From NCBI RefSeq assembly GCF_028281565.1, contig NZ_JANQJQ010000048.1, positions 62,001 to 126,000 of the forward strand: a stretch of 64,000 nucleotides of DNA, in the 5' to 3' direction. Below the pieces are notes generated by a model. That model was given only the letters and a program-made list of their open reading frames with translations. It ran no database searches and was not told where the DNA came from. This DNA is from Seonamhaeicola sp. GTDB lineage: Bacteria > Bacteroidota > Bacteroidia > Flavobacteriales > Flavobacteriaceae. Positions 1-64,000 of this stretch are shown one piece after another. Every line of letters begins with the position of its first letter. Position 1 is the stretch's first letter. The position numbers and the translations under genes were made by a program.

Positions 1-3000
1 ATAGTCCATCCAAAGTTATTAATCATGTTTTGCCTTGCTGTTTCTCCAAGACAATATTGACTATTCCCGGCACTAAAAGAGACATTACCCTGTAAAAGTT
101 GTGTAGTCCAGCCTAACAACAAGCCATCATAATTTTCGGTCGACAAAGTGACATTGTTGAACATCTTATTCATGTTATTAACCTGACTTACATCCCAGTC
201 ACCTAAATTTTGGTCAAAAGAAGTTGCTCTGTCAAACATTTTCCCCATATCTGTCACCGAACCTACATCCCATACACTAATATCCTGATTGAAGTCTTTA
301 GCCTTTCTAAACATGGCAGACATATCATTCACACTACTGACATCCCAGCTACTGATATCCTGATTAAAGTTATTAGCCTGGTCAAATATAAACGACATGT
401 CCTGAACAGAACTAACATTCCAACCACCTATATCCTGATTAAAATCAGTTGCCCTGCGAAACATTCTATGCATACTTACAACACCGGAAACATCCCAGGT
501 ACCAATAGGTTGATTAAAAGAATTAGCAGCACTGAACATAGAGTTCATATCTGTTACATTGCCAACATTCCAACTACCGATATCTTGATTAAAATCCCTG
601 GCCTTTCTAAACAGCGCTTTCATATCGACTACTAAACTGACATCCCAATTACTAAGATCCTGGTTAAAAAGTGTTGCTTCTTTAAAAGCAGAATTCAGGG
701 ATATTATAGAACTCGTATCCCATGTGTTAAAAGACGTAGTTCCAATTAATGAATTACAACCAAAAAACATCCCTTCTAATGAATTAACTTCCGTTAAATT
801 AGGTGCATCTGTAGCGACAACATCTAAATTAGAACAGCCTTTGAAAGCATTTTTCATAGAAGACCATGCCGTACTACCCCATTGATCTACAGTTACTATT
901 TTTTTCTTATCACCGTTATTGTTAAAATAAATTCTTGGAAATTCTCCGGATATGGAAACCGTGTAAGTTCCGGAAGCAGCGTAAGTATGTGTTATACTTC
1001 CCGTAACATTGGAATTGGAGTTCCCATCGCCCCAGTCAACAGAATAATTATAATTTTCTGATGAAAACGTAGGAATACTGATTTGATTTGACCCTGACAC
1101 ACCGGGATTATCTGTTTTAAAGGTCATCACAAAAGGCTGGTCAACAACGCAACCTGCTTCCTTACCGCCATCTGTAATAGTCCAATTAAACGCATCTACC
1201 AAAGTTTGCCTGGAAGCTTCACCTAAACAATATTCACTATTACCTCCACTAAAAATAATATTTCCGGGTATTGCCGTTTCTCCTGTATCTAAGGTAGCCC
1301 AACCTATTAACAACGCATCATAGTTTTCGGTATCTAAAGTAACCCCTGCGAACATATCTTCTGCGTTCGTTAAACTGGAAATATCCCATCCTCCTAAGTC
1401 CTGTTCAAAATGACTGGCGTTTTGAAACATGGCGCGCATGTTTGTGACCTTAGAAGTATTCCATCCGCCTATATTCTGATTAAAATTCGATGTACCAAAC
1501 ATGACTTCCATGTTAGTTACATTGGATGTATCCCAAGCACTAATGTCCTGATTGAAATCTAATGCCCCCCGAAACATGTTTGCCATAACGGTTACCGAAC
1601 CGGTATTCCAGTTACCTATATCCTGATCGAATACACGGGCATTCCGAAACATATTTCTCATACCGGTTACCGCTCCAATATCCCAACTTGCTACATTTTG
1701 GTTGAAAGACACTGCATCTAAAAACATGTTATCCATACTAATAACTGTTGCTGTATTCCAATTCCCTATATCTTGATTAAATGCCCTGGCATTAGAGAAC
1801 ATATTAGCCATTGTAGTAACTGATGACGTATCCCAATTACCAATATCCTGGTTAAAAACGGTTGCCTGGGCAAACATAGTAGACATATTAGTAACTAAAG
1901 CCGTATTCCAATTACCTATATCCTGATTGAAGATACTCGCGTTGAAGAATGTGCATTGCATTCTAAGTACTGATGAAGTATCCCAGGCCCCAATATCTTG
2001 ATTGAAGTTTGATGCGCCGCTAAACATAGAACTCAAAGATGTTACCTTACTAATGTCCCAATTGTTAAAATTCGAATTTCCTACTAAAGATACACAACCG
2101 TTAAACATGGATTGTAATGAAACAGCATTAGGGAAATTTGGTATATCTGCAGCTACTACATCTAAATTAGAACACCCGTGAAAGGCTCCTGCCATAGATT
2201 GCCATTCTATATCTCCCCATTGGTCAATAGTCAATAATTTGTCTTTGTCTCCTTGATTAGCAAATTGAATCTGTGGAAAATCTCCTGTTATTGATACCGT
2301 ATAAGTTCCCGGTGCTACATAAGAATGTGTAGCTTCCCCTGTTTCACTGGTAGTGGTGCCATCTCCCCAATCTACAGTATAATTATAAGTCAAGAATTGA
2401 TTTGTTGGAATAGTAATTTGATTATCTGACGAAACTCCGGTGTTATCAGTTTTCCATGTTGTTACGAAAGCGCTCTGCGGACAATTAAGTCCGCCATCAA
2501 TAATGGTCCAGTTATAATTATCTATAATACTTTGTCTGGCATTTTCACTCAAACAATACAAACTATTACCTCCATTAAACGCCAAATTAGGTTGCAATGT
2601 CAATGAGCTCCATCCTTGTAAAATGCTATCATAATTTGCCGTAGATAGTGTAATATCTTTAAACATATCCTCAATGTTGGTGACACTACTAATATCCCAA
2701 CCACCTAAATCCTGATCAAAAGAGATCGCATTCGAAAACATACTATTCATATTCCTCACCAAACTAACATTCCAGCCACTTAGATCTTGATTGAAATCTT
2801 GAGTATCTCTAAACATATTGCTCATGCTAAGAACAGAACTCACATCCCAGCTACCAATGTTTTGATTGAAGACTCCGGAAGCAAACATGGCTGTCATATC
2901 CGTAACGCTGCTCACATCCCAATTACCAATATCCTGATTAAAAGCGTCTGCATTATTAAATACGGCTACCATTCTGGTAACCTGACTGGTATTCCAAGCA

Positions 3001-6000
3001 CTTATATCCTGGTTGAACGTGCTAGCCGCTGCGAACATACTTCCGATATCTGTCACATTGCCAATATTCCAATTACCTATATCCTGATTGAAAGCTGTAG
3101 CAAGCTGAAACATCCCTCGCATGGTTAAAACCGAACCAACATCCCAATGTCCTATACCCTGATTGAAAAGTTCTGCACTTCTAAACATCAAGCTCATATC
3201 TGTTACGTTGCTGACATTCCAATCACTTATATTTTGATTAAAGACAGTTGCGGCTGAAAACATTCCGTTCATATTTGTTATAGTGCTCACATCCCAATCG
3301 TTTATAACATTATTTCCAACCAAACTAGTGCATCCTGTAAACATCTGTTCCAAATCGGTTACATTAGAAAGATTAGGAACATCTCCAGCTATAACATCAA
3401 GATTAGTACAGGCTCTAAAAGCGTTATTCATGGAAGACCAGATGATATCTCCCCAGCTATCAACTGTTACTATTTTTTCTCTATCGCCGCCGCCATCGAA
3501 AAATATTCTTGGAAAATCTCCGGTTATTGAAACAGTATATGTTCCCGGTGCTGCATAATTATGAGTAATATCTCCTGTAACTCCGTTATCAGAGGTTCCA
3601 TCTCCCCAATCCACTGTGTAATTGTACAGTTCTCCCGAAAAGGTAGGAATGGTAATTTGATCAGCCCCTGATACACCAGCATTGTCAGTTTTCCAGGTTG
3701 TTACAAAAGGTCTAGAAGGGCAGTTTAAACCGCCGTCAGTGATAGTCCAACTATAATTATCTATTATATTTTGCCGGGCAGTTTCTCCAAGACAATATTG
3801 ACTATTACCTGCACTAAATATGACATTAGGCTGCAAGCTCGAAAGATTATTCCATCCGATCAAAATAGCGTCGTAATTTTCCTGAGATAGCGTAACATTG
3901 GTAAACATTTCAAACATGGTTGTAACACCACTCACATTCCATGACCCCAGATTTTGATCAAAATTTATGGCATCTTTAAACATTCGTTGCATGTTTGTAA
4001 CAGCACTTACATCCCAAGAGCCTATATCCTGATTAAATGCCGTTGCTGAATTGAACATAAACCTCATATCCCGTACATTGGAAACGTCCCAGGAACCAAT
4101 GTCCTGGTTAAAAGCCGTGGCTCCGTTAAACATGGATCCCATATCTGTTGCATTGGATACATTCCAACTTCCGATATCCTGGTTAAAATTTGTAGCATTT
4201 CCAAACATACTTTCCATAGTGGTTACAGAACTCACATCCCAAGAACCTATATCCTGATTAAAAACACCTGCACTTTTAAATAATAAATCCATATTGGTTA
4301 CCGAACTCACATCCCAATTACCAATGGGTTGATTAAAAGCTAAAGCCTTGTTAAACATCACAGCCATATTCCTTACAGAACTTACATCCCATGAGCTTAT
4401 ATCCTGATTAAATTCAAACGCGTCTGAGAACATACTTCTCATGTTAGTAACATTACTCACGTCCCAGGAGCTTATATCCTGATTAAACACCCAAGTGCTA
4501 TTTAAGGCTGACTCCATGTTAGTTACAGAGCTTACATCCCAGGAACCTATATCTTGATTAAAACTTCTCGCCAGAAAAAATAATAAACTCATATCAGTAA
4601 CCGAACTCACATCCCAGGCACCAATGTTTTGGTTAAAGTTTAGACATTCTCTGAATAGGGCACTCATTGAAGTGACATTACTTACGTTCCAACCACTAAT
4701 ATCCTGATCAAAAATATCACAGTCCCAAAACGTCCCATTCATAGATGTTACGTTACTTACATCCCAATTACCTATCGGCTGATTGAAAGACCTGGCCAAC
4801 AAGAACATTTCATCTAGGTTTATGACATTACTAAGGCCCCATGAATTAAACGAATCATTTCCGATAAGGTTTTGGCAATTAAAAAACATTCTTTCCATTG
4901 AGGTAACCTGAGATAAATCCGGTGAATCTATAGCCAGCATATCCAGGTTGTTACATCCGGAAAAAGCGTTTTCCATTGATAACCAACCAATTGTACCCCA
5001 GTTGTTAACACTTAACAATTTTGACTTGTCCCCCTGATTATTAAAGAAGAGCCTTGGAAAATCTCCCGATATAGAAACGGTATACGTTCCAGGCGATGTA
5101 TACGTATGTGTTATACCTGTAGTTACGCCCGAATCTGAAGCACCATCTCCCCAATCTACAGAATAATTATAGGTTTCTCCAGAAAATACTGGTATGGTAA
5201 TCTGATTGCTGGAAGAATCACCTGGGTTATCCGTTTTCCAGGTAGTTACAAAAGGTTGCTCAATAACACAATCTACGGTCTTGCCTCCATCCGTGATGAT
5301 CCACCCATCATTATCAATCATATTTTGTCTTGCCGCTTCACCTAAACAAAATTGCGTTTCTCCCGCGCTAAAAGTCACATTAGGCTGTAGATTTAAACTG
5401 TTCCAACCCATCAGAATATTGTCATAATTTACAACAGAAAGGCTTGTTAGGTTAAACATTTGTACCATATCAGTAACATTACTGACATCCCAACTTCCCA
5501 AATCCTGGTCAAAAAGAGTAGCCCGTTGAAACATAGATCGCATCGTAGTCACCGAACTGACATTCCAATTACTTATATCCTGATTGAAAGCAATAGCATT
5601 AGAAAACATACCATCCATATTAGTGGCACTGCTGACATTCCAACTTCCAATATTTTGATTAAAACTCTCGGCTCTAATAAACATTTGAGTCATAACAGCG
5701 ACATTGCTGACATCCCAATTTCCTATATTTCCATTAAAAGCAGTGGCCCTGTCAAACATGTGTTGCATGTTAGTAACAGCACTAACATTCCAGGCGTTCA
5801 GGTTTTGATTAAAATTGGGTGCCTGATCAAACATAAAGTCCATTCTGGTGACATTAGAAACGTCCCAATTACCGATGTCCTGATTAAAAGGTGTTTGCAA
5901 AAACATGGAGTTCATATTAGTAACAGCTCCTACATTCCAATTTCCGATATTTTGATCAAACGGGCTTATGGAAAACATGGAGTTCATATTAGTCACCGCA

Positions 6001-8042
6001 CTAACATCCCAGCCTCCAATATCCTGATTGAATGTGCTTCGATTAAACATGCGTAACATGGTAGTGACGTTACTTACATCCCAACTTCCTATATCACGAT
6101 TAAAATTACTACTGTCGAACATAGCGCTCATACTGGTAACATTGCCAACGTTCCAACTACCAATATCCTGATTAAAACTTGTCGCACTTGCGAACATAGA
6201 CCCCATGTTGGTAACATTACTAACATCCCAACTGCTAATATCCTGATTGAATTGAGTTGCATTATTAAACATAGCGGAGGTCGTTGTCACAGAAGACATA
6301 TCCCAACTACCAATATCAATATTGAATAAGGTTCCCTGAAACATATTATTCATAAAAAGGACATTGTTCACATCCCAATTACTAAAAGAGCTATTCCCAA
6401 CCAGAGAGGTGCAATTGGAGAACATCCCGCGCATGTTAAAGACATTACTTAAATCCGGAATATCGGTGGCTAAAACATCCATATTGCTACACCCTAAAAA
6501 AGACTCATCGAAAGACACCCATTGCGAATCCCCCCAATTATCAATAGAGATCAATTTTTGATTATCCAATCCATTCTGCCTAAAACCAATGTAAGGAAAT
6601 TGACCTGTTATTGTTACCTGATATGTTCCGGGAGTTCCGTAAGTATGTGTAATGCTTCCGGTTACATTTGAATTGCTGGTTCCATCTCCCCAGTCAACGG
6701 TATAATTGTAAGTTGACGTTACAGCTGTAGGAATGGTAATTTGATTATCATTTGAAATCCCCTGGTTATCTGTTTCCCATGTGGTTACAAAAGCATTGGA
6801 TGGTATGGGTGCTGATATTTCAAATATCTCTACACTACCCGCATTGGTGGCTGTACCATCATTCAAATACGCACTAATGGCTACCCTATTACCTGACCCA
6901 TCTAAACTTACGGACCATCCGGATTGGTTGTCTACGGAGGCCTCGCCATCAATATCACCTCCCAATTGTGTCCAATCACCTCCACTAAATTCATAAATTC
7001 GGGTATGCCCAGAGTTTACTGCACTACCATCATTCAAATAAGCTCCAATAGCCACTACATCTCCAGTATCATTCAGACTTACCGACCAACCTGATCGATC
7101 TATGGCTGCTTCTCCATCAATATCACTTCCTAACTGAATCCAATTGCTTCCATTAAATTCAAAAATACGAGTATGTCCCGATGCAGCTCCATTACCATCG
7201 TTTTCATAACCTCCAATGGCAACTATACTACCATTAGCATTTAGACTAACTGAATGCCCAAATAAATCCTCAGCGGCCTCGCCATCAATATCGTTACCCA
7301 ACTGTATCCAATCGGTAGAATTGAACTCAAAAACTCTAATATGTCCAGCATTAGGCCCTCCGTCATCATTTAATCGGGAGCCTACTGCTACCCTATTTCC
7401 ATCATCACTTATACTTATGGACCAACCGGCCTGATCTATTGCGCGTTCCCCGGTAATTTCATTTCCCAATAGTGACCAATCCCCATTAACATACTCGAAG
7501 ACTTTAGCACCTCCGGAATTCACACCATTTCCGTCACTCAAATAAGCCCCGACGACAACACGATTTCCATCGGCACTAAGTCCGACGGAATATCCGGATT
7601 GTTCTTCTACCGAGGTACCATCAATATCAGCCCCTAATTGCACCCAACTACCATTAGTAAACTCATAAATTCTAACATGACCTGAATTAAAAATGCCTCC
7701 TCCGTCATTTAGATAAGCACCTATTGCCACTCTATTACCATCAGCATCTAAACTAACTGACCATCCGGATAAATCCAATGCGTCTTCACCATCGATATCT
7801 GCCCCTACCTGGGTCCAACTACCACTGTTCATTTCATATACCCTGACATGCCCGGAATCAATGCCGTTACCATCATTTAATTGTGCTCCAATGGCAACAC
7901 GATTTCCATCGGAGCTAAGACTGACCGAATACCCGGATTGGTCACCAAAAGCTTCTCCATCTATGTCCTGACCCAATTGTGAAATCTGAGAAAAAACCAG
8001 TACTGGAAGCATACTAAAAACTAATAGATAAATTTTTTTCAT
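1..8042 (-). CDS. Giant BspA-like repeat surface protein with PKD domains, 3' end outside window
   Basis: An uninterrupted minus-strand frame runs from ATG at 8042 to the left edge, giving at least 2,680 residues without a stop. It opens with a signal peptide ([19 protein letters not shown]). Next come seven repeats of about 60 residues (about 8000-6800) with cores like [20 protein letters not shown], which could form a seven-bladed propeller. After these are five modules, each a PKD-like domain ([18 protein letters not shown] type, near 6700, 5150, 3600, 2380 and 1050), then many 25-residue BspA/DUF285 repeats ([16 protein letters not shown] type), then a linker ending WTITDGG. Repeat proteins of this kind are usually cell-surface adhesion proteins; a type IX secretion signal would lie beyond the edge. 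Ligand unknown. Antisense repeat-like frames here are shadows. Confidence 0.9.
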
Positions 8043-8090
8043 TTTTATTGTTATTTAGAATTTATTATTTGTGTTATATGGAGTTTTTTA

Positions 8091-8357
8091 TCATTCGCCA
8101 AGAAAAGACAAGAACCGGTAGACTCTGAATATTATTATCAATGCGGATATAATGGCGAGGATAACCTTCAAAGTCCAGGTTAAAAACTCGCCAACAATCC
8201 ATCCGCCTATATACCCGATAAAGCCTCCAACCAGGAAACCAACGAATGCATTTAATTCCGGATCTTCATTAGCTACACCTGCACCTAATATAGCCCCGGC
8301 AAAACCTGCTATAAATCCTAATCCTTTTGAAAAACTATTACCTTCTTTATTACCCAT
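8091..8357 (-). CDS. Small glycine-rich membrane protein
   Basis: This frame encodes 88 residues from ATG at 8357; a TTG six bases upstream would add two residues. The sequence begins MGNKEGNSF. It then has glycine-rich hydrophobic stretches (GFIAGFAGAILGAGVA, then FVGFLVGGFIGYIGGWIVGEF) and a third hydrophobic stretch near the C-terminus (VILAIISALIIIF). The regular GxxxG spacing resembles glycine-zipper proteins that pack in membranes. It lies 48 bases upstream of the giant surface protein gene on the same strand, so the two could be cotranscribed. No family was recognised. An overlapping plus-strand frame at 8152-8385 is treated as a shadow because the minus frame has a coherent membrane pattern. 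Confidence 0.6.
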   Translation of the reverse strand: MGNKEGNSFSKGLGFIAGFAGAILGAGVANEDPELNAFVGFLVGGFIGYIGGWIVGEFLTWTLKVILAIISALIIIFRVYRFLSFLGE

Positions 8358-8478
8358 ATCCAATAATTTATTGTTTAAAATTTGAGAATAAATCTCTCAA
8401 TTATGAGTAACGATGTCAATAGGGATATTCCCGTAATCTTTTTACTATTAGTTAATTAATAATGTCTATTTTAGATGT

Positions 8479-10524
8479 ATGAAAAGTACTATCTCAAGTA
8501 AAAGAAGGCTAAGATTCGTTGACCATCTATTAATTTTTTGCTTTGGGATATTGCTAAACTCCAGTTCTTTAGCTCAAAATACTTATAAGGTTCGCGAAAT
8601 TATTAATAAAGCTGATAGTCTGATTAAAGTTGATAATTTTAACCAAGCGAATACATATTATGAGGAAGCATTATTATGGTCTATTGATAAAGGTTATCAG
8701 GATACCATTCCTTTATTGTATAAAAAAATAGCGACTTTATTAAGAAAAACTGAAAACTACGCTAAAGCCAAAATATACTATAAGAAAAGTATTGCTGAAG
8801 ACTCCACAACTATAACTGCTGCCTATTGCTATTATAGTTTGGCTATTCTTAAACGAAAAGAACACAGCAAAGACAGTGCCGTTTACTATCTTGAAAAATC
8901 CCTGAAAATCTACGATGGATATAATAATAAAGAGGCTCTAAATGTCTTTTTAAGTGCCGGAATTATATTTAAAACTAGGCAACAGTATAATAAAGCATTG
9001 AAGTACTTACTGAAAGCTTATGACGGCTTCGCTAAAATGAAAAACCTGGAAAAGCTAGCCAAAGCCTCCAATGAAATAGCTCAAATACAAACTGACATTG
9101 GAAGCAGTAAGAAAGCATTTTACTATTATTTTAAGGCCTTATCATATAGAAAACAGCTTAAAGATACCTCGGAAATACTTTTAAGTTATAATAATATTGC
9201 CAATGCTCATAAAGCTGAAAAAGCTTATGATTCTTCTCATATATATTATCAATCGTCCTTAAAATTAAGTAAAGAAAACAGCAGTCAGAGGGCTTCAATT
9301 CTATACAATATTGGAACCATCCACTATTTAAAAAGTAATCTGAGCCTGGCCAGAGACTATTACAAAAAGGCACTGGCTATAAACATAAAAAGGAATAACT
9401 TCAGGTCTACGGTATTCAATTGCAATGAATTAGCATTAATCCATCTTGAAACCAATGATGTATCTCAAGCCGAATATTATTTAGGCATTGCTAATGATTT
9501 AATATCAAAAGTGGAAAGCAACGAGTTAGTAGCCAGGAATTTTGAAATAAATGCCTTGTTAAATGTTCGGCTCAAGAAATACTTAAAAGCTTACGATTAT
9601 CAAAAACAATATACTCATCTCTACAAAACTATTTTTAATGAAAAAAGAGCTGAAGTCGTTCAAACCCTACAGGAGAAGTTTGAAAATGAAAAAGCACTAA
9701 ATGAAAACTTAAAGTTATCTCTTAAAAACAAACAAAATAACCTTCTAATTAAAGAACAAAAAACTAAAATTAAAATTAACAGATTATTACTTGTAGTTTC
9801 CTTCTTGATAATATTCTTATTATCAGCTGCTTTCTTATATATAAAACAAAGGAATAGGATTATAAAACAAGAACAATCTATTAATTACTTAAAAGCCATA
9901 TTTAAAGGCCAAGAAGAGATTAAAAGGCACATTAGTAAAAATCTTCATGATATTATAACCAATAATCTTGATGGTATTCGATTAAAAATTGAAGCTTTGT
10001 CTTTACAGGAAAATAAGTATGAAAAATCGTCGATTAATGACATCACTAAAAACTTAAAAAACATTAATCATGAAATGCGATTAATATCCCATCGCCTTTC
10101 ACCCCTCCATGATAGAATTAAATACAACAAATTGTCTGAAATCATTATTAACCAATTATCCGAATTTCAATCGTACAGAAAAATCATGGTATCTGTCGAA
10201 AATGATATCCCGGATGTTATCGATAATTTAAGGTTAGACTCACAAACTAACCTATACGGCATCCTTTTAGAGGCCTTAAATAACATTGAGAAACATGCAA
10301 AAGCCAGCAACATCCGAATCGCATTCCAAGCCGACGAAAAACAAAATAATTTGCATGTCGAAATTGAAGACAACGGAATTGGTCTGGAAGATAATAGTGT
10401 TGGCATTGGTATCATTAATATGGAGCATCGGACCAAATTATTAAAAGGCAAGTGTAGTCTATCAAGAACAAAAGAAGGTACAGTCTTCAATTTAGACTTT
10501 CCCATTAATCAAAACTTAAAATGA
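8479..10524 (+). CDS. TPR-containing sensor histidine kinase (HisKA_3/NarL-type)
   Basis: Encodes 681 residues. An N-terminal signal/anchor (about residues 12-33, ending SSSLAQ) is followed by tetratricopeptide repeats (about 40-400; e.g. YYKKALAINIK), a coiled region, a membrane span near 435-458 (LLLVVSFLIIFLLSAAFLYI) and a cytoplasmic kinase core. The phosphoacceptor is likely His490 in NLHDIITNN. The ATPase domain shows an N-box (ALNNIEKHAKASNIRI) and a G-box (DNGIGLED, then GIGIINM). This is the standard layout of Bacteroidota TPR kinases that pair with LuxR-type regulators: a periplasmic TPR sensor signals across the membrane. The stop overlaps the start of the response regulator by four bases, so the pair is translationally coupled. 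The signal is unknown. Confidence 0.93.
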   Translation: MKSTISSKRRLRFVDHLLIFCFGILLNSSSLAQNTYKVREIINKADSLIKVDNFNQANTYYEEALLWSIDKGYQDTIPLLYKKIATLLRKTENYAKAKIYYKKSIAEDSTTITAAYCYYSLAILKRKEHSKDSAVYYLEKSLKIYDGYNNKEALNVFLSAGIIFKTRQQYNKALKYLLKAYDGFAKMKNLEKLAKASNEIAQIQTDIGSSKKAFYYYFKALSYRKQLKDTSEILLSYNNIANAHKAEKAYDSSHIYYQSSLKLSKENSSQRASILYNIGTIHYLKSNLSLARDYYKKALAINIKRNNFRSTVFNCNELALIHLETNDVSQAEYYLGIANDLISKVESNELVARNFEINALLNVRLKKYLKAYDYQKQYTHLYKTIFNEKRAEVVQTLQEKFENEKALNENLKLSLKNKQNNLLIKEQKTKIKINRLLLVVSFLIIFLLSAAFLYIKQRNRIIKQEQSINYLKAIFKGQEEIKRHISKNLHDIITNNLDGIRLKIEALSLQENKYEKSSINDITKNLKNINHEMRLISHRLSPLHDRIKYNKLSEIIINQLSEFQSYRKIMVSVENDIPDVIDNLRLDSQTNLYGILLEALNNIEKHAKASNIRIAFQADEKQNNLHVEIEDNGIGLEDNSVGIGIINMEHRTKLLKGKCSLSRTKEGTVFNLDFPINQNLK

Positions 10525-11186
10525 CAAAAAAAGCAACCGTATTAATTGTAGAAGATTCGATTATTTTTGCTGAAGGTTTAGAAAAATTATTAAAGCACAA
10601 TGCTTTAATCTCAAGGATACTCATAAGTCACAATTACGACACTGCATTCAATTTTATAAAAAAGGAAAAAATAGATGTCGTTATATTGGATCTAAATTTT
10701 CACACTTCAAATTACGACGGTTTTACCATAGCAAAAAGATTAAGAAAGGATGCCCCAAAAATTAAAATTATAGTCCTCACTCAATATGCCAAAGTTGACC
10801 ATTATGATAATTTAATAAATGAATTTAAGGTTAATGGATATTTAGACAAACAGTTACCCGCGAAGCATTTATTCAATGCTATTGATGAAGTAATTAAAGG
10901 CAATACCTATATTGACCCCAGTTTAAAAAAAATGATCAAAATAGGTAGGCTATTAAAGCTATCGAAGCGAGAAAAGCAAGTCGTTGAAGAACTTAGTAAA
11001 GGGCTAACTCAAAAAGAAGTGGCCTCAAAACTATATATAGGACAAAAGACTGTAGAATCTCATGTAAGAAATATGTGTGAGCGTTTAAATGCAAAAAATA
11101 GCGCAGAACTTATTAGAATTTATATAAATTATAAAAACGCGCATAAAGAAAATTATGAATTCTCAATTCCTCCTTTTAAAAAATAA
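10521..11186 (+). CDS. LuxR/NarL-family response regulator
   Basis: Encodes 221 residues with a receiver domain (about 1-125) and a C-terminal LuxR helix-turn-helix (about 148-208). The receiver has the acidic pair Glu11-Asp12, phosphoacceptor Asp57 in VVILDLNF, and a lysine in GYLDKQ. The DNA-binding part reads LSKREKQVVEELSKGLTQKE and continues with the recognition-helix segment TVESHVRNMCERL, typical of NarL/FixJ regulators. It overlaps the kinase gene by four bases (ATGA) and is clearly its partner. A strong hairpin follows the stop. Its targets are unknown; the adjacent surface protein and small lipoprotein are possible but unproven. Confidence 0.93.
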   Translation: MTKKATVLIVEDSIIFAEGLEKLLKHNALISRILISHNYDTAFNFIKKEKIDVVILDLNFHTSNYDGFTIAKRLRKDAPKIKIIVLTQYAKVDHYDNLINEFKVNGYLDKQLPAKHLFNAIDEVIKGNTYIDPSLKKMIKIGRLLKLSKREKQVVEELSKGLTQKEVASKLYIGQKTVESHVRNMCERLNAKNSAELIRIYINYKNAHKENYEFSIPPFKK

Positions 11187-11211
11187 AAAAAGTAATATCT
11201 TAGCTACAAAA

Positions 11212-11241
11212 AAAGATGTTTGCTTTGATGCAAACATCTTT
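11212..11241. terminator. Bidirectional hairpin terminator
   Basis: Perfect 12-bp inverted repeat: AAAGATGTTTGC (11212-11223) and GCAAACATCTTT (11230-11241) around a six-base loop TTTGAT. A-rich sequence precedes it and T-rich sequence ends it. It lies between the convergent response regulator and small lipoprotein genes and can end transcription from both sides. Confidence 0.85.
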
Positions 11242-11290
11242 AAAAGTATACTTTATTTAAACAACTAGTTAACTATGCGGGATGTGACTA

Positions 11291-11473
11291 CTAGCAGTCT
11301 TCCGGGTCCTCACAAGGATCAGGAGGTATCGGATCTGACGGTGGATCTGATTCTTGAAAAACCTCTGGATTTGGAGAATTCTCATTCTCATTTTCCAGAC
11401 TTGTTCGGGTGCATGATTGTACAATTACATTTAGCATTGTTACAACGATCATTAATTTTAAAAAAATTTTCAT
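11291..11473 (-). CDS. Small acidic proline-rich lipoprotein
   Basis: This 60-residue frame starts at ATG 11473. It has a lipoprotein signal peptide (MKIFLKLMIVVTMLNVIVQ, then Ser-Cys as lipidation site near residue 21). The mature part is short, acidic and proline-rich, ending PPDPCEDPEDC with two cysteines. No fold or family was recognised. It converges on the two-component pair and shares the hairpin terminator at 11212-11241. A 10-bp inverted repeat lies directly upstream of the start. The opposite-strand frame at 11275-11475 has no such signal and is treated as a shadow. Confidence 0.65.
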   Translation of the reverse strand: MKIFLKLMIVVTMLNVIVQSCTRTSLENENENSPNPEVFQESDPPSDPIPPDPCEDPEDC

Positions 11474-11476
11474 AAT

Positions 11477-11513
11477 GCATGATTTTTAATTAATACTTAT
11501 TTTAAAATCATGC
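11477..11513 (-). promoter_or_regulatory. Inverted repeat before the small lipoprotein
   Basis: GCATGATTTT (11477-11486) and its exact complement AAAATCATGC (11504-11513) flank a 17-base AT-rich loop. The repeat lies immediately upstream of the lipoprotein ATG. It overlaps the end of a second 10-bp palindrome, TGCTCGAGCA, at 11511-11520. It could be an operator or an mRNA leader hairpin; function is inferred only from position. Confidence 0.35.
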
Positions 11514-11610
11514 TCGAGCACATAGATTTGAGATTAGAAACTCCGGATTAATCAACAAATCATGTTGCAATAATACTGACGAAATAAGAGTAATAAACGG
11601 TAGAGTTTAT

Positions 11611-11641
11611 ACTAGTAGAAACTAGTTCAAAAATTTTTGAA
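11611..11641 (+). promoter_or_regulatory. Palindromes directly before the 262-residue gene
   Basis: A 16-bp perfect palindrome, TTCAAAAATTTTTGAA (11626-11641), ends two bases before the ATG at 11644. It is preceded by ACTAGT-AGAA-ACTAGT (11611-11626), a pair of identical palindromic hexamers. The position suits a repressor operator or a hairpin covering the start codon. Both are AT-rich, so chance cannot be excluded. Confidence 0.35.
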
Positions 11642-11643
11642 TT

Positions 11644-12432
11644 ATGAAAAGGGATGGCCTTATAAATACAGAGACAGAAATAAAAGCATTACTTTATCTT
11701 ATTGATTGTTTGAATGATAAAAAGGTTATTGATATTCATGAGGCCATCGTTAAAATGAATGATAGTTTATCTAAAAAAACTATAAAAGAGATCAAAAATT
11801 TTGAGTATTCTCCTAAAAATTTCAACATCAATTCTATAGACAAGGTGACTAAAGTTCATAACAGAAACACTCTCAATTTCAAAAAGTTCTATGACGATAA
11901 TGAGACACAGATCGAGGAATTTTATAAAAAAGAATTTAACATAAAAGGTGAGAAAAAAGATAAGGCGAAAAAAGAAGATTTTTTTGAAGCTCACAGACGT
12001 TATAAAACCGGAAATGGAACATATAAATTCCTTTCAACAACTAAAAACCACACCCCTCCCAAATGCGCTTTTAAGTCTCAAATTAAAAAGACGAAAATCA
12101 CTGTTAGAATTCCACAAATTAACCATCTTAAAGGAGTTTCATCCATTTGGGAAATGTTATTAAAAATACTCCAAAACGGTCTCAATATAGAAATCGAAAC
12201 AGAAATTCGCAATGGAGATGAAAGAGGTATGATTACAACCGGAGCTTCAATTATAGGTACCTTCAGCACGGATATTCCAAATATCATTGAGGACCTGACC
12301 GTAAAAATCATCCATCAAATTGAATTGTCAGACCTAAATACCGGCAAAGGTATTAAGCACAAACTATGTGATGGTAATGCGACTATTTTAGAAAACAATA
12401 CTGGAACCACCATATTGATTAAAAAGAGTTGA
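11644..12432 (+). CDS. Hypothetical protein, 262 residues
   Basis: I do not recognise this protein. It is lysine-rich and has no signal peptide or membrane span, so it is probably cytoplasmic. Residues about 1-60 look helical (TEIKALLYLIDCLNDKKVID). Residues about 95-120 are highly charged (KKEFNIKGEKKDKAKKEDFF). The C-terminal half looks more like a beta or alpha/beta fold (VRIPQINHLKGVSSIWEMLL; IEIETEIRNGDERGMITTG). It converges on the two metallopeptidase genes with a 21-base gap, and palindromes sit just before its start. A functional link to the peptidases is possible but rests on position only. Confidence 0.6.
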   Translation: MKRDGLINTETEIKALLYLIDCLNDKKVIDIHEAIVKMNDSLSKKTIKEIKNFEYSPKNFNINSIDKVTKVHNRNTLNFKKFYDDNETQIEEFYKKEFNIKGEKKDKAKKEDFFEAHRRYKTGNGTYKFLSTTKNHTPPKCAFKSQIKKTKITVRIPQINHLKGVSSIWEMLLKILQNGLNIEIETEIRNGDERGMITTGASIIGTFSTDIPNIIEDLTVKIIHQIELSDLNTGKGIKHKLCDGNATILENNTGTTILIKKS

Positions 12433-12453
12433 TTTTTGTAGGTGGAAATTATG

Positions 12454-13326
12454 CTACAGTAAATGTGAATGTAAACTATTCAGTCCTTTTTCGAGTAGAT
12501 CCAACAAGTATATACTATCATGGGCACTTACTTCATTAAAGAGTAATCTTATGTTCCTCTCTCTTTCGACAGGACTGGGATAACCTTTTCTTTCAGGCTT
12601 GGATTTTATTTTATTCGAATAGTAATCTTCCTCCAGACCCAGGTATTTAAAAAACAACACCGGTGCGCACAAAAACATGCCCTGGAGTGCTATGTAAGAC
12701 GATTTATCGGGATGTTGAATGACCCTTGTAAAATAATTATAGCCTAATGTATCTGCTTCAAACTCCCTCTCTGCAACACTCATATCAGGTCTTAAGTAAT
12801 CGGAGACCGTATGGGCTATTTCATGGCACATAATAAATGCGATCATCGCTTTACTTAAATCATGAGAAAACTTCAGTAAGTCATCATACTTTTTATTTAA
12901 TACAAGCATGTCATCCCTGTTAAATTCATGCAGGTCGGCTATTCTGAACACATCCAAAGTAGCTCTTAAAGCGTCTAACAACTTCGTACCGGTAGATGCT
13001 GAAAATGGCTTGAATGTAGCTATGGAATTCAAAAAACAAATTTCAAATAGCCAGAAATCAAATTGTTCATCAAAAAAAACATGTTCTCTAACACCTCCAA
13101 TGTTTGTCACATGAGAAGTAACCTTTCTAATTGCACCATGGTCGAACAAAATATGACTATCTATGCCCAATTTCTCAATGATCTCTTCAAAATAGACCTG
13201 ATGAAGTATCTCTGCTAAACGCTTAACATCTTCTTCATCATAAGGAATTCCTAGTTTTTTTGCTATGTTTTTCGCAATTCTTAGTGATTCCTTGTTCGCT
13301 CTGTAGCCACCATATTCTTTACTCAT
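12454..13326 (-). CDS. Putative cytoplasmic zinc metallopeptidase (HExxH), second of a pair
   Basis: I chose ATG 13326 (MSKEYGGYRANK), which overlaps the stop of the upstream peptidase gene (ATGAGTAA) and gives 290 residues. An upstream in-frame start at 13410 would extend into that gene. The core motif is FIMCHEIAHTVSDYL, an HExxH zinc site, followed by EREFEADTLGYNYF, which would supply the third zinc ligand in the gluzincin pattern. A late PSPVERERNIRLL segment resembles the end of M48-type peptidases. There is no signal peptide. The fold family (M48-like, or related to Lit/U49 exclusion peptidases) cannot be settled by eye. It is probably coexpressed with the upstream peptidase. Confidence 0.75.
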   Translation of the reverse strand: MSKEYGGYRANKESLRIAKNIAKKLGIPYDEEDVKRLAEILHQVYFEEIIEKLGIDSHILFDHGAIRKVTSHVTNIGGVREHVFFDEQFDFWLFEICFLNSIATFKPFSASTGTKLLDALRATLDVFRIADLHEFNRDDMLVLNKKYDDLLKFSHDLSKAMIAFIMCHEIAHTVSDYLRPDMSVAEREFEADTLGYNYFTRVIQHPDKSSYIALQGMFLCAPVLFFKYLGLEEDYYSNKIKSKPERKGYPSPVERERNIRLLFNEVSAHDSIYLLDLLEKGLNSLHSHLL

Positions 13327-14398
13327 AGCAATCCTTGTTCTGTACCAGCCATGTATCAGACCACATAGAAATATTATTAATAACCCGTTCGGCATCCTGA
13401 GGCATTTCACTTGTTTGCTTCATAATACGTAATAGATTATTTGCCCGATCCATTGGTGGTGGATGAAACCTGGATATCGGTTTTTTGATTTTTGTTTCTA
13501 CATCATCCAGCCATTTGAAAAAATAATAAATAGACAGAAAATTAGCCCAGGCAGCTTCATTACAGGCTGCTCTGCTTGAAAGGGCTTTGATAGCAAACTC
13601 ATCGGCAGAATATTCAAGGGCCCATGTTTTTTTATGATCATAATCACCTTCAGTTGCTTCATGACCTGTAATGGCGCCTAAATGACTTTTATAATGAGTC
13701 ACCTCTGTTAAATCATCATTAACAATATGACCAAATTCGTGTAAGCCAATAAATTGCATGATCATCATCGCCATGGATGATTGAAAAGCTGATAAATGAC
13801 CATAGTTTTGAGGTTGTAATTTTTCAGGTTCAAAAAAGAGGTTTTTGATAGCCTCTTTTTTAGGCTCAAGAAATAAACCAATGGCATCATTATATAACTC
13901 CGGGGCATTATTTTTATACTGTTTTAAATCCTCACTTACGGTTTCAACAACAAAGGCTTTACTGATCAGATTGAGGCAGTAATAAATACCTTGATTAATA
14001 CAAATTATATATCCGTCCAGTGGCTCTAAAAAATCATCTACATTAGAACAAAATGCGGTACAATCGTTATATGGTATGAAAGATAAATAGGTATTATTCC
14101 ACTTATCAGAGTACTTATTTTGAGTACAATCTTTAATATCCTCCATCAGAGAATAAGCTAACTTGGAAATTAATAGATCCAGACGCTTATCACCTGAATT
14201 TTCTTTAATAAAATGATCTAGTTTACCGCTCTCAAAATCCTGTAAAATATCTTTGTAATTAATACTGGCTAAGGTATTCCTGAATTGAATATCATCATAG
14301 TCCTCTTCAAATACACTTTCAACTGTGACCATCCACCCTTTAGAAGAATTATAAGCCATCTCTCTTATTTCGCAAAGGTATTTTTCGGCTGATTTCAT
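13319..14398 (-). CDS. Putative cytoplasmic zinc metallopeptidase (HExxH), first of a pair
   Basis: Encodes 359 residues starting MKSAEKYLCEIREMA, without a signal peptide. Around residue 220 lies FIGLHEFGHIVNDDL, an HExxH zinc-binding and catalytic motif. About 35-40 residues later comes WALEYSADEFAIKAL, the likely third ligand. Near the C-terminus, FHPPPMDRANNLLRIM resembles the terminal motif of M48-like peptidases. Its architecture parallels the downstream gene, suggesting ancient duplication, although overall sequences differ strongly. The substrate is unknown. Its 5' neighbour is the ThuA-like gene, 127 bases away. Confidence 0.75.
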   Translation of the reverse strand: MKSAEKYLCEIREMAYNSSKGWMVTVESVFEEDYDDIQFRNTLASINYKDILQDFESGKLDHFIKENSGDKRLDLLISKLAYSLMEDIKDCTQNKYSDKWNNTYLSFIPYNDCTAFCSNVDDFLEPLDGYIICINQGIYYCLNLISKAFVVETVSEDLKQYKNNAPELYNDAIGLFLEPKKEAIKNLFFEPEKLQPQNYGHLSAFQSSMAMMIMQFIGLHEFGHIVNDDLTEVTHYKSHLGAITGHEATEGDYDHKKTWALEYSADEFAIKALSSRAACNEAAWANFLSIYYFFKWLDDVETKIKKPISRFHPPPMDRANNLLRIMKQTSEMPQDAERVINNISMWSDTWLVQNKDCYE

Positions 14399-14525
14399 AC
14401 GTGTTTTTGTACGTTTAAATTTTCTTTAAATGTAAAATTAGTATGAAAATAGAAAAACTTCTCCTAAAACACTCTATGATATTTAAATAACAAACTTTAT
14501 CATTGACTATTTGAATTGATTTAGG

Positions 14526-15485
14526 TTATTTCAATTCAAACGCCCTTTGTGAAACCTTATCTGTTCCCGGAAAGTCTTCCGGTATCTCTATAGTAACTTT
14601 ACTTGTGGCTGCCCATTCAACCCCTCTGAGGAATGTTGTAATAAACCCAACACAGCTGAATGCCTCCGTATCATGGCCAAGGGTGGTATGGAATACTCTG
14701 CCTTTGTAATAATCAATGGCCATTAACATAGGCTCTGCCCTATTGGATTTGGTACTAATAGCGGTTCCCAAAATAGTTACATTTTCAGCCGGCCCTCTGA
14801 GTTTAGCGTAACATTCATCAAAAGCATGTAACCATGTTTTTGGAATGCCTTTACTTATCGGGTGTTCCTGATCATACATAGTAACTATAAAATCTTCTTT
14901 TTTGCCATGGGCACCACCATACCCTTCAGAAATGGAATCCTTAACTACATAGCCTTTATCATCAACATACAAGTAGGGTCCGTGCTTTTTATTTCTGTCC
15001 CAACCACCTATACCTATCATTTTATTATAAGCTTTCCACTCGGGAAAACAATTATCTGCAGCGTGTACCGTCACAAAACCACCACCATTTCTGATGTACT
15101 TTTCAAAAGCTTTTTGAGTGTCCTCCGGCCATGGTGCCGTACGCCACCCAAAATTTGAGATGACTACATCATATTTTGAAAAATCAGGATTAAAATCAGG
15201 ATCGGTTTTAGCTGGTTTGGTTTCTATACCCTCACCTGCATCTGCCAATGGCAAATACTTGGCCTCCCGCTGGCTGTTCAATAAAAACTTAGTCCGTATG
15301 ATATCCACCCTAAACATACCGGTCTCTTCAAGGTACTGACGCATCATAATAGTTGACTTAGGCCACACGGCATGGTTATTCTGACCATCAATTATTAATA
15401 CTTTAATCTTTTTCTTAGCTGTTGCTTCACATGCGCCACTTATAAGCACAACTATGAAGCATATAAAAAGGTATTTGAATTTCAT
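14526..15485 (-). CDS. ThuA-like domain lipoprotein
   Basis: From ATG 15485 it reads MKFKYLFICFIVVLISGAC, a lipoprotein signal with cysteine at the cleavage point; a start nine bases upstream is also possible. The mature part is a ThuA-like (trehalose-utilization-type) domain, a flavodoxin/glutamine-amidotransferase-like fold: KVLIIDGQNNHAVWPKS at the start, then YDVVISNFGWRTAPWP, GGGFVTVHAADNCFPEW, and GRVFHTTLGHDTEAF near the end. ThuA-like proteins are common beside polysaccharide loci, but their reaction is generally unknown. It is about 220 bases downstream of the esterase-like gene and may be a separate unit. Confidence 0.85.
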   Translation of the reverse strand: MKFKYLFICFIVVLISGACEATAKKKIKVLIIDGQNNHAVWPKSTIMMRQYLEETGMFRVDIIRTKFLLNSQREAKYLPLADAGEGIETKPAKTDPDFNPDFSKYDVVISNFGWRTAPWPEDTQKAFEKYIRNGGGFVTVHAADNCFPEWKAYNKMIGIGGWDRNKKHGPYLYVDDKGYVVKDSISEGYGGAHGKKEDFIVTMYDQEHPISKGIPKTWLHAFDECYAKLRGPAENVTILGTAISTKSNRAEPMLMAIDYYKGRVFHTTLGHDTEAFSCVGFITTFLRGVEWAATSKVTIEIPEDFPGTDKVSQRAFELK

Positions 15486-15713
15486 CTGTCCCATTTAGTT
15501 TGAGGCCTAAAAATATTCAATATAGGCTTAATATTAATCATAAATGGAAAACTTTTTTATCAGTGAAGTAAAAATTTAAATGATAGATAAAAATTAAGAC
15601 AGGTTTTTTCAATAGTAACACACTCTGAGATTTTTAGAACTTTTCTTTACTACAGCTGATATCACCGTTAACCTAAAAAACCTGAAAACATGGCATTAAG
15701 TACATAAGTGTTT

Positions 15714-18302
15714 CTATTTCCATTCAAACTCACCATTGGCCACAGACCAGTCATTTCCAAAAAAGCCTGCACATTTAATACCGGACACTCCATGGCTTAG
15801 AATGGTATCGTCAAACAGGACCACATCCGGAAATGTCGTGCCATTTACCAGGTAGTGATTCATGTAAGCAGCCTTCATCCCTTTTGCTCCGGTAGCCGTT
15901 ACAACGCCAATACTGGCAGTATCACTATCCTTACGAGCCGTTATAAAGTACATGCCCCACATCTCCCCATATAACTTTTTGCCATCAAAATTCACCTCAT
16001 TGTTTTTTACTTGTATAGGGCTCTTATTTAAAAGTTTGTTCCAGGCAGCATTATTATCGCTATTGCCGTAAAGAATAACGTTGCGATCCGGGTATTTATC
16101 CAAAGAAAACTCTATATCCCTAACCAATTCAACGCTTCCATTTGCCCGATACCAAAATTTTTCGGCATCAAAACGTGCCCGGTTATAGTACCAGTCATTT
16201 TCGGTTTTGGTACCTCGTGTGGCATAAACAAACACCATGTGATTCCTGAAAGCGTCCTTAAATCCGCCAGACCTGTGAGGCCCTTTTTCGCTTAATTCCG
16301 GTTCATCAGCTAATTGCCACGCACCATCAATATTTTTAAACACCACCGTGTCGGCCTTAGGTAAAGGCAATTTACCGCCGTCAATAACTATTTCCGATAC
16401 GGAATCGTTTATAGTCTGACGATCCAATTTCAGAGTAGCCACATTTTGAGTTTGCAATTCCAGGGGATCCCTGTTAAATGTAAAGGAGCTAACCTGAAAG
16501 GGACGCTTCTGCTGGAGTATTTTAACAAAATGAGAGCCACTGGATACACCGGGAGAGCCGGTAGAAAATTCAATTGTTTTGACTGCTTTATCCTCAGGTA
16601 TCTCACGCTGTTTAAAAAAATCGAAAATGGGATTCCAATCCACACTGTGATCGCCATACCAATGAGTACCGTCCGGATATTCATAATAGGTAAAATCGGG
16701 ATGAAACTCCCCAAGATGCTGTCTCATGTCCCTGGCAATAGAGGTAGGTACAATATCGTCTTTTTCCCCATGCAGGACATAAATCCCCAGATGCAAATAA
16801 TTCCTGATAAGTTTTAATGTTCTGCTGGGTGTCCCAGCACGTTTTATAATGCGCTCCACTGCTGAGGGTTCCGATTTACGCATAAAAGCAGCAACCATCT
16901 GAGGGCTTATTCCCATAGCAGAAAGTTCCCTCTGTGACATACTTAGTCGCTTGCTTACAAAATAATCCCGGTAGGCCAACAAATCGGGATAGCCGGCGCA
17001 TGGTGCTATTGCAGCAAAATGATCTGGATACGTAGCTCCAAGATACCAGGAGCCATGACCGCCCATAGAATGTCCTGTCAGATAGATTTTTTTCGGATCG
17101 GGTTTAAACATAGTTTTGGCATTACCCAGGACCTCCAGGGCATCCAAACGTCCCCAATCTTCCCATGCAAAACCAAAAGGACGTCTGTTCGTGGGTGCCA
17201 CAAGGGTGCCCCAATCTTTCTGCTTATAGGCATTAGCCTGATTAACCGCTTCAACCGAAGCGCCATGTACGGAAAGAAAGAGTGCAGCATTTTTACTTTC
17301 CTCATTGCTATTAGGGGCCACACTGTAATACTGTACACTACCATCAATATCACTGATGAATGTTCGTTTGTGGTGTTTGAACCTAGATCTTAATTGTAAG
17401 TTTATAGCTATCTGTTTACCAACGGGCCTGTTTTTGTTCTTTAGCTGTAAAGTTAAGGCCTTAGCCCCCAAATCCTCTTCTGCCGGAGCATCTGCAACAT
17501 CAAACCGTATCTTTCGGACACTCATGGGTGGTACCGCCGGCACCTCTGTAATACGGCTTCCACCGGCCCATTGCGTATGAATCCTATGCCCCTTTACCCA
17601 ACTATCGGTACTATTAATAAGCCTTACCGCACCCATATAATCTTGTCGGGTTTCAGCCAGTATATCGGGCGTGGTCATATCTCTCTCAGTGAGTTGTACT
17701 CTTGCATCAGGGATTATAAGTCGTGCCCTTATCCTTGGAAAACGGCCTACCTTCAATAAAAAGGTATTGTTCCCTTTTTGTAACCGTACCGGGATCAGGT
17801 TCCAGCCGTAATCATAATAGTCCCCTTCATGTGGTTGCCCGTTAATAAGGGCCACACTATGCCCGGATGCTTCAAAAAGCACGGTCCTGGATACCGCAGA
17901 CCTGTAATTCAAATAGACATAACTGGATCGCAGATGTGGTTCATTAAAACTGTTTGTTGTATCGGTACTAATGGTTTTCCACCTAAGTTCAGTTCCTGAA
18001 ATATCAATATCAAAAACCGCCTCAGAAACCGGTCGATATGAGGGAACGGTCAAAAACTTATTGAAGACCGGGTCCTTGGGAAACGAAGAAAAATTAAGAC
18101 TGGGGACTTTAAGTGCCAATCCGGTCTTAAAGATATGCAGCAACTTCCCCTCTTTGATATCATCTATTTTTTCTTTTCCGAAATACTCAACAATATTGCC
18201 GGTTCTTTGCTGTGCAAAAACAGTCGGCTGCATTAGTAGAAAAGCACCGACGATAAGGAAACACAAACGCCTTGATATATGTTTTAAGATTCTATATTTC
18301 AT
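15714..18302 (-). CDS. Secreted alpha/beta-hydrolase (prolyl-oligopeptidase/esterase-like)
   Basis: I chose ATG 18302 (MKYRILKHISRRL), which puts a signal peptide ending TVFAQ at the N-terminus; a start at 18332 is possible. The protein has about 862 residues. The first 330 or so look like beta-sandwich modules. An alpha/beta-hydrolase core follows, with nucleophile serine 412 in LTGHSMGGHGSW. The probable acid is in LHGEKDDIVP and the probable histidine in YPDGTHWYGD. The C-terminal 280 residues are of unknown type. It may be an esterase removing acyl groups from the glycan, or a peptidase. It follows fucP by about 100 bases, separated by a hairpin, and is probably in the same unit. Confidence 0.8.
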   Translation of the reverse strand: MKYRILKHISRRLCFLIVGAFLLMQPTVFAQQRTGNIVEYFGKEKIDDIKEGKLLHIFKTGLALKVPSLNFSSFPKDPVFNKFLTVPSYRPVSEAVFDIDISGTELRWKTISTDTTNSFNEPHLRSSYVYLNYRSAVSRTVLFEASGHSVALINGQPHEGDYYDYGWNLIPVRLQKGNNTFLLKVGRFPRIRARLIIPDARVQLTERDMTTPDILAETRQDYMGAVRLINSTDSWVKGHRIHTQWAGGSRITEVPAVPPMSVRKIRFDVADAPAEEDLGAKALTLQLKNKNRPVGKQIAINLQLRSRFKHHKRTFISDIDGSVQYYSVAPNSNEESKNAALFLSVHGASVEAVNQANAYKQKDWGTLVAPTNRRPFGFAWEDWGRLDALEVLGNAKTMFKPDPKKIYLTGHSMGGHGSWYLGATYPDHFAAIAPCAGYPDLLAYRDYFVSKRLSMSQRELSAMGISPQMVAAFMRKSEPSAVERIIKRAGTPSRTLKLIRNYLHLGIYVLHGEKDDIVPTSIARDMRQHLGEFHPDFTYYEYPDGTHWYGDHSVDWNPIFDFFKQREIPEDKAVKTIEFSTGSPGVSSGSHFVKILQQKRPFQVSSFTFNRDPLELQTQNVATLKLDRQTINDSVSEIVIDGGKLPLPKADTVVFKNIDGAWQLADEPELSEKGPHRSGGFKDAFRNHMVFVYATRGTKTENDWYYNRARFDAEKFWYRANGSVELVRDIEFSLDKYPDRNVILYGNSDNNAAWNKLLNKSPIQVKNNEVNFDGKKLYGEMWGMYFITARKDSDTASIGVVTATGAKGMKAAYMNHYLVNGTTFPDVVLFDDTILSHGVSGIKCAGFFGNDWSVANGEFEWK

Positions 18303-18344
18303 CTGTTTAAATTTATTGTTTTCATAAGTCATGCTTCGACGGAA

Positions 18345-18378
18345 CCTGTCTTGAGCTAGCCAAAAGGCTCAGTACAGG
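18345..18378. repeat. REP-like imperfect palindrome
   Basis: CCTGTCTTGAGC (18345-18356) and GCTCAGTACAGG (18367-18378) pair with two mismatches around a ten-base loop. It lies between fucP and the alpha/beta-hydrolase gene. It looks like a short intergenic palindrome of the REP type, though no second copy was seen in the window. It could alter the relative expression of the two genes by pausing or protecting RNA. Confidence 0.45.
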
Positions 18379-18400
18379 GCTGTAATTTGCCATTAAGTTA

Positions 18401-19744
18401 TTATGACTCATTTCGTGATTCTGTAGTTGAATGAGCCCTCAATTCATAGCGCTTGAATACTCTAAACCCGTACCAGGCTATATATACAAAGCACAGGAAT
18501 GGTAATATAAAAGAAAAATTAACTTCAGAAGTTCCCAATATGGTAATATCGGTCACACCGGATCCTCCGGCATCTATGATCATACCTTGTAATTTTGGCA
18601 TGAGTGCTCCTCCTACAATGGCCATCACCAAACCTGCCGAAGCTACTTTAGATTGTTCTTCGGAAAGCCCTTTTAAGGCAATGCCATAGATCGTTGGGAA
18701 CATGAGCGACATAAAGAACGAGACTCCTACGAGACTATACAGCCCCACCATGCCTTTTATAAAGATCGTTGCAACTATAAGTACCATGGCAGAGATAGAA
18801 AACAGCATCAATAGCCTGCCTGAACTCATAAATGACAGCAGGTAGGTTCCGATGGCGCGCCCCATGATAAACAAACCGAAAGCACCCATCTGATAATAAC
18901 CTGCCGTAACACTGTCCATACCAATACCTTCGGCATATTGATAAATATAGGTCCAGCACATGATCTGAGCCCCTACGTAAAGGATTTGTGCCAGAACGCC
19001 CAATACATACTTTTTGTTTCCAGCCAGGACGGAGAAAGTGTCTTTGATGTCAGGCATACCGTTCTCATCATTGGATTGTGGCATCTTGCTAATCAGAAAT
19101 ATTACAAAAATCCCAACAAGCACTAAGCCTAAAGCAACATACGGATCACGAATTACCATTAAATCTGCCGTTTTAATGGCGATTTTAGAAGCTTCATCAA
19201 GTGTATTAAAATCTGCAATATCATCTGATTGTAAATTCTTTAAAACAAGTTGCTGCGCCACAATTAAACCGGCAATTAACCCTACGGGATTAAAAGCTTG
19301 AGCCAGATTTAAGCGCTGTGTAGCCGTTTCTTTAGCTCCCATAGCCAGTATATATGGATTTGCTGCGGTTTCTAAAAAAGCCAATCCAAAGGTTAAAATG
19401 TATAACCCTATACAGAAGAATATAAAGCTTTCGGTCTGTGCTGCAGGATAAAATAAAAGCGCACCCGTAGCATATAGTGCCAAACCAATTAAAATACCCA
19501 CTTTATACGAGTACTTTCTCATAAACATGGCCGCCGGTAATGCCATACAAAAATAACCTCCGTAAAATGCCATTTGTACCCAGGCGGCTTGTGAGTTAGA
19601 TAGTTCAAGTACTTTTTTAAAGGCCTGGACCATAGGGTCTGTAACCGCATTGGCAAAACCCCACAGGGCAAATAGAGAGGTTACCAGTATAAAAGGGACC
19701 AGTACTTTTTTAGATACAACAGGGGTCTTTTCAGTGTTTCTCAT
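18401..19744 (-). CDS. fucP: L-fucose:H+ symporter, MFS family
   Basis: Encodes 447 residues with about twelve membrane spans. The opening LVTSLFALWGFANAVTDPMV and the later AFLETAANPYILAMG are hallmarks of FucP-type permeases in the FHS group of the major facilitator superfamily. It would import L-fucose, or a related sugar, across the inner membrane, matching the GH29 fucosidase encoded in the same locus. It starts a unit with its own copy of the locus-wide motif (19924-19937) about 180 bases upstream. A terminator-like hairpin lies between that site and the start codon. Family assignment is firm; fucose rather than another hexose is inferred from context. Confidence 0.88.
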   Translation of the reverse strand: MRNTEKTPVVSKKVLVPFILVTSLFALWGFANAVTDPMVQAFKKVLELSNSQAAWVQMAFYGGYFCMALPAAMFMRKYSYKVGILIGLALYATGALLFYPAAQTESFIFFCIGLYILTFGLAFLETAANPYILAMGAKETATQRLNLAQAFNPVGLIAGLIVAQQLVLKNLQSDDIADFNTLDEASKIAIKTADLMVIRDPYVALGLVLVGIFVIFLISKMPQSNDENGMPDIKDTFSVLAGNKKYVLGVLAQILYVGAQIMCWTYIYQYAEGIGMDSVTAGYYQMGAFGLFIMGRAIGTYLLSFMSSGRLLMLFSISAMVLIVATIFIKGMVGLYSLVGVSFFMSLMFPTIYGIALKGLSEEQSKVASAGLVMAIVGGALMPKLQGMIIDAGGSGVTDITILGTSEVNFSFILPFLCFVYIAWYGFRVFKRYELRAHSTTESRNES

Positions 19745-19779
19745 CTTTATTTTGTTTATTATTTTTTCGCTTTAAAAAA

Positions 19780-19815
19780 AAGAAGAACCAGAATCTTATT
19801 CCAGCTCTCCTTCTT
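19780..19815 (-). terminator. Hairpin with T-run upstream of fucP
   Basis: On the minus strand AAGAAG (19815-19810) pairs with CTTCTT (19785-19780). An inner GGAAT/ATTCT stem adds to it, and a run of T residues follows. It lies 36 bases before fucP and downstream of the motif-A site. It can end the susC-susD-ASPIC transcript. If fucP is transcribed from a promoter next to motif A, it would instead sit inside the fucP leader as an attenuator. Confidence 0.55.
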
Positions 19816-19923
19816 AAACTAACTAAAACAAACTTACTTATGAATAAATAAACTTCTCACAAACTAAAAAACTATTTAGTGACAGTATAAAGAAACTTAA
19901 TTAGCCAGTATAAAAAGTAATTA

Positions 19924-19943
19924 TTTCGACCAATAACAATTCT
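19924..19943 (-). promoter_or_regulatory. PUL regulatory motif, site A (fucP)
   Basis: Plus-strand core TTTCGACCAATAAC (19924-19937) matches the six-copy consensus exactly. On the minus strand it reads GTTATTGGTCGAAA, facing fucP. About 25 bases downstream lies TAAGTTTC, one base off the Bacteroidota -7 box TAnnTTTG. Sites A and B share an extended conserved segment (GAGAATTGT before the core), suggesting the same protein binds both. Confidence 0.75.
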
Positions 19944-19983
19944 CAAAAGGCGAAGAGTGAAAATTTGATTCATCTGTATTTAT

Positions 19984-22900
19984 CTACCGGTTCATCTTAA
20001 AAATCTGAAGCCAATAATCATTATTAGCTACCAGCACCAATTTATGATTTTGAGTTCCCAAGAACTTCACTTTCCTGGCATCATTATTCGCAAAAAAACC
20101 GCTTTTGGAATTATGTATAGCCTCAAAGTTATTCTTACCGTCACCTAACAGTATGGCTCCAATACCGCCGTCATTACGCGTGGTCTCAATCTCGGATACG
20201 AATAAATTTCCAACCATGAGTATATCCGGATTTCCATCCTTATTAAAATCGTCTACCAGCATATCGTTCACATTAGATACCTGTGCTTCCACCGGCAAAT
20301 TGGTTATGTTAAAGCGTCCATTGCCAAGATTCTCCATATAGGATGTGGCAAAAGTTTCAGCTTTATAGTACAAGGCTTCTTCCAGTTGCTGACCATAGAC
20401 TTCCTGGATTTCCAAAGACGCAAATAAATCATATGATTTTACCTTGGACTTTAAGTCCGGAACCTGTTGTGCAGAACAGGAAAATCCACGTAAAGGATAA
20501 TGCTTTCCAAAATTATAATAGCCCAATACAATATCTTTACTCCCATTATCGTCAAAATCGTCATAATAAACATCGAAGGGTGCTTCCGGCAAGGCCTTAT
20601 ATTTATAATTCAAACCAAGATTTCCCAAAACATAATCCATATCACCGTCATTATCAAAATCACCCTGCTCAATACTGAACCACCAACCGGTGGTGTGTGA
20701 CAGATCCGGGAGAATATGCTTTGAAAAATGGCCTTTAGTATTTTCAAAAACAGTAACGGGCATCCAATCGCCTAGTAATAATAAATCTTGATCGCCATCA
20801 TTATCATAGTCAGAACTTATAGCATCTGCTACCATCCCAACACCGAATAATTCCGGAGCTTTATCTTTGGTAACGTCAACCAGTTTTCCGTTTTGGTTTT
20901 CCAGAAGTTTACTATCTGCCGGCATGGGGTAATCTTGAGGTATGTGACGTCCACCTACAAAAAGGTCTAAATCACCATCCTTGTCAAAATCAAACGGAAT
21001 CGCCACACTTCCGCTAAAAGCAGGCATCTTCAGGTCAGCCCTTGAGAACATGCCTGTTCCATCGTTTAAATAGAGACGGTCACTATAAAGGTCATGCCCT
21101 GCCAAATGTGCATTGCCTCCGCTAACAACATACAGGTCTTTGTCTGCGTCACCATCTACATCAAAAAAGACAGCATCCACGTCTTCGGCAAGTCTGTCGT
21201 TTCTCAAAACATCCTGCCGTGTGGAACGAAAGGAACCGTCAGGTGATTGTATGAATAATTTTGAAGGATAGCCTGCGGCGGCCCCAATATATACATCGTC
21301 CAGGCCGTCATTATTGACATCATCTGTAGCCAGGGCCGGTCCAAACTGTGACATTTTATGTGGCAACAGAATTTGGGCCTCGTAATCATCGAAATTATTT
21401 TCCTGATGCTGATATACTAGTGTCCCTTCAGAACCGATATCCTCAAATAGGGGCACTTGCTTTTCCGCCTCACCATCAACGAAAGATTTACCATCTTCCA
21501 TGAACAATTCTAATACCTTATTAGCCTTAATATTACTTAATCGGGTTTCTTTCCCATTGGGCCACTGTATTGTAAGAGATGGCACTGTTCCAGCTTTTCC
21601 CAATCCAAAATGAACTGTTTGTTCACTGGTGGAATAAATGCCACGTACATTAGTAGTTTCTACCATTTGAGACGCGTTGTTTGATTCCAACATGACCCGC
21701 GTTCCAAAAACCGGTTTATTCGCTTTGCTTTTCAAGTTGACGCGCAAATAGTTTTGGTCGGTATTATTCCTGTATATGAAGGCTTCTTCATTAATATTAT
21801 TCACCACTATATCCAGATCGCCATCATTATCAAAATCCGCATAAGCCGCTCCATTTGAAAACGACTTTTGATCCAATCCCCAATCTGAAGCTACCTTTGT
21901 AAAAATAAGGTCACCGGTATTCTTATACATAAAGTTTGACAATGGTTGAGAAGGTAAAAGGTCAAGTGTTTTGTCCAGGTCCAGAATATCCCAGATACTC
22001 ACCTCGCCTCCATTGGGATTTTTTGTTGTCCAATCCGTAGCAGTTTGCATGACATAATCACTTACAGCCTGCGATGCATCCGTATTACGTATATCACGTA
22101 ATAACCCATTGGTTATGTAAATATCCTTCAGGCCGTCATTGTCAAAATCGGCTATTAAATTGGCCCAGCTCCAGTCAGTAGCAGCTACATTGGCTAATTG
22201 GGCAATATCACTAAATGTACCGTTCCCATTATTGAGGTGTAAATTATTAAACATGTATTGATAATGGCCACCATTCTTAACCACTTTCCAGAATAATGAG
22301 GGCTTCATACCACTCATATTGGATTTTAACCGAAAATTATCTTCAGCAACCATGTCTACAACAAAAATGTCCAAAAAACCATCGTTATTAATATCAGACA
22401 CATCAACGCCCATACTGTAATATGGCATATGGTTTAAAGCTGAGTTGGCCACATTGGTAAAAGTTCCGTCCTTGTTATTCATATAAATGACATCTGGTGC
22501 ATAGAAATCATTTGCCACGTACAAATCTGTCCAGCCATCATGGTTCAGGTCACTTGCAGAAACGGCATTGGGAAACCCTGCTCTGAACAACCCTGCTGAT
22601 TCGGTTACATCCTCGAAAGCTGTTCCATTTACATTTTTATAAAGCCTGGAAGTATATTTTGGTTGTAATAATTTGGTTCCGAAGTATTCCGAATAACTCC
22701 CCGGGTTGGGAGGTTGGTTCAATACAAACAAATCCAGATAGCCATCTTTATTGTAATCCAGAAAAGTAGCGTGTCTGGTGCGTTCCGTATTGGCTACCCC
22801 ATAGGCTTCAGCCCTTTCTGTGAAACGCCCGTCTCCCCTGTTAATATACAGCTTGTTTTTTCTAAGTTCAGGTTGATGATCATAAAGTTCACAGGTCACA

Positions 22901-23295
22901 TAAATATCCAGGTGTCCGTCATTGTTAACATCGGCCACGGTCACACCCGTGGACCAACTGCCATCATTAATAATACCTGCTGCCAGAGTTACCTCTTCAA
23001 ATTTAAAATCACCCCGATTTAAATAAAGCTTATCTTCTACAAGATTACCTGCGAAATATATATCCGTTAAATCATCACCATTAAAGTCTCCCACACCAAC
23101 TCCGGCACCACCATAATAATTTGCATATAACAAGATATTATGTTTAACCTTATCGACAATTGTGTTTTCAAATTGAACTCCTGTATCTTCTGGTTTTAAG
23201 AGGCTAAACAATGTTGTATTCTGGGCAAATGACCATTGAACAGCCATCAGAATCACGGCATAAAGGCCCCTATTTATTCTATTGCGACTTATCAT
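19984..23295 (-). CDS. Secreted FG-GAP/VCBS repeat protein with ASPIC/UnbV domain
   Basis: I chose ATG 23295 (MISRNRINRGLYAVILM), giving 1,103 residues with a signal peptide ending WSFAQ; a GTG at 23334 would extend it. More than a dozen calcium-binding loops of DxNxDGxxD type run through the protein (DFNGDDLTDIYFAGN, DVNNDGHLDIYVT, DFDNDGDLDIVVNN). They form FG-GAP/VCBS propeller blades. An ASPIC/UnbV-type segment lies mid-protein (STSEQTVHFGLGK, then SLTIQWPNGKE). Similar proteins often follow susCD genes in Flavobacteriia and may act as surface glycan-binding partners, but no activity is established. It lies 87 bases after susD and is probably the third gene of the susC unit. Confidence 0.9.
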   Translation of the reverse strand: MISRNRINRGLYAVILMAVQWSFAQNTTLFSLLKPEDTGVQFENTIVDKVKHNILLYANYYGGAGVGVGDFNGDDLTDIYFAGNLVEDKLYLNRGDFKFEEVTLAAGIINDGSWSTGVTVADVNNDGHLDIYVTCELYDHQPELRKNKLYINRGDGRFTERAEAYGVANTERTRHATFLDYNKDGYLDLFVLNQPPNPGSYSEYFGTKLLQPKYTSRLYKNVNGTAFEDVTESAGLFRAGFPNAVSASDLNHDGWTDLYVANDFYAPDVIYMNNKDGTFTNVANSALNHMPYYSMGVDVSDINNDGFLDIFVVDMVAEDNFRLKSNMSGMKPSLFWKVVKNGGHYQYMFNNLHLNNGNGTFSDIAQLANVAATDWSWANLIADFDNDGLKDIYITNGLLRDIRNTDASQAVSDYVMQTATDWTTKNPNGGEVSIWDILDLDKTLDLLPSQPLSNFMYKNTGDLIFTKVASDWGLDQKSFSNGAAYADFDNDGDLDIVVNNINEEAFIYRNNTDQNYLRVNLKSKANKPVFGTRVMLESNNASQMVETTNVRGIYSTSEQTVHFGLGKAGTVPSLTIQWPNGKETRLSNIKANKVLELFMEDGKSFVDGEAEKQVPLFEDIGSEGTLVYQHQENNFDDYEAQILLPHKMSQFGPALATDDVNNDGLDDVYIGAAAGYPSKLFIQSPDGSFRSTRQDVLRNDRLAEDVDAVFFDVDGDADKDLYVVSGGNAHLAGHDLYSDRLYLNDGTGMFSRADLKMPAFSGSVAIPFDFDKDGDLDLFVGGRHIPQDYPMPADSKLLENQNGKLVDVTKDKAPELFGVGMVADAISSDYDNDGDQDLLLLGDWMPVTVFENTKGHFSKHILPDLSHTTGWWFSIEQGDFDNDGDMDYVLGNLGLNYKYKALPEAPFDVYYDDFDDNGSKDIVLGYYNFGKHYPLRGFSCSAQQVPDLKSKVKSYDLFASLEIQEVYGQQLEEALYYKAETFATSYMENLGNGRFNITNLPVEAQVSNVNDMLVDDFNKDGNPDILMVGNLFVSEIETTRNDGGIGAILLGDGKNNFEAIHNSKSGFFANNDARKVKFLGTQNHKLVLVANNDYWLQIFKMNR

Positions 23296-23382
23296 TACTA
23301 ATGGTTTCAAAAAAATAAAGGAGAGTATAACCACCCTCCTTTATCCACTTTATTACTTAATTATAATACATAAATTTAAACA

Positions 23383-24873
23383 TTAATTGGCATCCCACCA
23401 AACGCGTGTGGTAAGCACATCCGGCCCTTGAGCCGCAATGGCTGCCGCATAATTTTCAGGATTGGCGGTTTCCTCACTACCGGAATAAGTTAACCTTCTT
23501 GGGATGGTTCCATTGGTCTCATTTCCGGGGAAGTTAACAGGTGTCAATACCGGGAAGCCTGTACGTCTCCAGTTGGCAAACGTTTCATATTCATTTAAGA
23601 ACGTGGCTATCCAATATTGATTTCCAATCATTTCTAGCGCATTGTTACTGTCAAATGGGTTTGCAACCAAATAATCTGCTATGTCAGTATCACTAATAAC
23701 TGCTGCTTCTCCGTATAATGAAAGCATCTTCATTGCAGCCGTAACGCCGGCATTATAGTGAGCTTCCGCATCACCTCCGGCAAGTCCCCAGCGCTCAGCA
23801 CATTCGGCCAGCATAAACTCAACTTCCGCATAGGTTTGGAAGAACATTGGTGCATCTTCACCGGTAATGATACTTCTATTGGGCTCTGCATAAGCATCAG
23901 TATTCTCCTCTCCAGTCAAGTCTAATAATCCGGCAGAATCCAATCCGTTAGGCAGTCCCTTCAGGTCGGCAGGATTCGTACTACCGTCACTGCGGCGAGC
24001 TGCTAAGATCGGTAAACGCGGATCTCCTTGTAAAAAGCCCATAAAAGTTTCACTGATTCGCGGGCTTCCATCTGCGGAAAATACTTCACCATTACCATTT
24101 TTATTTATGCCGTCAGGCCCATTGGTATGTGCAAGATAGGCTATGTCATCGTTAGATGTCATCAGGCCACCGTTAATGGCCTTAGTTGCCCAGGCCTGAG
24201 CCCCTGCGGCATCAACTTTGATAAGGCGTAAACTTAAGCGCAACATCATAGAATTTGCAAATTTTTTCCACTTTGAAAGATCGCCGTTAAACATAACATC
24301 TGCAGCACCGAATTCAGAGGTACCGGTTCCCAAAGCGGCAGCAGCTTCTTCCAATTCTTTTAGCATATCTGCGTAAATAGCTTCCTGTGAATCATATCTG
24401 GGCATGGTAATACCTTCAATCACACCTTTTCCGGCTTCACTGTAAGGTACATCGCCATACAAATCGGTTAGCCTATGATATACGAAAACCCGTAAAATTC
24501 TGGTAACTGCGATCATTTCTTCCGGATGCCCCTCTTCATTTAACTGAAACAATAAGTCCTCAACCGTTTTAACGGTGTCCGGATAGTAACGATCAAACAG
24601 GGATGAGGCATAACCTCTGTTCCAGCTATATTTATCACCGGTCCAATACCCCGGAATTGTAGCAAAATGCTGCATCATGGTGGAACAATAGATCAAATTG
24701 GCTCGCCAATTCTCATAGCGCCCTCCTGATGTTTGCAGGATGGCTTTTGTCAGTTTATTACCCGGTGCTATTTGTGCTGCTTTAGTAGGGTTTACATTCA
24801 GTTCATCAAACCCCTCATCACAAGAAACGAATACAAGTAATACTGCTAATATTGTAAATACTATTTTTTTCAT
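23383..24873 (-). CDS. SusD-like surface glycan-binding lipoprotein
   Basis: Encodes 496 residues with a lipoprotein signal (MKKIVFTILAVLLVFVSCDE; lipidated Cys at about 19). The following segment FDELNVNPTKAAQI is typical of the SusD-like group that differs from classical RagB/SusD. Other segments fit the family: LRVFVYHRLTDLYGDVPYSE, FANSMMLRLSLRLI and FMLAECAERWGL. SusD proteins cap the SusC barrel on the cell surface and bind the incoming oligosaccharide. It lies 11 bases after susC, so the two form one outer-membrane uptake pair, presumably for the mannose-rich glycan this locus degrades. Confidence 0.93.
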   Translation of the reverse strand: MKKIVFTILAVLLVFVSCDEGFDELNVNPTKAAQIAPGNKLTKAILQTSGGRYENWRANLIYCSTMMQHFATIPGYWTGDKYSWNRGYASSLFDRYYPDTVKTVEDLLFQLNEEGHPEEMIAVTRILRVFVYHRLTDLYGDVPYSEAGKGVIEGITMPRYDSQEAIYADMLKELEEAAAALGTGTSEFGAADVMFNGDLSKWKKFANSMMLRLSLRLIKVDAAGAQAWATKAINGGLMTSNDDIAYLAHTNGPDGINKNGNGEVFSADGSPRISETFMGFLQGDPRLPILAARRSDGSTNPADLKGLPNGLDSAGLLDLTGEENTDAYAEPNRSIITGEDAPMFFQTYAEVEFMLAECAERWGLAGGDAEAHYNAGVTAAMKMLSLYGEAAVISDTDIADYLVANPFDSNNALEMIGNQYWIATFLNEYETFANWRRTGFPVLTPVNFPGNETNGTIPRRLTYSGSEETANPENYAAAIAAQGPDVLTTRVWWDAN

Positions 24874-24884
24874 AACTTCTTTTT

Positions 24885-27800
24885 CTAAAATTTAACATTT
24901 AAACTTACACCATACCTTCTGGCTGAAGGCAATCCGAAATATTCCAGACCCTGGCCGTTACCTACCTGGTATGAAGATTCAGGATCAATGTTCTCAGCAT
25001 CTCTTAACAAATAGAACAGGTTTGAACCTATCACGGAAACTGACGCGCTTGATATTGAGAACTTTTCCAAAAATGTGCTGGGAATTGTATACCCTAGACT
25101 TATTTGTCTTAGTTTAATATAATCAGCATCCTGAATAAACGCTTCGGATATGTCTCCGATATTACTCCAATACTCAGCCAGATCCTCAGGTGCCACAGTT
25201 GCTGTAAACTGCTGGCCTGTGTCTACATCTGTTCCGGTTACCGTTAAGCCGTTTTCACGACCTTCCAGGGTTTGTTTATGCAACCCTCCCAAAGTAGTAA
25301 TTCTGTTGGTGGAAGAAAATATCTGACCGCCAAACTTGGCATCGATCAGGAACGATAAATTAAAGTTTTTATATCTGAATTCATTGGTCCAACCCATAGT
25401 TGTTGGAGGTACTCCTTCACCTAAAATCTTATACTCTCCGCGAACTGCATGAGGAACACCATTAGCAACGTTTTCGTATACAATGTTACCATTGTCATCT
25501 CTTACATAAGACGTCCCATATATGGTCCCGTAAGGTTGTCCGACAAAATGTCTTATTTGTGTTAAATTACTAGTGGTTCTACCTAATTGAATATCGCCGT
25601 TGGCTGCATCGGTAGCAACCACTTCACTATTGTTTATGGATAAATTATAGGTTGTTTGCCAGCTAAAGTCATCCGTTGAAACCGGTCTTGCAGAAATTAA
25701 CATTTCAAACCCTTTATTACTGATTTTACCAATATTCGCCAGGGCACTGCTATAACCTGATGTGCTTGACGTTCCTACAGGTACAATATCATTAGTTGTT
25801 TCTTTAGAATAATATGCAAGATCCAGGGATAATTTCCCGTCAAGCAATCGTGTATCCAATCCTACTTCAAACTCGTCTACGTTATAAGCAACTAAATCAC
25901 CCAATGGAATCTGATTTGGGTCTGATCCTCCAACACCTCCAAAAGGTTGTCCCAGGTGAGATCCGTCAATTCCGTAAACTAATGCAAGTTCATAGGGATT
26001 ATCGGCGCCACCGGCCACTTTAGAGTAACCTGTTCTGAACTTGGCAAATCTTATAACCTCAGGTAATTCTAAAGCATCTGAAAGAATAAAACTTAGGTTT
26101 CCTGAATAATATAAATCATTATTCGGTGTTGTTTTTCCAGGGAAAGACAAGGTTGAGAACCAGTCATTTCTCACTGTTCCTGTTAAATAAAGGTAGTCAT
26201 TATAAGACACCTCCAATGACCCATATAATGAGTTTATTTTTTTCTTAAAATACTGATGCTCTAATGTTTGATTGGATGTATTCTGAACATGCTCCAAACC
26301 TGCCACAACAAAATCTTCTCCTCTTAATTTTAAATTTTCTCTTTCCTGAGTATTTTGAGCGCCTCCCACAAAAGCACTTACTGCAAACTGATCATTAATA
26401 TCTCTGTCAATACCGATCATAAGGTCGGAGTCCGTTTGAGAATAGCGTCTCTCCCATTCTTCCATGGCTCCAAGCGGTTTGTAAGCGGTTCCCCAAGGCT
26501 CCGTAGCCGTTGATTTTCGAGCGTAAGTATCTGTTCCCACTCTGGCATTAATATACAACCAATCTAACACATCATACCTGACGGAAAAAGACCCTATAAA
26601 CCTGTTCCTTGCATCCATGTTATTGAAGTGGAATGCTGCCCAATAAGGGTTCTGATTAAAGATATTGGAGTTTATTCTAAATTCGGTCCCATCTTCATTT
26701 ATTCCGGGTCTATAATCCAATACATTAATATTAGGAGCTGCGTTCATCACTGAAAAGTTTCCGTTTCCGGGGGCATCAGACAAACGCGGCCTGTTCTTGG
26801 CACCCTCTCTTATATACTTGGCATTTACAGTTAAGGTTAACTTTTCACCTAGTTGGGATCCCAAATTTAAAGAGAAGGATTTTCTGTTTAAACTGGCATT
26901 AGGCATAATATCCTGATTTGACAGATCGGTGGCAGAAAACCTGAAATTAGACTTGTCATTAGATCCTGACAACGCTACCGTATTGGTAAAGGTTGTTCCA
27001 GTTCTGTAAAATTTCTTGAGGTTATTTCCGGTATAGGAATAAGGTCTTGATACACCGTCAAATTGCACCACACTGGAGCCATCTAATCGTGACCCCCAGG
27101 AGCTGGAATTATTTAAGGCATCCTCCTGGGTTAAAGGAGCAGCTCCAAAGCTTCCCTGACCATAGCTTGTTTGAAAATCCTGAAGGCTGGTATCCACAAC
27201 ATCAAAAACCGTTGTAGAATTAATCTCAACTCCAATACCTTTCTGACCTTTTCCTGTTTTAGTAGTGATCATGATAACACCGTTTGATGCTCTTGACCCA
27301 TATAATGCAGCTGCCGCCCCACCTTTAAGAACAGACATCGATTCAATATCATCCGGGTTCAAACTGGAAACACCGTCACCACCATCATTACCTCCCCATA
27401 AGGAAGCCGATCCACTAACATCATTACCCATAGGAATACCATCTATAACATATAGTGGTTGATTCTCTCCTGTTAAAGAGGTATTACCCCTTATGATTAC
27501 CCTACTGGAACCAGCGGCACCGGTGGAGTTTTGTGTAATATTAACACCGGCAATCTTACCCTGAAGTCCATTAATAGCATTAGTCTCTTTAACCAAAGAA
27601 ACCTGCTCACCTTCCACCTTGGTAATAGAATAACCCAGGGCTTTAGTTTCCTTTCTGATACCAAGAGCCGTTACCACTACTTCATCTAATTGACTGGCGT
27701 CTTCCTGAAGTGCTACATTAATAGTAGTTTGTCCGTTAACCGCAATTTCCTGGGAGGAAAACCCGACATACGAAAACTGCAATATGGCATTAGCATCGGA

Positions 27801-27998
27801 AACCTCAATGCTATAGTTACCATCAAAATCGGTTGACACCCCTTGCGAAGTGCCCTTGATAACTACGTTGGCACCCGGAAGTCCCATGTTATCAGCAGCG
27901 TTCGTAACAGTTCCTTTTACTGTTATCTGAGCCTGCATGCCATATGTAACGAGCAACAAGCCAAAAGCTAACAGTAGTTTTAGTACTTTTTTTGTCAT
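24885..27998 (-). CDS. SusC/RagA-type TonB-linked outer-membrane transporter
   Basis: Encodes 1,037 residues. After a signal peptide (TYGMQAQ) comes a carboxypeptidase-D regulatory-like domain (about 25-100: VKGTVTNAADNMGLPGANVV). The SusC signature LDEVVVTALGIRKETKALGY follows, then a plug domain (IAGVNITQNSTGAAGSS, QPLYVIDGIP) and a 22-strand barrel ending RRYGVSLNVKF. The terminal Phe is typical of BAM-inserted barrels. It imports oligosaccharides into the periplasm using TonB energy, with the adjacent SusD as lid. It heads the unit susC-susD-ASPIC, and motif site B lies about 73 bases upstream. Confidence 0.95.
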   Translation of the reverse strand: MTKKVLKLLLAFGLLLVTYGMQAQITVKGTVTNAADNMGLPGANVVIKGTSQGVSTDFDGNYSIEVSDANAILQFSYVGFSSQEIAVNGQTTINVALQEDASQLDEVVVTALGIRKETKALGYSITKVEGEQVSLVKETNAINGLQGKIAGVNITQNSTGAAGSSRVIIRGNTSLTGENQPLYVIDGIPMGNDVSGSASLWGGNDGGDGVSSLNPDDIESMSVLKGGAAAALYGSRASNGVIMITTKTGKGQKGIGVEINSTTVFDVVDTSLQDFQTSYGQGSFGAAPLTQEDALNNSSSWGSRLDGSSVVQFDGVSRPYSYTGNNLKKFYRTGTTFTNTVALSGSNDKSNFRFSATDLSNQDIMPNASLNRKSFSLNLGSQLGEKLTLTVNAKYIREGAKNRPRLSDAPGNGNFSVMNAAPNINVLDYRPGINEDGTEFRINSNIFNQNPYWAAFHFNNMDARNRFIGSFSVRYDVLDWLYINARVGTDTYARKSTATEPWGTAYKPLGAMEEWERRYSQTDSDLMIGIDRDINDQFAVSAFVGGAQNTQERENLKLRGEDFVVAGLEHVQNTSNQTLEHQYFKKKINSLYGSLEVSYNDYLYLTGTVRNDWFSTLSFPGKTTPNNDLYYSGNLSFILSDALELPEVIRFAKFRTGYSKVAGGADNPYELALVYGIDGSHLGQPFGGVGGSDPNQIPLGDLVAYNVDEFEVGLDTRLLDGKLSLDLAYYSKETTNDIVPVGTSSTSGYSSALANIGKISNKGFEMLISARPVSTDDFSWQTTYNLSINNSEVVATDAANGDIQLGRTTSNLTQIRHFVGQPYGTIYGTSYVRDDNGNIVYENVANGVPHAVRGEYKILGEGVPPTTMGWTNEFRYKNFNLSFLIDAKFGGQIFSSTNRITTLGGLHKQTLEGRENGLTVTGTDVDTGQQFTATVAPEDLAEYWSNIGDISEAFIQDADYIKLRQISLGYTIPSTFLEKFSISSASVSVIGSNLFYLLRDAENIDPESSYQVGNGQGLEYFGLPSARRYGVSLNVKF

Positions 27999-28070
27999 AA
28001 TTTTTGAAATTAGTTTTATTGTTATTTATAATGTATAAATTAAGAGAAAATCCGTCTGGCCTTTAAAAAA

Positions 28071-28090
28071 ATTCGACCAATGACAATTCT
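28071..28090 (-). promoter_or_regulatory. PUL regulatory motif, site B (susC)
   Basis: Plus-strand core ATTCGACCAATGAC (28071-28084), an exact consensus match. It sits 73 bases upstream of susC in a 276-base gap. A TAATTTAT sequence lies 28 bases downstream of the motif, at the place expected for a -7 box, which would put the transcript start about 30 bases before the susC ATG. The rest of the gap is AT-rich with no other clear element. Confidence 0.78.
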
Positions 28091-28274
28091 CCAAAGGAGT
28101 TGGTTGTTAAAATGTTTATTTATAGATGGGGTATATTTATGGTATGGGCCTAAAACAATCTAAAAAAAATTTGATCCTCATTTTTTTCAACAGATTCCCG
28201 TAATATTATTGATATTACAATTGCTAAAGTATTTAACCACCGGCACACAAACCGGAAAGTTAAAAGCAAAACAT

Positions 28275-30044
28275 TTATAGTTGTACGATTTCGATATAAA
28301 ATGGCGTATAATGGGTAATATCCTTTGCCAGGAACCAACCGTCAAGGCTGCAATCCCCTTCATTGAGAAACACCTTATCAAAGACGATAGTTTGAAGGTC
28401 TTTTTCATTAATGTCCCTGGTAAAATTTTGGATTCCGAATCTAATAAACATCTGTCCCGTTTTTGGTACCGGATTTCTAAAATGACAAACAACCTTATAA
28501 TTACCAGCCTTTACAATAGACAGGTCCCAACTTACATGCATCTGATCGTCATCCCATATTAATTGCATCCCGCGGGCATCATTTCTATTAAGAACGGTAC
28601 GGACTTCCTCATCGGATCCGATAATGATTCTGGGTAAGTTATTGATATGCGGACTTTTCATAATATCATCATACCATGCATCCAGCTCATCTTTCAATTG
28701 TTTTAGGATACCAGGATTTTCTTTACTGATGTCCCGGGTTTCAAAGGGATCTTCAACGAGATGATATAACTCAAATTGATCCAAGCCGGATTCTTTGTTT
28801 ACATTTCCAATTAATTTATATCCATCTCGAATCACAGCCATGTTACGATATTTTTCCGGAAAACTGCGCTGCCACTCAAAAAACAACGGTCGACTCAGTG
28901 ATTGTGCTTCGGAGCCAATAAACTTACCAAGATCCAGGCCATCCAGATCTGTTCCTTTATTAAGACCAATGCCGCATAAACCGGCAAGTGTTGGTAAAAC
29001 ATCAATATGGGCTGCTGCTACCGAAACAACTTTATTGTGCTGAATATTTTGCGGGAGCTTCATGAAAAACGGTACATGAATACCTCCTTCTCTTACCTGA
29101 CCTTTACGTCCCCGGAAGCCTCCTGTATACCGATGCTGTTCAGGGCCATTGTCTGTCATAAAAATGATAATGGTATTATCATATAAGTTTTGAGCTTTTA
29201 ACATTTTGATTAGCCTACCTATATTATCATCAATATTTGAGACCATGGCATATACTTTTCTGGCCGCCTTTATATCTTCACCTGACATAATATGCGAGTA
29301 TACTCCACGATTGTTAAAATATTCCGATGATATTTTGGTATTGGTATATATTTTTTCATATCTCTCCGGCACTTGTAATGGTGTATGAGGAGCGTTAAAT
29401 GACAAATAAGCGAGGAAGGGTTGCCCATTTTGCTGTTCTATAAATTTTATTGCCTCATTGGTAAAAACATCAGAACAATAACCTTCACTCTGAAATATTT
29501 CACCATTTTTATAAAGCATTGGGTCAAAATAAGAGCGATCATATTTGTAATAATTAAAAACATCTCCAATCTGCCCGATACCACCACTTAAATGCCAAAC
29601 AGAAGTATCGAATCCCTGATCCTGTGGCCTTGATGGATACGAGTCTCCCAAATGCCACTTGCCAAACATACCTGTATTATAGCCCTGTGATTTGAAAATC
29701 TCGGCAATAGTGGTTTCCTCAGTTGCCATAATGGCTCCTCCTGAATAAGTGTCAAATACCCCCGTCCTAATATTATAGCGTCCGGTCAACAAACTAGCCC
29801 TGGTGGGAGCGCATACCGGACTCACATAAAAATTGCTAAACACTGCACTTTGCACTGCCAGTGCATCCAATTCCGGTGTTTCTATAAATGGGTTGTCGTG
29901 ATATCCTATATCGCCATAGCCCATATCATCAGCCATGATAATGATCACATTTGGTGTAGACCTTTCACCTGAGACCGTTTGAGCCGAAACCAGACCGATA
30001 CCACTCAATACATGTAACATTAAAAATAACTTAAGCATTCTCAT
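28275..30044 (-). CDS. Secreted sulfatase (S1 family) with C-terminal beta-sandwich
   Basis: Encodes 589 residues with a signal peptide (MRMLKLFLMLHVLSGIGLVSA). The sulfatase signature is VCAPTRASLLTGR, with Cys78 to be converted to formylglycine. Metal-binding aspartates appear in NVIIIMADDMGYGD and FMTDNGPEQ. GKWHLGD and a C-terminal region (DELDAWYDD) complete the family pattern. The last 110 residues (YKVVCHFRNPVPKTGQMF) look like an extra beta-sandwich module. It would remove sulfate esters from the glycan in the periplasm or at the surface; position specificity is unknown. It is the last gene of the unit GH92-GH31-sulfatase-sulfatase. A separate anaerobic-type or FGE maturase is required but is not in the window. 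Confidence 0.93.
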   Translation of the reverse strand: MRMLKLFLMLHVLSGIGLVSAQTVSGERSTPNVIIIMADDMGYGDIGYHDNPFIETPELDALAVQSAVFSNFYVSPVCAPTRASLLTGRYNIRTGVFDTYSGGAIMATEETTIAEIFKSQGYNTGMFGKWHLGDSYPSRPQDQGFDTSVWHLSGGIGQIGDVFNYYKYDRSYFDPMLYKNGEIFQSEGYCSDVFTNEAIKFIEQQNGQPFLAYLSFNAPHTPLQVPERYEKIYTNTKISSEYFNNRGVYSHIMSGEDIKAARKVYAMVSNIDDNIGRLIKMLKAQNLYDNTIIIFMTDNGPEQHRYTGGFRGRKGQVREGGIHVPFFMKLPQNIQHNKVVSVAAAHIDVLPTLAGLCGIGLNKGTDLDGLDLGKFIGSEAQSLSRPLFFEWQRSFPEKYRNMAVIRDGYKLIGNVNKESGLDQFELYHLVEDPFETRDISKENPGILKQLKDELDAWYDDIMKSPHINNLPRIIIGSDEEVRTVLNRNDARGMQLIWDDDQMHVSWDLSIVKAGNYKVVCHFRNPVPKTGQMFIRFGIQNFTRDINEKDLQTIVFDKVFLNEGDCSLDGWFLAKDITHYTPFYIEIVQL

Positions 30045-30107
30045 AGCCTTATTTTTTTTATACGGTCATAGAAAAGAATAATTTCATAATTCAAAGATGC
30101 CCTTTTA

Positions 30108-31973
30108 TCACTCTATCAGAATCTCATCAATAAAAACCCAGGCCGGGCTTCCTGCCCCACTATGCCATGACGGACAGGCACCAACATTACGTATCTTTAT
30201 TTTTATGAATTGCGTTGTTTGGTGAACCTTCTGTATTAGTCTATCAATGCCTTCGGTTCTAAGGTTGATGCTATTTGTATTTTCGGAAGCTATGGGCTCA
30301 CTGTAATGAACACCGTCATCTGAAAAGCTCAGCTCAAAATATCTGGGGCCAAAGATCCAATAGTGAGGCTGATGAAGATATTGCAGGCTTATGGTTCTTA
30401 TTGATTCTTGTTCGCCAAGGTCAACAATAAATTCCAGGTCCCCGGATTCCTGACCAATCCATTGTCCGGTACTATAGTCCCTAAACCCCATTTTGCCATC
30501 CAGGAGTACACCTATGTTATTGTACTTTGGATGCAATTCATCTGTTGATTCAATCTTAGCCCTAAACCCCTTGTGTTTTATAATTTTTGACACTTTTGGA
30601 ATATCTTCAACATCGGCGTGTTCCCATTTGCTATAAGTATCTATTAAATCCTGTACTTTTTCAGGATACTGCAATGCCTGGTTATGCATTTCGGATACGT
30701 CTTCATCCAGGTTAGATAAAAACAAAATATCATTCTCAGGATGCAGTGCTCCTTTTTTAGAAGTATCTTTTGGAAACCCAATAAGCTTCCATGGTCCCTT
30801 GCGCACTACCCATTGGTTCCCATATTTCCAGAAGGCCAAATCACGGAGCGACTGTTTTCCCGGATAGCGTAACATTTCCGAAAGATCCAGGCCGTCAATA
30901 TTATCAGGTACCTTTTCCAAACCACATAAAGCAGCCAGCGTAGGCAGCCAATCAATATTCAAGAGCATCTCATCATTTACAATACTTTCCGGAAGATTTG
31001 CTTTCCAACTTATTATGGCAGGTAAACGGATGCCTCCTTCAAAAAGGCTACTTTTCGCACCCCTGTAGGGGCCCGCACTTCCGCCACCTTTAAATGCCCG
31101 TAACTCTGTTGAATGCCCATTATCAGATTGGTATATAATGATGGTATTATCCCGGATCTTTAGTGCTTCCAATTTATCCAGTAAAAACCCAATGCGTTCG
31201 TCTATGGTCGATACAAACGCTGCATAGTCCGCTCGGGGTGCCGGGATAGCTTTATCCTTATAATGCTTTCGCCATTTTTCTGTGGGTTGATATGGGTAAT
31301 GTGGCATGTTAATAGCATAATACATAAAAAAGGGCTGGTACTTATGATCTTCTATAAAGGTCAGGGCCTTGTCCGAAATCAAATCGGGAAAATATTTACC
31401 CGGATAAAAAACCTCTTTACCATTTTCATAGAGATCATGAATGTTAGGCCCACTCCAATAAAAGTAATGGGAATAATTATCAATACAACCTCTCAAATGA
31501 CCAAAAGAATAATCAAAACCCTGCGCGTTGGGTCCGGTCTCTACGCTCATACCCAGGTGCCACTTGCCAATATGTCCGGTGGCATAACCATTATCCTTAA
31601 ATAATTCTGCCATGGTATATTGGTCTGTCGGCATACCATGACTCCCGGGCCTTGCAGATGTATTATTTGTTAGCCCTGCATTTTGCGGGTATTTTCCGGT
31701 AAGCAATCCGGCCCTGGAAGGCGCACATACTGGGGCCGTTACATAGGCCTGTGTAAAACGTGTTCCTTCTGCCGCAAGTCGGTCCATATTAGGCGTGAAC
31801 ATATCGGACGCCCCATAACATCCCATATCGACCGCTCCCTGATCATCTGTGTATATGATAATGACATTTGGCTTTTCAACGGATACTCCTGTCTGGGCCA
31901 ATACGGACATCATACCGCAAAGTATCGCCATCAACAGTATCATCCATGTCTTATGTCTGTATACCTTACTCAT
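30108..31973 (-). CDS. Secreted sulfatase (S1 family) with F5/8 type C-like domain
   Basis: I chose ATG 31973 (MSKVYRHKTWMILLM), giving 621 residues with a signal peptide ending SVLAQ. The active-site signature is VCAPSRAGLLTGKYP, with Cys83 as formylglycine precursor. Metal ligands appear in NVIIIYTDDQGAVDMG and YQSDNGHS; GKWHLGMS is also present. The C-terminal 140 residues (ATGQ-type WIGQESGDLEFIVDLGEQES to WVFIDEILIE) resemble a discoidin/F5/8 type C carbohydrate-binding sandwich. It and the next sulfatase differ in accessory domains and pocket segments, so they probably remove different sulfate groups. It lies between the GH31 gene and the second sulfatase in one operon. Confidence 0.93.
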   Translation of the reverse strand: MSKVYRHKTWMILLMAILCGMMSVLAQTGVSVEKPNVIIIYTDDQGAVDMGCYGASDMFTPNMDRLAAEGTRFTQAYVTAPVCAPSRAGLLTGKYPQNAGLTNNTSARPGSHGMPTDQYTMAELFKDNGYATGHIGKWHLGMSVETGPNAQGFDYSFGHLRGCIDNYSHYFYWSGPNIHDLYENGKEVFYPGKYFPDLISDKALTFIEDHKYQPFFMYYAINMPHYPYQPTEKWRKHYKDKAIPAPRADYAAFVSTIDERIGFLLDKLEALKIRDNTIIIYQSDNGHSTELRAFKGGGSAGPYRGAKSSLFEGGIRLPAIISWKANLPESIVNDEMLLNIDWLPTLAALCGLEKVPDNIDGLDLSEMLRYPGKQSLRDLAFWKYGNQWVVRKGPWKLIGFPKDTSKKGALHPENDILFLSNLDEDVSEMHNQALQYPEKVQDLIDTYSKWEHADVEDIPKVSKIIKHKGFRAKIESTDELHPKYNNIGVLLDGKMGFRDYSTGQWIGQESGDLEFIVDLGEQESIRTISLQYLHQPHYWIFGPRYFELSFSDDGVHYSEPIASENTNSINLRTEGIDRLIQKVHQTTQFIKIKIRNVGACPSWHSGAGSPAWVFIDEILIE

Positions 31974-32022
31974 TATGATTAGATTTACCCGAGGAACCAT
32001 TCCGGGTAGAGATTAAGCCTCC

Positions 32023-34179
32023 TTAAGGCCCCATAAATGTCCATCGAACAGTTTTATAGTTAAACAGGTCTCCCGATATCCGCTGCTCGTTCCCCATCAA
32101 CCTTCCATTGGCATCCCGTTTTGTCTTTAATCTGGTCCATGAAAAAGCGCCCTGTTCATAGTCAAAGGTCTCTCCATCATCATCATACAATAAAAACTCG
32201 CCGTCTGCCTCTCCGTAATGACGCACTTCCAACTCCTGTAACTCATCCCTTTCCGGAGCATGCAAACGCGGTTGGATCATGGGTATGATACCGCCATCCT
32301 TTACATACAAAGGAATTTCTTCCAATTTCGAATCTACATGAATGATCTTGTTCTCGCCCACATAGTCACCGGTGTAAAAGTCATACCACTTTCCTGCGGG
32401 TAATATAACCTTGCGGGACTTCTGTCCTGCAAATATAGGAGCCACCAAAATGTTATCCCCAAACATATATTGATCTTTAATATCCTCCTGTGTGGCCATT
32501 TTATAAGGATTCTTCGTGTCATCCAAAACACCCTGAACCGTTATGTCTTTTTGAACAAAATTATCCAACAGTTGCATCGGGCGAACAGGAGGTGTTCCGT
32601 TAAAATGATAGTCGGCAAAAGTTGAATATATATAGGGTAATAGTTGCATCCGTAACAGGGCTACGTTTTTAACATCTTCGTAAACCTCAGGGTAAGACCA
32701 GGGTTTCGTTCCGCTATACCAGGCATTGATCATAGCCATGGGAGAAAAACACACGGCCTGCATACGTCGTAACCACTCCTCTCCTGTGGGAGAGCTGCGT
32801 ACTTCCGGTGTCCATAGCAATCCGGAAAATCCGGAATTAACCAATGCGGTTATAAAGTCCTCGTGTTTATAATAATCGTTATAAATCACGAACGGAAACC
32901 GGGATGCACCGGCATTGGATGCTCTCACCAAACCATAGGTCCTTACATTCTTTTGGTGATATAGATCGGTGATCATGTCCTGTAAAAGAAGCCCATAGGT
33001 TTGGCGCATCTGTTCCGCATCTATGCCAGAAGGAAACGAAGCTACATTGGGCCATAACCAATTATCATAGCCGTCAACCTCATCGATCTTCAATCCGGAC
33101 ACACCAATATCAAGTTGGTGCTTTGTGTAAAAATCGGTAAACACCTTGCGGGTCTCTTCCATCGAATAATCAGGTACGATCCCGTTCCAAACCGTATGTG
33201 AACCTGACAAAGGAAGCATGGGTTCATATAATGTGGCCTTAGGTGCTATATAAGGATTGATCCATAGATTTGTTCGGACCCGTTTGTCCAGAAGGGTCTT
33301 CACAAATTTCCCTGGTTCCGGAAAACGCCCTTCGTCCCATTCGTAAGAACACGGATAGGACCTGTTCATCCATCCCGGCTCCAGGCCAATAAAATCCAAC
33401 GGAAAGCCTTGTCTTTCAAATTCGTTCACTTCATTTATGACATCTTCGGCAGAGAATAAGGTATGGGTTCTATAAGTAAAGCCCAGTCCCCATTTAGGAG
33501 GTAAACAGCCTCCTCCGGAATACAGGTTATATTTCCGCACTACATCAAGTAGAGTGTCTCCTCTAAAAATAATGATTTCGGCCTTATCATCAGGGATCAG
33601 TATTTCCACTATGTCCGATTTTGGCTGTGGATCCCAGTCAGGGTCAGTATTCCGATCATATACAACCGGTTTGTTTGGACTATCAACGCGTACCCCTGTT
33701 CCCACATAAACATCAAGATAGCGTGCCGTATTGATGAGTACCCCGTAGCCCTTACTGGATACATAAAACGGTACCGGGGCATGAGTACGCCCGTTATCCT
33801 TTCCATCATAATGATCTACCTGTAAATGATACAACTTACCTCGCCTGTTAACACTTTTAAAATGAAGCCCCAGGCCATAGATATCTTCGTCTTCATCAAG
33901 AGGGAATCTCAGATACAATTTATTGTTTTGATGCTCAATATGTATTTGTTCCCGGTCCAGCGGAAAATCGGCTTCTTCAAACTGATTTAGCCTTTCCAGA
34001 TCAGGGATTGCTCCGGCAGCATCCAGAAGTGTTACGGCATCTTTATTGCCAACCGTTTGTTTCCAAACACCATTTGCCACCTGTTGCCATGACGCTACAT
34101 TGCCTTCTTCCGTACTCTTATTGCAAGCACTTGCAATTATAAACAGGCAGATTATTGCTGAAATATGTTTTAGTTTCAT
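32023..34179 (-). CDS. GH31 glycoside hydrolase lipoprotein
   Basis: Encodes 718 residues with a lipoprotein signal (ISAIICLFIIASACNKS). The N-terminal galactose-mutarotase-like sandwich has DIYGLGLHFKSVNRRG. The TIM barrel has DFIGLEPGWMNRSY and the nucleophile region SGLKIDEVDGYDNW, with Asp366 the likely nucleophile. GLLWTPEVRSSPTGEEWLRR supplies later subsites, and QLLPYIYSTFADYHFNGTPP is typical of the family. GH31 enzymes act on alpha-linked glucose, xylose, galactose, N-acetylgalactosamine or sulfoquinovose. The unusual KIDEVDGYD means I cannot choose among these. In the operon it sits between a GH92 and two sulfatases, so it probably removes an alpha-linked cap or side chain. Confidence 0.9.
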   Translation of the reverse strand: MKLKHISAIICLFIIASACNKSTEEGNVASWQQVANGVWKQTVGNKDAVTLLDAAGAIPDLERLNQFEEADFPLDREQIHIEHQNNKLYLRFPLDEDEDIYGLGLHFKSVNRRGKLYHLQVDHYDGKDNGRTHAPVPFYVSSKGYGVLINTARYLDVYVGTGVRVDSPNKPVVYDRNTDPDWDPQPKSDIVEILIPDDKAEIIIFRGDTLLDVVRKYNLYSGGGCLPPKWGLGFTYRTHTLFSAEDVINEVNEFERQGFPLDFIGLEPGWMNRSYPCSYEWDEGRFPEPGKFVKTLLDKRVRTNLWINPYIAPKATLYEPMLPLSGSHTVWNGIVPDYSMEETRKVFTDFYTKHQLDIGVSGLKIDEVDGYDNWLWPNVASFPSGIDAEQMRQTYGLLLQDMITDLYHQKNVRTYGLVRASNAGASRFPFVIYNDYYKHEDFITALVNSGFSGLLWTPEVRSSPTGEEWLRRMQAVCFSPMAMINAWYSGTKPWSYPEVYEDVKNVALLRMQLLPYIYSTFADYHFNGTPPVRPMQLLDNFVQKDITVQGVLDDTKNPYKMATQEDIKDQYMFGDNILVAPIFAGQKSRKVILPAGKWYDFYTGDYVGENKIIHVDSKLEEIPLYVKDGGIIPMIQPRLHAPERDELQELEVRHYGEADGEFLLYDDDGETFDYEQGAFSWTRLKTKRDANGRLMGNEQRISGDLFNYKTVRWTFMGP

Positions 34180-34231
34180 GGGTGTTGTCTTTTATATTGT
34201 TTAGTAAATGCTTTCTAAAATCCTAAAGATA

Positions 34232-36487
34232 TTATTTCCAATTCATATGGGGAATACTGTCCATTTCAAATATTAAATGTTCGCCGTTAACGATATCGGA
34301 ATGCTTAATGAACGGATGTTTTAATACCCTGCCATCCAATGTAGCCGATTTGATATATTTGTTTTTATCAGATACATTATTTGCCAATATGGTAAACGTT
34401 TTCTGTTTATAGGGTTCACCAAGCTTAATCGTCGTTTTTTCGAATAGCGGTGTGCCAATGGCATAGCTATCACTTCCCGGTGTAACCGGGTAAAACCCCA
34501 TACTACTAAAAATATACCAGGCGGACATTTGTCCACAATCATCGTTACCACTTAAGCCATCGGGTTGATTCTTATAGTTATCATGCAAAATCGCCCTGAT
34601 CTTTTCCTGTGTTTTCCAAGCTTGATCGCAGTAATTATATAAATAGGCATAATGATGGCCGGGCTCATTATCATGCCTGTAATGGCCCAGATCAAAATTC
34701 TCATCCAGTTTTTTTGCAAAGGCTTCTTTGCCTCCCATGGTATTTATCAGGCCATCCACATCCTGCATGGCACAAAACAAATAGGTCCAGGGGCTGCCTT
34801 CTGTAAAGGCCTTAAAATCTTTGGGGTCTCCCGGATAAAATGTTCCGTTGGCCAGCCTGGCCTGCATAAAACCACTTTGTGGATTATAAAGGTTTTTGTA
34901 ATTCTTGCTCCGAAGCATAAACATGTTCTGATCTTCATATTTTCCCAGGGCCTGTGCCATTTGAGCTACGCAAAAATCATCATAGGCAAATTCCAGAGTC
35001 CTGGATACGGACTCCTTGGTTCTATCTGCCGGAACATACCCCAATTGCTTATACCATGATAATCCTCCCCGGGCTTCATAGGATGTCCAGTCGGCTCTGT
35101 CCGCCCATAGTTTGTTCCGGTCGCCATCGGGAGGGGTCATGGCATTCTTATACATGGCCTCGTAGGCTTTGTTCACATCAAAATCACGGAATCCTTTTAC
35201 ATAGGCATCCGCAATCACGGCATCGGCATGTGTACCGATCATGATATTCGTATAGGACGGGTTTGGCCATTTGGGCATCCATCCCCCTTCATCATACATT
35301 TGTAAAAGAGAACGGATCATTGGATCTACATGCTCCGGAGCCGTAAACAACAGTAGCGGGTGCAACGCTCTAAAGGTATCCCATAAGGAATAATCGTTAT
35401 AGGATATACCCTGATGAATCGTATCATCAAAGGCACTGTAATACGAACCGTATTCCGAGAATATTCTTGGGTAAAGCAGGGCATGGTACATAGCGGTATA
35501 AAAATTCACCTGCTGATCATGTGTCCCGCCTTCAATAGCGATCCGGCCCAGATAATCTTCCCAGGTTCTTTTGTTATGTTCCTTAACAGCATCAAAGTCC
35601 CAATCCGGAATTTCTTGTTCCAGGTTTTGTCTTGCCTGTTCGATACTAATGAACGAACTTGCTATTTTTACTTTTACGGTAGTCTCCGGTTTGGCTAAAA
35701 ATTTGACGTAGGCACCAATCTTAGCTCCTGACTGTTCTTTTTTGGAATTGAAAGTTTCAACGCCTTCAGCACTATCCATCCAGGTACCGAATGTATCGAA
35801 ACCGACATCAAATTTTAACACAAAATAGCCTTTAAAATGCTCCAGGTCAGGACCCATTTTATCCTCATAGACCAAATTGTGGCGGTCCGGGTTATATCCA
35901 ATAATCTCATTATTGTCCGTATCTATTTTTACAAAACCATCCGATGCTTCCAACCGGGACATTTCTATCATCAAGCCCGGGGATTCAGTACGGTCGTACT
36001 TAAATTTAAAGAACCCACACCTGGTGGAAGCAGTGATTTCTGTTTCAATAGCTGCCTGCTTATCTTCCATTTTAACCGAATAAAAATAGGGTGTAGCTAT
36101 TTCATCTTCATGCTTAAACGGTAAGCCTCTTTGATTAGGGGTTACTTTTAAATCACCCGTTTGCGGCATCAAGGAGATGAAGCCATAATCGCCCATCCAA
36201 ATGGCAGGCTGATGAGTTCCGGTAAACCCAATGATGGTATCGTGATCATAGCGGTAACAGGCCTGGCTGATACGATTCTCCTGGGTCATCGGAGACCATT
36301 GGGTCATTCCAAACGGCATGGTCACTCCGGGAATCATACCGCCATACTCACTTATATGTTCTCCCGTTGTGCCTATATATACATTCACCAGATCTACCAA
36401 CAAACCAGTTTCTTCTTTCTCCGGTGAAATCCCCTGGTTACAGCAGAGTACCAGAGCACATAGCATCAAGGTATAAAATCGTTTCAT
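34232..36487 (-). CDS. GH92 alpha-mannosidase lipoprotein (HQP-type)
   Basis: Encodes 751 residues with a lipoprotein signal (MKRFYTLMLCALVLCC). Family signatures: YGGMIPGVTMPFGMTQWSP near the start, TGTHQPAIWMGDYGFISLMP in the substrate-binding sandwich, FTEGSPWTYLF with the presumed catalytic acid Glu, and SGNDDCGQMSAWYIFSSMGF carrying conserved acidic residues. GH92 enzymes are calcium-dependent inverting exo-alpha-mannosidases. The HQPAIWMGDYG segment resembles the 42686-45037 enzyme and replaces the GTGxGD segment of the other two canonical copies. This points to a different linkage preference. It heads the unit GH92-GH31-sulfatase-sulfatase, with motif site C about 66 bases upstream. 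Confidence 0.93.
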   Translation of the reverse strand: MKRFYTLMLCALVLCCNQGISPEKEETGLLVDLVNVYIGTTGEHISEYGGMIPGVTMPFGMTQWSPMTQENRISQACYRYDHDTIIGFTGTHQPAIWMGDYGFISLMPQTGDLKVTPNQRGLPFKHEDEIATPYFYSVKMEDKQAAIETEITASTRCGFFKFKYDRTESPGLMIEMSRLEASDGFVKIDTDNNEIIGYNPDRHNLVYEDKMGPDLEHFKGYFVLKFDVGFDTFGTWMDSAEGVETFNSKKEQSGAKIGAYVKFLAKPETTVKVKIASSFISIEQARQNLEQEIPDWDFDAVKEHNKRTWEDYLGRIAIEGGTHDQQVNFYTAMYHALLYPRIFSEYGSYYSAFDDTIHQGISYNDYSLWDTFRALHPLLLFTAPEHVDPMIRSLLQMYDEGGWMPKWPNPSYTNIMIGTHADAVIADAYVKGFRDFDVNKAYEAMYKNAMTPPDGDRNKLWADRADWTSYEARGGLSWYKQLGYVPADRTKESVSRTLEFAYDDFCVAQMAQALGKYEDQNMFMLRSKNYKNLYNPQSGFMQARLANGTFYPGDPKDFKAFTEGSPWTYLFCAMQDVDGLINTMGGKEAFAKKLDENFDLGHYRHDNEPGHHYAYLYNYCDQAWKTQEKIRAILHDNYKNQPDGLSGNDDCGQMSAWYIFSSMGFYPVTPGSDSYAIGTPLFEKTTIKLGEPYKQKTFTILANNVSDKNKYIKSATLDGRVLKHPFIKHSDIVNGEHLIFEMDSIPHMNWK

Positions 36488-36552
36488 TTCTATATATCCG
36501 GAAGTATTTAATCTTTCCCAAATAAGTTATTTCAATATCGACCCGGAAAAGT

Positions 36553-36591
36553 ATTCGACGGACAACATGTGGGCTTAGACAAATAACCCGG
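36553..36591 (-). promoter_or_regulatory. PUL regulatory motif, site C, with tandem second half-site
   Basis: Plus-strand core ATTCGACGGACAAC (36553-36566) matches the consensus exactly. A second related copy lies beside it in the same orientation, TTAGACAAATAAC (36575-36587). On the minus strand these read GTTATTTGTCTAA and GTTGTCCGTCGAA, starting 21 bases apart. Two direct repeats with this spacing are the usual binding layout for LytTR-domain regulators. TTATTTGG lies about 28 bases downstream, near the expected -7 position. Confidence 0.78.
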
Positions 36592-36593
36592 CT

Positions 36594-38861
36594 TTACTCT
36601 AAAACCATTTTTAGAGTTTGGCTATCAACCAAATCGGCATGATCAACAAAATAACTTTTGTAGGGTTTACCGCCAAGATACATCTTACGAATATGCCCAT
36701 CCGGTTGTCCGGTCCGTTCTATGACCAGTTCTTTATGTTTATAATATGTTGTATCCAACTGAATGGTAACTTTATCAAACATGGGAGCCGAAAGGGTATA
36801 TATTGGTGCTCCGGGTGTTATGGGATAAAATCCCATCATGCTGTACACCAACCAGGCCGACATAGTTCCGGTATCATCATTCCCCGGGAGACCGGCGGGT
36901 TTGTTCTGAAAATATTTTGCCACCAAAGCCCTTACCGTTTGTTGTGTCCTCCAGGCTTCTCCCTTCACATAATTAAAGAGATAAGGGTAAGCAATGTCCG
37001 GTTCATTGGCCATATCGAACTGATCCGTATCAAATACCTTTTGCAACTGCAGGCTAAATGCGTTACGTCCGCCCATGAGCTTCATAAGTCCCTTAATGTC
37101 ATGGGGGACCATAAAGGCGTATTGCCAGGCATTGCCTTCTATAAACCCTACATTTTCTTCAAAATTGGCTCCTGAGAACGGATCAAACGGTTCGTACCAT
37201 GAACCATCTGCATTTTTAGGCCTTAAAAGATCCAGGTCTGCATCAAAAAGATGTCGGTAAGACAATGCCCGTTTTTCGAATCGCTTTTGATCTCCGGTCT
37301 TACCCAATGCTCCAGCCAAAAGTGCAATAGCATGATCGGCAGCATTATACTCCTGTGTAGTTGAGACCGGCCCTTTATGATTAGTTGTGACATAGCCTTT
37401 TTCTATATAGTCCTTAAGGCCCGGACGAAGCGGATTATCCTCTAATTGTTCTGCACTCTTGAGCATGCCTTTATAGGCCTTATCAACATCAAAATCCCGA
37501 AGTCCTTTTAAATAGGTATCGGTAATGACAATGGCCGCAGGGTCACCTACCATGGTAAAGGTCTCTGTAGAGTTCAATTCCCACTTGGGTAACCAGCCGT
37601 TTTCATCGTACATGGCTATCATACTTTGTACCATTTGTATTTGCTGTTCCGGATATACCAGTGACATCAATTGGTGGTAATTGCGGTAGGTATCCCAAAG
37701 CGAAAATACGGTGTATCGCGTCCCTGTAGTTTTCCCGATCTTTCCAGTTTTGATCTCGGGAAACTCTCCGTTGACATCATTTAAAATATTGGGATGGATC
37801 AATGTATGGTAAAGCCCTGTATAAAAAATGGTCTTGTCATCCTGGGATCCACCCTCCACACGTATTCTTGATAGCAAGCGATTCCACGATTCAAAAGTGT
37901 CCCGGTAAATGTTGTCAAAGGATTTATCCTGAGCTTCTGCTTCAAGATTTTTTCGAGCGTTCTCTATACTCACATAAGAAATGGCTACTTTAACCTCTAC
38001 GGTTTCCCGTTTATCAAACTTATAGGTCATGTAGGCACCAATACTATCTCCAACAATCGTTCTTGTGGCGTTCTCCATGATACGTGTTTTACCATTATAC
38101 CCCATCCATTGGGCTTCCACCCCGTCATATTTAGCAGGTTTTTTCCAGGCTCCAAAAGTATTGGCCGACTTGGAAAACCTGGCTACAAAATATACCGGGT
38201 AAGCATCTTCAGGGCTGTTGTAACAAAACGATCCTATCGAGCGAAGCCCTTCAATTTCCGTATCCGAGACCACCCGTAAACTGGCTCCCTGTTCATTTGT
38301 TAATCCCAATCCGAGATTCAACAGGATATTTGACTCTCCTTTGGGAAACGTAAAACGACTTACGCCAACACGCTCAGAGGCAGTACATTCTGCCTTAATA
38401 TCATACTTATCTATATGGCAGGAGTAATATGCTGTTTTAGCCTCCTCTTTGGAATAGGAAGATCCATATTTAAGGTGATCGGTTTCAAGATCTCCTGTTG
38501 TAGGCATGAGCAATAAAACACCCAGATCCGGGCATCCTACACCACTTAAGTTCACTTGACTAAATCCGGTTAAAAAACTATTTTCAAAGACATAGGGATT
38601 GGATAGCCATCTACTATCTTTTTCCAGGGTATTTTGTGGCCCTGACACATTAAACGGACTGATACTGGCCATTCCTCTTGGAGCCACCGGACCGGGATAG
38701 GTAGCTCCAAAGTTGGAAGTCCCTATAAACGGATTGACATAATCTACCGGTTCCTGACTATGAACTCCCAGACATACAAGCATTGTAACCCCTACAACCA
38801 AATGATTTATACAGTCGTTTAACATGAACTTTAAATATCTTTGGGAGCCTTTATTATTCAT
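36594..38861 (-). CDS. GH92 alpha-mannosidase, secreted (SGVGCPD-type)
   Basis: Encodes 755 residues with a non-lipoprotein signal peptide ending GVHSQ; an internal ATG at 38825 is an alternative start. Family signatures: GATYPGPVAPRGMASISPF, NLSGVGCPDLGVLLLMP, FIEGNAWQYAFMVP with the presumed acid Glu, DMANEPDIAYPYLFNY, and GLPGNDDTGTMSAWLVYSMM. The CPD variant of the sandwich motif separates this enzyme from the other four GH92 copies. It probably acts on another linkage or on a substituted mannose. Its start overlaps the end of the GH29 gene by eight bases, so it is the last gene of the five-gene unit beginning at 45037. Confidence 0.92.
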   Translation of the reverse strand: MNNKGSQRYLKFMLNDCINHLVVGVTMLVCLGVHSQEPVDYVNPFIGTSNFGATYPGPVAPRGMASISPFNVSGPQNTLEKDSRWLSNPYVFENSFLTGFSQVNLSGVGCPDLGVLLLMPTTGDLETDHLKYGSSYSKEEAKTAYYSCHIDKYDIKAECTASERVGVSRFTFPKGESNILLNLGLGLTNEQGASLRVVSDTEIEGLRSIGSFCYNSPEDAYPVYFVARFSKSANTFGAWKKPAKYDGVEAQWMGYNGKTRIMENATRTIVGDSIGAYMTYKFDKRETVEVKVAISYVSIENARKNLEAEAQDKSFDNIYRDTFESWNRLLSRIRVEGGSQDDKTIFYTGLYHTLIHPNILNDVNGEFPEIKTGKIGKTTGTRYTVFSLWDTYRNYHQLMSLVYPEQQIQMVQSMIAMYDENGWLPKWELNSTETFTMVGDPAAIVITDTYLKGLRDFDVDKAYKGMLKSAEQLEDNPLRPGLKDYIEKGYVTTNHKGPVSTTQEYNAADHAIALLAGALGKTGDQKRFEKRALSYRHLFDADLDLLRPKNADGSWYEPFDPFSGANFEENVGFIEGNAWQYAFMVPHDIKGLMKLMGGRNAFSLQLQKVFDTDQFDMANEPDIAYPYLFNYVKGEAWRTQQTVRALVAKYFQNKPAGLPGNDDTGTMSAWLVYSMMGFYPITPGAPIYTLSAPMFDKVTIQLDTTYYKHKELVIERTGQPDGHIRKMYLGGKPYKSYFVDHADLVDSQTLKMVLE

Positions 38862-40344
38862 CTATAGCATCAATTTTGAAAACCCAGGCATATTTTGATC
38901 CCGGGTTTGCCTGCAAGCCTTCCGGTATTTCTATTTTAAACCCTTCATCAAGCTTCTTCCATTTAAGTCGTTTATTGGTTCCCAGCATAAGGACCTTTGA
39001 ACCGCGTTTTGGTAGTAACGACTTTACAATGATCTCTTTGGGCATACTATTCTCATGCTCTGCTGCCAAATATAGAAGGTAAACACTACCTGCTTTGTCC
39101 CGGGTAAAACAGATATTATTTTCTTTATACGGCGCTATCGGTTTCGTTCCGTAAATGGCCTTATCATTAACTTTCATCCAGTCACCATAAGCCTCCAGCA
39201 GGTCATAAGCTCCTTGTTGCCAAGCGCCATCAGGTCCCGGTGCCACATTCAACAACAAATTACCACCTTTGGCCACGATGTCTATAAGCATATGTATGGC
39301 TTCCCGATGCCCCATATACACAGCATCCCTGGTATGTGACCACCCGCCTCCGGAAATGATATTGGACTCCCAAGGATAGGGCAACATTTTTTCAGGAACC
39401 CTGTTCTCTGGGGTTAAATAGTTTTGGTTCTTTCCATGTACAGCTCTGTCGACCACAATTAATCCGGGTTGCTTTTTACGAGCCTTGACCACCAGGTCAT
39501 CCATTTTTATATCCTGATTTACAATTCTGTTCTTTAGAAATCCGTTAGCTCCGGCTTCTTTGTGTTTCCCTATATACTCGGCCTTTATTTCTTCGGGTGT
39601 CTTTTTGGCTACCCAGCCACCATCCAGCCATAGAATATCAACCTTTCCATAATCGGTCATTAGTTCCAGGATCTGATTATGGGTAAAATCAACAAACTTT
39701 TGCCATTTCTCCGGATAGATCGCGGGATCGTAATTTACATTACGGTCCTGTGGTGGAAAATAAGGATCCCAGTAACTTGGGTGATGCCAGTCCGGTTTTG
39801 AAAAATAGGCCCCTACCCAAAAGCCCTCTGCTCTGAAGGTGTCAAACAATTCTTTGGTTATATTAGACCTGGGATTGGAACCAAAGGCACAGTCATCACT
39901 GGTTACCTTATAATCTGTATATTTTGAATCGAACATGGAAAAGCCATCATGGTGCTTAGTGGTAAAAACCATATACTTCATACCGGCGTCTTTTGCTGCT
40001 TTCGACCATTTTTCAGGATTGAATTTAACGGGATTAAAGGTCTTTTTTAACCCTTCGTATTCCCGTTTGTAATCATAATAATTCCCTGCATTTGACCCAG
40101 CCTTACGCTGACTCCAGTCATAATCCTCAGGGCAAAGCGACCAGGACTCTACAATACCCCATTGGCTGTAGGTTCCCCAGTGCATCAACAACCCGAATTT
40201 CAGATCCTGCCATGCCTCAAGTTTCTCCAAAACCAGAGGGTCGGTTTCGGGGACATAACGTTCGTCTTCATAAATGGCCTGTGAAAAGGCATTTACCGAA
40301 ATTATTACCATTAATAGTAACCATGTTTTTTTTGCTGTGATCAT
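38854..40344 (-). CDS. GH29 alpha-L-fucosidase
   Basis: Encodes 496 residues with a signal peptide ending VNAFSQ. Typical GH29 segments: LKFGLLMHWGTYSQWGIVES, AKDAGMKYMVFTTKHHDGFS, GAYFSKPDWHHPSYW, and the nucleophile motif VDILWLDGGW with Asp241. GGGWSHTRDAVYMG and VAKGGNLLLNVAPGPDG complete the barrel. The enzyme releases L-fucose with retention. The neighbourhood of GH92 and glycosylasparaginase suggests fucose on an N-glycan. Core fucose blocks known glycosylasparaginases, so its removal here would make biochemical sense. Linkage is not readable from sequence. The released fucose would be taken up by the FucP encoded in the same locus. Confidence 0.93.
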   Translation of the reverse strand: MITAKKTWLLLMVIISVNAFSQAIYEDERYVPETDPLVLEKLEAWQDLKFGLLMHWGTYSQWGIVESWSLCPEDYDWSQRKAGSNAGNYYDYKREYEGLKKTFNPVKFNPEKWSKAAKDAGMKYMVFTTKHHDGFSMFDSKYTDYKVTSDDCAFGSNPRSNITKELFDTFRAEGFWVGAYFSKPDWHHPSYWDPYFPPQDRNVNYDPAIYPEKWQKFVDFTHNQILELMTDYGKVDILWLDGGWVAKKTPEEIKAEYIGKHKEAGANGFLKNRIVNQDIKMDDLVVKARKKQPGLIVVDRAVHGKNQNYLTPENRVPEKMLPYPWESNIISGGGWSHTRDAVYMGHREAIHMLIDIVAKGGNLLLNVAPGPDGAWQQGAYDLLEAYGDWMKVNDKAIYGTKPIAPYKENNICFTRDKAGSVYLLYLAAEHENSMPKEIIVKSLLPKRGSKVLMLGTNKRLKWKKLDEGFKIEIPEGLQANPGSKYAWVFKIDAIDE

Positions 40345-40346
40345 AT

Positions 40347-41522
40347 CTATATCTTTAATTTATAATTTTTACGTTCCATCCAACCTGTAAATAGTACAAC
40401 TCCTAGTGCAAACCCCAGCGACACCAGAAGCCCTACAAAGCCCCGATTGAGCTCCTGCGGCAACCTGAAAGGAATCATCTCTCGTAACGGATACACGAAA
40501 TAGGGGATCATATAACAGGTTAAGGTCGCTGTCCCCGCGGGCATTATTATTTTGGCCCAGTTTGTTTGCCTCATCATATCCGAAATAATGTAAAGTATGG
40601 CGGTCATAAGGAATCCAATCCCCGTACAGATCCCTACCCAGGCCGGTGTTGCCTGAATTTTCGATATCCCCCAAATGGGTTTAAATGCTATGCCATAGAC
40701 CAGGCAACCAAGACCCAGTAATACCAGTATTAAAACGGTGGCTAAGTGAGGCCTGTTCGATTGTTGATCCATAATCATTCCCGCTAAAACACCAGCAGCC
40801 GTAAAAGCCGGAATACTTCCCTGGTAAATGACTGAAAAATAACTAAGCATGCCCGTAGGTTGCTGTAATATTCCGGAATGGCTTAAAACAGCCAGTCCGT
40901 TAAAAATTACAAACATGAGAATTACCAGGATCCAATTTCCTTTTGACCAAAGATGCACCAGGGCATTTACAAGATAGGCCCAACCTATAAGACCAAGTAT
41001 GCCCCACCAATGAGTTCTCATACCCATGGAACCGTCATCACCGCCACGATACAGGAATACGAGAATGATCAGTAACAAAAGCCCCGTCAGCCTGGCCAGG
41101 ACGTATTGTTTTTTTGTAAGCGGACTTTTTTTCCAGTTCATCCAGAGGAGCATCACAGCTGTAGCCATAAGGAGTCCCCACAAATATTTACCTCCGGCTA
41201 TACTTTCATGATGTGCGGTTTCATAGTTTACCATAAACACACCTATAAGAAGCAGGGATAAAGACCTGATCACAATATGCCTGCCAATGATATAATCCGA
41301 ACTTCCGGATGCCTTCCGGTTTCGGATCGCAAAGGGAATACTTAATCCAACAATAAATAAGAACAGTGGAAATATGACATCAGAAAACCCTAAGTAGTCC
41401 TCTGTAGCCGACGCATGTTCCAACCACTTTGGCACCTCTGTAAGAGTGAAGAAATCGTTTACCCAGATCATTAAGAACATGGTTAAAGCCCTAAGGATGT
41501 CTATTGCTATTATTCTTGTCAT
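40347..41522 (-). CDS. DUF5009 / HGSNAT-like membrane acyltransferase
   Basis: Encodes 391 residues with about ten membrane spans. The opening RIIAIDILRALTMFLMIWVN and the following GFSDVIFPLFLFIVGLSIPF are hallmarks of the DUF5009 group. This group is related to heparan-alpha-glucosaminide N-acetyltransferase and other transmembrane acyltransferases. A conserved-looking histidine pair is in YETAHHESIAGGKYLWG. By family analogy it may move acetyl groups across the inner membrane onto a periplasmic sugar, for example glucosamine from the chitobiose core. This is inference, since the bacterial members are mostly uncharacterised. It is followed by GH29 with only two bases between them. Confidence 0.85.
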   Translation of the reverse strand: MTRIIAIDILRALTMFLMIWVNDFFTLTEVPKWLEHASATEDYLGFSDVIFPLFLFIVGLSIPFAIRNRKASGSSDYIIGRHIVIRSLSLLLIGVFMVNYETAHHESIAGGKYLWGLLMATAVMLLWMNWKKSPLTKKQYVLARLTGLLLLIILVFLYRGGDDGSMGMRTHWWGILGLIGWAYLVNALVHLWSKGNWILVILMFVIFNGLAVLSHSGILQQPTGMLSYFSVIYQGSIPAFTAAGVLAGMIMDQQSNRPHLATVLILVLLGLGCLVYGIAFKPIWGISKIQATPAWVGICTGIGFLMTAILYIISDMMRQTNWAKIIMPAGTATLTCYMIPYFVYPLREMIPFRLPQELNRGFVGLLVSLGFALGVVLFTGWMERKNYKLKI

Positions 41523-41550
41523 TATGAAACGTTTGGTAACAGAAGGCCTA

Positions 41551-42657
41551 CTATTTGAGTTTTATCGTTTTTCCTGTTGCGGCACTTTCTTTTGCAGCTT
41601 CCAAAACCTCCATGACGATCATATTGTTTTCCAAAGATGACAGATCATAGGGCGCGAGTGTTATTTCACCATTTACAACTGCTGCAAAAAAAGCAAAAGG
41701 GTCGTTATAAGGATATTGTCGCTCTTTCAAGGACTCCTGTGCTTCCAAAGTACGCTCACTTAATCTGTACTTTATATCCGTCCTATTTTCACAGATAACA
41801 TATCCGGACACCCCATAAACCTCCATATCTTTTCTTGATATGGGCCAATTCCATGAGGCCTGCACTATACCCTGCAATTTGGGATACCTTAGGATAATGG
41901 TGGCTTCATCGTCAACTTTTGGATATACATCCGGTTTCATAGTTTGTGTTATCGCTGTAACCGATTCCGGCCTTTCCCCTCCATTTAACCATGTGATCAG
42001 ATTGACTCCATAGCAGCCAAAATCCGTCAGGGCTCCGCCTCCGTTTCTATCGGGATCTGTTAGCCAACTCAGGAACTCTTTACTAACCCCAATCTCAGAG
42101 GGCCCTTTATGCCCATCATGAACAACCACTTTGCGTAGATCTCCGACAACTCCGTTTTGGATCATCTTATGAGCTTTATGGTTAGAAGCATACCAGGTGG
42201 TCTCGTAATTGGTAATCAAATGAATCTTATGGGTTTTTGCCAGGGCTTCCATTTTTTTAGCATGCTCTAGGCTTACAGCCAGCGGTTTTTCAACCATAAC
42301 GTGAATCCCTAAGGGTGCAAAGGTCTCAACTACCTCTAAATGTTCATCTATTGGCCCAAATGCAGCAACGGCTTCGGGTTTGGCGGCTGCTATCAGGGCT
42401 TCCATGCTATCATATACCATAGCCATCGGATAGCCATATTGATCGGAATAGCGCTTCGCCAGGGCCTTGTTTGCCTCAACGATCCCTATTACCTTTATTT
42501 CCTGGCTTTCAAGTTTTCCCAAAATCCAATGTACATGATCATGGGACAGGCCAATTACTGCCATACGTACCTGATCCTGATTTGTCTGGCTGTGCAACAT
42601 AAGTGTATGAAAAGTAATTATTATGAAATATAGTATATGTAACCCTCGCTTTCCCAT
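41551..42657 (-). CDS. Exported Gfo/Idh/MocA-family oxidoreductase
   Basis: Encodes 368 residues. A hydrophobic leader (LHILYFIIITFHTLMLHSQ) precedes a Rossmann fold starting MAVIGLSHDHVHWILGK. The family EKP motif appears in HVMVEKPLAVSLEHAKK. A catalytic-domain region includes GGALTDFGCYGVNLITWL, with the Asp and Tyr positions usual for the family. Members use NAD(P) to oxidise or epimerise sugars; a few act as glycosidases through bound NAD (GH109), but I do not see that motif. Export is unusual unless cofactor is bound in the cytoplasm first. It is the second gene of the unit GH92-oxidoreductase-DUF5009-GH29-GH92. Confidence 0.87.
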   Translation of the reverse strand: MGKRGLHILYFIIITFHTLMLHSQTNQDQVRMAVIGLSHDHVHWILGKLESQEIKVIGIVEANKALAKRYSDQYGYPMAMVYDSMEALIAAAKPEAVAAFGPIDEHLEVVETFAPLGIHVMVEKPLAVSLEHAKKMEALAKTHKIHLITNYETTWYASNHKAHKMIQNGVVGDLRKVVVHDGHKGPSEIGVSKEFLSWLTDPDRNGGGALTDFGCYGVNLITWLNGGERPESVTAITQTMKPDVYPKVDDEATIILRYPKLQGIVQASWNWPISRKDMEVYGVSGYVICENRTDIKYRLSERTLEAQESLKERQYPYNDPFAFFAAVVNGEITLAPYDLSSLENNMIVMEVLEAAKESAATGKTIKLK

Positions 42658-42685
42658 ACTTAAAAAATTATTTATAATACTAATG

Positions 42686-45037
42686 TCAATTTTTATTGAT
42701 TGTCTGACTCAGTGAATATGGGGCTTCTGCTTCTTTTTCGGCATTGATATTGGGTTTATCATCCATTTTAAAATACAACTTTCCGCCTTTTTGAATGGCA
42801 TCAAAATCAAGATATCGTTTGTTGTATGCCTTACTGTTTAGCTGCATGGCATCAATATAGTAATTCTTCCGGTTGTTATCGGGTGCCAGTATTTCAAAAG
42901 TATTGCCATTTTCCAAATGGATCGTCGCCTTCTTAAAAAGCGGACTTCCTATTACGTACTGATCGACACCAGGGGTTACGGGATAAAAGCCCAGTGAACT
43001 AAACACATACCAGGCCGAGGTCTGCCCGTTATCCTCATCACCACAATAACCATCCGGTGTAGGTGCATATAATTTGGTAAGTACTTTACGAATCTTCTCC
43101 TGAGCTTTATAGGAGGCATTTGCATAATTATAAAGGTAGATCATATGCTGAATGGGCTGATTGCCATGTGCATAATTCCCCATGTTCATAATTTGCATTT
43201 CTCTTATTTCATGTATGGTAAACCCATAGTAGGAATGATCAAAATGTGGTGGCATGGTAAATACGGAATCCAACCTATCTACAAAAGCTTCTTTGCCTCC
43301 CATCAAATCTATCAGTCCCTGGATATCATGAAATACGGACCATGTATAGTGAATGCTATTGCCCTCTGTAAAGGCATCTCCCCATTTTAAGGGATTGAAC
43401 GGACTTTGAAAACTGCCGTCTTTATTCTTACCACGCATCCATTTGGTTGAAGGGTCAAATAAATGCTTGTAATTCATGGAGCGTTTATAGAAGGTCTCTG
43501 CCAATTCCGATTTACCCAGTTTTTCAGCCATACGGGCAATAGTAAAATCTGCAAAGGCATATTCCAGGGTCCGGGCGGCATTTTCATGGATGCCCACGTC
43601 ATAAGGTACGTACCCCAGCGTGTTATAATATTCGACGCCTTCACGCCCTACGGATTTTATCACCTTACCATTGGCTAAAGGGCGTCCTTCAGAAGTGGTA
43701 GCATTCTTTACCATAGCTTCCAACAGGAGATCCGTGTCATTCAGATCAATCCCTTTTAAGAAGGCATCCGCAATGATTGGCGACGAATTAGACCCTATCA
43801 TACAATCGCGATGCCCGGGACTGGCCCATTCCGGTAACCACCCCGATTCTTTGTAGGTGTTCTCCAGGCCTTTCATGATCTGAGCATTCAGCTCGGGATA
43901 CATCATATTGAAAAAGGGAAAAACAGCCCGAAAGGTATCCCAAAATCCGTTATCGGTAAACATATAACCGGGCAACACTTCACCGTTATAAGGGCTGTAA
44001 TGAACCATCTCATTGTTCCCGTTGAACTCATATAACTTCCTTGGAAATAATAAGACGCGATACAAACAGGAATAAAAGGTTCTGATATTATCAATATTAT
44101 CATCTTCAATACGAATCCTGCCAAGTTCTGCTTCCCAGGCATTTTTGGCTTTAGCCCGTGTTTGTTCAAATGAATCTGTTCCTATTTCCCTGGTCAGGTT
44201 GATATGAGCTTGTTCATGACTGATAAAGGAAGAGGCCACTTTTACGTGAACAGCTTCTCCTCTTTTTGTCTGAAATCCAATGACGGCCCCCACATGGTCT
44301 CCCATACTTTCCAGACTATCCTCCAGAAGTGTCCATTCGTCGGACCAAGTATGGGTGATCTCAAAATCCTTATCAAATTCTGCTACAAAATAATTATGAA
44401 AATTATCGGGAACACCACCGTTGTTATTTCGGCAGTATCCTATGATCTTTCTCTCTTCGGGAATAATCTTAACCATGGACCCCTTGAAAAACGCATCCAG
44501 CAAAATGTAAGCGCTCCGGGACTCCGGAAAGGTAAACTTGAAATGGGCAGCCCGTTCTGCAGGGCTTACTTCAGCTACCACGTCATAATCAGCCAGGTAC
44601 ACACTGTAGTAATGTGGTTTCACAACCTCCGATTTATGAGAAAACCAGGAGGCACGCTCGTCTTCCTGAAACTTCAGGGCACCCGTTACGGGCATTAGAG
44701 AAAAGGCAGCATAGTCATTGATCCAGGGACTGGGCTGATGAGTCTGCTTGATGCCCCGTATTTTATTATCATCGTAATTATAGGTCCACCCGTCCCCCAT
44801 TTTGGAAGTCATGGGTGTCCAGAAATTCATGCCCCACGGCATTGCAATGGCCGGGTAAGTATTGCCGTTGGAAAGCTCAAACGAAGAATCCGTTCCCATT
44901 AAGGGATTGACATAATCTACCAGGGACACTGCCTCATGCTTTGAAATAACTACATCCTGCTTACACGAACAAAAACAAATCACCACTACCAGTATGATGG
45001 CTTTGTTTATGACCTTATTTAAAAATTGTCTACTCAT
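42686..45037 (-). CDS. GH92 alpha-mannosidase lipoprotein (HQP-type, NQP variant)
   Basis: I chose ATG 45037 (MSRQFLNKVINKAIILVVV), which gives a clean lipoprotein signal (CFCSC). The longest frame starts at 45085 and would begin almost at the predicted transcript start. Signatures: NTYPAIAMPWGMNFWTPM, KQTHQPSPWINDYAAFSLMP, FTEGNSIHYTWSVF with the presumed acid Glu, and GYCGDEDNGQTSAWYVFSSL. Two departures stand out. The usual NEP segment is NQP (YAHGNQPIQHMIYLY). The usual GND/ED-CGQ becomes GDEDNGQ. These suggest altered linkage or substrate tolerance, or weakened activity. It heads the five-gene unit ending at 36594, with motif site D just upstream. Confidence 0.92.
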   Translation of the reverse strand: MSRQFLNKVINKAIILVVVICFCSCKQDVVISKHEAVSLVDYVNPLMGTDSSFELSNGNTYPAIAMPWGMNFWTPMTSKMGDGWTYNYDDNKIRGIKQTHQPSPWINDYAAFSLMPVTGALKFQEDERASWFSHKSEVVKPHYYSVYLADYDVVAEVSPAERAAHFKFTFPESRSAYILLDAFFKGSMVKIIPEERKIIGYCRNNNGGVPDNFHNYFVAEFDKDFEITHTWSDEWTLLEDSLESMGDHVGAVIGFQTKRGEAVHVKVASSFISHEQAHINLTREIGTDSFEQTRAKAKNAWEAELGRIRIEDDNIDNIRTFYSCLYRVLLFPRKLYEFNGNNEMVHYSPYNGEVLPGYMFTDNGFWDTFRAVFPFFNMMYPELNAQIMKGLENTYKESGWLPEWASPGHRDCMIGSNSSPIIADAFLKGIDLNDTDLLLEAMVKNATTSEGRPLANGKVIKSVGREGVEYYNTLGYVPYDVGIHENAARTLEYAFADFTIARMAEKLGKSELAETFYKRSMNYKHLFDPSTKWMRGKNKDGSFQSPFNPLKWGDAFTEGNSIHYTWSVFHDIQGLIDLMGGKEAFVDRLDSVFTMPPHFDHSYYGFTIHEIREMQIMNMGNYAHGNQPIQHMIYLYNYANASYKAQEKIRKVLTKLYAPTPDGYCGDEDNGQTSAWYVFSSLGFYPVTPGVDQYVIGSPLFKKATIHLENGNTFEILAPDNNRKNYYIDAMQLNSKAYNKRYLDFDAIQKGGKLYFKMDDKPNINAEKEAEAPYSLSQTINKN

Positions 45038-45135
45038 GAGAAAACGTGCCTGATTCATATTAGAATTACTTAATAACTTATGCAATTTAGTATCATTCCA
45101 TAAATTTGGGATATATTATGCTTGCAACGGCATTT

Positions 45136-45155
45136 TTTCGACGAATAACAATGCT
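45136..45155 (-). promoter_or_regulatory. PUL regulatory motif, site D (GH92 unit)
   Basis: Plus-strand core TTTCGACGAATAAC (45136-45149), exact consensus match. AAATTTAT begins 29 bases after the motif on the minus strand, the same spacing and sequence as at site F. This supports a shared promoter layout. The predicted transcript start near 45094 is why the start codon at 45037 or 45058 is preferred for the downstream GH92. Confidence 0.78.
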
Positions 45156-45175
45156 GAACCTGCTAATTTATTTTT

Positions 45176-46198
45176 TTAGGAACTCCAGGCCATTTTAAAC
45201 GGGGCATCTTCCAATCTGTTGCCCTTTTCCGTATTGTCGCAAACAGCGTAATTGAATCCGGAGCGCAAACTATATCCGGCATAATCACCCTGTTTATTCA
45301 CGGCAATAAACCCGGTTTGCAAATACTCCATATCCGGATGCCCAACATGTTTTTTATGGATGCGATCTACAACTTCCTTACAGGCTTCCAAAGGTGATCT
45401 CCCGTGACGCATTAATTCAACCACCATAGCCGCTCCTGCTGTCCGAATAATGGCTTCGCCCAGTCCGGTAGCGGCCGCAGCTCCTACCTCATTGTCCAGA
45501 AATAATCCGGCACCAATGATAGGGGAATCACCTACACGGCCATGCATCTTCCAGGCCATACCACTGGTTGTACAGGCGCCCCATAGATCGCCGGAACTAT
45601 CCAGGATCAACATACTGATTGTATCATGATTTTCAATATTGATAACAGGGTTGTATTTGGATTTTTCCAGCCAGGCCTTCCAGTCTTTTTCCGACTCAGG
45701 GGTTAGAAGATTCTCTTTCACAAAGCCTTTGGACAAGGCAAAATCCAGAGCGCCTTTACCTGAAAGCATGACATGAGGTGTATCTTCAAGCACTTTCCTG
45801 GCTACCGAGATGGGATGTTTTATCCCCTGTATAAAGGATACAGCTCCGCAATCACTGTTCTTGTCCATAATACAGGCATCAAGAGTAACGTTGCCTTCCC
45901 GGTCCGGTAATCCGCCATAACCTACACTGCGTTCTTTTGGGTCCCCTTCCGGAACTCTCACCCCGGCTTCTACGGCATCCAGACCGGAACCACCACTCAT
46001 AAGAACCTCCCAGGCCACTTCATTGGCTGCCAGTCCGAAGTTCCAGGTTGAAATTACTAAAGGCACTTTACCGGTTAAAGAACTAACAGGGACAGGAGTT
46101 CCGGACGGCTCATTTGCGGCCTGCTTACAACTATAGACCGTACTTAAACCCAAGGTTCCCAAAGCTGCTGTCTTTATAAAATCTCGTCTGTGTGACAT
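45176..46198 (-). CDS. Glycosylasparaginase-like N-terminal-nucleophile hydrolase
   Basis: Encodes 340 residues with a twin-arginine signal (MSHRRDFIKTAALGTLGLST) followed by Tyr-Ser-Cys, a possible lipidation site. The mature part opens PLVISTWNFGLAANEVAWEV. The autoprocessing and catalytic threonine is Thr193 in NHDTISMLILDSS, followed by GACTTSGMAWKMHGRVGDSP and GAGLFLDNEVGAAAATGLGE. This pattern matches N4-(beta-N-acetylglucosaminyl)-L-asparaginases. These split the GlcNAc-Asn bond of N-glycans after self-cleavage before the threonine. It is the last gene of a seven-gene unit starting with GH92 at 55799. It is the strongest single marker that the locus targets N-glycopeptides. Confidence 0.92.
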   Translation of the reverse strand: MSHRRDFIKTAALGTLGLSTVYSCKQAANEPSGTPVPVSSLTGKVPLVISTWNFGLAANEVAWEVLMSGGSGLDAVEAGVRVPEGDPKERSVGYGGLPDREGNVTLDACIMDKNSDCGAVSFIQGIKHPISVARKVLEDTPHVMLSGKGALDFALSKGFVKENLLTPESEKDWKAWLEKSKYNPVINIENHDTISMLILDSSGDLWGACTTSGMAWKMHGRVGDSPIIGAGLFLDNEVGAAAATGLGEAIIRTAGAAMVVELMRHGRSPLEACKEVVDRIHKKHVGHPDMEYLQTGFIAVNKQGDYAGYSLRSGFNYAVCDNTEKGNRLEDAPFKMAWSS

Positions 46199-46209
46199 GT
46201 TATCTCGTT

Positions 46210-48447
46210 TTAATTGTAAATTTCTCCACTACGCAACGGCCTATAAACCGTACTTTTATCCGGTGAGTCTCCCATGGTAAAAACAAGCTTGCCACCATTC
46301 ATAATTTCTTTATGAGTGATAAAATTTCGCAATAAAGGTTTCCCGTTAAGACTTATGGACTGTATATACATATTACCCTTTGTGTTATTCAGGCATTCTA
46401 TTTCAAAGCTATTTCCATTTTCCAATTGAAGCTTCACATAATCAAACAAAGGCGATCCGAAAGCATAAGCACCCTGAGCGGGATTGACCGGATAGAATCC
46501 CATGGCACCAAAAATATACCAGGAAGACATCTGCCCACAGTCTTCGTTACCGCAATGGCCATCGGGTGTGTTTTTATACTGTGTTTCCAGAATACGCCTG
46601 ATCATCTTCTGAGTTTTCCAGGGTTTGGAAACGTAATTATATAAATACCCTACATGATGGCTGGGCTCATTGCCATGGGCATATTGCCCAATCATTCCTG
46701 TACTGAAAATAGGTAGTTTATCCTCTGGAAGCGGATCCAGGGTAAACATGGAATCCAGCTTCTTTTCAAATAGTGCATCGCCTCCCGAAGCTTCAATAAG
46801 CCCTTCCATATTTTGCGGTACGTACCAAAAATATTGCCAGGCATTACTCTCACAAAAATATGGCGTATATTCCTTAGGAATAAAGTTGGTTACAAACGTT
46901 CCATCCTTCAATTTAGGCCTCATAAATTTGCTTTGGGGATCGTATACGTGTCGCCAGTTTTCCGAACGTCCCAAAAAATAATGATAATCTTCTGTCTTTC
47001 CCAGGTCTTTGGCAAATTGTGCCAAACACCAATCGTCATATGCGTATTCCAGTGTTTTTGAAACCGACCAATTTTCGTGATGACCATCTACGGGTACATA
47101 TCCCAAGGCTTTGTATGTATCTATTTGCCTGGCGTTATCCATGGCACTTGCTCTACAGGCTTCGTAAGCCAGCTCAGTATCAAACCCGCCTATTTTTTTA
47201 AAATGCGCATCTACAATGACGGGGATAGCGTGATAGCCTATCATCATATTGGTTTCGTTTCCCTGCATGGACCAAACCGGTAATAATCCGGTTTCCTTAT
47301 AATGCGCTAATAATGAAGCAATCATCTGTCCGCTTCGTTCCGGATGCAACAAGGTGTACAGGGGATGAGCAGCCCGAAACGTGTCCCAAAGTGAAAATGT
47401 ATCATAACGCTCATAATTCGTCACATGCATTATGGAATCGTTGGCCCCCTTATAATTACCATTGGGATCACTTAATAAGGTAGGTGCTAACATGGACTGA
47501 TACATCATGGTATAAAAGATATTCTTTTTGGAAGCATCTGCCGTTTTAATATGTACTTTTCCAAGTTCGGATTCCCAGTCGGCATTTGCCAGATGACGGA
47601 ACTTATCAAAATCAAACCCGGGTGCTTCGGTATCCAAAGACCTGTATGCACCTTCAATGTTAGCTGTAGACAACCCCACTTTTAAAATGATCTGCTCATT
47701 TTCTACCGTGTTATAATCTAATATGAGCCTGGTATCTTCTCCCCTGACCTGACCGGTATTCAGGGAATCCCCATTGTACAAGCGGTAGGACTCAAACGGT
47801 TTTGAAAATCGCATTACAAAATACACGCGTTGGTCTCTGGCCCAACCGGTGGATTTCCTGTAGCCTTCCACCGTACTGTCATTAACTACTTTAATATGCG
47901 TATCGGTAGGACGGTCCCAATTCAGGGCATAGCCCAAATCAATATGTAGCTGCGAGGCCTTATCTTCAGGAAAGGTGTATCTGTGAATGCCGGTTCTTCG
48001 GGTTGCCGTAAGTTCTGCTTTAATCCCGTAATCCAGTAAATCAACAGTATAATAGCCCGGTTTAGCGGCTTCACGGTCATGAGAATACTTTGAAAACGGC
48101 TTAAAATTATTGGCTTCAATCCGTTTTGAAAACCGACTATTGGTGGGCATGACCAATATATCATAAAGATCTCCTGCCCCTGTACCTGTGAGATGCATAT
48201 GAGAAAACCCGGAAATAATGGAATCCTGATAATAATAACCGGCTATCCGGTCCCAGCCGGGAATACCTATATCGGGGCTCAGTTGTACCATCCCAAAAGG
48301 TACTGTAGCTCCGGGATAAGTGTTTCCCGGACCATCAGTCCCGATAAATGGGTTTACATATTGGGTAAATGATAACTGTTCTCTTTCCTGTTGGCAGCCA
48401 AAAACAAAAATCATGAGGCATATCAAGCTCCAACCGTAAGTTTTCAT
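46210..48447 (-). CDS. GH92 alpha-mannosidase lipoprotein (canonical GTGxGD-type)
   Basis: Encodes 745 residues with a short lipoprotein signal (SLICLMIFVFGC). Signatures: NTYPGATVPFGMVQLSPDIG, SHMHLTGTGAGDLYDILVMP, CESNAWQYFWYVP with the presumed acid Glu533, YAHGNEPSHHVGYLYNY, and GHCGNEDCGQMSSWYIFGAM. Length and motifs match characterised exo-alpha-mannosidases of the family, including alpha-1,2-active ones. It and the 53535-55799 enzyme share the GTGxGD and HGNEPSHH patterns, so they probably have related specificity. It sits directly before the glycosylasparaginase gene with an 11-base gap. Confidence 0.94.
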   Translation of the reverse strand: MKTYGWSLICLMIFVFGCQQEREQLSFTQYVNPFIGTDGPGNTYPGATVPFGMVQLSPDIGIPGWDRIAGYYYQDSIISGFSHMHLTGTGAGDLYDILVMPTNSRFSKRIEANNFKPFSKYSHDREAAKPGYYTVDLLDYGIKAELTATRRTGIHRYTFPEDKASQLHIDLGYALNWDRPTDTHIKVVNDSTVEGYRKSTGWARDQRVYFVMRFSKPFESYRLYNGDSLNTGQVRGEDTRLILDYNTVENEQIILKVGLSTANIEGAYRSLDTEAPGFDFDKFRHLANADWESELGKVHIKTADASKKNIFYTMMYQSMLAPTLLSDPNGNYKGANDSIMHVTNYERYDTFSLWDTFRAAHPLYTLLHPERSGQMIASLLAHYKETGLLPVWSMQGNETNMMIGYHAIPVIVDAHFKKIGGFDTELAYEACRASAMDNARQIDTYKALGYVPVDGHHENWSVSKTLEYAYDDWCLAQFAKDLGKTEDYHYFLGRSENWRHVYDPQSKFMRPKLKDGTFVTNFIPKEYTPYFCESNAWQYFWYVPQNMEGLIEASGGDALFEKKLDSMFTLDPLPEDKLPIFSTGMIGQYAHGNEPSHHVGYLYNYVSKPWKTQKMIRRILETQYKNTPDGHCGNEDCGQMSSWYIFGAMGFYPVNPAQGAYAFGSPLFDYVKLQLENGNSFEIECLNNTKGNMYIQSISLNGKPLLRNFITHKEIMNGGKLVFTMGDSPDKSTVYRPLRSGEIYN

Positions 48448-48455
48448 GGTCTATC

Positions 48456-49565
48456 TTAGTGTAATTGTGCTTTCGTCTCTTTGATCACATTCAGGTAATC
48501 TTCGGTCAGGGCATTACCGTCAAAAAAGGTAACGCCTTTAGCTCCATTGTCTTTAGCCTGAAAGATGGCTTCTTTCAATTCGGCAGCCGATTGGAACGGC
48601 GGTAGATACAACCCGGTGTTAAGCCCTATAGACCTACCCTCAACATCACTTACACCTTGCTTTGTTGCGAACCCTATCCAATCGATCTCTTCATTGTAGA
48701 ACCCGTGGTAGATCATAGGATACACCTCATCAATATCCCATTTATCCCAGCGTTGCCTAACCATATGATCGGCCATTTCGGGGTAAGGAAATACAGCAGC
48801 GGTTAAGATCTTCCCATGTTTATGGGCAATATCATAAGCATCATCCACCATACGCTTCACACTGTTCAATCGAAACTGTTTCCATTCCATATCAATGGCT
48901 GTATTGGTACTGGCCCGAATATCCTTATGGTGCTTGGCTTCAAATGCACTTACACAAGCATCACAATAGCAAAAATCATATTCCGGGAGTTCTTCATCCT
49001 GTACCAGATTATACTTGGGCAACAACCCTATAGGCAGGAAAATATCAACATACCTGATATAATCCAGATGTACACTCTCTATGCCTTCCACTTTGGCCAG
49101 CCCTTCTACCAAACCCAGTATATGGTTTCTTGAAGCCTCCCGGTTCGGGCAAAGCCACTGATAGTAATCTACATAGGGCCTTGTATCAAAACAGGATTTA
49201 CCTTCTTTACTTACTGCGTACCATTCGGGATGTTGTAAGGCAATGGAATCTCCCGGGCGGTTCATGGTCATGATCCAGGCATGAACGCGAAGACCTTCGG
49301 CTTTAGCCAGAGGTGTAATTCTGCTTAAGATTACGGGATCGGTATTGGTATTTATTAAAACCTCATCCATCCCCGCTTGTGCATATTTTTTGAATTCGGC
49401 CGTATAATCGGCATCCGATTTGTCAGCATCGGCAGTAGTCCAGACTCCAAATTCAAAGGTTGGTTTTTGTTCTTCGGTCTTCTCAAGCTGTTCTTTTTTC
49501 ACTTTACCTGAACAGGCTACAATACTACAAAGTATTAATAAACATAAAATGCGTTTGATCATCAT
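48456..49565 (-). CDS. Putative GH10-like TIM-barrel lipoprotein of unknown specificity
   Basis: Encodes 369 residues with a lipoprotein signal (LCLLILCSIVACSGK). The rest reads as a (beta/alpha)8 barrel related to the glycosyl-hydrolase-like 10/DUF4015 group: FEFGVWTTADADK, GLRVHAWIMTMNRPGD, VEGIESVHLDYIRYVD (likely catalytic-face acids), LTAAVFPYPEMADHMV, DIDEVYPMIYHGFYNEE, and GAKGVTFFDGNAL. A cysteine-rich insert, DFCYCDACVSAFEAKH, may bind a metal. I see no GH18 DxxDxDxE motif and no GH85 pattern. It is the fifth gene of the seven-gene unit and a candidate for a missing glycan-cleaving step. Confidence 0.75.
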   Translation of the reverse strand: MMIKRILCLLILCSIVACSGKVKKEQLEKTEEQKPTFEFGVWTTADADKSDADYTAEFKKYAQAGMDEVLINTNTDPVILSRITPLAKAEGLRVHAWIMTMNRPGDSIALQHPEWYAVSKEGKSCFDTRPYVDYYQWLCPNREASRNHILGLVEGLAKVEGIESVHLDYIRYVDIFLPIGLLPKYNLVQDEELPEYDFCYCDACVSAFEAKHHKDIRASTNTAIDMEWKQFRLNSVKRMVDDAYDIAHKHGKILTAAVFPYPEMADHMVRQRWDKWDIDEVYPMIYHGFYNEEIDWIGFATKQGVSDVEGRSIGLNTGLYLPPFQSAAELKEAIFQAKDNGAKGVTFFDGNALTEDYLNVIKETKAQLH

Positions 49566-49575
49566 GATATAATTT

Positions 49576-50646
49576 TTATTTAGATATAAACTTGCCGTCT
49601 TCTTTTACAATCAGGGTACGTTGTGTAAAAGGGCTTTTAACGGTTATGTTCCACCCTGTACTATGGTTTTCTAATGTGGGTTTAATGGTGTGTCCGTCCA
49701 GTACCCGGTCTTTAACCTGTAACAAATCCAGGCTTTCAGCCCAGGCCTTATGGGTTTCCTTATGGGCTTTTTGAGCTCGATAGTATTCGTACAGATACCA
49801 TTTGATCCTTTCATCATTCGGAATATTGAACTGATCGGAATCTCCGGGCTGTTTTGGTGAAAAATACAGATAGCCCCAATGTTCAGGAACATGCATGTTG
49901 ATCACGCCCTGTGGAGACCATACCCAATTATACTCACTTAAATAATGTCCCGAAGCATCCTTTTTACGCTGGTATTTGCCATTGATAATACTATGTTGCC
50001 AATTCACCCGCGAAAAATTAATTCTCCAGAAGGTCCCTGCGGGTTCAATCTTATGATAGTAGCCTGTTTTAAATGCAGTCCATGGCAAAGCAATTTCAAG
50101 GGTCCAGCTTTGGTCTTCATCAGCTGGGTTATTCAGAGTGCCATCTACATGTACTGCCGACTTCAATCCTGTGATGTCCCAATCGTGTTTTATCGGGTTA
50201 CCCTTTTCTCTAAAAGGCTTGGTAATAAACAGGTCCCAGACCGTATTGAGAGCATTTATCTCAATTTCGTAATAATTATGGGTATCACCATCCGGATCAA
50301 TAAAGAGTTCGAAGTCGTTATTATAGAAAATGATGGTATCACGCTGTTTTAGATTCCCCCACACATGGGGCTCTTCCATTTTTGCCAACACATATAGATA
50401 GTCATCATCCCATAACATCTTCATATGGGTAGGATATTTTGGTGTTTTAACACCTTCTATATCTATAAAGCTGGTAGACCAACTAACATTTGACCAGGCC
50501 TGTTCATTGTCTATCCCATCAATCTCAAGCGGCTTGACCGTCTTGTAAGCCACATAGGATTTTGGCTCAGGGTTCTCAGACTGGGCACAACTGAGTACGG
50601 GTAAACACCCCAAAAGAACGATCCAGAAATTAAGCTTCAATTGCAT
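49576..50646 (-). CDS. CBM9-like carbohydrate-binding lipoprotein
   Basis: Encodes 356 residues with a lipoprotein-type leader (IVLLGCLPVLSCAQ). Residues about 35-235 form a CBM9-like sandwich: VKPLEIDGIDNEQAWSNVSW, MLWDDDYLYVLAKMEEP, NNDFELFIDPDGDTHNYYEI, WTLEIALPWTAFKTGY and NFSRVNWQH. Members of this group are surface or periplasmic sugar-binding proteins, with no catalytic residues expected. The C-terminal 100 residues have no recognised domain. It lies between the GH130 and the GH10-like genes with ten-base gaps on both sides, so it is clearly part of the operon. It may help hold the glycopeptide substrate. Confidence 0.85.
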   Translation of the reverse strand: MQLKLNFWIVLLGCLPVLSCAQSENPEPKSYVAYKTVKPLEIDGIDNEQAWSNVSWSTSFIDIEGVKTPKYPTHMKMLWDDDYLYVLAKMEEPHVWGNLKQRDTIIFYNNDFELFIDPDGDTHNYYEIEINALNTVWDLFITKPFREKGNPIKHDWDITGLKSAVHVDGTLNNPADEDQSWTLEIALPWTAFKTGYYHKIEPAGTFWRINFSRVNWQHSIINGKYQRKKDASGHYLSEYNWVWSPQGVINMHVPEHWGYLYFSPKQPGDSDQFNIPNDERIKWYLYEYYRAQKAHKETHKAWAESLDLLQVKDRVLDGHTIKPTLENHSTGWNITVKSPFTQRTLIVKEDGKFISK

Positions 50647-50656
50647 CTTCTAAAAA

Positions 50657-51637
50657 TTATAAACTGTTTTCTTTTGTAAATACCACGATCTCGTCCAAAT
50701 AACCAAAGGCCATAGCTACAACCGTATCGGCAGCACCATAGTATACGCATAACCTGTTTTGGTTAATATCATGTAACGCTGCACAGGGAAATACCACATT
50801 GGGCACATCCCCCACCTGTTCATAGGCAACCTGTGGTGCCAGTAAATAGGGTTGTGTTCTGTATTTGACCTTTTCCGGCTGATCTTTGTCCAGAATGGCT
50901 GCTCCCATGGCATAGCGAAATCCGTTACAGGTATTAATAACACCGTGATAGAGCATCAGCCAGCCTTCATCTGTTAAAATGGGAATGGGCCCCGCTCCTA
51001 TTTTGGTAGACTGCCACGCACTGTCCTCAAACGGCGTCACCTTCATAACACAGCGGTGTTCACCCCAATATTTCATATCAGGACTATAACTTATATAGAT
51101 ATCTCCGAAAGGCGTATGCCCGTTATCACTGGGCCTGCTCAACATGGCGTATCTGCCGTTTATCTTCTGAGGGAACAACACGCCATTCCTGTTAAACGGA
51201 AGAAAGGCATTTTCACACTGGTAAAAGGTTTTAAAATCAAAGGTGTATCCAATACCTATGGTTGGGCCGTGATACCCATTACACCAGGTGATCCAATAGC
51301 GGTCTTCTATAAAAACCACACGTGGATCGTACTTGTAATCCGATTGGATCATTTGGGTATTCCCGGGCTGCATGACGATTGGTTCATGGTCAATTTCCCA
51401 ATCAATACCATTCTTACTGAATCCTGCAAAAATATTCATTTGCACGGCCTTATTATCACACCTGAAAACACCTGCATAGCCATCTTCAAAGGGTACCACT
51501 GCACTATTAAAGATACTATTGGACGTTGGTATCTGGTCCCTCCGTATAATTGGGTTTTCAGAATACCGCCACATGATATCCGTACTTCCGGCGGGCCTCT
51601 CCTGCCAGGGCATAGTTATTATTTTACTATCAATCAT
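50657..51637 (-). CDS. GH130 beta-1,4-mannosyl-GlcNAc phosphorylase
   Basis: Encodes 326 residues without a signal peptide, so it is cytoplasmic. Segments include [36 protein letters not shown], the catalytic region [19 protein letters not shown] and [20 protein letters not shown]. Asp104 in YDPR lines up with the catalytic aspartate of the characterised N-glycan enzyme of this family from gut Bacteroidota. Such enzymes split Man-beta-1,4-GlcNAc with phosphate into mannose-1-phosphate and GlcNAc. It follows the sodium symporter by 23 bases, suggesting that the symporter imports the disaccharide. Mannosyl-glucose or mannan-oligosaccharide specificity remains possible. Confidence 0.92.
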
Positions 51638-51660
51638 TTAAGTTATTGATTATGGTTTGC

Positions 51661-53538
51661 CTAATTCGGTATTTTATTAACCTTATCAAGCCATGTAAAT
51701 TTAAGAATTATCGAAGTGATAATGAATAGTATCAGGGCTATAATAGCTTTATTATAATCCCTTATTACAAAATATATGGGCAACACGATCATACTGGACT
51801 GCCAAATAATACCTATGACACAATTCATCATATCCTTCCAAAAAGCGTGGTTCTTTGTAATGGAAGGGTCTTCCTTTTTCAATTCTTTATAGATCGTATG
51901 CCACCATCCCCAGGGACGTACATCTTTGTAAAACGATTTAAGCACCGTCATATCAGTAGGTTTACTCAGAAAGGTTCCTAAAAAGGATCCCAGGAGTGAT
52001 ACCCCAAAAATAATAGGGAACAAATAAATAGCATGTAATTGTGATAACTCATGCAAAGCACTGCCTTCAATAAAGTTTCCCTTGTTCTGATCAAGTATGA
52101 ATTGCAAAGTAGCAATTATAAGACCTGCCAGCATGCCCCAGAAATAGCCCCATCCATTAAAGCGCCACCAGACCCATTTCAGGAAATTGGCAGCCACATA
52201 ACCACCAAATAGCGCACTGGTGATCCACAGGGTCAGTGAGTTGATAGAGTTGGCAAAAAATCCCATGAACACACCAATACCTACTACCAGAAAAGAAGCC
52301 AAATGACTCACTTTTACATAGTGCCTGGGCGTGGCTTCGGGTTTAAAATATTTCTTATAAATATCGTTGACTATATAAGCCGGCCCGGCATTAACAAAGG
52401 CTGAAAAGGTAGACATAAAAGCAGCGAGTAATCCCGCCAGCAAAAGTCCTTTAATACCTATAGGTACATGAAAGTTAATCACTTTTGGCAATAAGATTTC
52501 TAAATCCTCTCCGCTAAGCAGGGCATCACCGTTCATTTCAGGACTTAAGGTAACCAATGCAATAACAACCACCGCAGCGATTAACAAATAGCGAGGAATA
52601 TATAGGATCAGGCTCGTAAAGCCACTCATATAAGCAGCTTCTTTTACCGTTTTTGTCGATAGAATTCGCTGTAGATCAAAACTGGGCACCGGTCCTGCAA
52701 TACTTGCAAAAAAACCTTTAAACAAGGTCATCCCTATAAAGGCACCAAACATCTTATAGCCTTCGGAATCGATCAGATCATTAAAGGCCTGATATTTTTC
52801 ACTCCAATGTGTTTCAAGTTCCCAGCCAAAGAAGATATTCTTCCATTCTTCCGAAATGACCGATCCGATCTCCACATCACTGATAGAGATAAACACATAG
52901 GCCGCAACCAATAAGCCGGCAATACACATGATACCGTACTGCAATACTTCGGTAGCCACCACAGAAAACATACCGCCTTTAATGGTATAAATCGTAGTAA
53001 GTAATATGATGATCAATGCGTAGGATTGCTCGGAAGTTAAAAGTTGCTGGGCTCCCAAATGCAGTGCCATGTCCCAGGGTAAAATAATGGCAATAAATTT
53101 CCCGACACCTTCAAAAAAGTAAGCGATAAAACCTATAGAGGATACAATGGCAAAAATAGCCACAATTATATGCGAAGCTCTTCCTGCGCGGTCATTGCCG
53201 AAACGTGTCAATATCCACTCGGAACCGGTCATTATATTGGACCGACGAATCCAAACGGCCAGAAACATCATAATAAATACCTGGTTCCATACAGGCCAGA
53301 GCCACATGAACATAAAACTCTTCACGCCGTATAAGAACAGAATACCAACCATCCAGGCGGTTCCGGAGACATCAAACATCCCCGAGCCATTACTCAAGCC
53401 AAGGAAATACCATTTTATGTTATTGCCTCCCAGGAAATAAGATTTAAGTCCTTTGGACGCCTTTTTAGAAACCCATATTCCAACGAAAAGCGTGAGAAGC
53501 AGATATACTAATATTATGGATGTATCAACGATACTCAT
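51661..53538 (-). CDS. Sodium:solute symporter (SSS family)
   Basis: Encodes 625 residues with about 14 membrane spans. It starts MSIVDTSIILVYLLLTLFVG. Typical family segments are SKGLKSYFLGGNNIKWYFLG, SGTAWMVGILFLYGVKSF, YTIKGGMFSVVATEVLQYG and FMSTFSAFVNAGPAYIVNDI. It would bring a sugar or small glycan across the inner membrane with sodium. Its start overlaps the stop of the upstream GH92 by four bases. The next gene is the GH130 phosphorylase, so the likely cargo is the Man-GlcNAc disaccharide or mannose. Cargo is inference from neighbours. Confidence 0.9.
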   Translation of the reverse strand: MSIVDTSIILVYLLLTLFVGIWVSKKASKGLKSYFLGGNNIKWYFLGLSNGSGMFDVSGTAWMVGILFLYGVKSFMFMWLWPVWNQVFIMMFLAVWIRRSNIMTGSEWILTRFGNDRAGRASHIIVAIFAIVSSIGFIAYFFEGVGKFIAIILPWDMALHLGAQQLLTSEQSYALIIILLTTIYTIKGGMFSVVATEVLQYGIMCIAGLLVAAYVFISISDVEIGSVISEEWKNIFFGWELETHWSEKYQAFNDLIDSEGYKMFGAFIGMTLFKGFFASIAGPVPSFDLQRILSTKTVKEAAYMSGFTSLILYIPRYLLIAAVVVIALVTLSPEMNGDALLSGEDLEILLPKVINFHVPIGIKGLLLAGLLAAFMSTFSAFVNAGPAYIVNDIYKKYFKPEATPRHYVKVSHLASFLVVGIGVFMGFFANSINSLTLWITSALFGGYVAANFLKWVWWRFNGWGYFWGMLAGLIIATLQFILDQNKGNFIEGSALHELSQLHAIYLFPIIFGVSLLGSFLGTFLSKPTDMTVLKSFYKDVRPWGWWHTIYKELKKEDPSITKNHAFWKDMMNCVIGIIWQSSMIVLPIYFVIRDYNKAIIALILFIITSIILKFTWLDKVNKIPN

Positions 53539-55799
53539 TCGGTGTCACTGTTTTTGATTAATCCCCAGTTCTTGTTAGGTTCGGGTCCCATAACCAAATG
53601 CAATGTGCCCCCATTCAGAATGTCCTGATGTGCAATGGATGTACCTTTGAGTGTTTCACCATTTAACGTAGCTTCCTGGATGTATATATTTTTGTTACTC
53701 AAATGTTCGGTTGTAATACTAAATTGTTTTTCAGAATTCGGAATATTGATCTGAACACTTTTAAAAAGCGGAGTCCCCAACTCATAGTGTCCGGATGCAG
53801 GATTTAAAGGATAGAATCCCATGGCGCTAAATACGTACCAGGCAGACATCTGCCCGCAATCTTCATTACCGCTCAGTCCGTTTGGCGTGGTATTGTATTG
53901 GGTATCCATAATATGCTTTGTCCAATACTGTGTACGCCAGGGTTTACCGGCATGATTGAACAAATAGGCTATATGGTGACTGGGTTCATTACCATGGGCA
54001 TACTGGCCGATAAGGCCGGAAATATCAGCAGAAATATTGTCCCCTGTAATTTCAGAAGATTCAGTAAATAACTGCTCCAGGCGCTGCGTAAATATAGATT
54101 CGCTGCCATGCATATCAATGAACGACTTTGTATCATGTGGTACAAACCAGCTATGTTGCCAGGCATTCCCTTCGGTATAATCGGTATGTTCCCGGTGATT
54201 GGAATATTTGGGATCAAAAGGGGTGTTCCAGGTTTTTCCATCATCTGCCTTTCCTCTCATAAATCCGTTTTCGGGATCAAACAGGTGTATATAGGCTTTA
54301 GAACGTTCCAGGAACATCTTGTAATCGTCTTCTTTACCAAGTGCTTTTGCCATCTGTGCCACGCACCAGTCATCAAAAGCATACTCCAAGGTAATGGTGA
54401 CCGATTCATCCAAAAGGTTGTAAGGTATATAGCCATATTCTTTATAGAAATTGAGTCCCCTGTCATCATTCATCATGGTGGTTTTCATGGCTTCAAAAGC
54501 CATGTTGGCATCAAACCCCCGAACGCCCTTAATATAAGCTTCTGCAATAACGGGAATGGAATGATAACCGGTCATAGTATTGGTCTCATTGGCGTAAAGT
54601 GTCCAAACCGGAAGCACACCCCGTCCTTTATAATATTCCAGCATGGAATTAATAATATCCGAAGTTTTATCAGGTTCGAGTAAGGTTAGTAGCGGATTTT
54701 CAGCCCTGAATGTATCCCAGAGCGAGAGGGTTGAATACGCGGTATAATTGTCAGCTGTAACAATACTATCATTTTCTTTTCTGAACTGGCCGTTCTTATC
54801 GCTATACGTTACCGGAGCTAACATGGTATGGTATAAAGCAGTATAGAATATAGTCTTAAGGGAATCCACATCTGTTTCAACCTGGATCTTCGATAAGTGA
54901 TCTTCCCATACTTCCTGAGCTTCCGCTTTAACCTGTTCGAAGTTGAATTGGTTTTTATAATCGAGATTCTCTTTGGCATTTTCAATACTTACCGAAGATA
55001 TGGCTACTTTAACTGCCAGATTATTGCCTTCATTTTCACCAAAGAACAACTGCGCCGAGGTTTTATCTGCTTCAACGCGTTTCTCATCTAATAGTTCATG
55101 ATTGGCGTGGAGGTTATAACCAGTTATAGGTTTGGAAAATTCTACTACAAAGAACACCTTTTGGTTCCGGGCCCAACCTTTACTGAAACGATAGCCACTC
55201 ACTGTATTTTCGTCCTCTATGTTAATGGACGTCTGTGTAGGGCTGTCCCAGTTTATGGCAAATCCCAGATCCATAACAACCGATTTCGGATCTTCTTCCA
55301 TAAACGTATAGTTGTGGAAAGCCGTACGCTGTGTAGAGGTTAACTCCACATTAATATCATGGTCCTTCAGGTACACCTGATAATATCCCGGAGCAGCTTG
55401 TTCCTGACTATGGCTGTAAACGGAACGGTATGCTATGTCATCTCTGGACTCGGGTTTTACAGTCAGATCCACTTTTTTATTTACCGGTATGATCAATATA
55501 TCGGTTAGATCCCCTATACCGGTTCCACTTAAATTCAAATGTGAAAACCCAACTAGCAAAGAATCCGAATAATGATAACCGGAACTCCAGTCCCAACCTC
55601 CAACACCATTAACGGGGCTTACCTGTAACATGCCAAACGGAACAGTTGCTCCGGGATAGGTATGACCGTGTCCGCCGGTGCCTATAAAGGGATTTACATA
55701 ATCAGTTATTAAGTCTGTATTGGCTTCCTTGTCCCTGTTAATCTGGTTACAACTAAACATAAGGACGGTCAGTAATGAAATTAAGGTAATGTTCTTCAT
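53535..55799 (-). CDS. GH92 alpha-mannosidase lipoprotein (canonical GTGxGD-type)
   Basis: Encodes 754 residues with a lipoprotein signal (MKNITLISLLTVLMFSC). Signatures: HTYPGATVPFGMLQVSP, LNLSGTGIGDLTDILIIP, YTEGNAWQHSWFVP with the presumed acid Glu, YAHGNEPSHHIAYLFNH, and GLSGNEDCGQMSAWYVFSAM. It shares the canonical pattern with the 46210-48447 enzyme and likely removes terminal alpha-linked mannose. It heads a tightly packed seven-gene unit: GH92, symporter, GH130, CBM9-like, GH10-like, GH92, glycosylasparaginase. Motif site E lies about 61 bases upstream, in the intergenic region shared with the divergent two-component genes. Confidence 0.94.
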   Translation of the reverse strand: MKNITLISLLTVLMFSCNQINRDKEANTDLITDYVNPFIGTGGHGHTYPGATVPFGMLQVSPVNGVGGWDWSSGYHYSDSLLVGFSHLNLSGTGIGDLTDILIIPVNKKVDLTVKPESRDDIAYRSVYSHSQEQAAPGYYQVYLKDHDINVELTSTQRTAFHNYTFMEEDPKSVVMDLGFAINWDSPTQTSINIEDENTVSGYRFSKGWARNQKVFFVVEFSKPITGYNLHANHELLDEKRVEADKTSAQLFFGENEGNNLAVKVAISSVSIENAKENLDYKNQFNFEQVKAEAQEVWEDHLSKIQVETDVDSLKTIFYTALYHTMLAPVTYSDKNGQFRKENDSIVTADNYTAYSTLSLWDTFRAENPLLTLLEPDKTSDIINSMLEYYKGRGVLPVWTLYANETNTMTGYHSIPVIAEAYIKGVRGFDANMAFEAMKTTMMNDDRGLNFYKEYGYIPYNLLDESVTITLEYAFDDWCVAQMAKALGKEDDYKMFLERSKAYIHLFDPENGFMRGKADDGKTWNTPFDPKYSNHREHTDYTEGNAWQHSWFVPHDTKSFIDMHGSESIFTQRLEQLFTESSEITGDNISADISGLIGQYAHGNEPSHHIAYLFNHAGKPWRTQYWTKHIMDTQYNTTPNGLSGNEDCGQMSAWYVFSAMGFYPLNPASGHYELGTPLFKSVQINIPNSEKQFSITTEHLSNKNIYIQEATLNGETLKGTSIAHQDILNGGTLHLVMGPEPNKNWGLIKNSDTE

Positions 55800-55859
55800 A
55801 CGCTTACTCTGGCTATTTAGTTTATAAAAATTTGTAATTTTGGTCGGACGAAAAATAAA

Positions 55860-55879
55860 TTTAGACGGATAACGTGTAA
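55860..55879. promoter_or_regulatory. PUL regulatory motif, site E (GH92 unit / two-component genes)
   Basis: Plus-strand core TTTAGACGGATAAC (55860-55873) matches the consensus with one change (C to A). It sits between the divergent GH92 unit (start 55799) and the LytS-like kinase gene (start 55924), about 45 bases from the latter. It could control the GH92 unit and also feed back on the regulators. An AT-rich stretch 26-33 bases after the core is a weak -7 candidate for the GH92 unit. Confidence 0.65.
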
Positions 55880-55923
55880 TTGAAGCTAAACGGCAAAAAA
55901 CGAAGTAATCGGTTCTTTTAAAT

Positions 55924-56985
55924 ATGAAATTTAATTCAAGTAAGTTATATCAAATCTCACTGTCTCACCATGTTATTTTCTGGTCTGTCTATTTTTTATT
56001 CAATACGTTTCGCTGGGGAAGCTATTTTAACGACTACGTGTATTCACTCCAAACCAATTTATTGGGCTTTCCTATACATATGGTTTTGTGTTATCTCAAT
56101 ATTTATGTATTGATGCCGAAATTGGTTTTTAAGAAGCGGTACCTCTCGTATGTTATTCTTTTACCAACCTGTATATTTTTAATGGTGCTGCTTAAATTTA
56201 ATCTCACCTATTTTTTAGTGAGTGAAGATGTCTGGCCTGAAGGTCCGGAGGTCATCAATCGTATTACGCTTAATTATACCATTGATATGATGATCGGTGA
56301 ACTTTATGTGATAACATTTGTCACCGCCATTAAGATCACACTTGATTTTTTGAAAGAGCATAAACGTGTAACCGACCTGGAAAAGGCACAGTTAGAGACC
56401 GAGCTCTTATTTCTAAAAGCGCAGATATCTCCGCACTTCTTTTTTAATACGCTAAATAATATTTATTCGTTGGCAGTTGAAAGGTCGAAAAAAACGCCTC
56501 AGATTATTCTCAAGCTATCGGAATTAATGCGTTATCTGCTTTATGAGACCAAGCACCGGCGTCAGTCTTTAGAAAAGGAAGTGCTCTGTATTCAAAATTA
56601 TCTCGACCTTGAACGCATACGTCATGGCGAATTATTAGAGGTCAATATGTCCATTTCCGGAGACATCAGAGGTAAAAAGATCGCCCCTATATTACTGTTA
56701 TCTTTTGTTGAAAATGCTTTTAAACATGGAGCCAATGCAAATATTGGTAAAGTAAAAATCGATATTAATTTTATGGTTCAAGAAGATTTTCTTTATTTTA
56801 CAATCTCTAACCCGAAGCCGACCCTAAGTAAAAACAACCAAAGTCAAAAGATAAGTTCCAGCGGTATCGGGATTGAAAATGTAAAGAAGCGACTTGCTCT
56901 GGGGTACAAAAAGAACGATTATAAATTGACTTTTAATACAGACGATGATCAATTCATTGTAGACCTGAAAATAAAAGTAGCATGA
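55924..56985 (+). CDS. LytS/YehU-type membrane sensor histidine kinase
   Basis: Encodes 353 residues. Four membrane spans occupy about residues 12-145 (HVIFWSVYFLFNTF, LQTNLLGFPIHMVLCYLNIY, YVILLPTCIFLMVLLKF, MIGELYVITFVTAIKI). A short coiled linker and a His_kinase domain follow. The phosphoacceptor is likely His171 in LKAQISPHFFFNTLNNIYSL. The ATPase part has LLLSFVENAFKHGAN and SSGIGIENVKKRL. It has no extracytoplasmic sensor domain, so the signal may be sensed in the membrane. Its stop overlaps the start of the LytTR regulator by four bases. Being embedded in the locus, it is the likely sensor for the glycan or its breakdown products. Confidence 0.93.
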   Translation: MKFNSSKLYQISLSHHVIFWSVYFLFNTFRWGSYFNDYVYSLQTNLLGFPIHMVLCYLNIYVLMPKLVFKKRYLSYVILLPTCIFLMVLLKFNLTYFLVSEDVWPEGPEVINRITLNYTIDMMIGELYVITFVTAIKITLDFLKEHKRVTDLEKAQLETELLFLKAQISPHFFFNTLNNIYSLAVERSKKTPQIILKLSELMRYLLYETKHRRQSLEKEVLCIQNYLDLERIRHGELLEVNMSISGDIRGKKIAPILLLSFVENAFKHGANANIGKVKIDINFMVQEDFLYFTISNPKPTLSKNNQSQKISSSGIGIENVKKRLALGYKKNDYKLTFNTDDDQFIVDLKIKVA

Positions 56986-57692
56986 AAATTAAATGCCTGA
57001 TTATTGATGATGAACCGTTGGCGGTAAATGTTATTAAGAATTACCTCGAGCAAATAGACGATGCTGAGTTGTCAAATACCTTTAACAATGCCATAGACGG
57101 GCTTAATTATCTAAAGAATAACAGCGTTGATGTCATCTTTCTCGATATCAATATGCCTGTGCTTGACGGACTTGGTTTTATTAAAAGCCTGGAAAACCCT
57201 CCTTTGCTCATTATCACCAGTGCTTATGATGAATATGCCATAGAAACCTATGAACTGGATGTTCTGGATTACCTGGTTAAACCGGTTGAATTCCCCAGGT
57301 TTATGAAGGCATTTAATAAGGTGCATCGTCGTTTGGGCATTAAAAAAGCGTCTCAGGATAAGCTTAACGAACGCCCCTACCTGTTCATTAAGATAGACAA
57401 GAAGAAAATGAAAAAGATCTTCCTGGATGAGATCCTGATCATTGAATGTTTAAAGGATTATTTGAAGATCAACACCACCACCGGGAAATATATTGTGCAC
57501 AGTACGCTATCTGATTTCACCAATTTATTACCCGCCAGGAATTTCATTAGAATCCATCGTTCCTATACCGTGGCTATTGATAAGATTGAAGCTGTGGAAG
57601 GCAACAGTGTTGAAATAGATGGACTTCGTTATGTTATCGGGCGTTCCTACATCGATCAGGTTAAGGGCAAAATCCTGAATTCCACAACCTGA
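56982..57692 (+). CDS. LytTR-family response regulator
   Basis: Encodes 236 residues. The receiver domain (about 1-120) has IIDDEPLA and phosphoacceptor Asp55 in VIFLDINMPVLDG; DYLVKPVEFPRFMKAF supplies the conserved Lys-Pro. The C-terminal LytTR DNA-binding domain (about 132-234) has KIFLDEILIIECLKDYLKI, FIRIHRSYTVAIDKIEAVEG and IGRSYIDQVK. LytTR proteins bind two short direct repeats about 21 bases apart. Motif site C has exactly this layout, and five related single sites precede the other units, making this protein the best candidate for the locus-wide activator. It is coupled to the kinase gene and converges on nagB. Confidence 0.93.
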   Translation: MKIKCLIIDDEPLAVNVIKNYLEQIDDAELSNTFNNAIDGLNYLKNNSVDVIFLDINMPVLDGLGFIKSLENPPLLIITSAYDEYAIETYELDVLDYLVKPVEFPRFMKAFNKVHRRLGIKKASQDKLNERPYLFIKIDKKKMKKIFLDEILIIECLKDYLKINTTTGKYIVHSTLSDFTNLLPARNFIRIHRSYTVAIDKIEAVEGNSVEIDGLRYVIGRSYIDQVKGKILNSTT

Positions 57693-57744
57693 TCACCTCA
57701 GTTGCAATACGTAGATAAAAACTTGATATTTTTTGAGCCCTACT

Positions 57745-59658
57745 CTAGAATAAATAGCGCTTAAAAGCTTCCATGGCGGCATAATCGGCCAGCCCCATAT
57801 CATTGTATTTTTTGGCTGTTAACCGGTTTCTGTCCTCCACGCGTACCCAAAACTCCCTGGAATCATCTCCCTGGAACATCACGCCATCTTTTTGGGACTG
57901 ATGATAAAATATGGCATGGCGTTTTTTAAGTACCTGATCCGGGCTCATGGGAACTGCCATATCAATTTCATAAAGCTCCCACTCGTGCCAGGCACCGCGG
58001 TATAGCCATACCCAGCAATCCTTCATATAATCCTTATGCTTTAAAGCCTCTATAGCCATAAACAAAGCATCTAAACATACTTTATGGGTACCATGGGGGT
58101 CAGCAAGGTCTCCGGCGGCATAAATTTGATGGGGCTTAACGCGTTCAATGATGTCACACATGATAGCGACATCTTTTTGCGACAAATTATTTTTCTTGAT
58201 GGTGCCCGTTTCATAAAACGGGAGGTCCAGAAAATGCACATGACTATCATCAAGGTTTAGATACCTGGTGGCGGCCAGTGATTCGCTACGACGGATATTG
58301 GCTTTCAATTTTCTAACTGGAAGTGTATCGATGTCATTTTCGGTTTTCTGATTTAAAAATTTGATGATAGCATCAGCATCTTTTGAATCGGTGCTAAGGG
58401 ATTTAGCTATTTCGGCAAATTTCAATGCTTCTTCGTCAGATACGGCAATATTCCCGGAAGTCTGATAAGCTATATGCACCTCGTGCCCCTGCTCTACAAG
58501 CCGGTCGAATGTACCTCCCATAGAGATCACATCGTCGTCCGGATGTGGGCTAAATATAATGACCCGCTTTTGCTCCGGTTGTGATCGTTCGGGACGGTAA
58601 GTATCATCGGCATCCGGTTTACCTCCGGGCCAACCGGTAATGGTGTGTTGCAGTTTGTTGAACATCTTAATGTTCAGATCGTAAGCAGTTCCTTCTTCAG
58701 TCAAAAGACCGGACATCCCATTGTCATTATAATCCTTATCGGTTAATTTTAAAATGGCTTTATTAGTTAATTCACTTAACCAAACCACCGCTTTTAATTT
58801 TAAAAAATCGGTCCAGATACAAGAGGTTACCAACCAGGGAGTCTTCACGCGGGTCAACTCTGAGGATGCCCCCTTATCCAGCACAAAAGTTGTATTGTTG
58901 TGTTCCTGCAAATAGGTTGCGGGAACCTGGGAGGTGATCGCTCCTTCAACAGTCTTCTTAACAATATCGGCCTTACTCACACCCCATGCCAAAAGGACAA
59001 TGCGCTTTGCTGCCCTTACCGTACCTACCCCCATAGTAATGGCTTTTCGGGGCACATTATCTATACCCAAAAAAGCAGGTGCCGCATCCACTCTGGTAAT
59101 ATGATCCAGCGTAATACTTCGCGTTCCCGAATTGTAATGCGAGCCGGGTTCATTAAAACCGATATGTCCGGTTCGGCCTATGCCCAACAACTGAAAATCA
59201 ATACCTCCATACGATTTGATCTTCATTTCATAGTCGATACAATGCTGATACAGCGCCTCAGCCCTAACACTACCATCCGGTATATTAATATTTTCAGGCA
59301 GTATATCTACATGGTCAAACAAATGCTCTTGCATGAAGTAGTAATAACTTTGGATATTCTGCTTGTCCATCGGATAATACTCATCCAGGTTAAAGGTAAC
59401 GACATTGGCAAAACTGAGCCCTTCTTCTTTATGCATTCTCACCAGTTCTTCATATACCTTTATTGGTGAAGATCCTGTGGCCAGGCCTAAAACACAGGTT
59501 TCATTCAGTGCTTCTTTCTTCCTGATGAGATTGGCCATTTCCCGGGCAACAAGTACGGAGGCCTCCCGGGAAGAATCAAATATGACGTTGTGGATACGCT
59601 CAAACCGGGTGTCTTCAAATTTGCCGGCTTCAGTGTAGGTAATGGTTTGATCTAACAT
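57745..59658 (-). CDS. nagB: Glucosamine-6-phosphate deaminase fused to PIG-L deacetylase-like domain
   Basis: Encodes 637 residues without a signal peptide. Residues about 1-270 are a NagB domain: CVLGLATGSSPIKVYEELVR, VVTFNLDEYYPMDKQNIQSY, and a GIGRTGHIGFNEPGSHYNSG active-site loop. It converts glucosamine-6-phosphate to fructose-6-phosphate and ammonia. Residues about 365-600 are PIG-L/LmbE-like with the zinc motif IIFSPHPDDDVISMGGTFD, then AAGDLADPHGTHKV. Such domains deacetylate GlcNAc-type substrates. The fusion is the usual long Bacteroidota NagB, and it could join deacetylation and deamination of GlcNAc released by this locus. Motif site F lies about 64 bases upstream, tying it to the regulon. 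Confidence 0.92.
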   Translation of the reverse strand: MLDQTITYTEAGKFEDTRFERIHNVIFDSSREASVLVAREMANLIRKKEALNETCVLGLATGSSPIKVYEELVRMHKEEGLSFANVVTFNLDEYYPMDKQNIQSYYYFMQEHLFDHVDILPENINIPDGSVRAEALYQHCIDYEMKIKSYGGIDFQLLGIGRTGHIGFNEPGSHYNSGTRSITLDHITRVDAAPAFLGIDNVPRKAITMGVGTVRAAKRIVLLAWGVSKADIVKKTVEGAITSQVPATYLQEHNNTTFVLDKGASSELTRVKTPWLVTSCIWTDFLKLKAVVWLSELTNKAILKLTDKDYNDNGMSGLLTEEGTAYDLNIKMFNKLQHTITGWPGGKPDADDTYRPERSQPEQKRVIIFSPHPDDDVISMGGTFDRLVEQGHEVHIAYQTSGNIAVSDEEALKFAEIAKSLSTDSKDADAIIKFLNQKTENDIDTLPVRKLKANIRRSESLAATRYLNLDDSHVHFLDLPFYETGTIKKNNLSQKDVAIMCDIIERVKPHQIYAAGDLADPHGTHKVCLDALFMAIEALKHKDYMKDCWVWLYRGAWHEWELYEIDMAVPMSPDQVLKKRHAIFYHQSQKDGVMFQGDDSREFWVRVEDRNRLTAKKYNDMGLADYAAMEAFKRYLF

Positions 59659-59721
59659 GATTGCAACATTTCCAATTAATAAAAATAAATTTAGGTATTG
59701 TGGTTATTTCAAAAATCAAAA

Positions 59722-59741
59722 TTTCGACCAACAACGGCTGG
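59722..59741 (-). promoter_or_regulatory. PUL regulatory motif, site F (nagB)
   Basis: Plus-strand core TTTCGACCAACAAC (59722-59735), exact consensus match, 64 bases upstream of nagB. AAATTTAT begins 29 bases after the core on the minus strand, as at site D. A weaker second half-site, CTTTGTCTT, lies about 21 bases upstream of the core on the minus strand, in line with a direct-repeat layout. Confidence 0.78.
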
Positions 59742-59957
59742 CACAAGACAAAGGTATTAGCCATTATTGCCCGTCAATCGGATTTAGCTATGAATTCTTA
59801 GGAGAATATATTTTACTATCAAATTCTTGTTTAAATTAAATACACTTTTATAAAATAAAAGCGCAGTACACCGCTACGCTTTTAACTAACTCAAACTAAA
59901 CTAATCTTAACAATTTATTGGTGTATATTAAGGAAAACGATGAAGTAATTTTTATAA

Positions 59958-59993
59958 GGGCTACACCTCAAATGATATAAATGGGTGTAGCCC
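59958..59993. terminator. Strong hairpin downstream of the GlpT-like gene
   Basis: GGGCTACACC (59958-59967) and GGTGTAGCCC (59984-59993) form a perfect ten-bp stem with a 16-base AT-rich loop. On the minus strand it is followed by TTATAAAAATT. It lies about 90 bases past the stop of the transporter gene and probably separates that unit from nagB. Confidence 0.7.
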
Positions 59994-60083
59994 AACCAAA
60001 CTAAACTAACTATATAATCACTCAAATAATAGAACTTTTGTATTTACGGACGTCTCTTCATTAATTCACAAATAATTTAGTCT

Positions 60084-61448
60084 TCAATCATTTACATTAA
60101 TGCTTTTAATATCTCCTCTTTCTTTTTTCCATGTCGTTATAACCAAAAGAAGACAAAGTATTGAAGCTATGGCGCATGAGGCATACATAGCAAACCATCC
60201 AAGAGTATCGGTAATATAAGCTAAACCGACACCCGAAAACGTGGCTCCGACATAGCCAAAAATACCCGTCATGCCACATGCACCGGAAATGGCTTCTTTT
60301 ACCGTAACCCTTGAAGCCTGAACGCCACTAATTAAATTCTGCGGACCATCAATGAGAAAACCAATTAACAATAAGGAAACGCCCGTTAGGATAATATTAT
60401 CGGGGCCGGAATAAAAATAAAAACCAATGATACTGAAGGTTAATAAAATGAGATAAATAACATTTATGGGGACACATCGGCCATTCCAATACCGATCTGC
60501 CAAATACCCTGCAACGATACCTCCGGGTATGCCTGCTAATGGCATCAATGTCCAGAATATGGCAACACTAACTTGATCAATGCCCTTGATATCATACAAA
60601 AAAATAGTTGCCCAATCCAAGGTGCCATATCTTACAATGTAAATAAACATATTGGCGATACTCAAGATCCAAATATATTTATTGGTAAATATGTATTTTT
60701 TTAATATCTCCCAATGCGACAAACCGGAGGAGCCCAGCTTAACAACGGCTCTGTCATTTTTATAGTTTTCAATTGGAGGCAGACCTAATGACACCGGTCT
60801 ATCCCTTAAAGTAATAAACAAGAAAATAGCAGTCAGGCAACCAATTATTCCGGGTACATAAAAAACCGCTTCCCAGCCAACTATTCCTTTATAATACAGA
60901 TTTATTATTCCGGCAATAAGTAACCCCACACCAAAGGTACCTGCCGTATGTGAGGAAGACATAATGGTCCATTTCGTTGCCCTTTCTTTCGGGGAAAACC
61001 AATGCACCAAACCTTTCGCTATTGGCGGGAAACCCATTGAATTGAAAGCTGCGTTTAACCCCCAGAAAAAAACTATTAAATACAGACTATTCAAGTAGCC
61101 AATAAACAAATGGATAATGGAGGCTAAAAAAAGACCTATTGCCAAAAATATCCTGATATTAGCCCTGTCCGCTATCATGCCACTAATAAACTTTCCGATA
61201 CCATAGACTACATAGAACACACTACTTAAAATCCCCAATTCCACAAGATCTATTTCTAACTTCTCACTTATAAGCGGTAAAGCCGGTGAAATGTTTTTTC
61301 TTGTAAAATAAAAAATGGTGTACCCAATATACATACCAATAAACATTCTCCACCGCCAATGTTTGTATGTCTTATCAATTAGGTTTTTAGGCACTTCATA
61401 TTCTGAAGGCTTTATCTGCCTTAATGAAGGTAATTTTCGAAATAACAT
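60084..61448 (-). CDS. GlpT/UhpC-like organophosphate:phosphate antiporter family transporter
   Basis: I chose ATG 61448 (MLFRKLPSLRQIKPSEYEVP), 454 residues; the longer frame from 61487 adds a poor N-terminus. There are about twelve spans. The segments WRWRMFIGMYIGYTIFYFTR, NISPALPLISEKLEI, SVFYVVYGIGKFISGMIADR and WGLNAAFNSMGFPPIAKGLV are typical of the GlpT/UhpT/UhpC branch of the major facilitator superfamily. It may carry a sugar phosphate or act as a sensor-like homolog. It follows a susD gene and probably belongs to the right-hand uptake locus. Between the two lies a bulged hairpin (61463-61495) in its leader. Confidence 0.82.
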   Translation of the reverse strand: MLFRKLPSLRQIKPSEYEVPKNLIDKTYKHWRWRMFIGMYIGYTIFYFTRKNISPALPLISEKLEIDLVELGILSSVFYVVYGIGKFISGMIADRANIRIFLAIGLFLASIIHLFIGYLNSLYLIVFFWGLNAAFNSMGFPPIAKGLVHWFSPKERATKWTIMSSSHTAGTFGVGLLIAGIINLYYKGIVGWEAVFYVPGIIGCLTAIFLFITLRDRPVSLGLPPIENYKNDRAVVKLGSSGLSHWEILKKYIFTNKYIWILSIANMFIYIVRYGTLDWATIFLYDIKGIDQVSVAIFWTLMPLAGIPGGIVAGYLADRYWNGRCVPINVIYLILLTFSIIGFYFYSGPDNIILTGVSLLLIGFLIDGPQNLISGVQASRVTVKEAISGACGMTGIFGYVGATFSGVGLAYITDTLGWFAMYASCAIASILCLLLVITTWKKERGDIKSINVND

Positions 61449-61556
61449 GCTGAATTGAGTTAGGATATATGTGCCTTCAACAGACACACATATCCAGCTT
61501 TAGATTAGTGATTTTAACTATTGGATTTTTTTTGAACTATTATGGTATGAAATCTA

Positions 61557-63095
61557 TTACCAGCCTTCATTTTGAGTTATTGTACCATCACTGGTACTTA
61601 TAACTAATGGTGGTATGGGCCATACATGATAAACATCCGGTTTATATTGTGGACGCGCCGGCCATATTTCTTCAACAGTAAAAGCTGAGTTAGGATCTGT
61701 TTTGTCAACATGGATTCTTCCGTGTAAGGCATTTGGAATTACTGAAGCTGCATCACCCCATCTAACCAAATCCTCATATCTTCCAAATAGTTCTCCGGCA
61801 AATTCAGCTCTTCTTTCATACTTTAAGTCATCCATAGTCGCCCCGGATAGGGATGCCAAACCGGCTCTTTCCCGTACCTCGTTTAATGGCCCGTCACCAT
61901 TTTGCCCTTGCATTAATAAAGCTTCAGCCTTCATCAATAAAATATGAGAGTATCTCAATAAAGGCAGGTTTAAATCTGTGGTTGGATGATCTCCATTACC
62001 ATTTAAGTGCTGCGCATCCGGATAACTATAGGGTTCCATATACTTATTAAATTGAAACCCTGACCAATTAATTGTTGACCAATATTGTCTTTCTTCTCCA
62101 AAGTAGGTAAATGTATCCCCAAATTTTAATAACGTGGCTTCTCTCCTGCTATCGCCTGAGAGATAAGATTCGTATAATTCCAATGTAGGCGCGAAATACC
62201 CCCAACCATTATATTTACCCCATCCTTTATTCTCTAAAGAAGCCCCGGGAAAAATACTGCCTCCTATTTTGTTACTTGGAACTGACCATAAATACTCCGG
62301 TCCCCAATTGTTTACAATAGTAAAGACATCTTTAAAATTAAGCTCCAGGGCATTCTTCCCTGAATTGATCACATCATTACATGCTTCCACAACTTTTGAC
62401 CAGGAACCTGAGTCATATTGAGCATTGTGCAAGTGTGTACGTGCTAAATATCCTAAAGCAGCATTTTTGTGTGGTTTTCCATAATCCGCCTGATTTAACT
62501 GGTCAAAATATGGCAGCATCTCGGCGGCTTTGGTAAAGCTTTGGGCAGCAAAAGCATAACTTTCACTCACATGACTAGGTCTTTCTATAAAGAACGTCTC
62601 AGTATTTTCATCTACAATGGGAATACCTGCCCGATGGTCCCCATAAATAACTGACAACTGAAAATAACATAACCCGCGCATAAAATAGGCCTGGCCCAAT
62701 GCAAAATTCTTAATATCGGTATTAATATCCATATTGGGAACATTAGTTATAATATCATTTGCACGTTTAATTACTATAAAATGCTTCCCCCAAATATCTC
62801 TTGTATAAGACCCTGAGCCATCTGTATAGAAGTTCTTAATATCTTCTATTTGCCCTTTTGATTTTCCAACGATGAAATCATCGCTTGGAATTAAAGAGTA
62901 CAAGTGCATCCCTCTACCATAGGTTCCTTGAAAATCATTCATTATATATAGACCATTGGTAGCAGCCGTTACATCTTCAGCCGATTTCCAAAAAGTTGCC
63001 AAAGTTGGAGCGCCTTCGGGTTTAAGTTCCAGAAAGTCACCATCACATCCTGTTAGGATGAGTAATACAAATGTTAATTTTATAATGTTTTTCAT
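61557..63095 (-). CDS. SusD/RagB-family surface lipoprotein (second pair)
   Basis: Encodes 512 residues with a lipoprotein signal (KLTFVLLILTGCDGD; Cys at about 17). The opening FLELKPEGAPTLATFWKSAE and segments AYFMRGLCYFQLSVIYGD, HKNAALGYLARTHLHNAQYD, LPLLRYSHILLMKAEALLM and ERRAEFAGELFGRYEDLVRW are classical RagB/SusD. It binds oligosaccharide at the cell surface with the SusC encoded 17 bases upstream. It differs clearly from the SusD at 23383 and belongs to a separate locus. None of the six-copy regulatory motifs is near it within the window. Confidence 0.93.
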   Translation of the reverse strand: MKNIIKLTFVLLILTGCDGDFLELKPEGAPTLATFWKSAEDVTAATNGLYIMNDFQGTYGRGMHLYSLIPSDDFIVGKSKGQIEDIKNFYTDGSGSYTRDIWGKHFIVIKRANDIITNVPNMDINTDIKNFALGQAYFMRGLCYFQLSVIYGDHRAGIPIVDENTETFFIERPSHVSESYAFAAQSFTKAAEMLPYFDQLNQADYGKPHKNAALGYLARTHLHNAQYDSGSWSKVVEACNDVINSGKNALELNFKDVFTIVNNWGPEYLWSVPSNKIGGSIFPGASLENKGWGKYNGWGYFAPTLELYESYLSGDSRREATLLKFGDTFTYFGEERQYWSTINWSGFQFNKYMEPYSYPDAQHLNGNGDHPTTDLNLPLLRYSHILLMKAEALLMQGQNGDGPLNEVRERAGLASLSGATMDDLKYERRAEFAGELFGRYEDLVRWGDAASVIPNALHGRIHVDKTDPNSAFTVEEIWPARPQYKPDVYHVWPIPPLVISTSDGTITQNEGW

Positions 63096-63112
63096 CTCTT
63101 CAATTTTTATTA

Positions 63113-64000
63113 TTAAAATGTTAGATTTATACCAAGCGTAAAGATTCTGCTTATTGGATATTGCCCGCCATCGATACCTTTATTCGCAACTTCCGGATCT
63201 AACCCTGAATAATTGGTAATCGTAAATAAATTTTGTCCTGACACATAGGCTCTTAACCTGCTATAAAACTTTGACTCCGGAAACGTATAACCGATCGTTA
63301 AATTCTTCAGTCTTAAATAATCAGTACTTTCAAGCCAGAAGTCCGAAGGTCTTAAGTTGTTATTAGGATCATTATTTGATAATCTAAAATTTGACGCATT
63401 CATGTTTCCGGGATGCCAGGTGTTAACAGCTTCGGCTGATAAGTTTGCCCCGGCCACTGAGGTTTGAGCCGGATAAAGGGTAGTTAACTTAAAGCCGTTA
63501 TAAGCTTTAGAACCACTTACGCCCTGGAAAAATAAATTAAGATCAAAGTTCTTATAATTAAAAGTCGCATTTAAGCCATAAGTGAAATCAGGAAATGCGC
63601 TTCCTTTGTAGACTTTATCCTCACCATTGATCACGCCATCATTATTCTGGTCTTTGAACCTTAAATCTCCGGCAACTGCATTAGGGTGTGCGGTATCCGC
63701 GGACGCCTCACTATCCGATTGAAAAATGCCATCAGCCTCTAAAAGATAAAATGAGAATAATGGTTCCCCAATTACAGACTCTATAGGAAAATGGGTTGCA
63801 ACCTGGGTAAAATCTAAAATATTGGTAATGCCGTTATCTAATGCTACTAATTCGTTATTTATTTTAGAAATATTTGCAGAAATATTATAGGTGAAATCAC
63901 CTTCATACTTTTGATAGCCTAATGATAATTCCACACCCTTGTTACGCACTTGTCCCGCATTTACAAAAGGGGCATTACTTACACCGGCAAGCGAACTAAT
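63113..64000 (-). CDS. SusC-type TonB-linked transporter, C-terminal part, 5' end outside window
   Basis: The minus-strand frame is open to the right edge; upstream codons continue in frame (ISSLAGVSNAPFVNAGQ), so the apparent start at 63949 is not real. The visible 295 residues are the end of a TonB-dependent outer-membrane barrel: VRNKGVELSLGYQKYEGDF, KDQNNDGVINGEDKVYKGSA, FTYGLNATFNYKNFDLNLFF, YLRLKNLTIGYTFPES, and the terminal FTLGINLTF with last-residue Phe. These segments are diagnostic of SusC/RagA proteins. With the next gene it forms a second SusC/SusD pair; the substrate cannot be told from this fragment. Confidence 0.93.
   Translation of the reverse strand: MSSLAGVSNAPFVNAGQVRNKGVELSLGYQKYEGDFTYNISANISKINNELVALDNGITNILDFTQVATHFPIESVIGEPLFSFYLLEADGIFQSDSEASADTAHPNAVAGDLRFKDQNNDGVINGEDKVYKGSAFPDFTYGLNATFNYKNFDLNLFFQGVSGSKAYNGFKLTTLYPAQTSVAGANLSAEAVNTWHPGNMNASNFRLSNNDPNNNLRPSDFWLESTDYLRLKNLTIGYTFPESKFYSRLRAYVSGQNLFTITNYSGLDPEVANKGIDGGQYPISRIFTLGINLTF

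Follow-up and report, generated by a model that had tools for sequence, protein, structure and literature searches.

Gene units and the six-copy element

The window analysed here is a 64,000-nt stretch of Seonamhaeicola sp. DNA (assembly GCF_028281565.1, contig NZ_JANQJQ010000048.1, positions 62,001–126,000 of the forward strand). Its minus strand carries six gene units (Table 1). With a susC/susD pair, five GH92 genes, GH31, GH29 and GH130, the window has the make-up of a polysaccharide utilization locus. Judging from gene content, N-glycan is a likelier substrate than other alpha-mannans. On the plus strand, the ORFs of a LytS-type sensor kinase and a LytTR response regulator adjoin with a 4-bp overlap. 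Among the 33 window ORFs scanned against Pfam, none encodes an HTCS-type hybrid with an AraC-type DNA-binding domain.

Table 1. Features of the window. Distances are from site to listed ORF start; bits are profile scores.
Feature	Position	Strand	Details
Unit 1	18401..19744	-	MFS transporter (fucP in the first-pass annotation)
Core operator (putative) GTTATTGGTCGAAA	19924..19937	-	Ahead of fucP-like MFS gene, 179 bp; 29.1 bits
21-bp-offset stretch upstream of 19924 core	19945..19958	-	8/14 consensus positions
Unit 2	19984..27998	-	susC 24885-27998, susD 23383-24873, FG-GAP/UnbV protein 19984-23334
Core operator (putative) GTCATTGGTCGAAT	28071..28084	-	Ahead of susC, 72 bp; 24.7 bits
Unit 3	28275..36487	-	GH92 34232-36487, GH31, two sulfatases
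Core operator (putative) GTTGTCCGTCGAAT	36553..36566	-	Ahead of GH92a operon, 65 bp; 15.2 bits
Upstream half GTTATTTGTCTAAG	36574..36587	-	12/14 consensus positions, exactly 21 bp from 36553 core
Unit 4	36594..45085	-	GH92 42686-45085, Gfo/Idh/MocA oxidoreductase, HGSNAT-like, GH29, GH92 36594-38861
Core operator (putative) GTTATTCGTCGAAA	45136..45149	-	Ahead of GH92c operon, 50 bp; 16.8 bits
Unit 5	45176..55799	-	GH92 53535-55799, SSF symporter, GH130, CBM9 protein, 369-aa protein (sub-threshold GHL6 match), GH92 46210-48447, Asparaginase_2 45176-46198
Core operator (putative) GTTATCCGTCTAAA	55860..55873	-	GH92e/kinase divergent region, 60 bp from GH92e; 23.8 bits
21-bp-offset stretch upstream of 55860 core	55881..55894	-	7/14 consensus positions; contains GTTTAGCTT
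LytS-type sensor kinase	55924..56985	+	PF06580 (His_kinase), E 2.8e-23
LytTR response regulator, proposed binder	56982..57692	+	PF00072 E 7.2e-19, PF04397 E 4.3e-17, both above cut-off
Unit 6	57745..59658	-	NagB + PIG-L fusion
-7 box TAAATTTA	59686..59693	-	+42 from first core base of 59722 site
Core operator (putative) GTTGTTGGTCGAAA	59722..59735	-	Ahead of nagB, 63 bp; 21.0 bits
21-bp-offset stretch upstream of 59722 core	59743..59756	-	7/14 consensus positions
Near -7 boxes at +41	28036-28043, 45101-45108, 55825-55832	-	Box search at window sites

The first-pass annotation reported a plus-strand element in six copies. A pattern scan with WTTCGACSRAYRAC finds it exactly at 19924, 28071, 36553, 45136 and 59722, and with one mismatch at 55860. 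In the coding orientation the core is GTYRTYNGTCKAAW, with either G or T following GTC, which makes the 55860 site a regular member. As the annotation had stated, the sites share one orientation and each stands ahead of a minus-strand unit; checked against the ORF list, all six lie outside the window ORFs taken as genes. Five were said to lie about 50–75 bases from the start codon, and these measure 50–72 bp, the exception being the fucP-like unit. The listed ORF starts are the first ATG, GTG or TTG, and true gene starts may therefore be further in.

Chance had been considered a very unlikely origin, and the shuffles agree: five exact window copies are observed against a mean of 0.02 and a maximum of 1 in 100 shuffles. 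At a tolerance of two mismatches the window holds 10 matches, an unremarkable count (shuffle mean 6.25; 12 of 100 shuffles reach 10). No exact match lies within the window genes, in keeping with the earlier inspection by eye; one 1-mismatch match does, at 25668 in susC. The 5.27-Mb genome holds seven exact matches, five of them in the window. The other two are C4:52921, ahead of a gene for a CAP-domain protein, and C11:94787, ahead of an OmpR-type regulator pair; neither was accepted as a regulon member. Genome-wide matches with at most one mismatch number 29 versus 62 for the reversed control, that is, not above background, and this set was therefore left unused in the window's own genome.

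The full site extends beyond the 14-mer, which is its core. Profile R1, which spans 45 bp, was made from 79 sites in 55 loci of other Flavobacteriaceae genomes, after 167 upstream sites, all with full flanks, had been thinned at 70% identity. In the window, R1 gives the six sites 15.2–29.1 bits and the next place 6.4. The genome-wide matrix scan proposed by the first-pass annotation was thus done with a profile from other genomes, and the six sites rank 1, 2, 3, 4, 6 and 8 among the 150 scored of 3889 first-look candidates. Rank 7 (C26:35953) lies inside an ORF and was dropped. Rank 5 is in a locus on contig C36, beside a sister LytTR regulator, and the GH20 unit on that contig, whose site is C36:80523, is probably a seventh unit of the predicted regulon. 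Scatter over unrelated places in the genome, which the annotation had also considered, is ruled out for exact and for profile matches; the 1-mismatch set stays at background. The six-copy element is confirmed as real, chance being ruled out by the shuffles, the genome profile ranks and the window profile scores.

Promoter geometry and the direct repeat

The core lies about 41 bp before a -7 box of the TAnnTTT type. In the 79 sites of relatives the box peaks at +41 (z 13.1), and in the window six at +42/+41 (z 3.5/3.0). Four of the six window sites have a box at +41/+42; the other two, 19924 and 36553, are without a good one, their best candidates being at +38 and +37. TAnnTTTG is placed at -12 to -5 (PMC9723704). 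With a -7 box of primary-sigma type, the core would occupy roughly -53 to -40, ahead of -33. By this geometry the core appears to adjoin the -35/-33 region on its upstream side, the place expected of an activator. LytTR sites are described as 9–11-nt repeats with 11–13-nt spacers (PMC4847170); a separation of 12 bp and a place directly before -35 are frequent (PMC6193735).

In relatives, the 14-mer recurs at -21 in the nagB sites (n = 19, z 8.0) and in the GH92 divergent sites (n = 21, z 6.0), and the sites of a sister regulator clade self-repeat at 21 (n = 12, z 7.3). The GH29 class (n = 26) has no -21 repeat, and when the 79 sites are pooled the top repeat offset is -17, with -21 sixth. By a literal self-repeat test, 21 comes fourth in the GH92 divergent sites and second, with z 2.3, in the window six. 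Within the window the clearest direct repeat is the 36553 site, the only one with an obvious second half; at 45136 the stretch at -21 fits no more than 6 of 14 positions, and at 28071 no second half is recognisable there (3 of 14). The GTTTAGCTT upstream of the 55860 core is frequent at the same place in relatives. Some site classes thus have the core as the promoter-proximal half of a direct repeat with a 21-bp period, but others do not: the GH29 class, the 28071 site and the pooled -17 optimum do not uphold the statement that every site is such a repeat.

The predicted regulon and its alternatives

The element very probably serves as operator for the LytTR two-component system of the window. 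Its regulator is predicted to bind the six sites and to coregulate the six units. The first-pass annotation had proposed about 20 genes in six units under one DNA-binding protein; this reading gains support, with 21 ORFs counted and the GH20 unit added as a likely seventh. The support comes from several directions, as follows. Close relatives of the regulator are encoded in 80 loci of the comparison. In 76 of them a site with at most one mismatch precedes a gene by no more than 300 bp, and the remaining four have an intergenic profile match 302–432 bp upstream. A site thus stands ahead of a gene in 80 of 80 loci, which adds to the genome profile scan. Across these loci, 167 of 195 matches with at most one mismatch lie upstream of a gene, versus 0 of 32 for the reversed pattern; the strict core conservation is partly built in, since sites were chosen by pattern. 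Co-occurrence with the regulator in 100 family genomes is a further support: at least two profile matches are found in 8 of 8 carriers versus 4 of 92 other genomes (Fisher 2.7e-9, or 2.0e-6 when carriers are limited to G019, G021, G032, G036 and G075), and 26 of the 32 carrier matches lie within 60 kb of the regulator. Taken by itself, however, the short pattern is common across the family: exact matches average 4.25 in carriers and 1.0, up to 6, in the 92 non-carriers. The 21-bp direct repeat of some site classes, a known LytTR layout, and a matching core change in the sister clade also favor one regulon.

This core change consists of GTA in place of GTC, in a related 21-bp repeat. GTA is the better fit in 10 of 12 sister loci, the exceptions being one tie and one GTC, and GTC in 76 of 78 ortholog loci, where the two core types were defined after the sister regions had been viewed and AT-rich DNA may favor GTA in the score. 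The regulator tree took in 22 of the 80 loci. Twelve of its 17 sister-clade rows were scored for core type; the five excluded are L038 and L039, whose loci are short, L186, for which no kinase ORF was matched, and L189 and L196, whose kinase is not divergent. Nine alignment columns, at or after position 135, separate the clades cleanly. None of the 60 PDB matches listed of 190 covers the LytTR domain; they cover the receiver domain only.

In mechanistic terms, the kinase would sense a breakdown product of mannose-rich N-glycans, and the phosphorylated regulator would bind as a dimer to two half-sites on one DNA face. From just upstream of -33 it could then recruit RNA polymerase. The six units, plus the C36 GH20 unit, would be switched on together, supplying transporters, alpha-mannosidases, a fucosidase, a GH130 phosphorylase, the asparaginase-2 protein, sulfatases and NagB.

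The closeness of the pair might be incidental, with the element bound by another regulator, such as the sister LytTR protein of C36 or an unlinked factor. The rank-5 match beside that sister regulator fits this, as do the two of 12 sister loci that are not clearly GTA-type and the profile matches in 22 of the 92 genomes without an ortholog. Four non-carrier matches were looked at closely. In G006 a strong site precedes a GH92-SSF-GH130 operon with no orthologous regulator adjoining, and the best regulator match belongs to the sister clade; in G098 (24.8 bits), G097 and G072 no gene lies within 900 bp in the site's reading direction. The core type nevertheless largely follows the clade, and multiple matches track the carriers and cluster near their regulator, so that binding by another protein seems unlikely.

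Operator function in activation by the LytTR pair also has to be set against two other roles. The fixed offset to the -7 region in relatives is what a promoter element of an alternative sigma factor would show. The box, however, is of the primary-sigma type, and such an element is rejected on the core's predicted position upstream of -33; the repeat and the linked LytTR pair would be left unexplained, and the Pfam scan of 33 window ORFs matched no sigma-factor family. We give this role almost no credence. A repressor site, or one serving autoregulation of the kinase/regulator pair only, might be imagined for 55860, which lies in a divergent region and could act both ways. A distance of 2 to 36 kb separates the other five sites from the pair, and each of these sites faces transport or degradation genes; a place upstream of -33 suits activation, and the related CusS/CusR pair is described as acting positively (PMC5127042). 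Repression or autoregulation alone is thus very unlikely.

Related systems and a possible core specificity

The operator and regulon are likely absent from print, as far as the accessible parts of the open-access literature on LytTR, GH92, N-glycan, SusC and Flavobacteria go. TCS07 of Streptococcus pneumoniae is reportedly a two-component control of N-glycan use; by description, it resembles the window system in both respects and belongs to another phylum. In the available portion of PMC11278836, LytTR and GH92 are mentioned apart and no operator is given. HTCS_Man and ManR of B. thetaiotaomicron control loci with alpha-mannosidase and SusC/D, and the HTCS_Man sites are direct repeats, two 16-bp sites with a 5-bp spacer (PMC3878776); HTCS proteins, in contrast, combine kinase and AraC-type DNA-binding domain in one chain, whereas the window has a separate LytS-type kinase and LytTR regulator. 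YpdB, HdrR and BrsR have the LytTR domain in common with the window regulator. Their sites, a pair of direct repeats with a period of about 21 bp directly before the promoter, correspond to the layout of some site classes here, but repeat sequences, phyla and targets differ (PMC4847170, PMC6193735); in other classes here the upstream half is degenerate or missing.

CusS/CusR of the F. johnsoniae chitin utilization locus is a two-component pair adjoining susC/susD and a transporter, the substrate being chitin; its deletion is reported to abolish growth on chitin, with ChiA absent (PMC5127042). The sister clade probably includes this CusR. We tentatively suggest, as a proposal that could well hold yet is not the safer bet, that Flavobacteriaceae combine two sister LytTR systems within a cell, of which the first serves mannose-rich N-glycans and the second chitin/GlcNAc, and that a single operator base (GTC or GTA) and matching changes in the LytTR domain separate them; the GTC-type site ahead of the GH20 hexosaminidase unit in a sister locus would join the pathways at the shared chitobiose core. 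An operator that is recognisable in sequence and recurs across genera allows the units under each LytTR regulator to be predicted and opens a simple specificity code of sister systems to direct test; it also outlines, from the regulon, how Flavobacteriaceae use mannose-rich glycans.

In F. johnsoniae CI04, a susC/susD pair that neighbours GH29 and GH92 genes has the best genome-wide profile match 59 bp in front of it; the fourth match (C11:498593), with no gene within 3.5 kb in the reading direction, was set aside. The probable CusR copy of this genome (L220), 45% identical to the window regulator, falls into the sister clade, and 21-bp direct repeats precede its susC; the core there is GTATAAA where the window has GTCKAAW.

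An element shared by six glycan-degradation units

The element WTTCGACSRAYRAC, the core of which reads GTYRTYSGTCGAAW in gene orientation, is very probably the conserved operator, predicted here, through which a LytTR two-component system would switch on a regulon for N-glycan or alpha-mannan use. No prior account of it was found in the part of the open-access literature surveyed. As the first-pass annotation had it, a pattern search of the window finds five exact copies and one with a mismatch, all between ORFs counted as genes and each ahead of a minus-strand unit. Its view that chance matches are unlikely also holds, as shuffled windows contain a mean of 0.02 exact matches. The two-mismatch count is unremarkable. 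Genome-wide (5.27 Mb) there are seven exact matches, five of them in the window, and 29 matches with at most one mismatch, fewer than the 62 of a reversed control.

The six units comprise 21 ORFs. Five GH92 genes, a GH130, an asparaginase-2 protein, a fucosidase and NagB together point to mannose-rich N-glycans as the probable target. Algibacter pectinivorans has a site ahead of an MFS gene beside the regulator, and behind this MFS gene comes one that is PNGase F-like.

Coordinates of sites, units and related features (gene content of the six units, kinase and regulator by Pfam; distance is to the following gene)
Feature	Location	Distance (bp)	Genes
Site, unit 1	19924	179	MFS transporter
Site, unit 2	28071	72	susC-susD-FG-GAP/UnbV
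Site, unit 3	36553	65	GH92-GH31-two sulfatases
Site, unit 4	45136	50	GH92-oxidoreductase-HGSNAT-like-GH29-GH92
Site, unit 5	55860	60	GH92-SSF-GH130-CBM9-369-aa protein-GH92-Asparaginase_2
Site, unit 6	59722	63	NagB/PIG-L fusion
Kinase, between units 5 and 6, opposite strand	55924-56985 (+)		LytS-type (PF06580)
Regulator, between units 5 and 6, opposite strand	56982-57692 (+)		LytTR domain (PF04397)
Second signalling pair	8479-11186		TPR-type histidine kinase, LuxR-type response regulator
Further unit	60084-63949		MFS, susD
Second pair, just beyond the window	L077:6399-9697		NagB/PIG-L, MFS
Rank 5 match	C36:80523-80562 (L167:8523-8562)	49	143-aa gene, then GH20
Sister regulator, this genome	C36:88511
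A. pectinivorans gene	L155:12307-13386		PNGase F-like
G006 match	L199:7790-7832 (G006:C33:119789)	64	GH92-SSF-GH130-CBM9
G098 match	L200:8848-8887 (G098:C7:102847)
GTA-type direct repeats, CI04	L220:2330-2364, 8491-8525
21-bp repeats of sister LytTR loci, GTATAA replacing GTCKAA	Kinase-upstream regions of L080, L185, L187, L188, L190-L194, L197

Site anatomy

Positions G0, G7, T8, C9, A11 and A12 are invariant in 79 sites, in part a consequence of picking sites by pattern, a selection that did not extend to the flanks. A TAnnTTT-type box peaks at +41 from the core (79 sites, z 13.1). This type is read by the flavobacterial primary sigma factor at -12 to -5 (PMC9723704). The core would therefore lie at about -53 to -40, abutting -33. 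Four of the six window sites have the box at +41 or +42; the best boxes for 19924 and 36553 are at +38 and +37.

The 14-mer recurs most strongly at an offset of -21 in the nagB sites (n 19, z 8.0), the divergent GH92 sites (n 21, z 6.0), the six window sites (z 3.1) and a mixed class (n 13, z 2.8). That offset is not the leading one in the GH29 class (n 26), and with all sites pooled it drops to sixth, with -17 in first place. A literal self-repeat test ranks 21 top in the nagB sites (z 10.9), fourth in the GH92 sites (z 4.6) and second in the window six (z 2.3). LytTR sites are described as repeats of 9–11 nt with spacers of 11–13 nt (PMC4847170), commonly 12 bp apart and directly upstream of -35 (PMC6193735).

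Conservation and profile scans

A GTDB genome search gave 80 loci, with regulators 59–80% identical to that of the window. The 22 loci placed in the tree are all labelled Flavobacteriaceae, and we take the remaining genera to be so too. With G or T allowed after GTC and at most one mismatch, the loci hold 195 matches. Of these, 167 precede a gene by no more than 300 bp, 14 are coding and 14 fall elsewhere. For the reversed pattern there are 32 matches, and not one lies upstream of a gene. An upstream site is present in 76 loci, and in the remaining four the profile picks out an intergenic match 302–432 bp ahead of a gene. The genes behind the 167 sites are the unit-5 GH92 (68), nagB (45), an unmatched 650–749-aa gene (35; the single one looked at, in F. 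johnsoniae, is a GH29-type fucosidase), susC (8) and others (11). Seven genomes of other genera have a similar layout over 28–40-kb stretches.

A 45-column profile was built from 79 thinned sites in 55 loci, none from this genome. The first-pass annotation had proposed a whole-genome scan with a matrix of the six sites; with this independently trained profile (150 of 3889 first-look candidates scored), the six rank 1, 2, 3, 4, 6 and 8. In a scan of the window with filters off they score 29.1, 24.7, 23.8, 21.0, 16.8 and 15.2 bits, and the next place there 6.4. Rank 7 falls within an ORF. Rank 5 adjoins a NagB homologue, has the sister LytTR regulator about 8 kb away, and its GH20 unit is probably a seventh member of the regulon. 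Ahead of the further MFS-susD unit and the second NagB/PIG-L-MFS pair, the profile scans show no site at the score levels listed.

In F. johnsoniae CI04, where the L102 sites were all outside the training set and close kin inside it, matches 1, 2, 3 and 5 lie inside the regulator locus; the top-scoring one precedes a susC/susD pair by 59 bp. Match 4 looks false.

Across 100 family genomes (stricter filters, E 0.05), the regulator carriers have the following matches: G000 (this genome) 6, G013 3, G019 4, G021 5, G032 4, G036 5, G075 3 and G094 2, with possible training overlap for G094 (record L157) and G013 (L140, the own sites of which were outside the training set). The G021 divergent site was picked up by the profile only, and that of G075 heads CBM9. 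Among the other 92 genomes, 22 have a match, four of these two. With G019, G021, G032, G036 and G075 as the only carriers (this genome, G013 and G094 left out), Fisher's test gives 2.0e-6.

Four non-carrier matches were looked at. That of G006 is strong and heads a GH92-SSF-GH130-CBM9 operon; no orthologous kinase or regulator was found beside it, and the divergent ORF there is of 1193 aa. The G098 match scores 24.8 bits in a genome without the ortholog; its reading direction is free of genes for about 8 kb, and the DNA stretch around it contains none like those of the window. The G097 and G072 matches have no genes within 900 bp in the reading direction. G098 shows that a score this high can come from the profile by itself, through chance or some other cause, and our confidence in the operator reading is therefore slightly reduced.

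A sister system and a probable chitin locus

The tree of 45 regulators splits 28 versus 17 (support 100/100), and this genome holds one regulator of each clade. Upstream of the kinase, GTC is the better-fitting core in 76 of 78 ortholog loci (in two more no kinase was found). Of 12 sister loci, 10 favour GTA, one is a tie and one favours GTC. The sister sites show a self-repeat at 21 bp (z 7.3). In 8 of the 15 sister stretches listed, susC, susD and nagB lie within three ORFs of the kinase.

One regulator of CI04, 45–46% identical to the window regulator, is flanked by susC and an MFS gene, has GH18 genes in its vicinity, and groups with the sisters (100/99) on a branch flagged as long by the tree tool. 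Its locus, L220, is probably the F. johnsoniae chitin locus, matching the published order of CusS, CusR and transporter (PMC5127042); the nagB and GH20 genes of the published locus were not recognised in the CI04 stretch. That paper reports that deletion of CusS/CusR abolishes growth on chitin and that ChiA is absent. L220 has two GTA-type 21-bp direct repeats that closely resemble each other; the first precedes susC and the second a frame that looks susC-like by eye.
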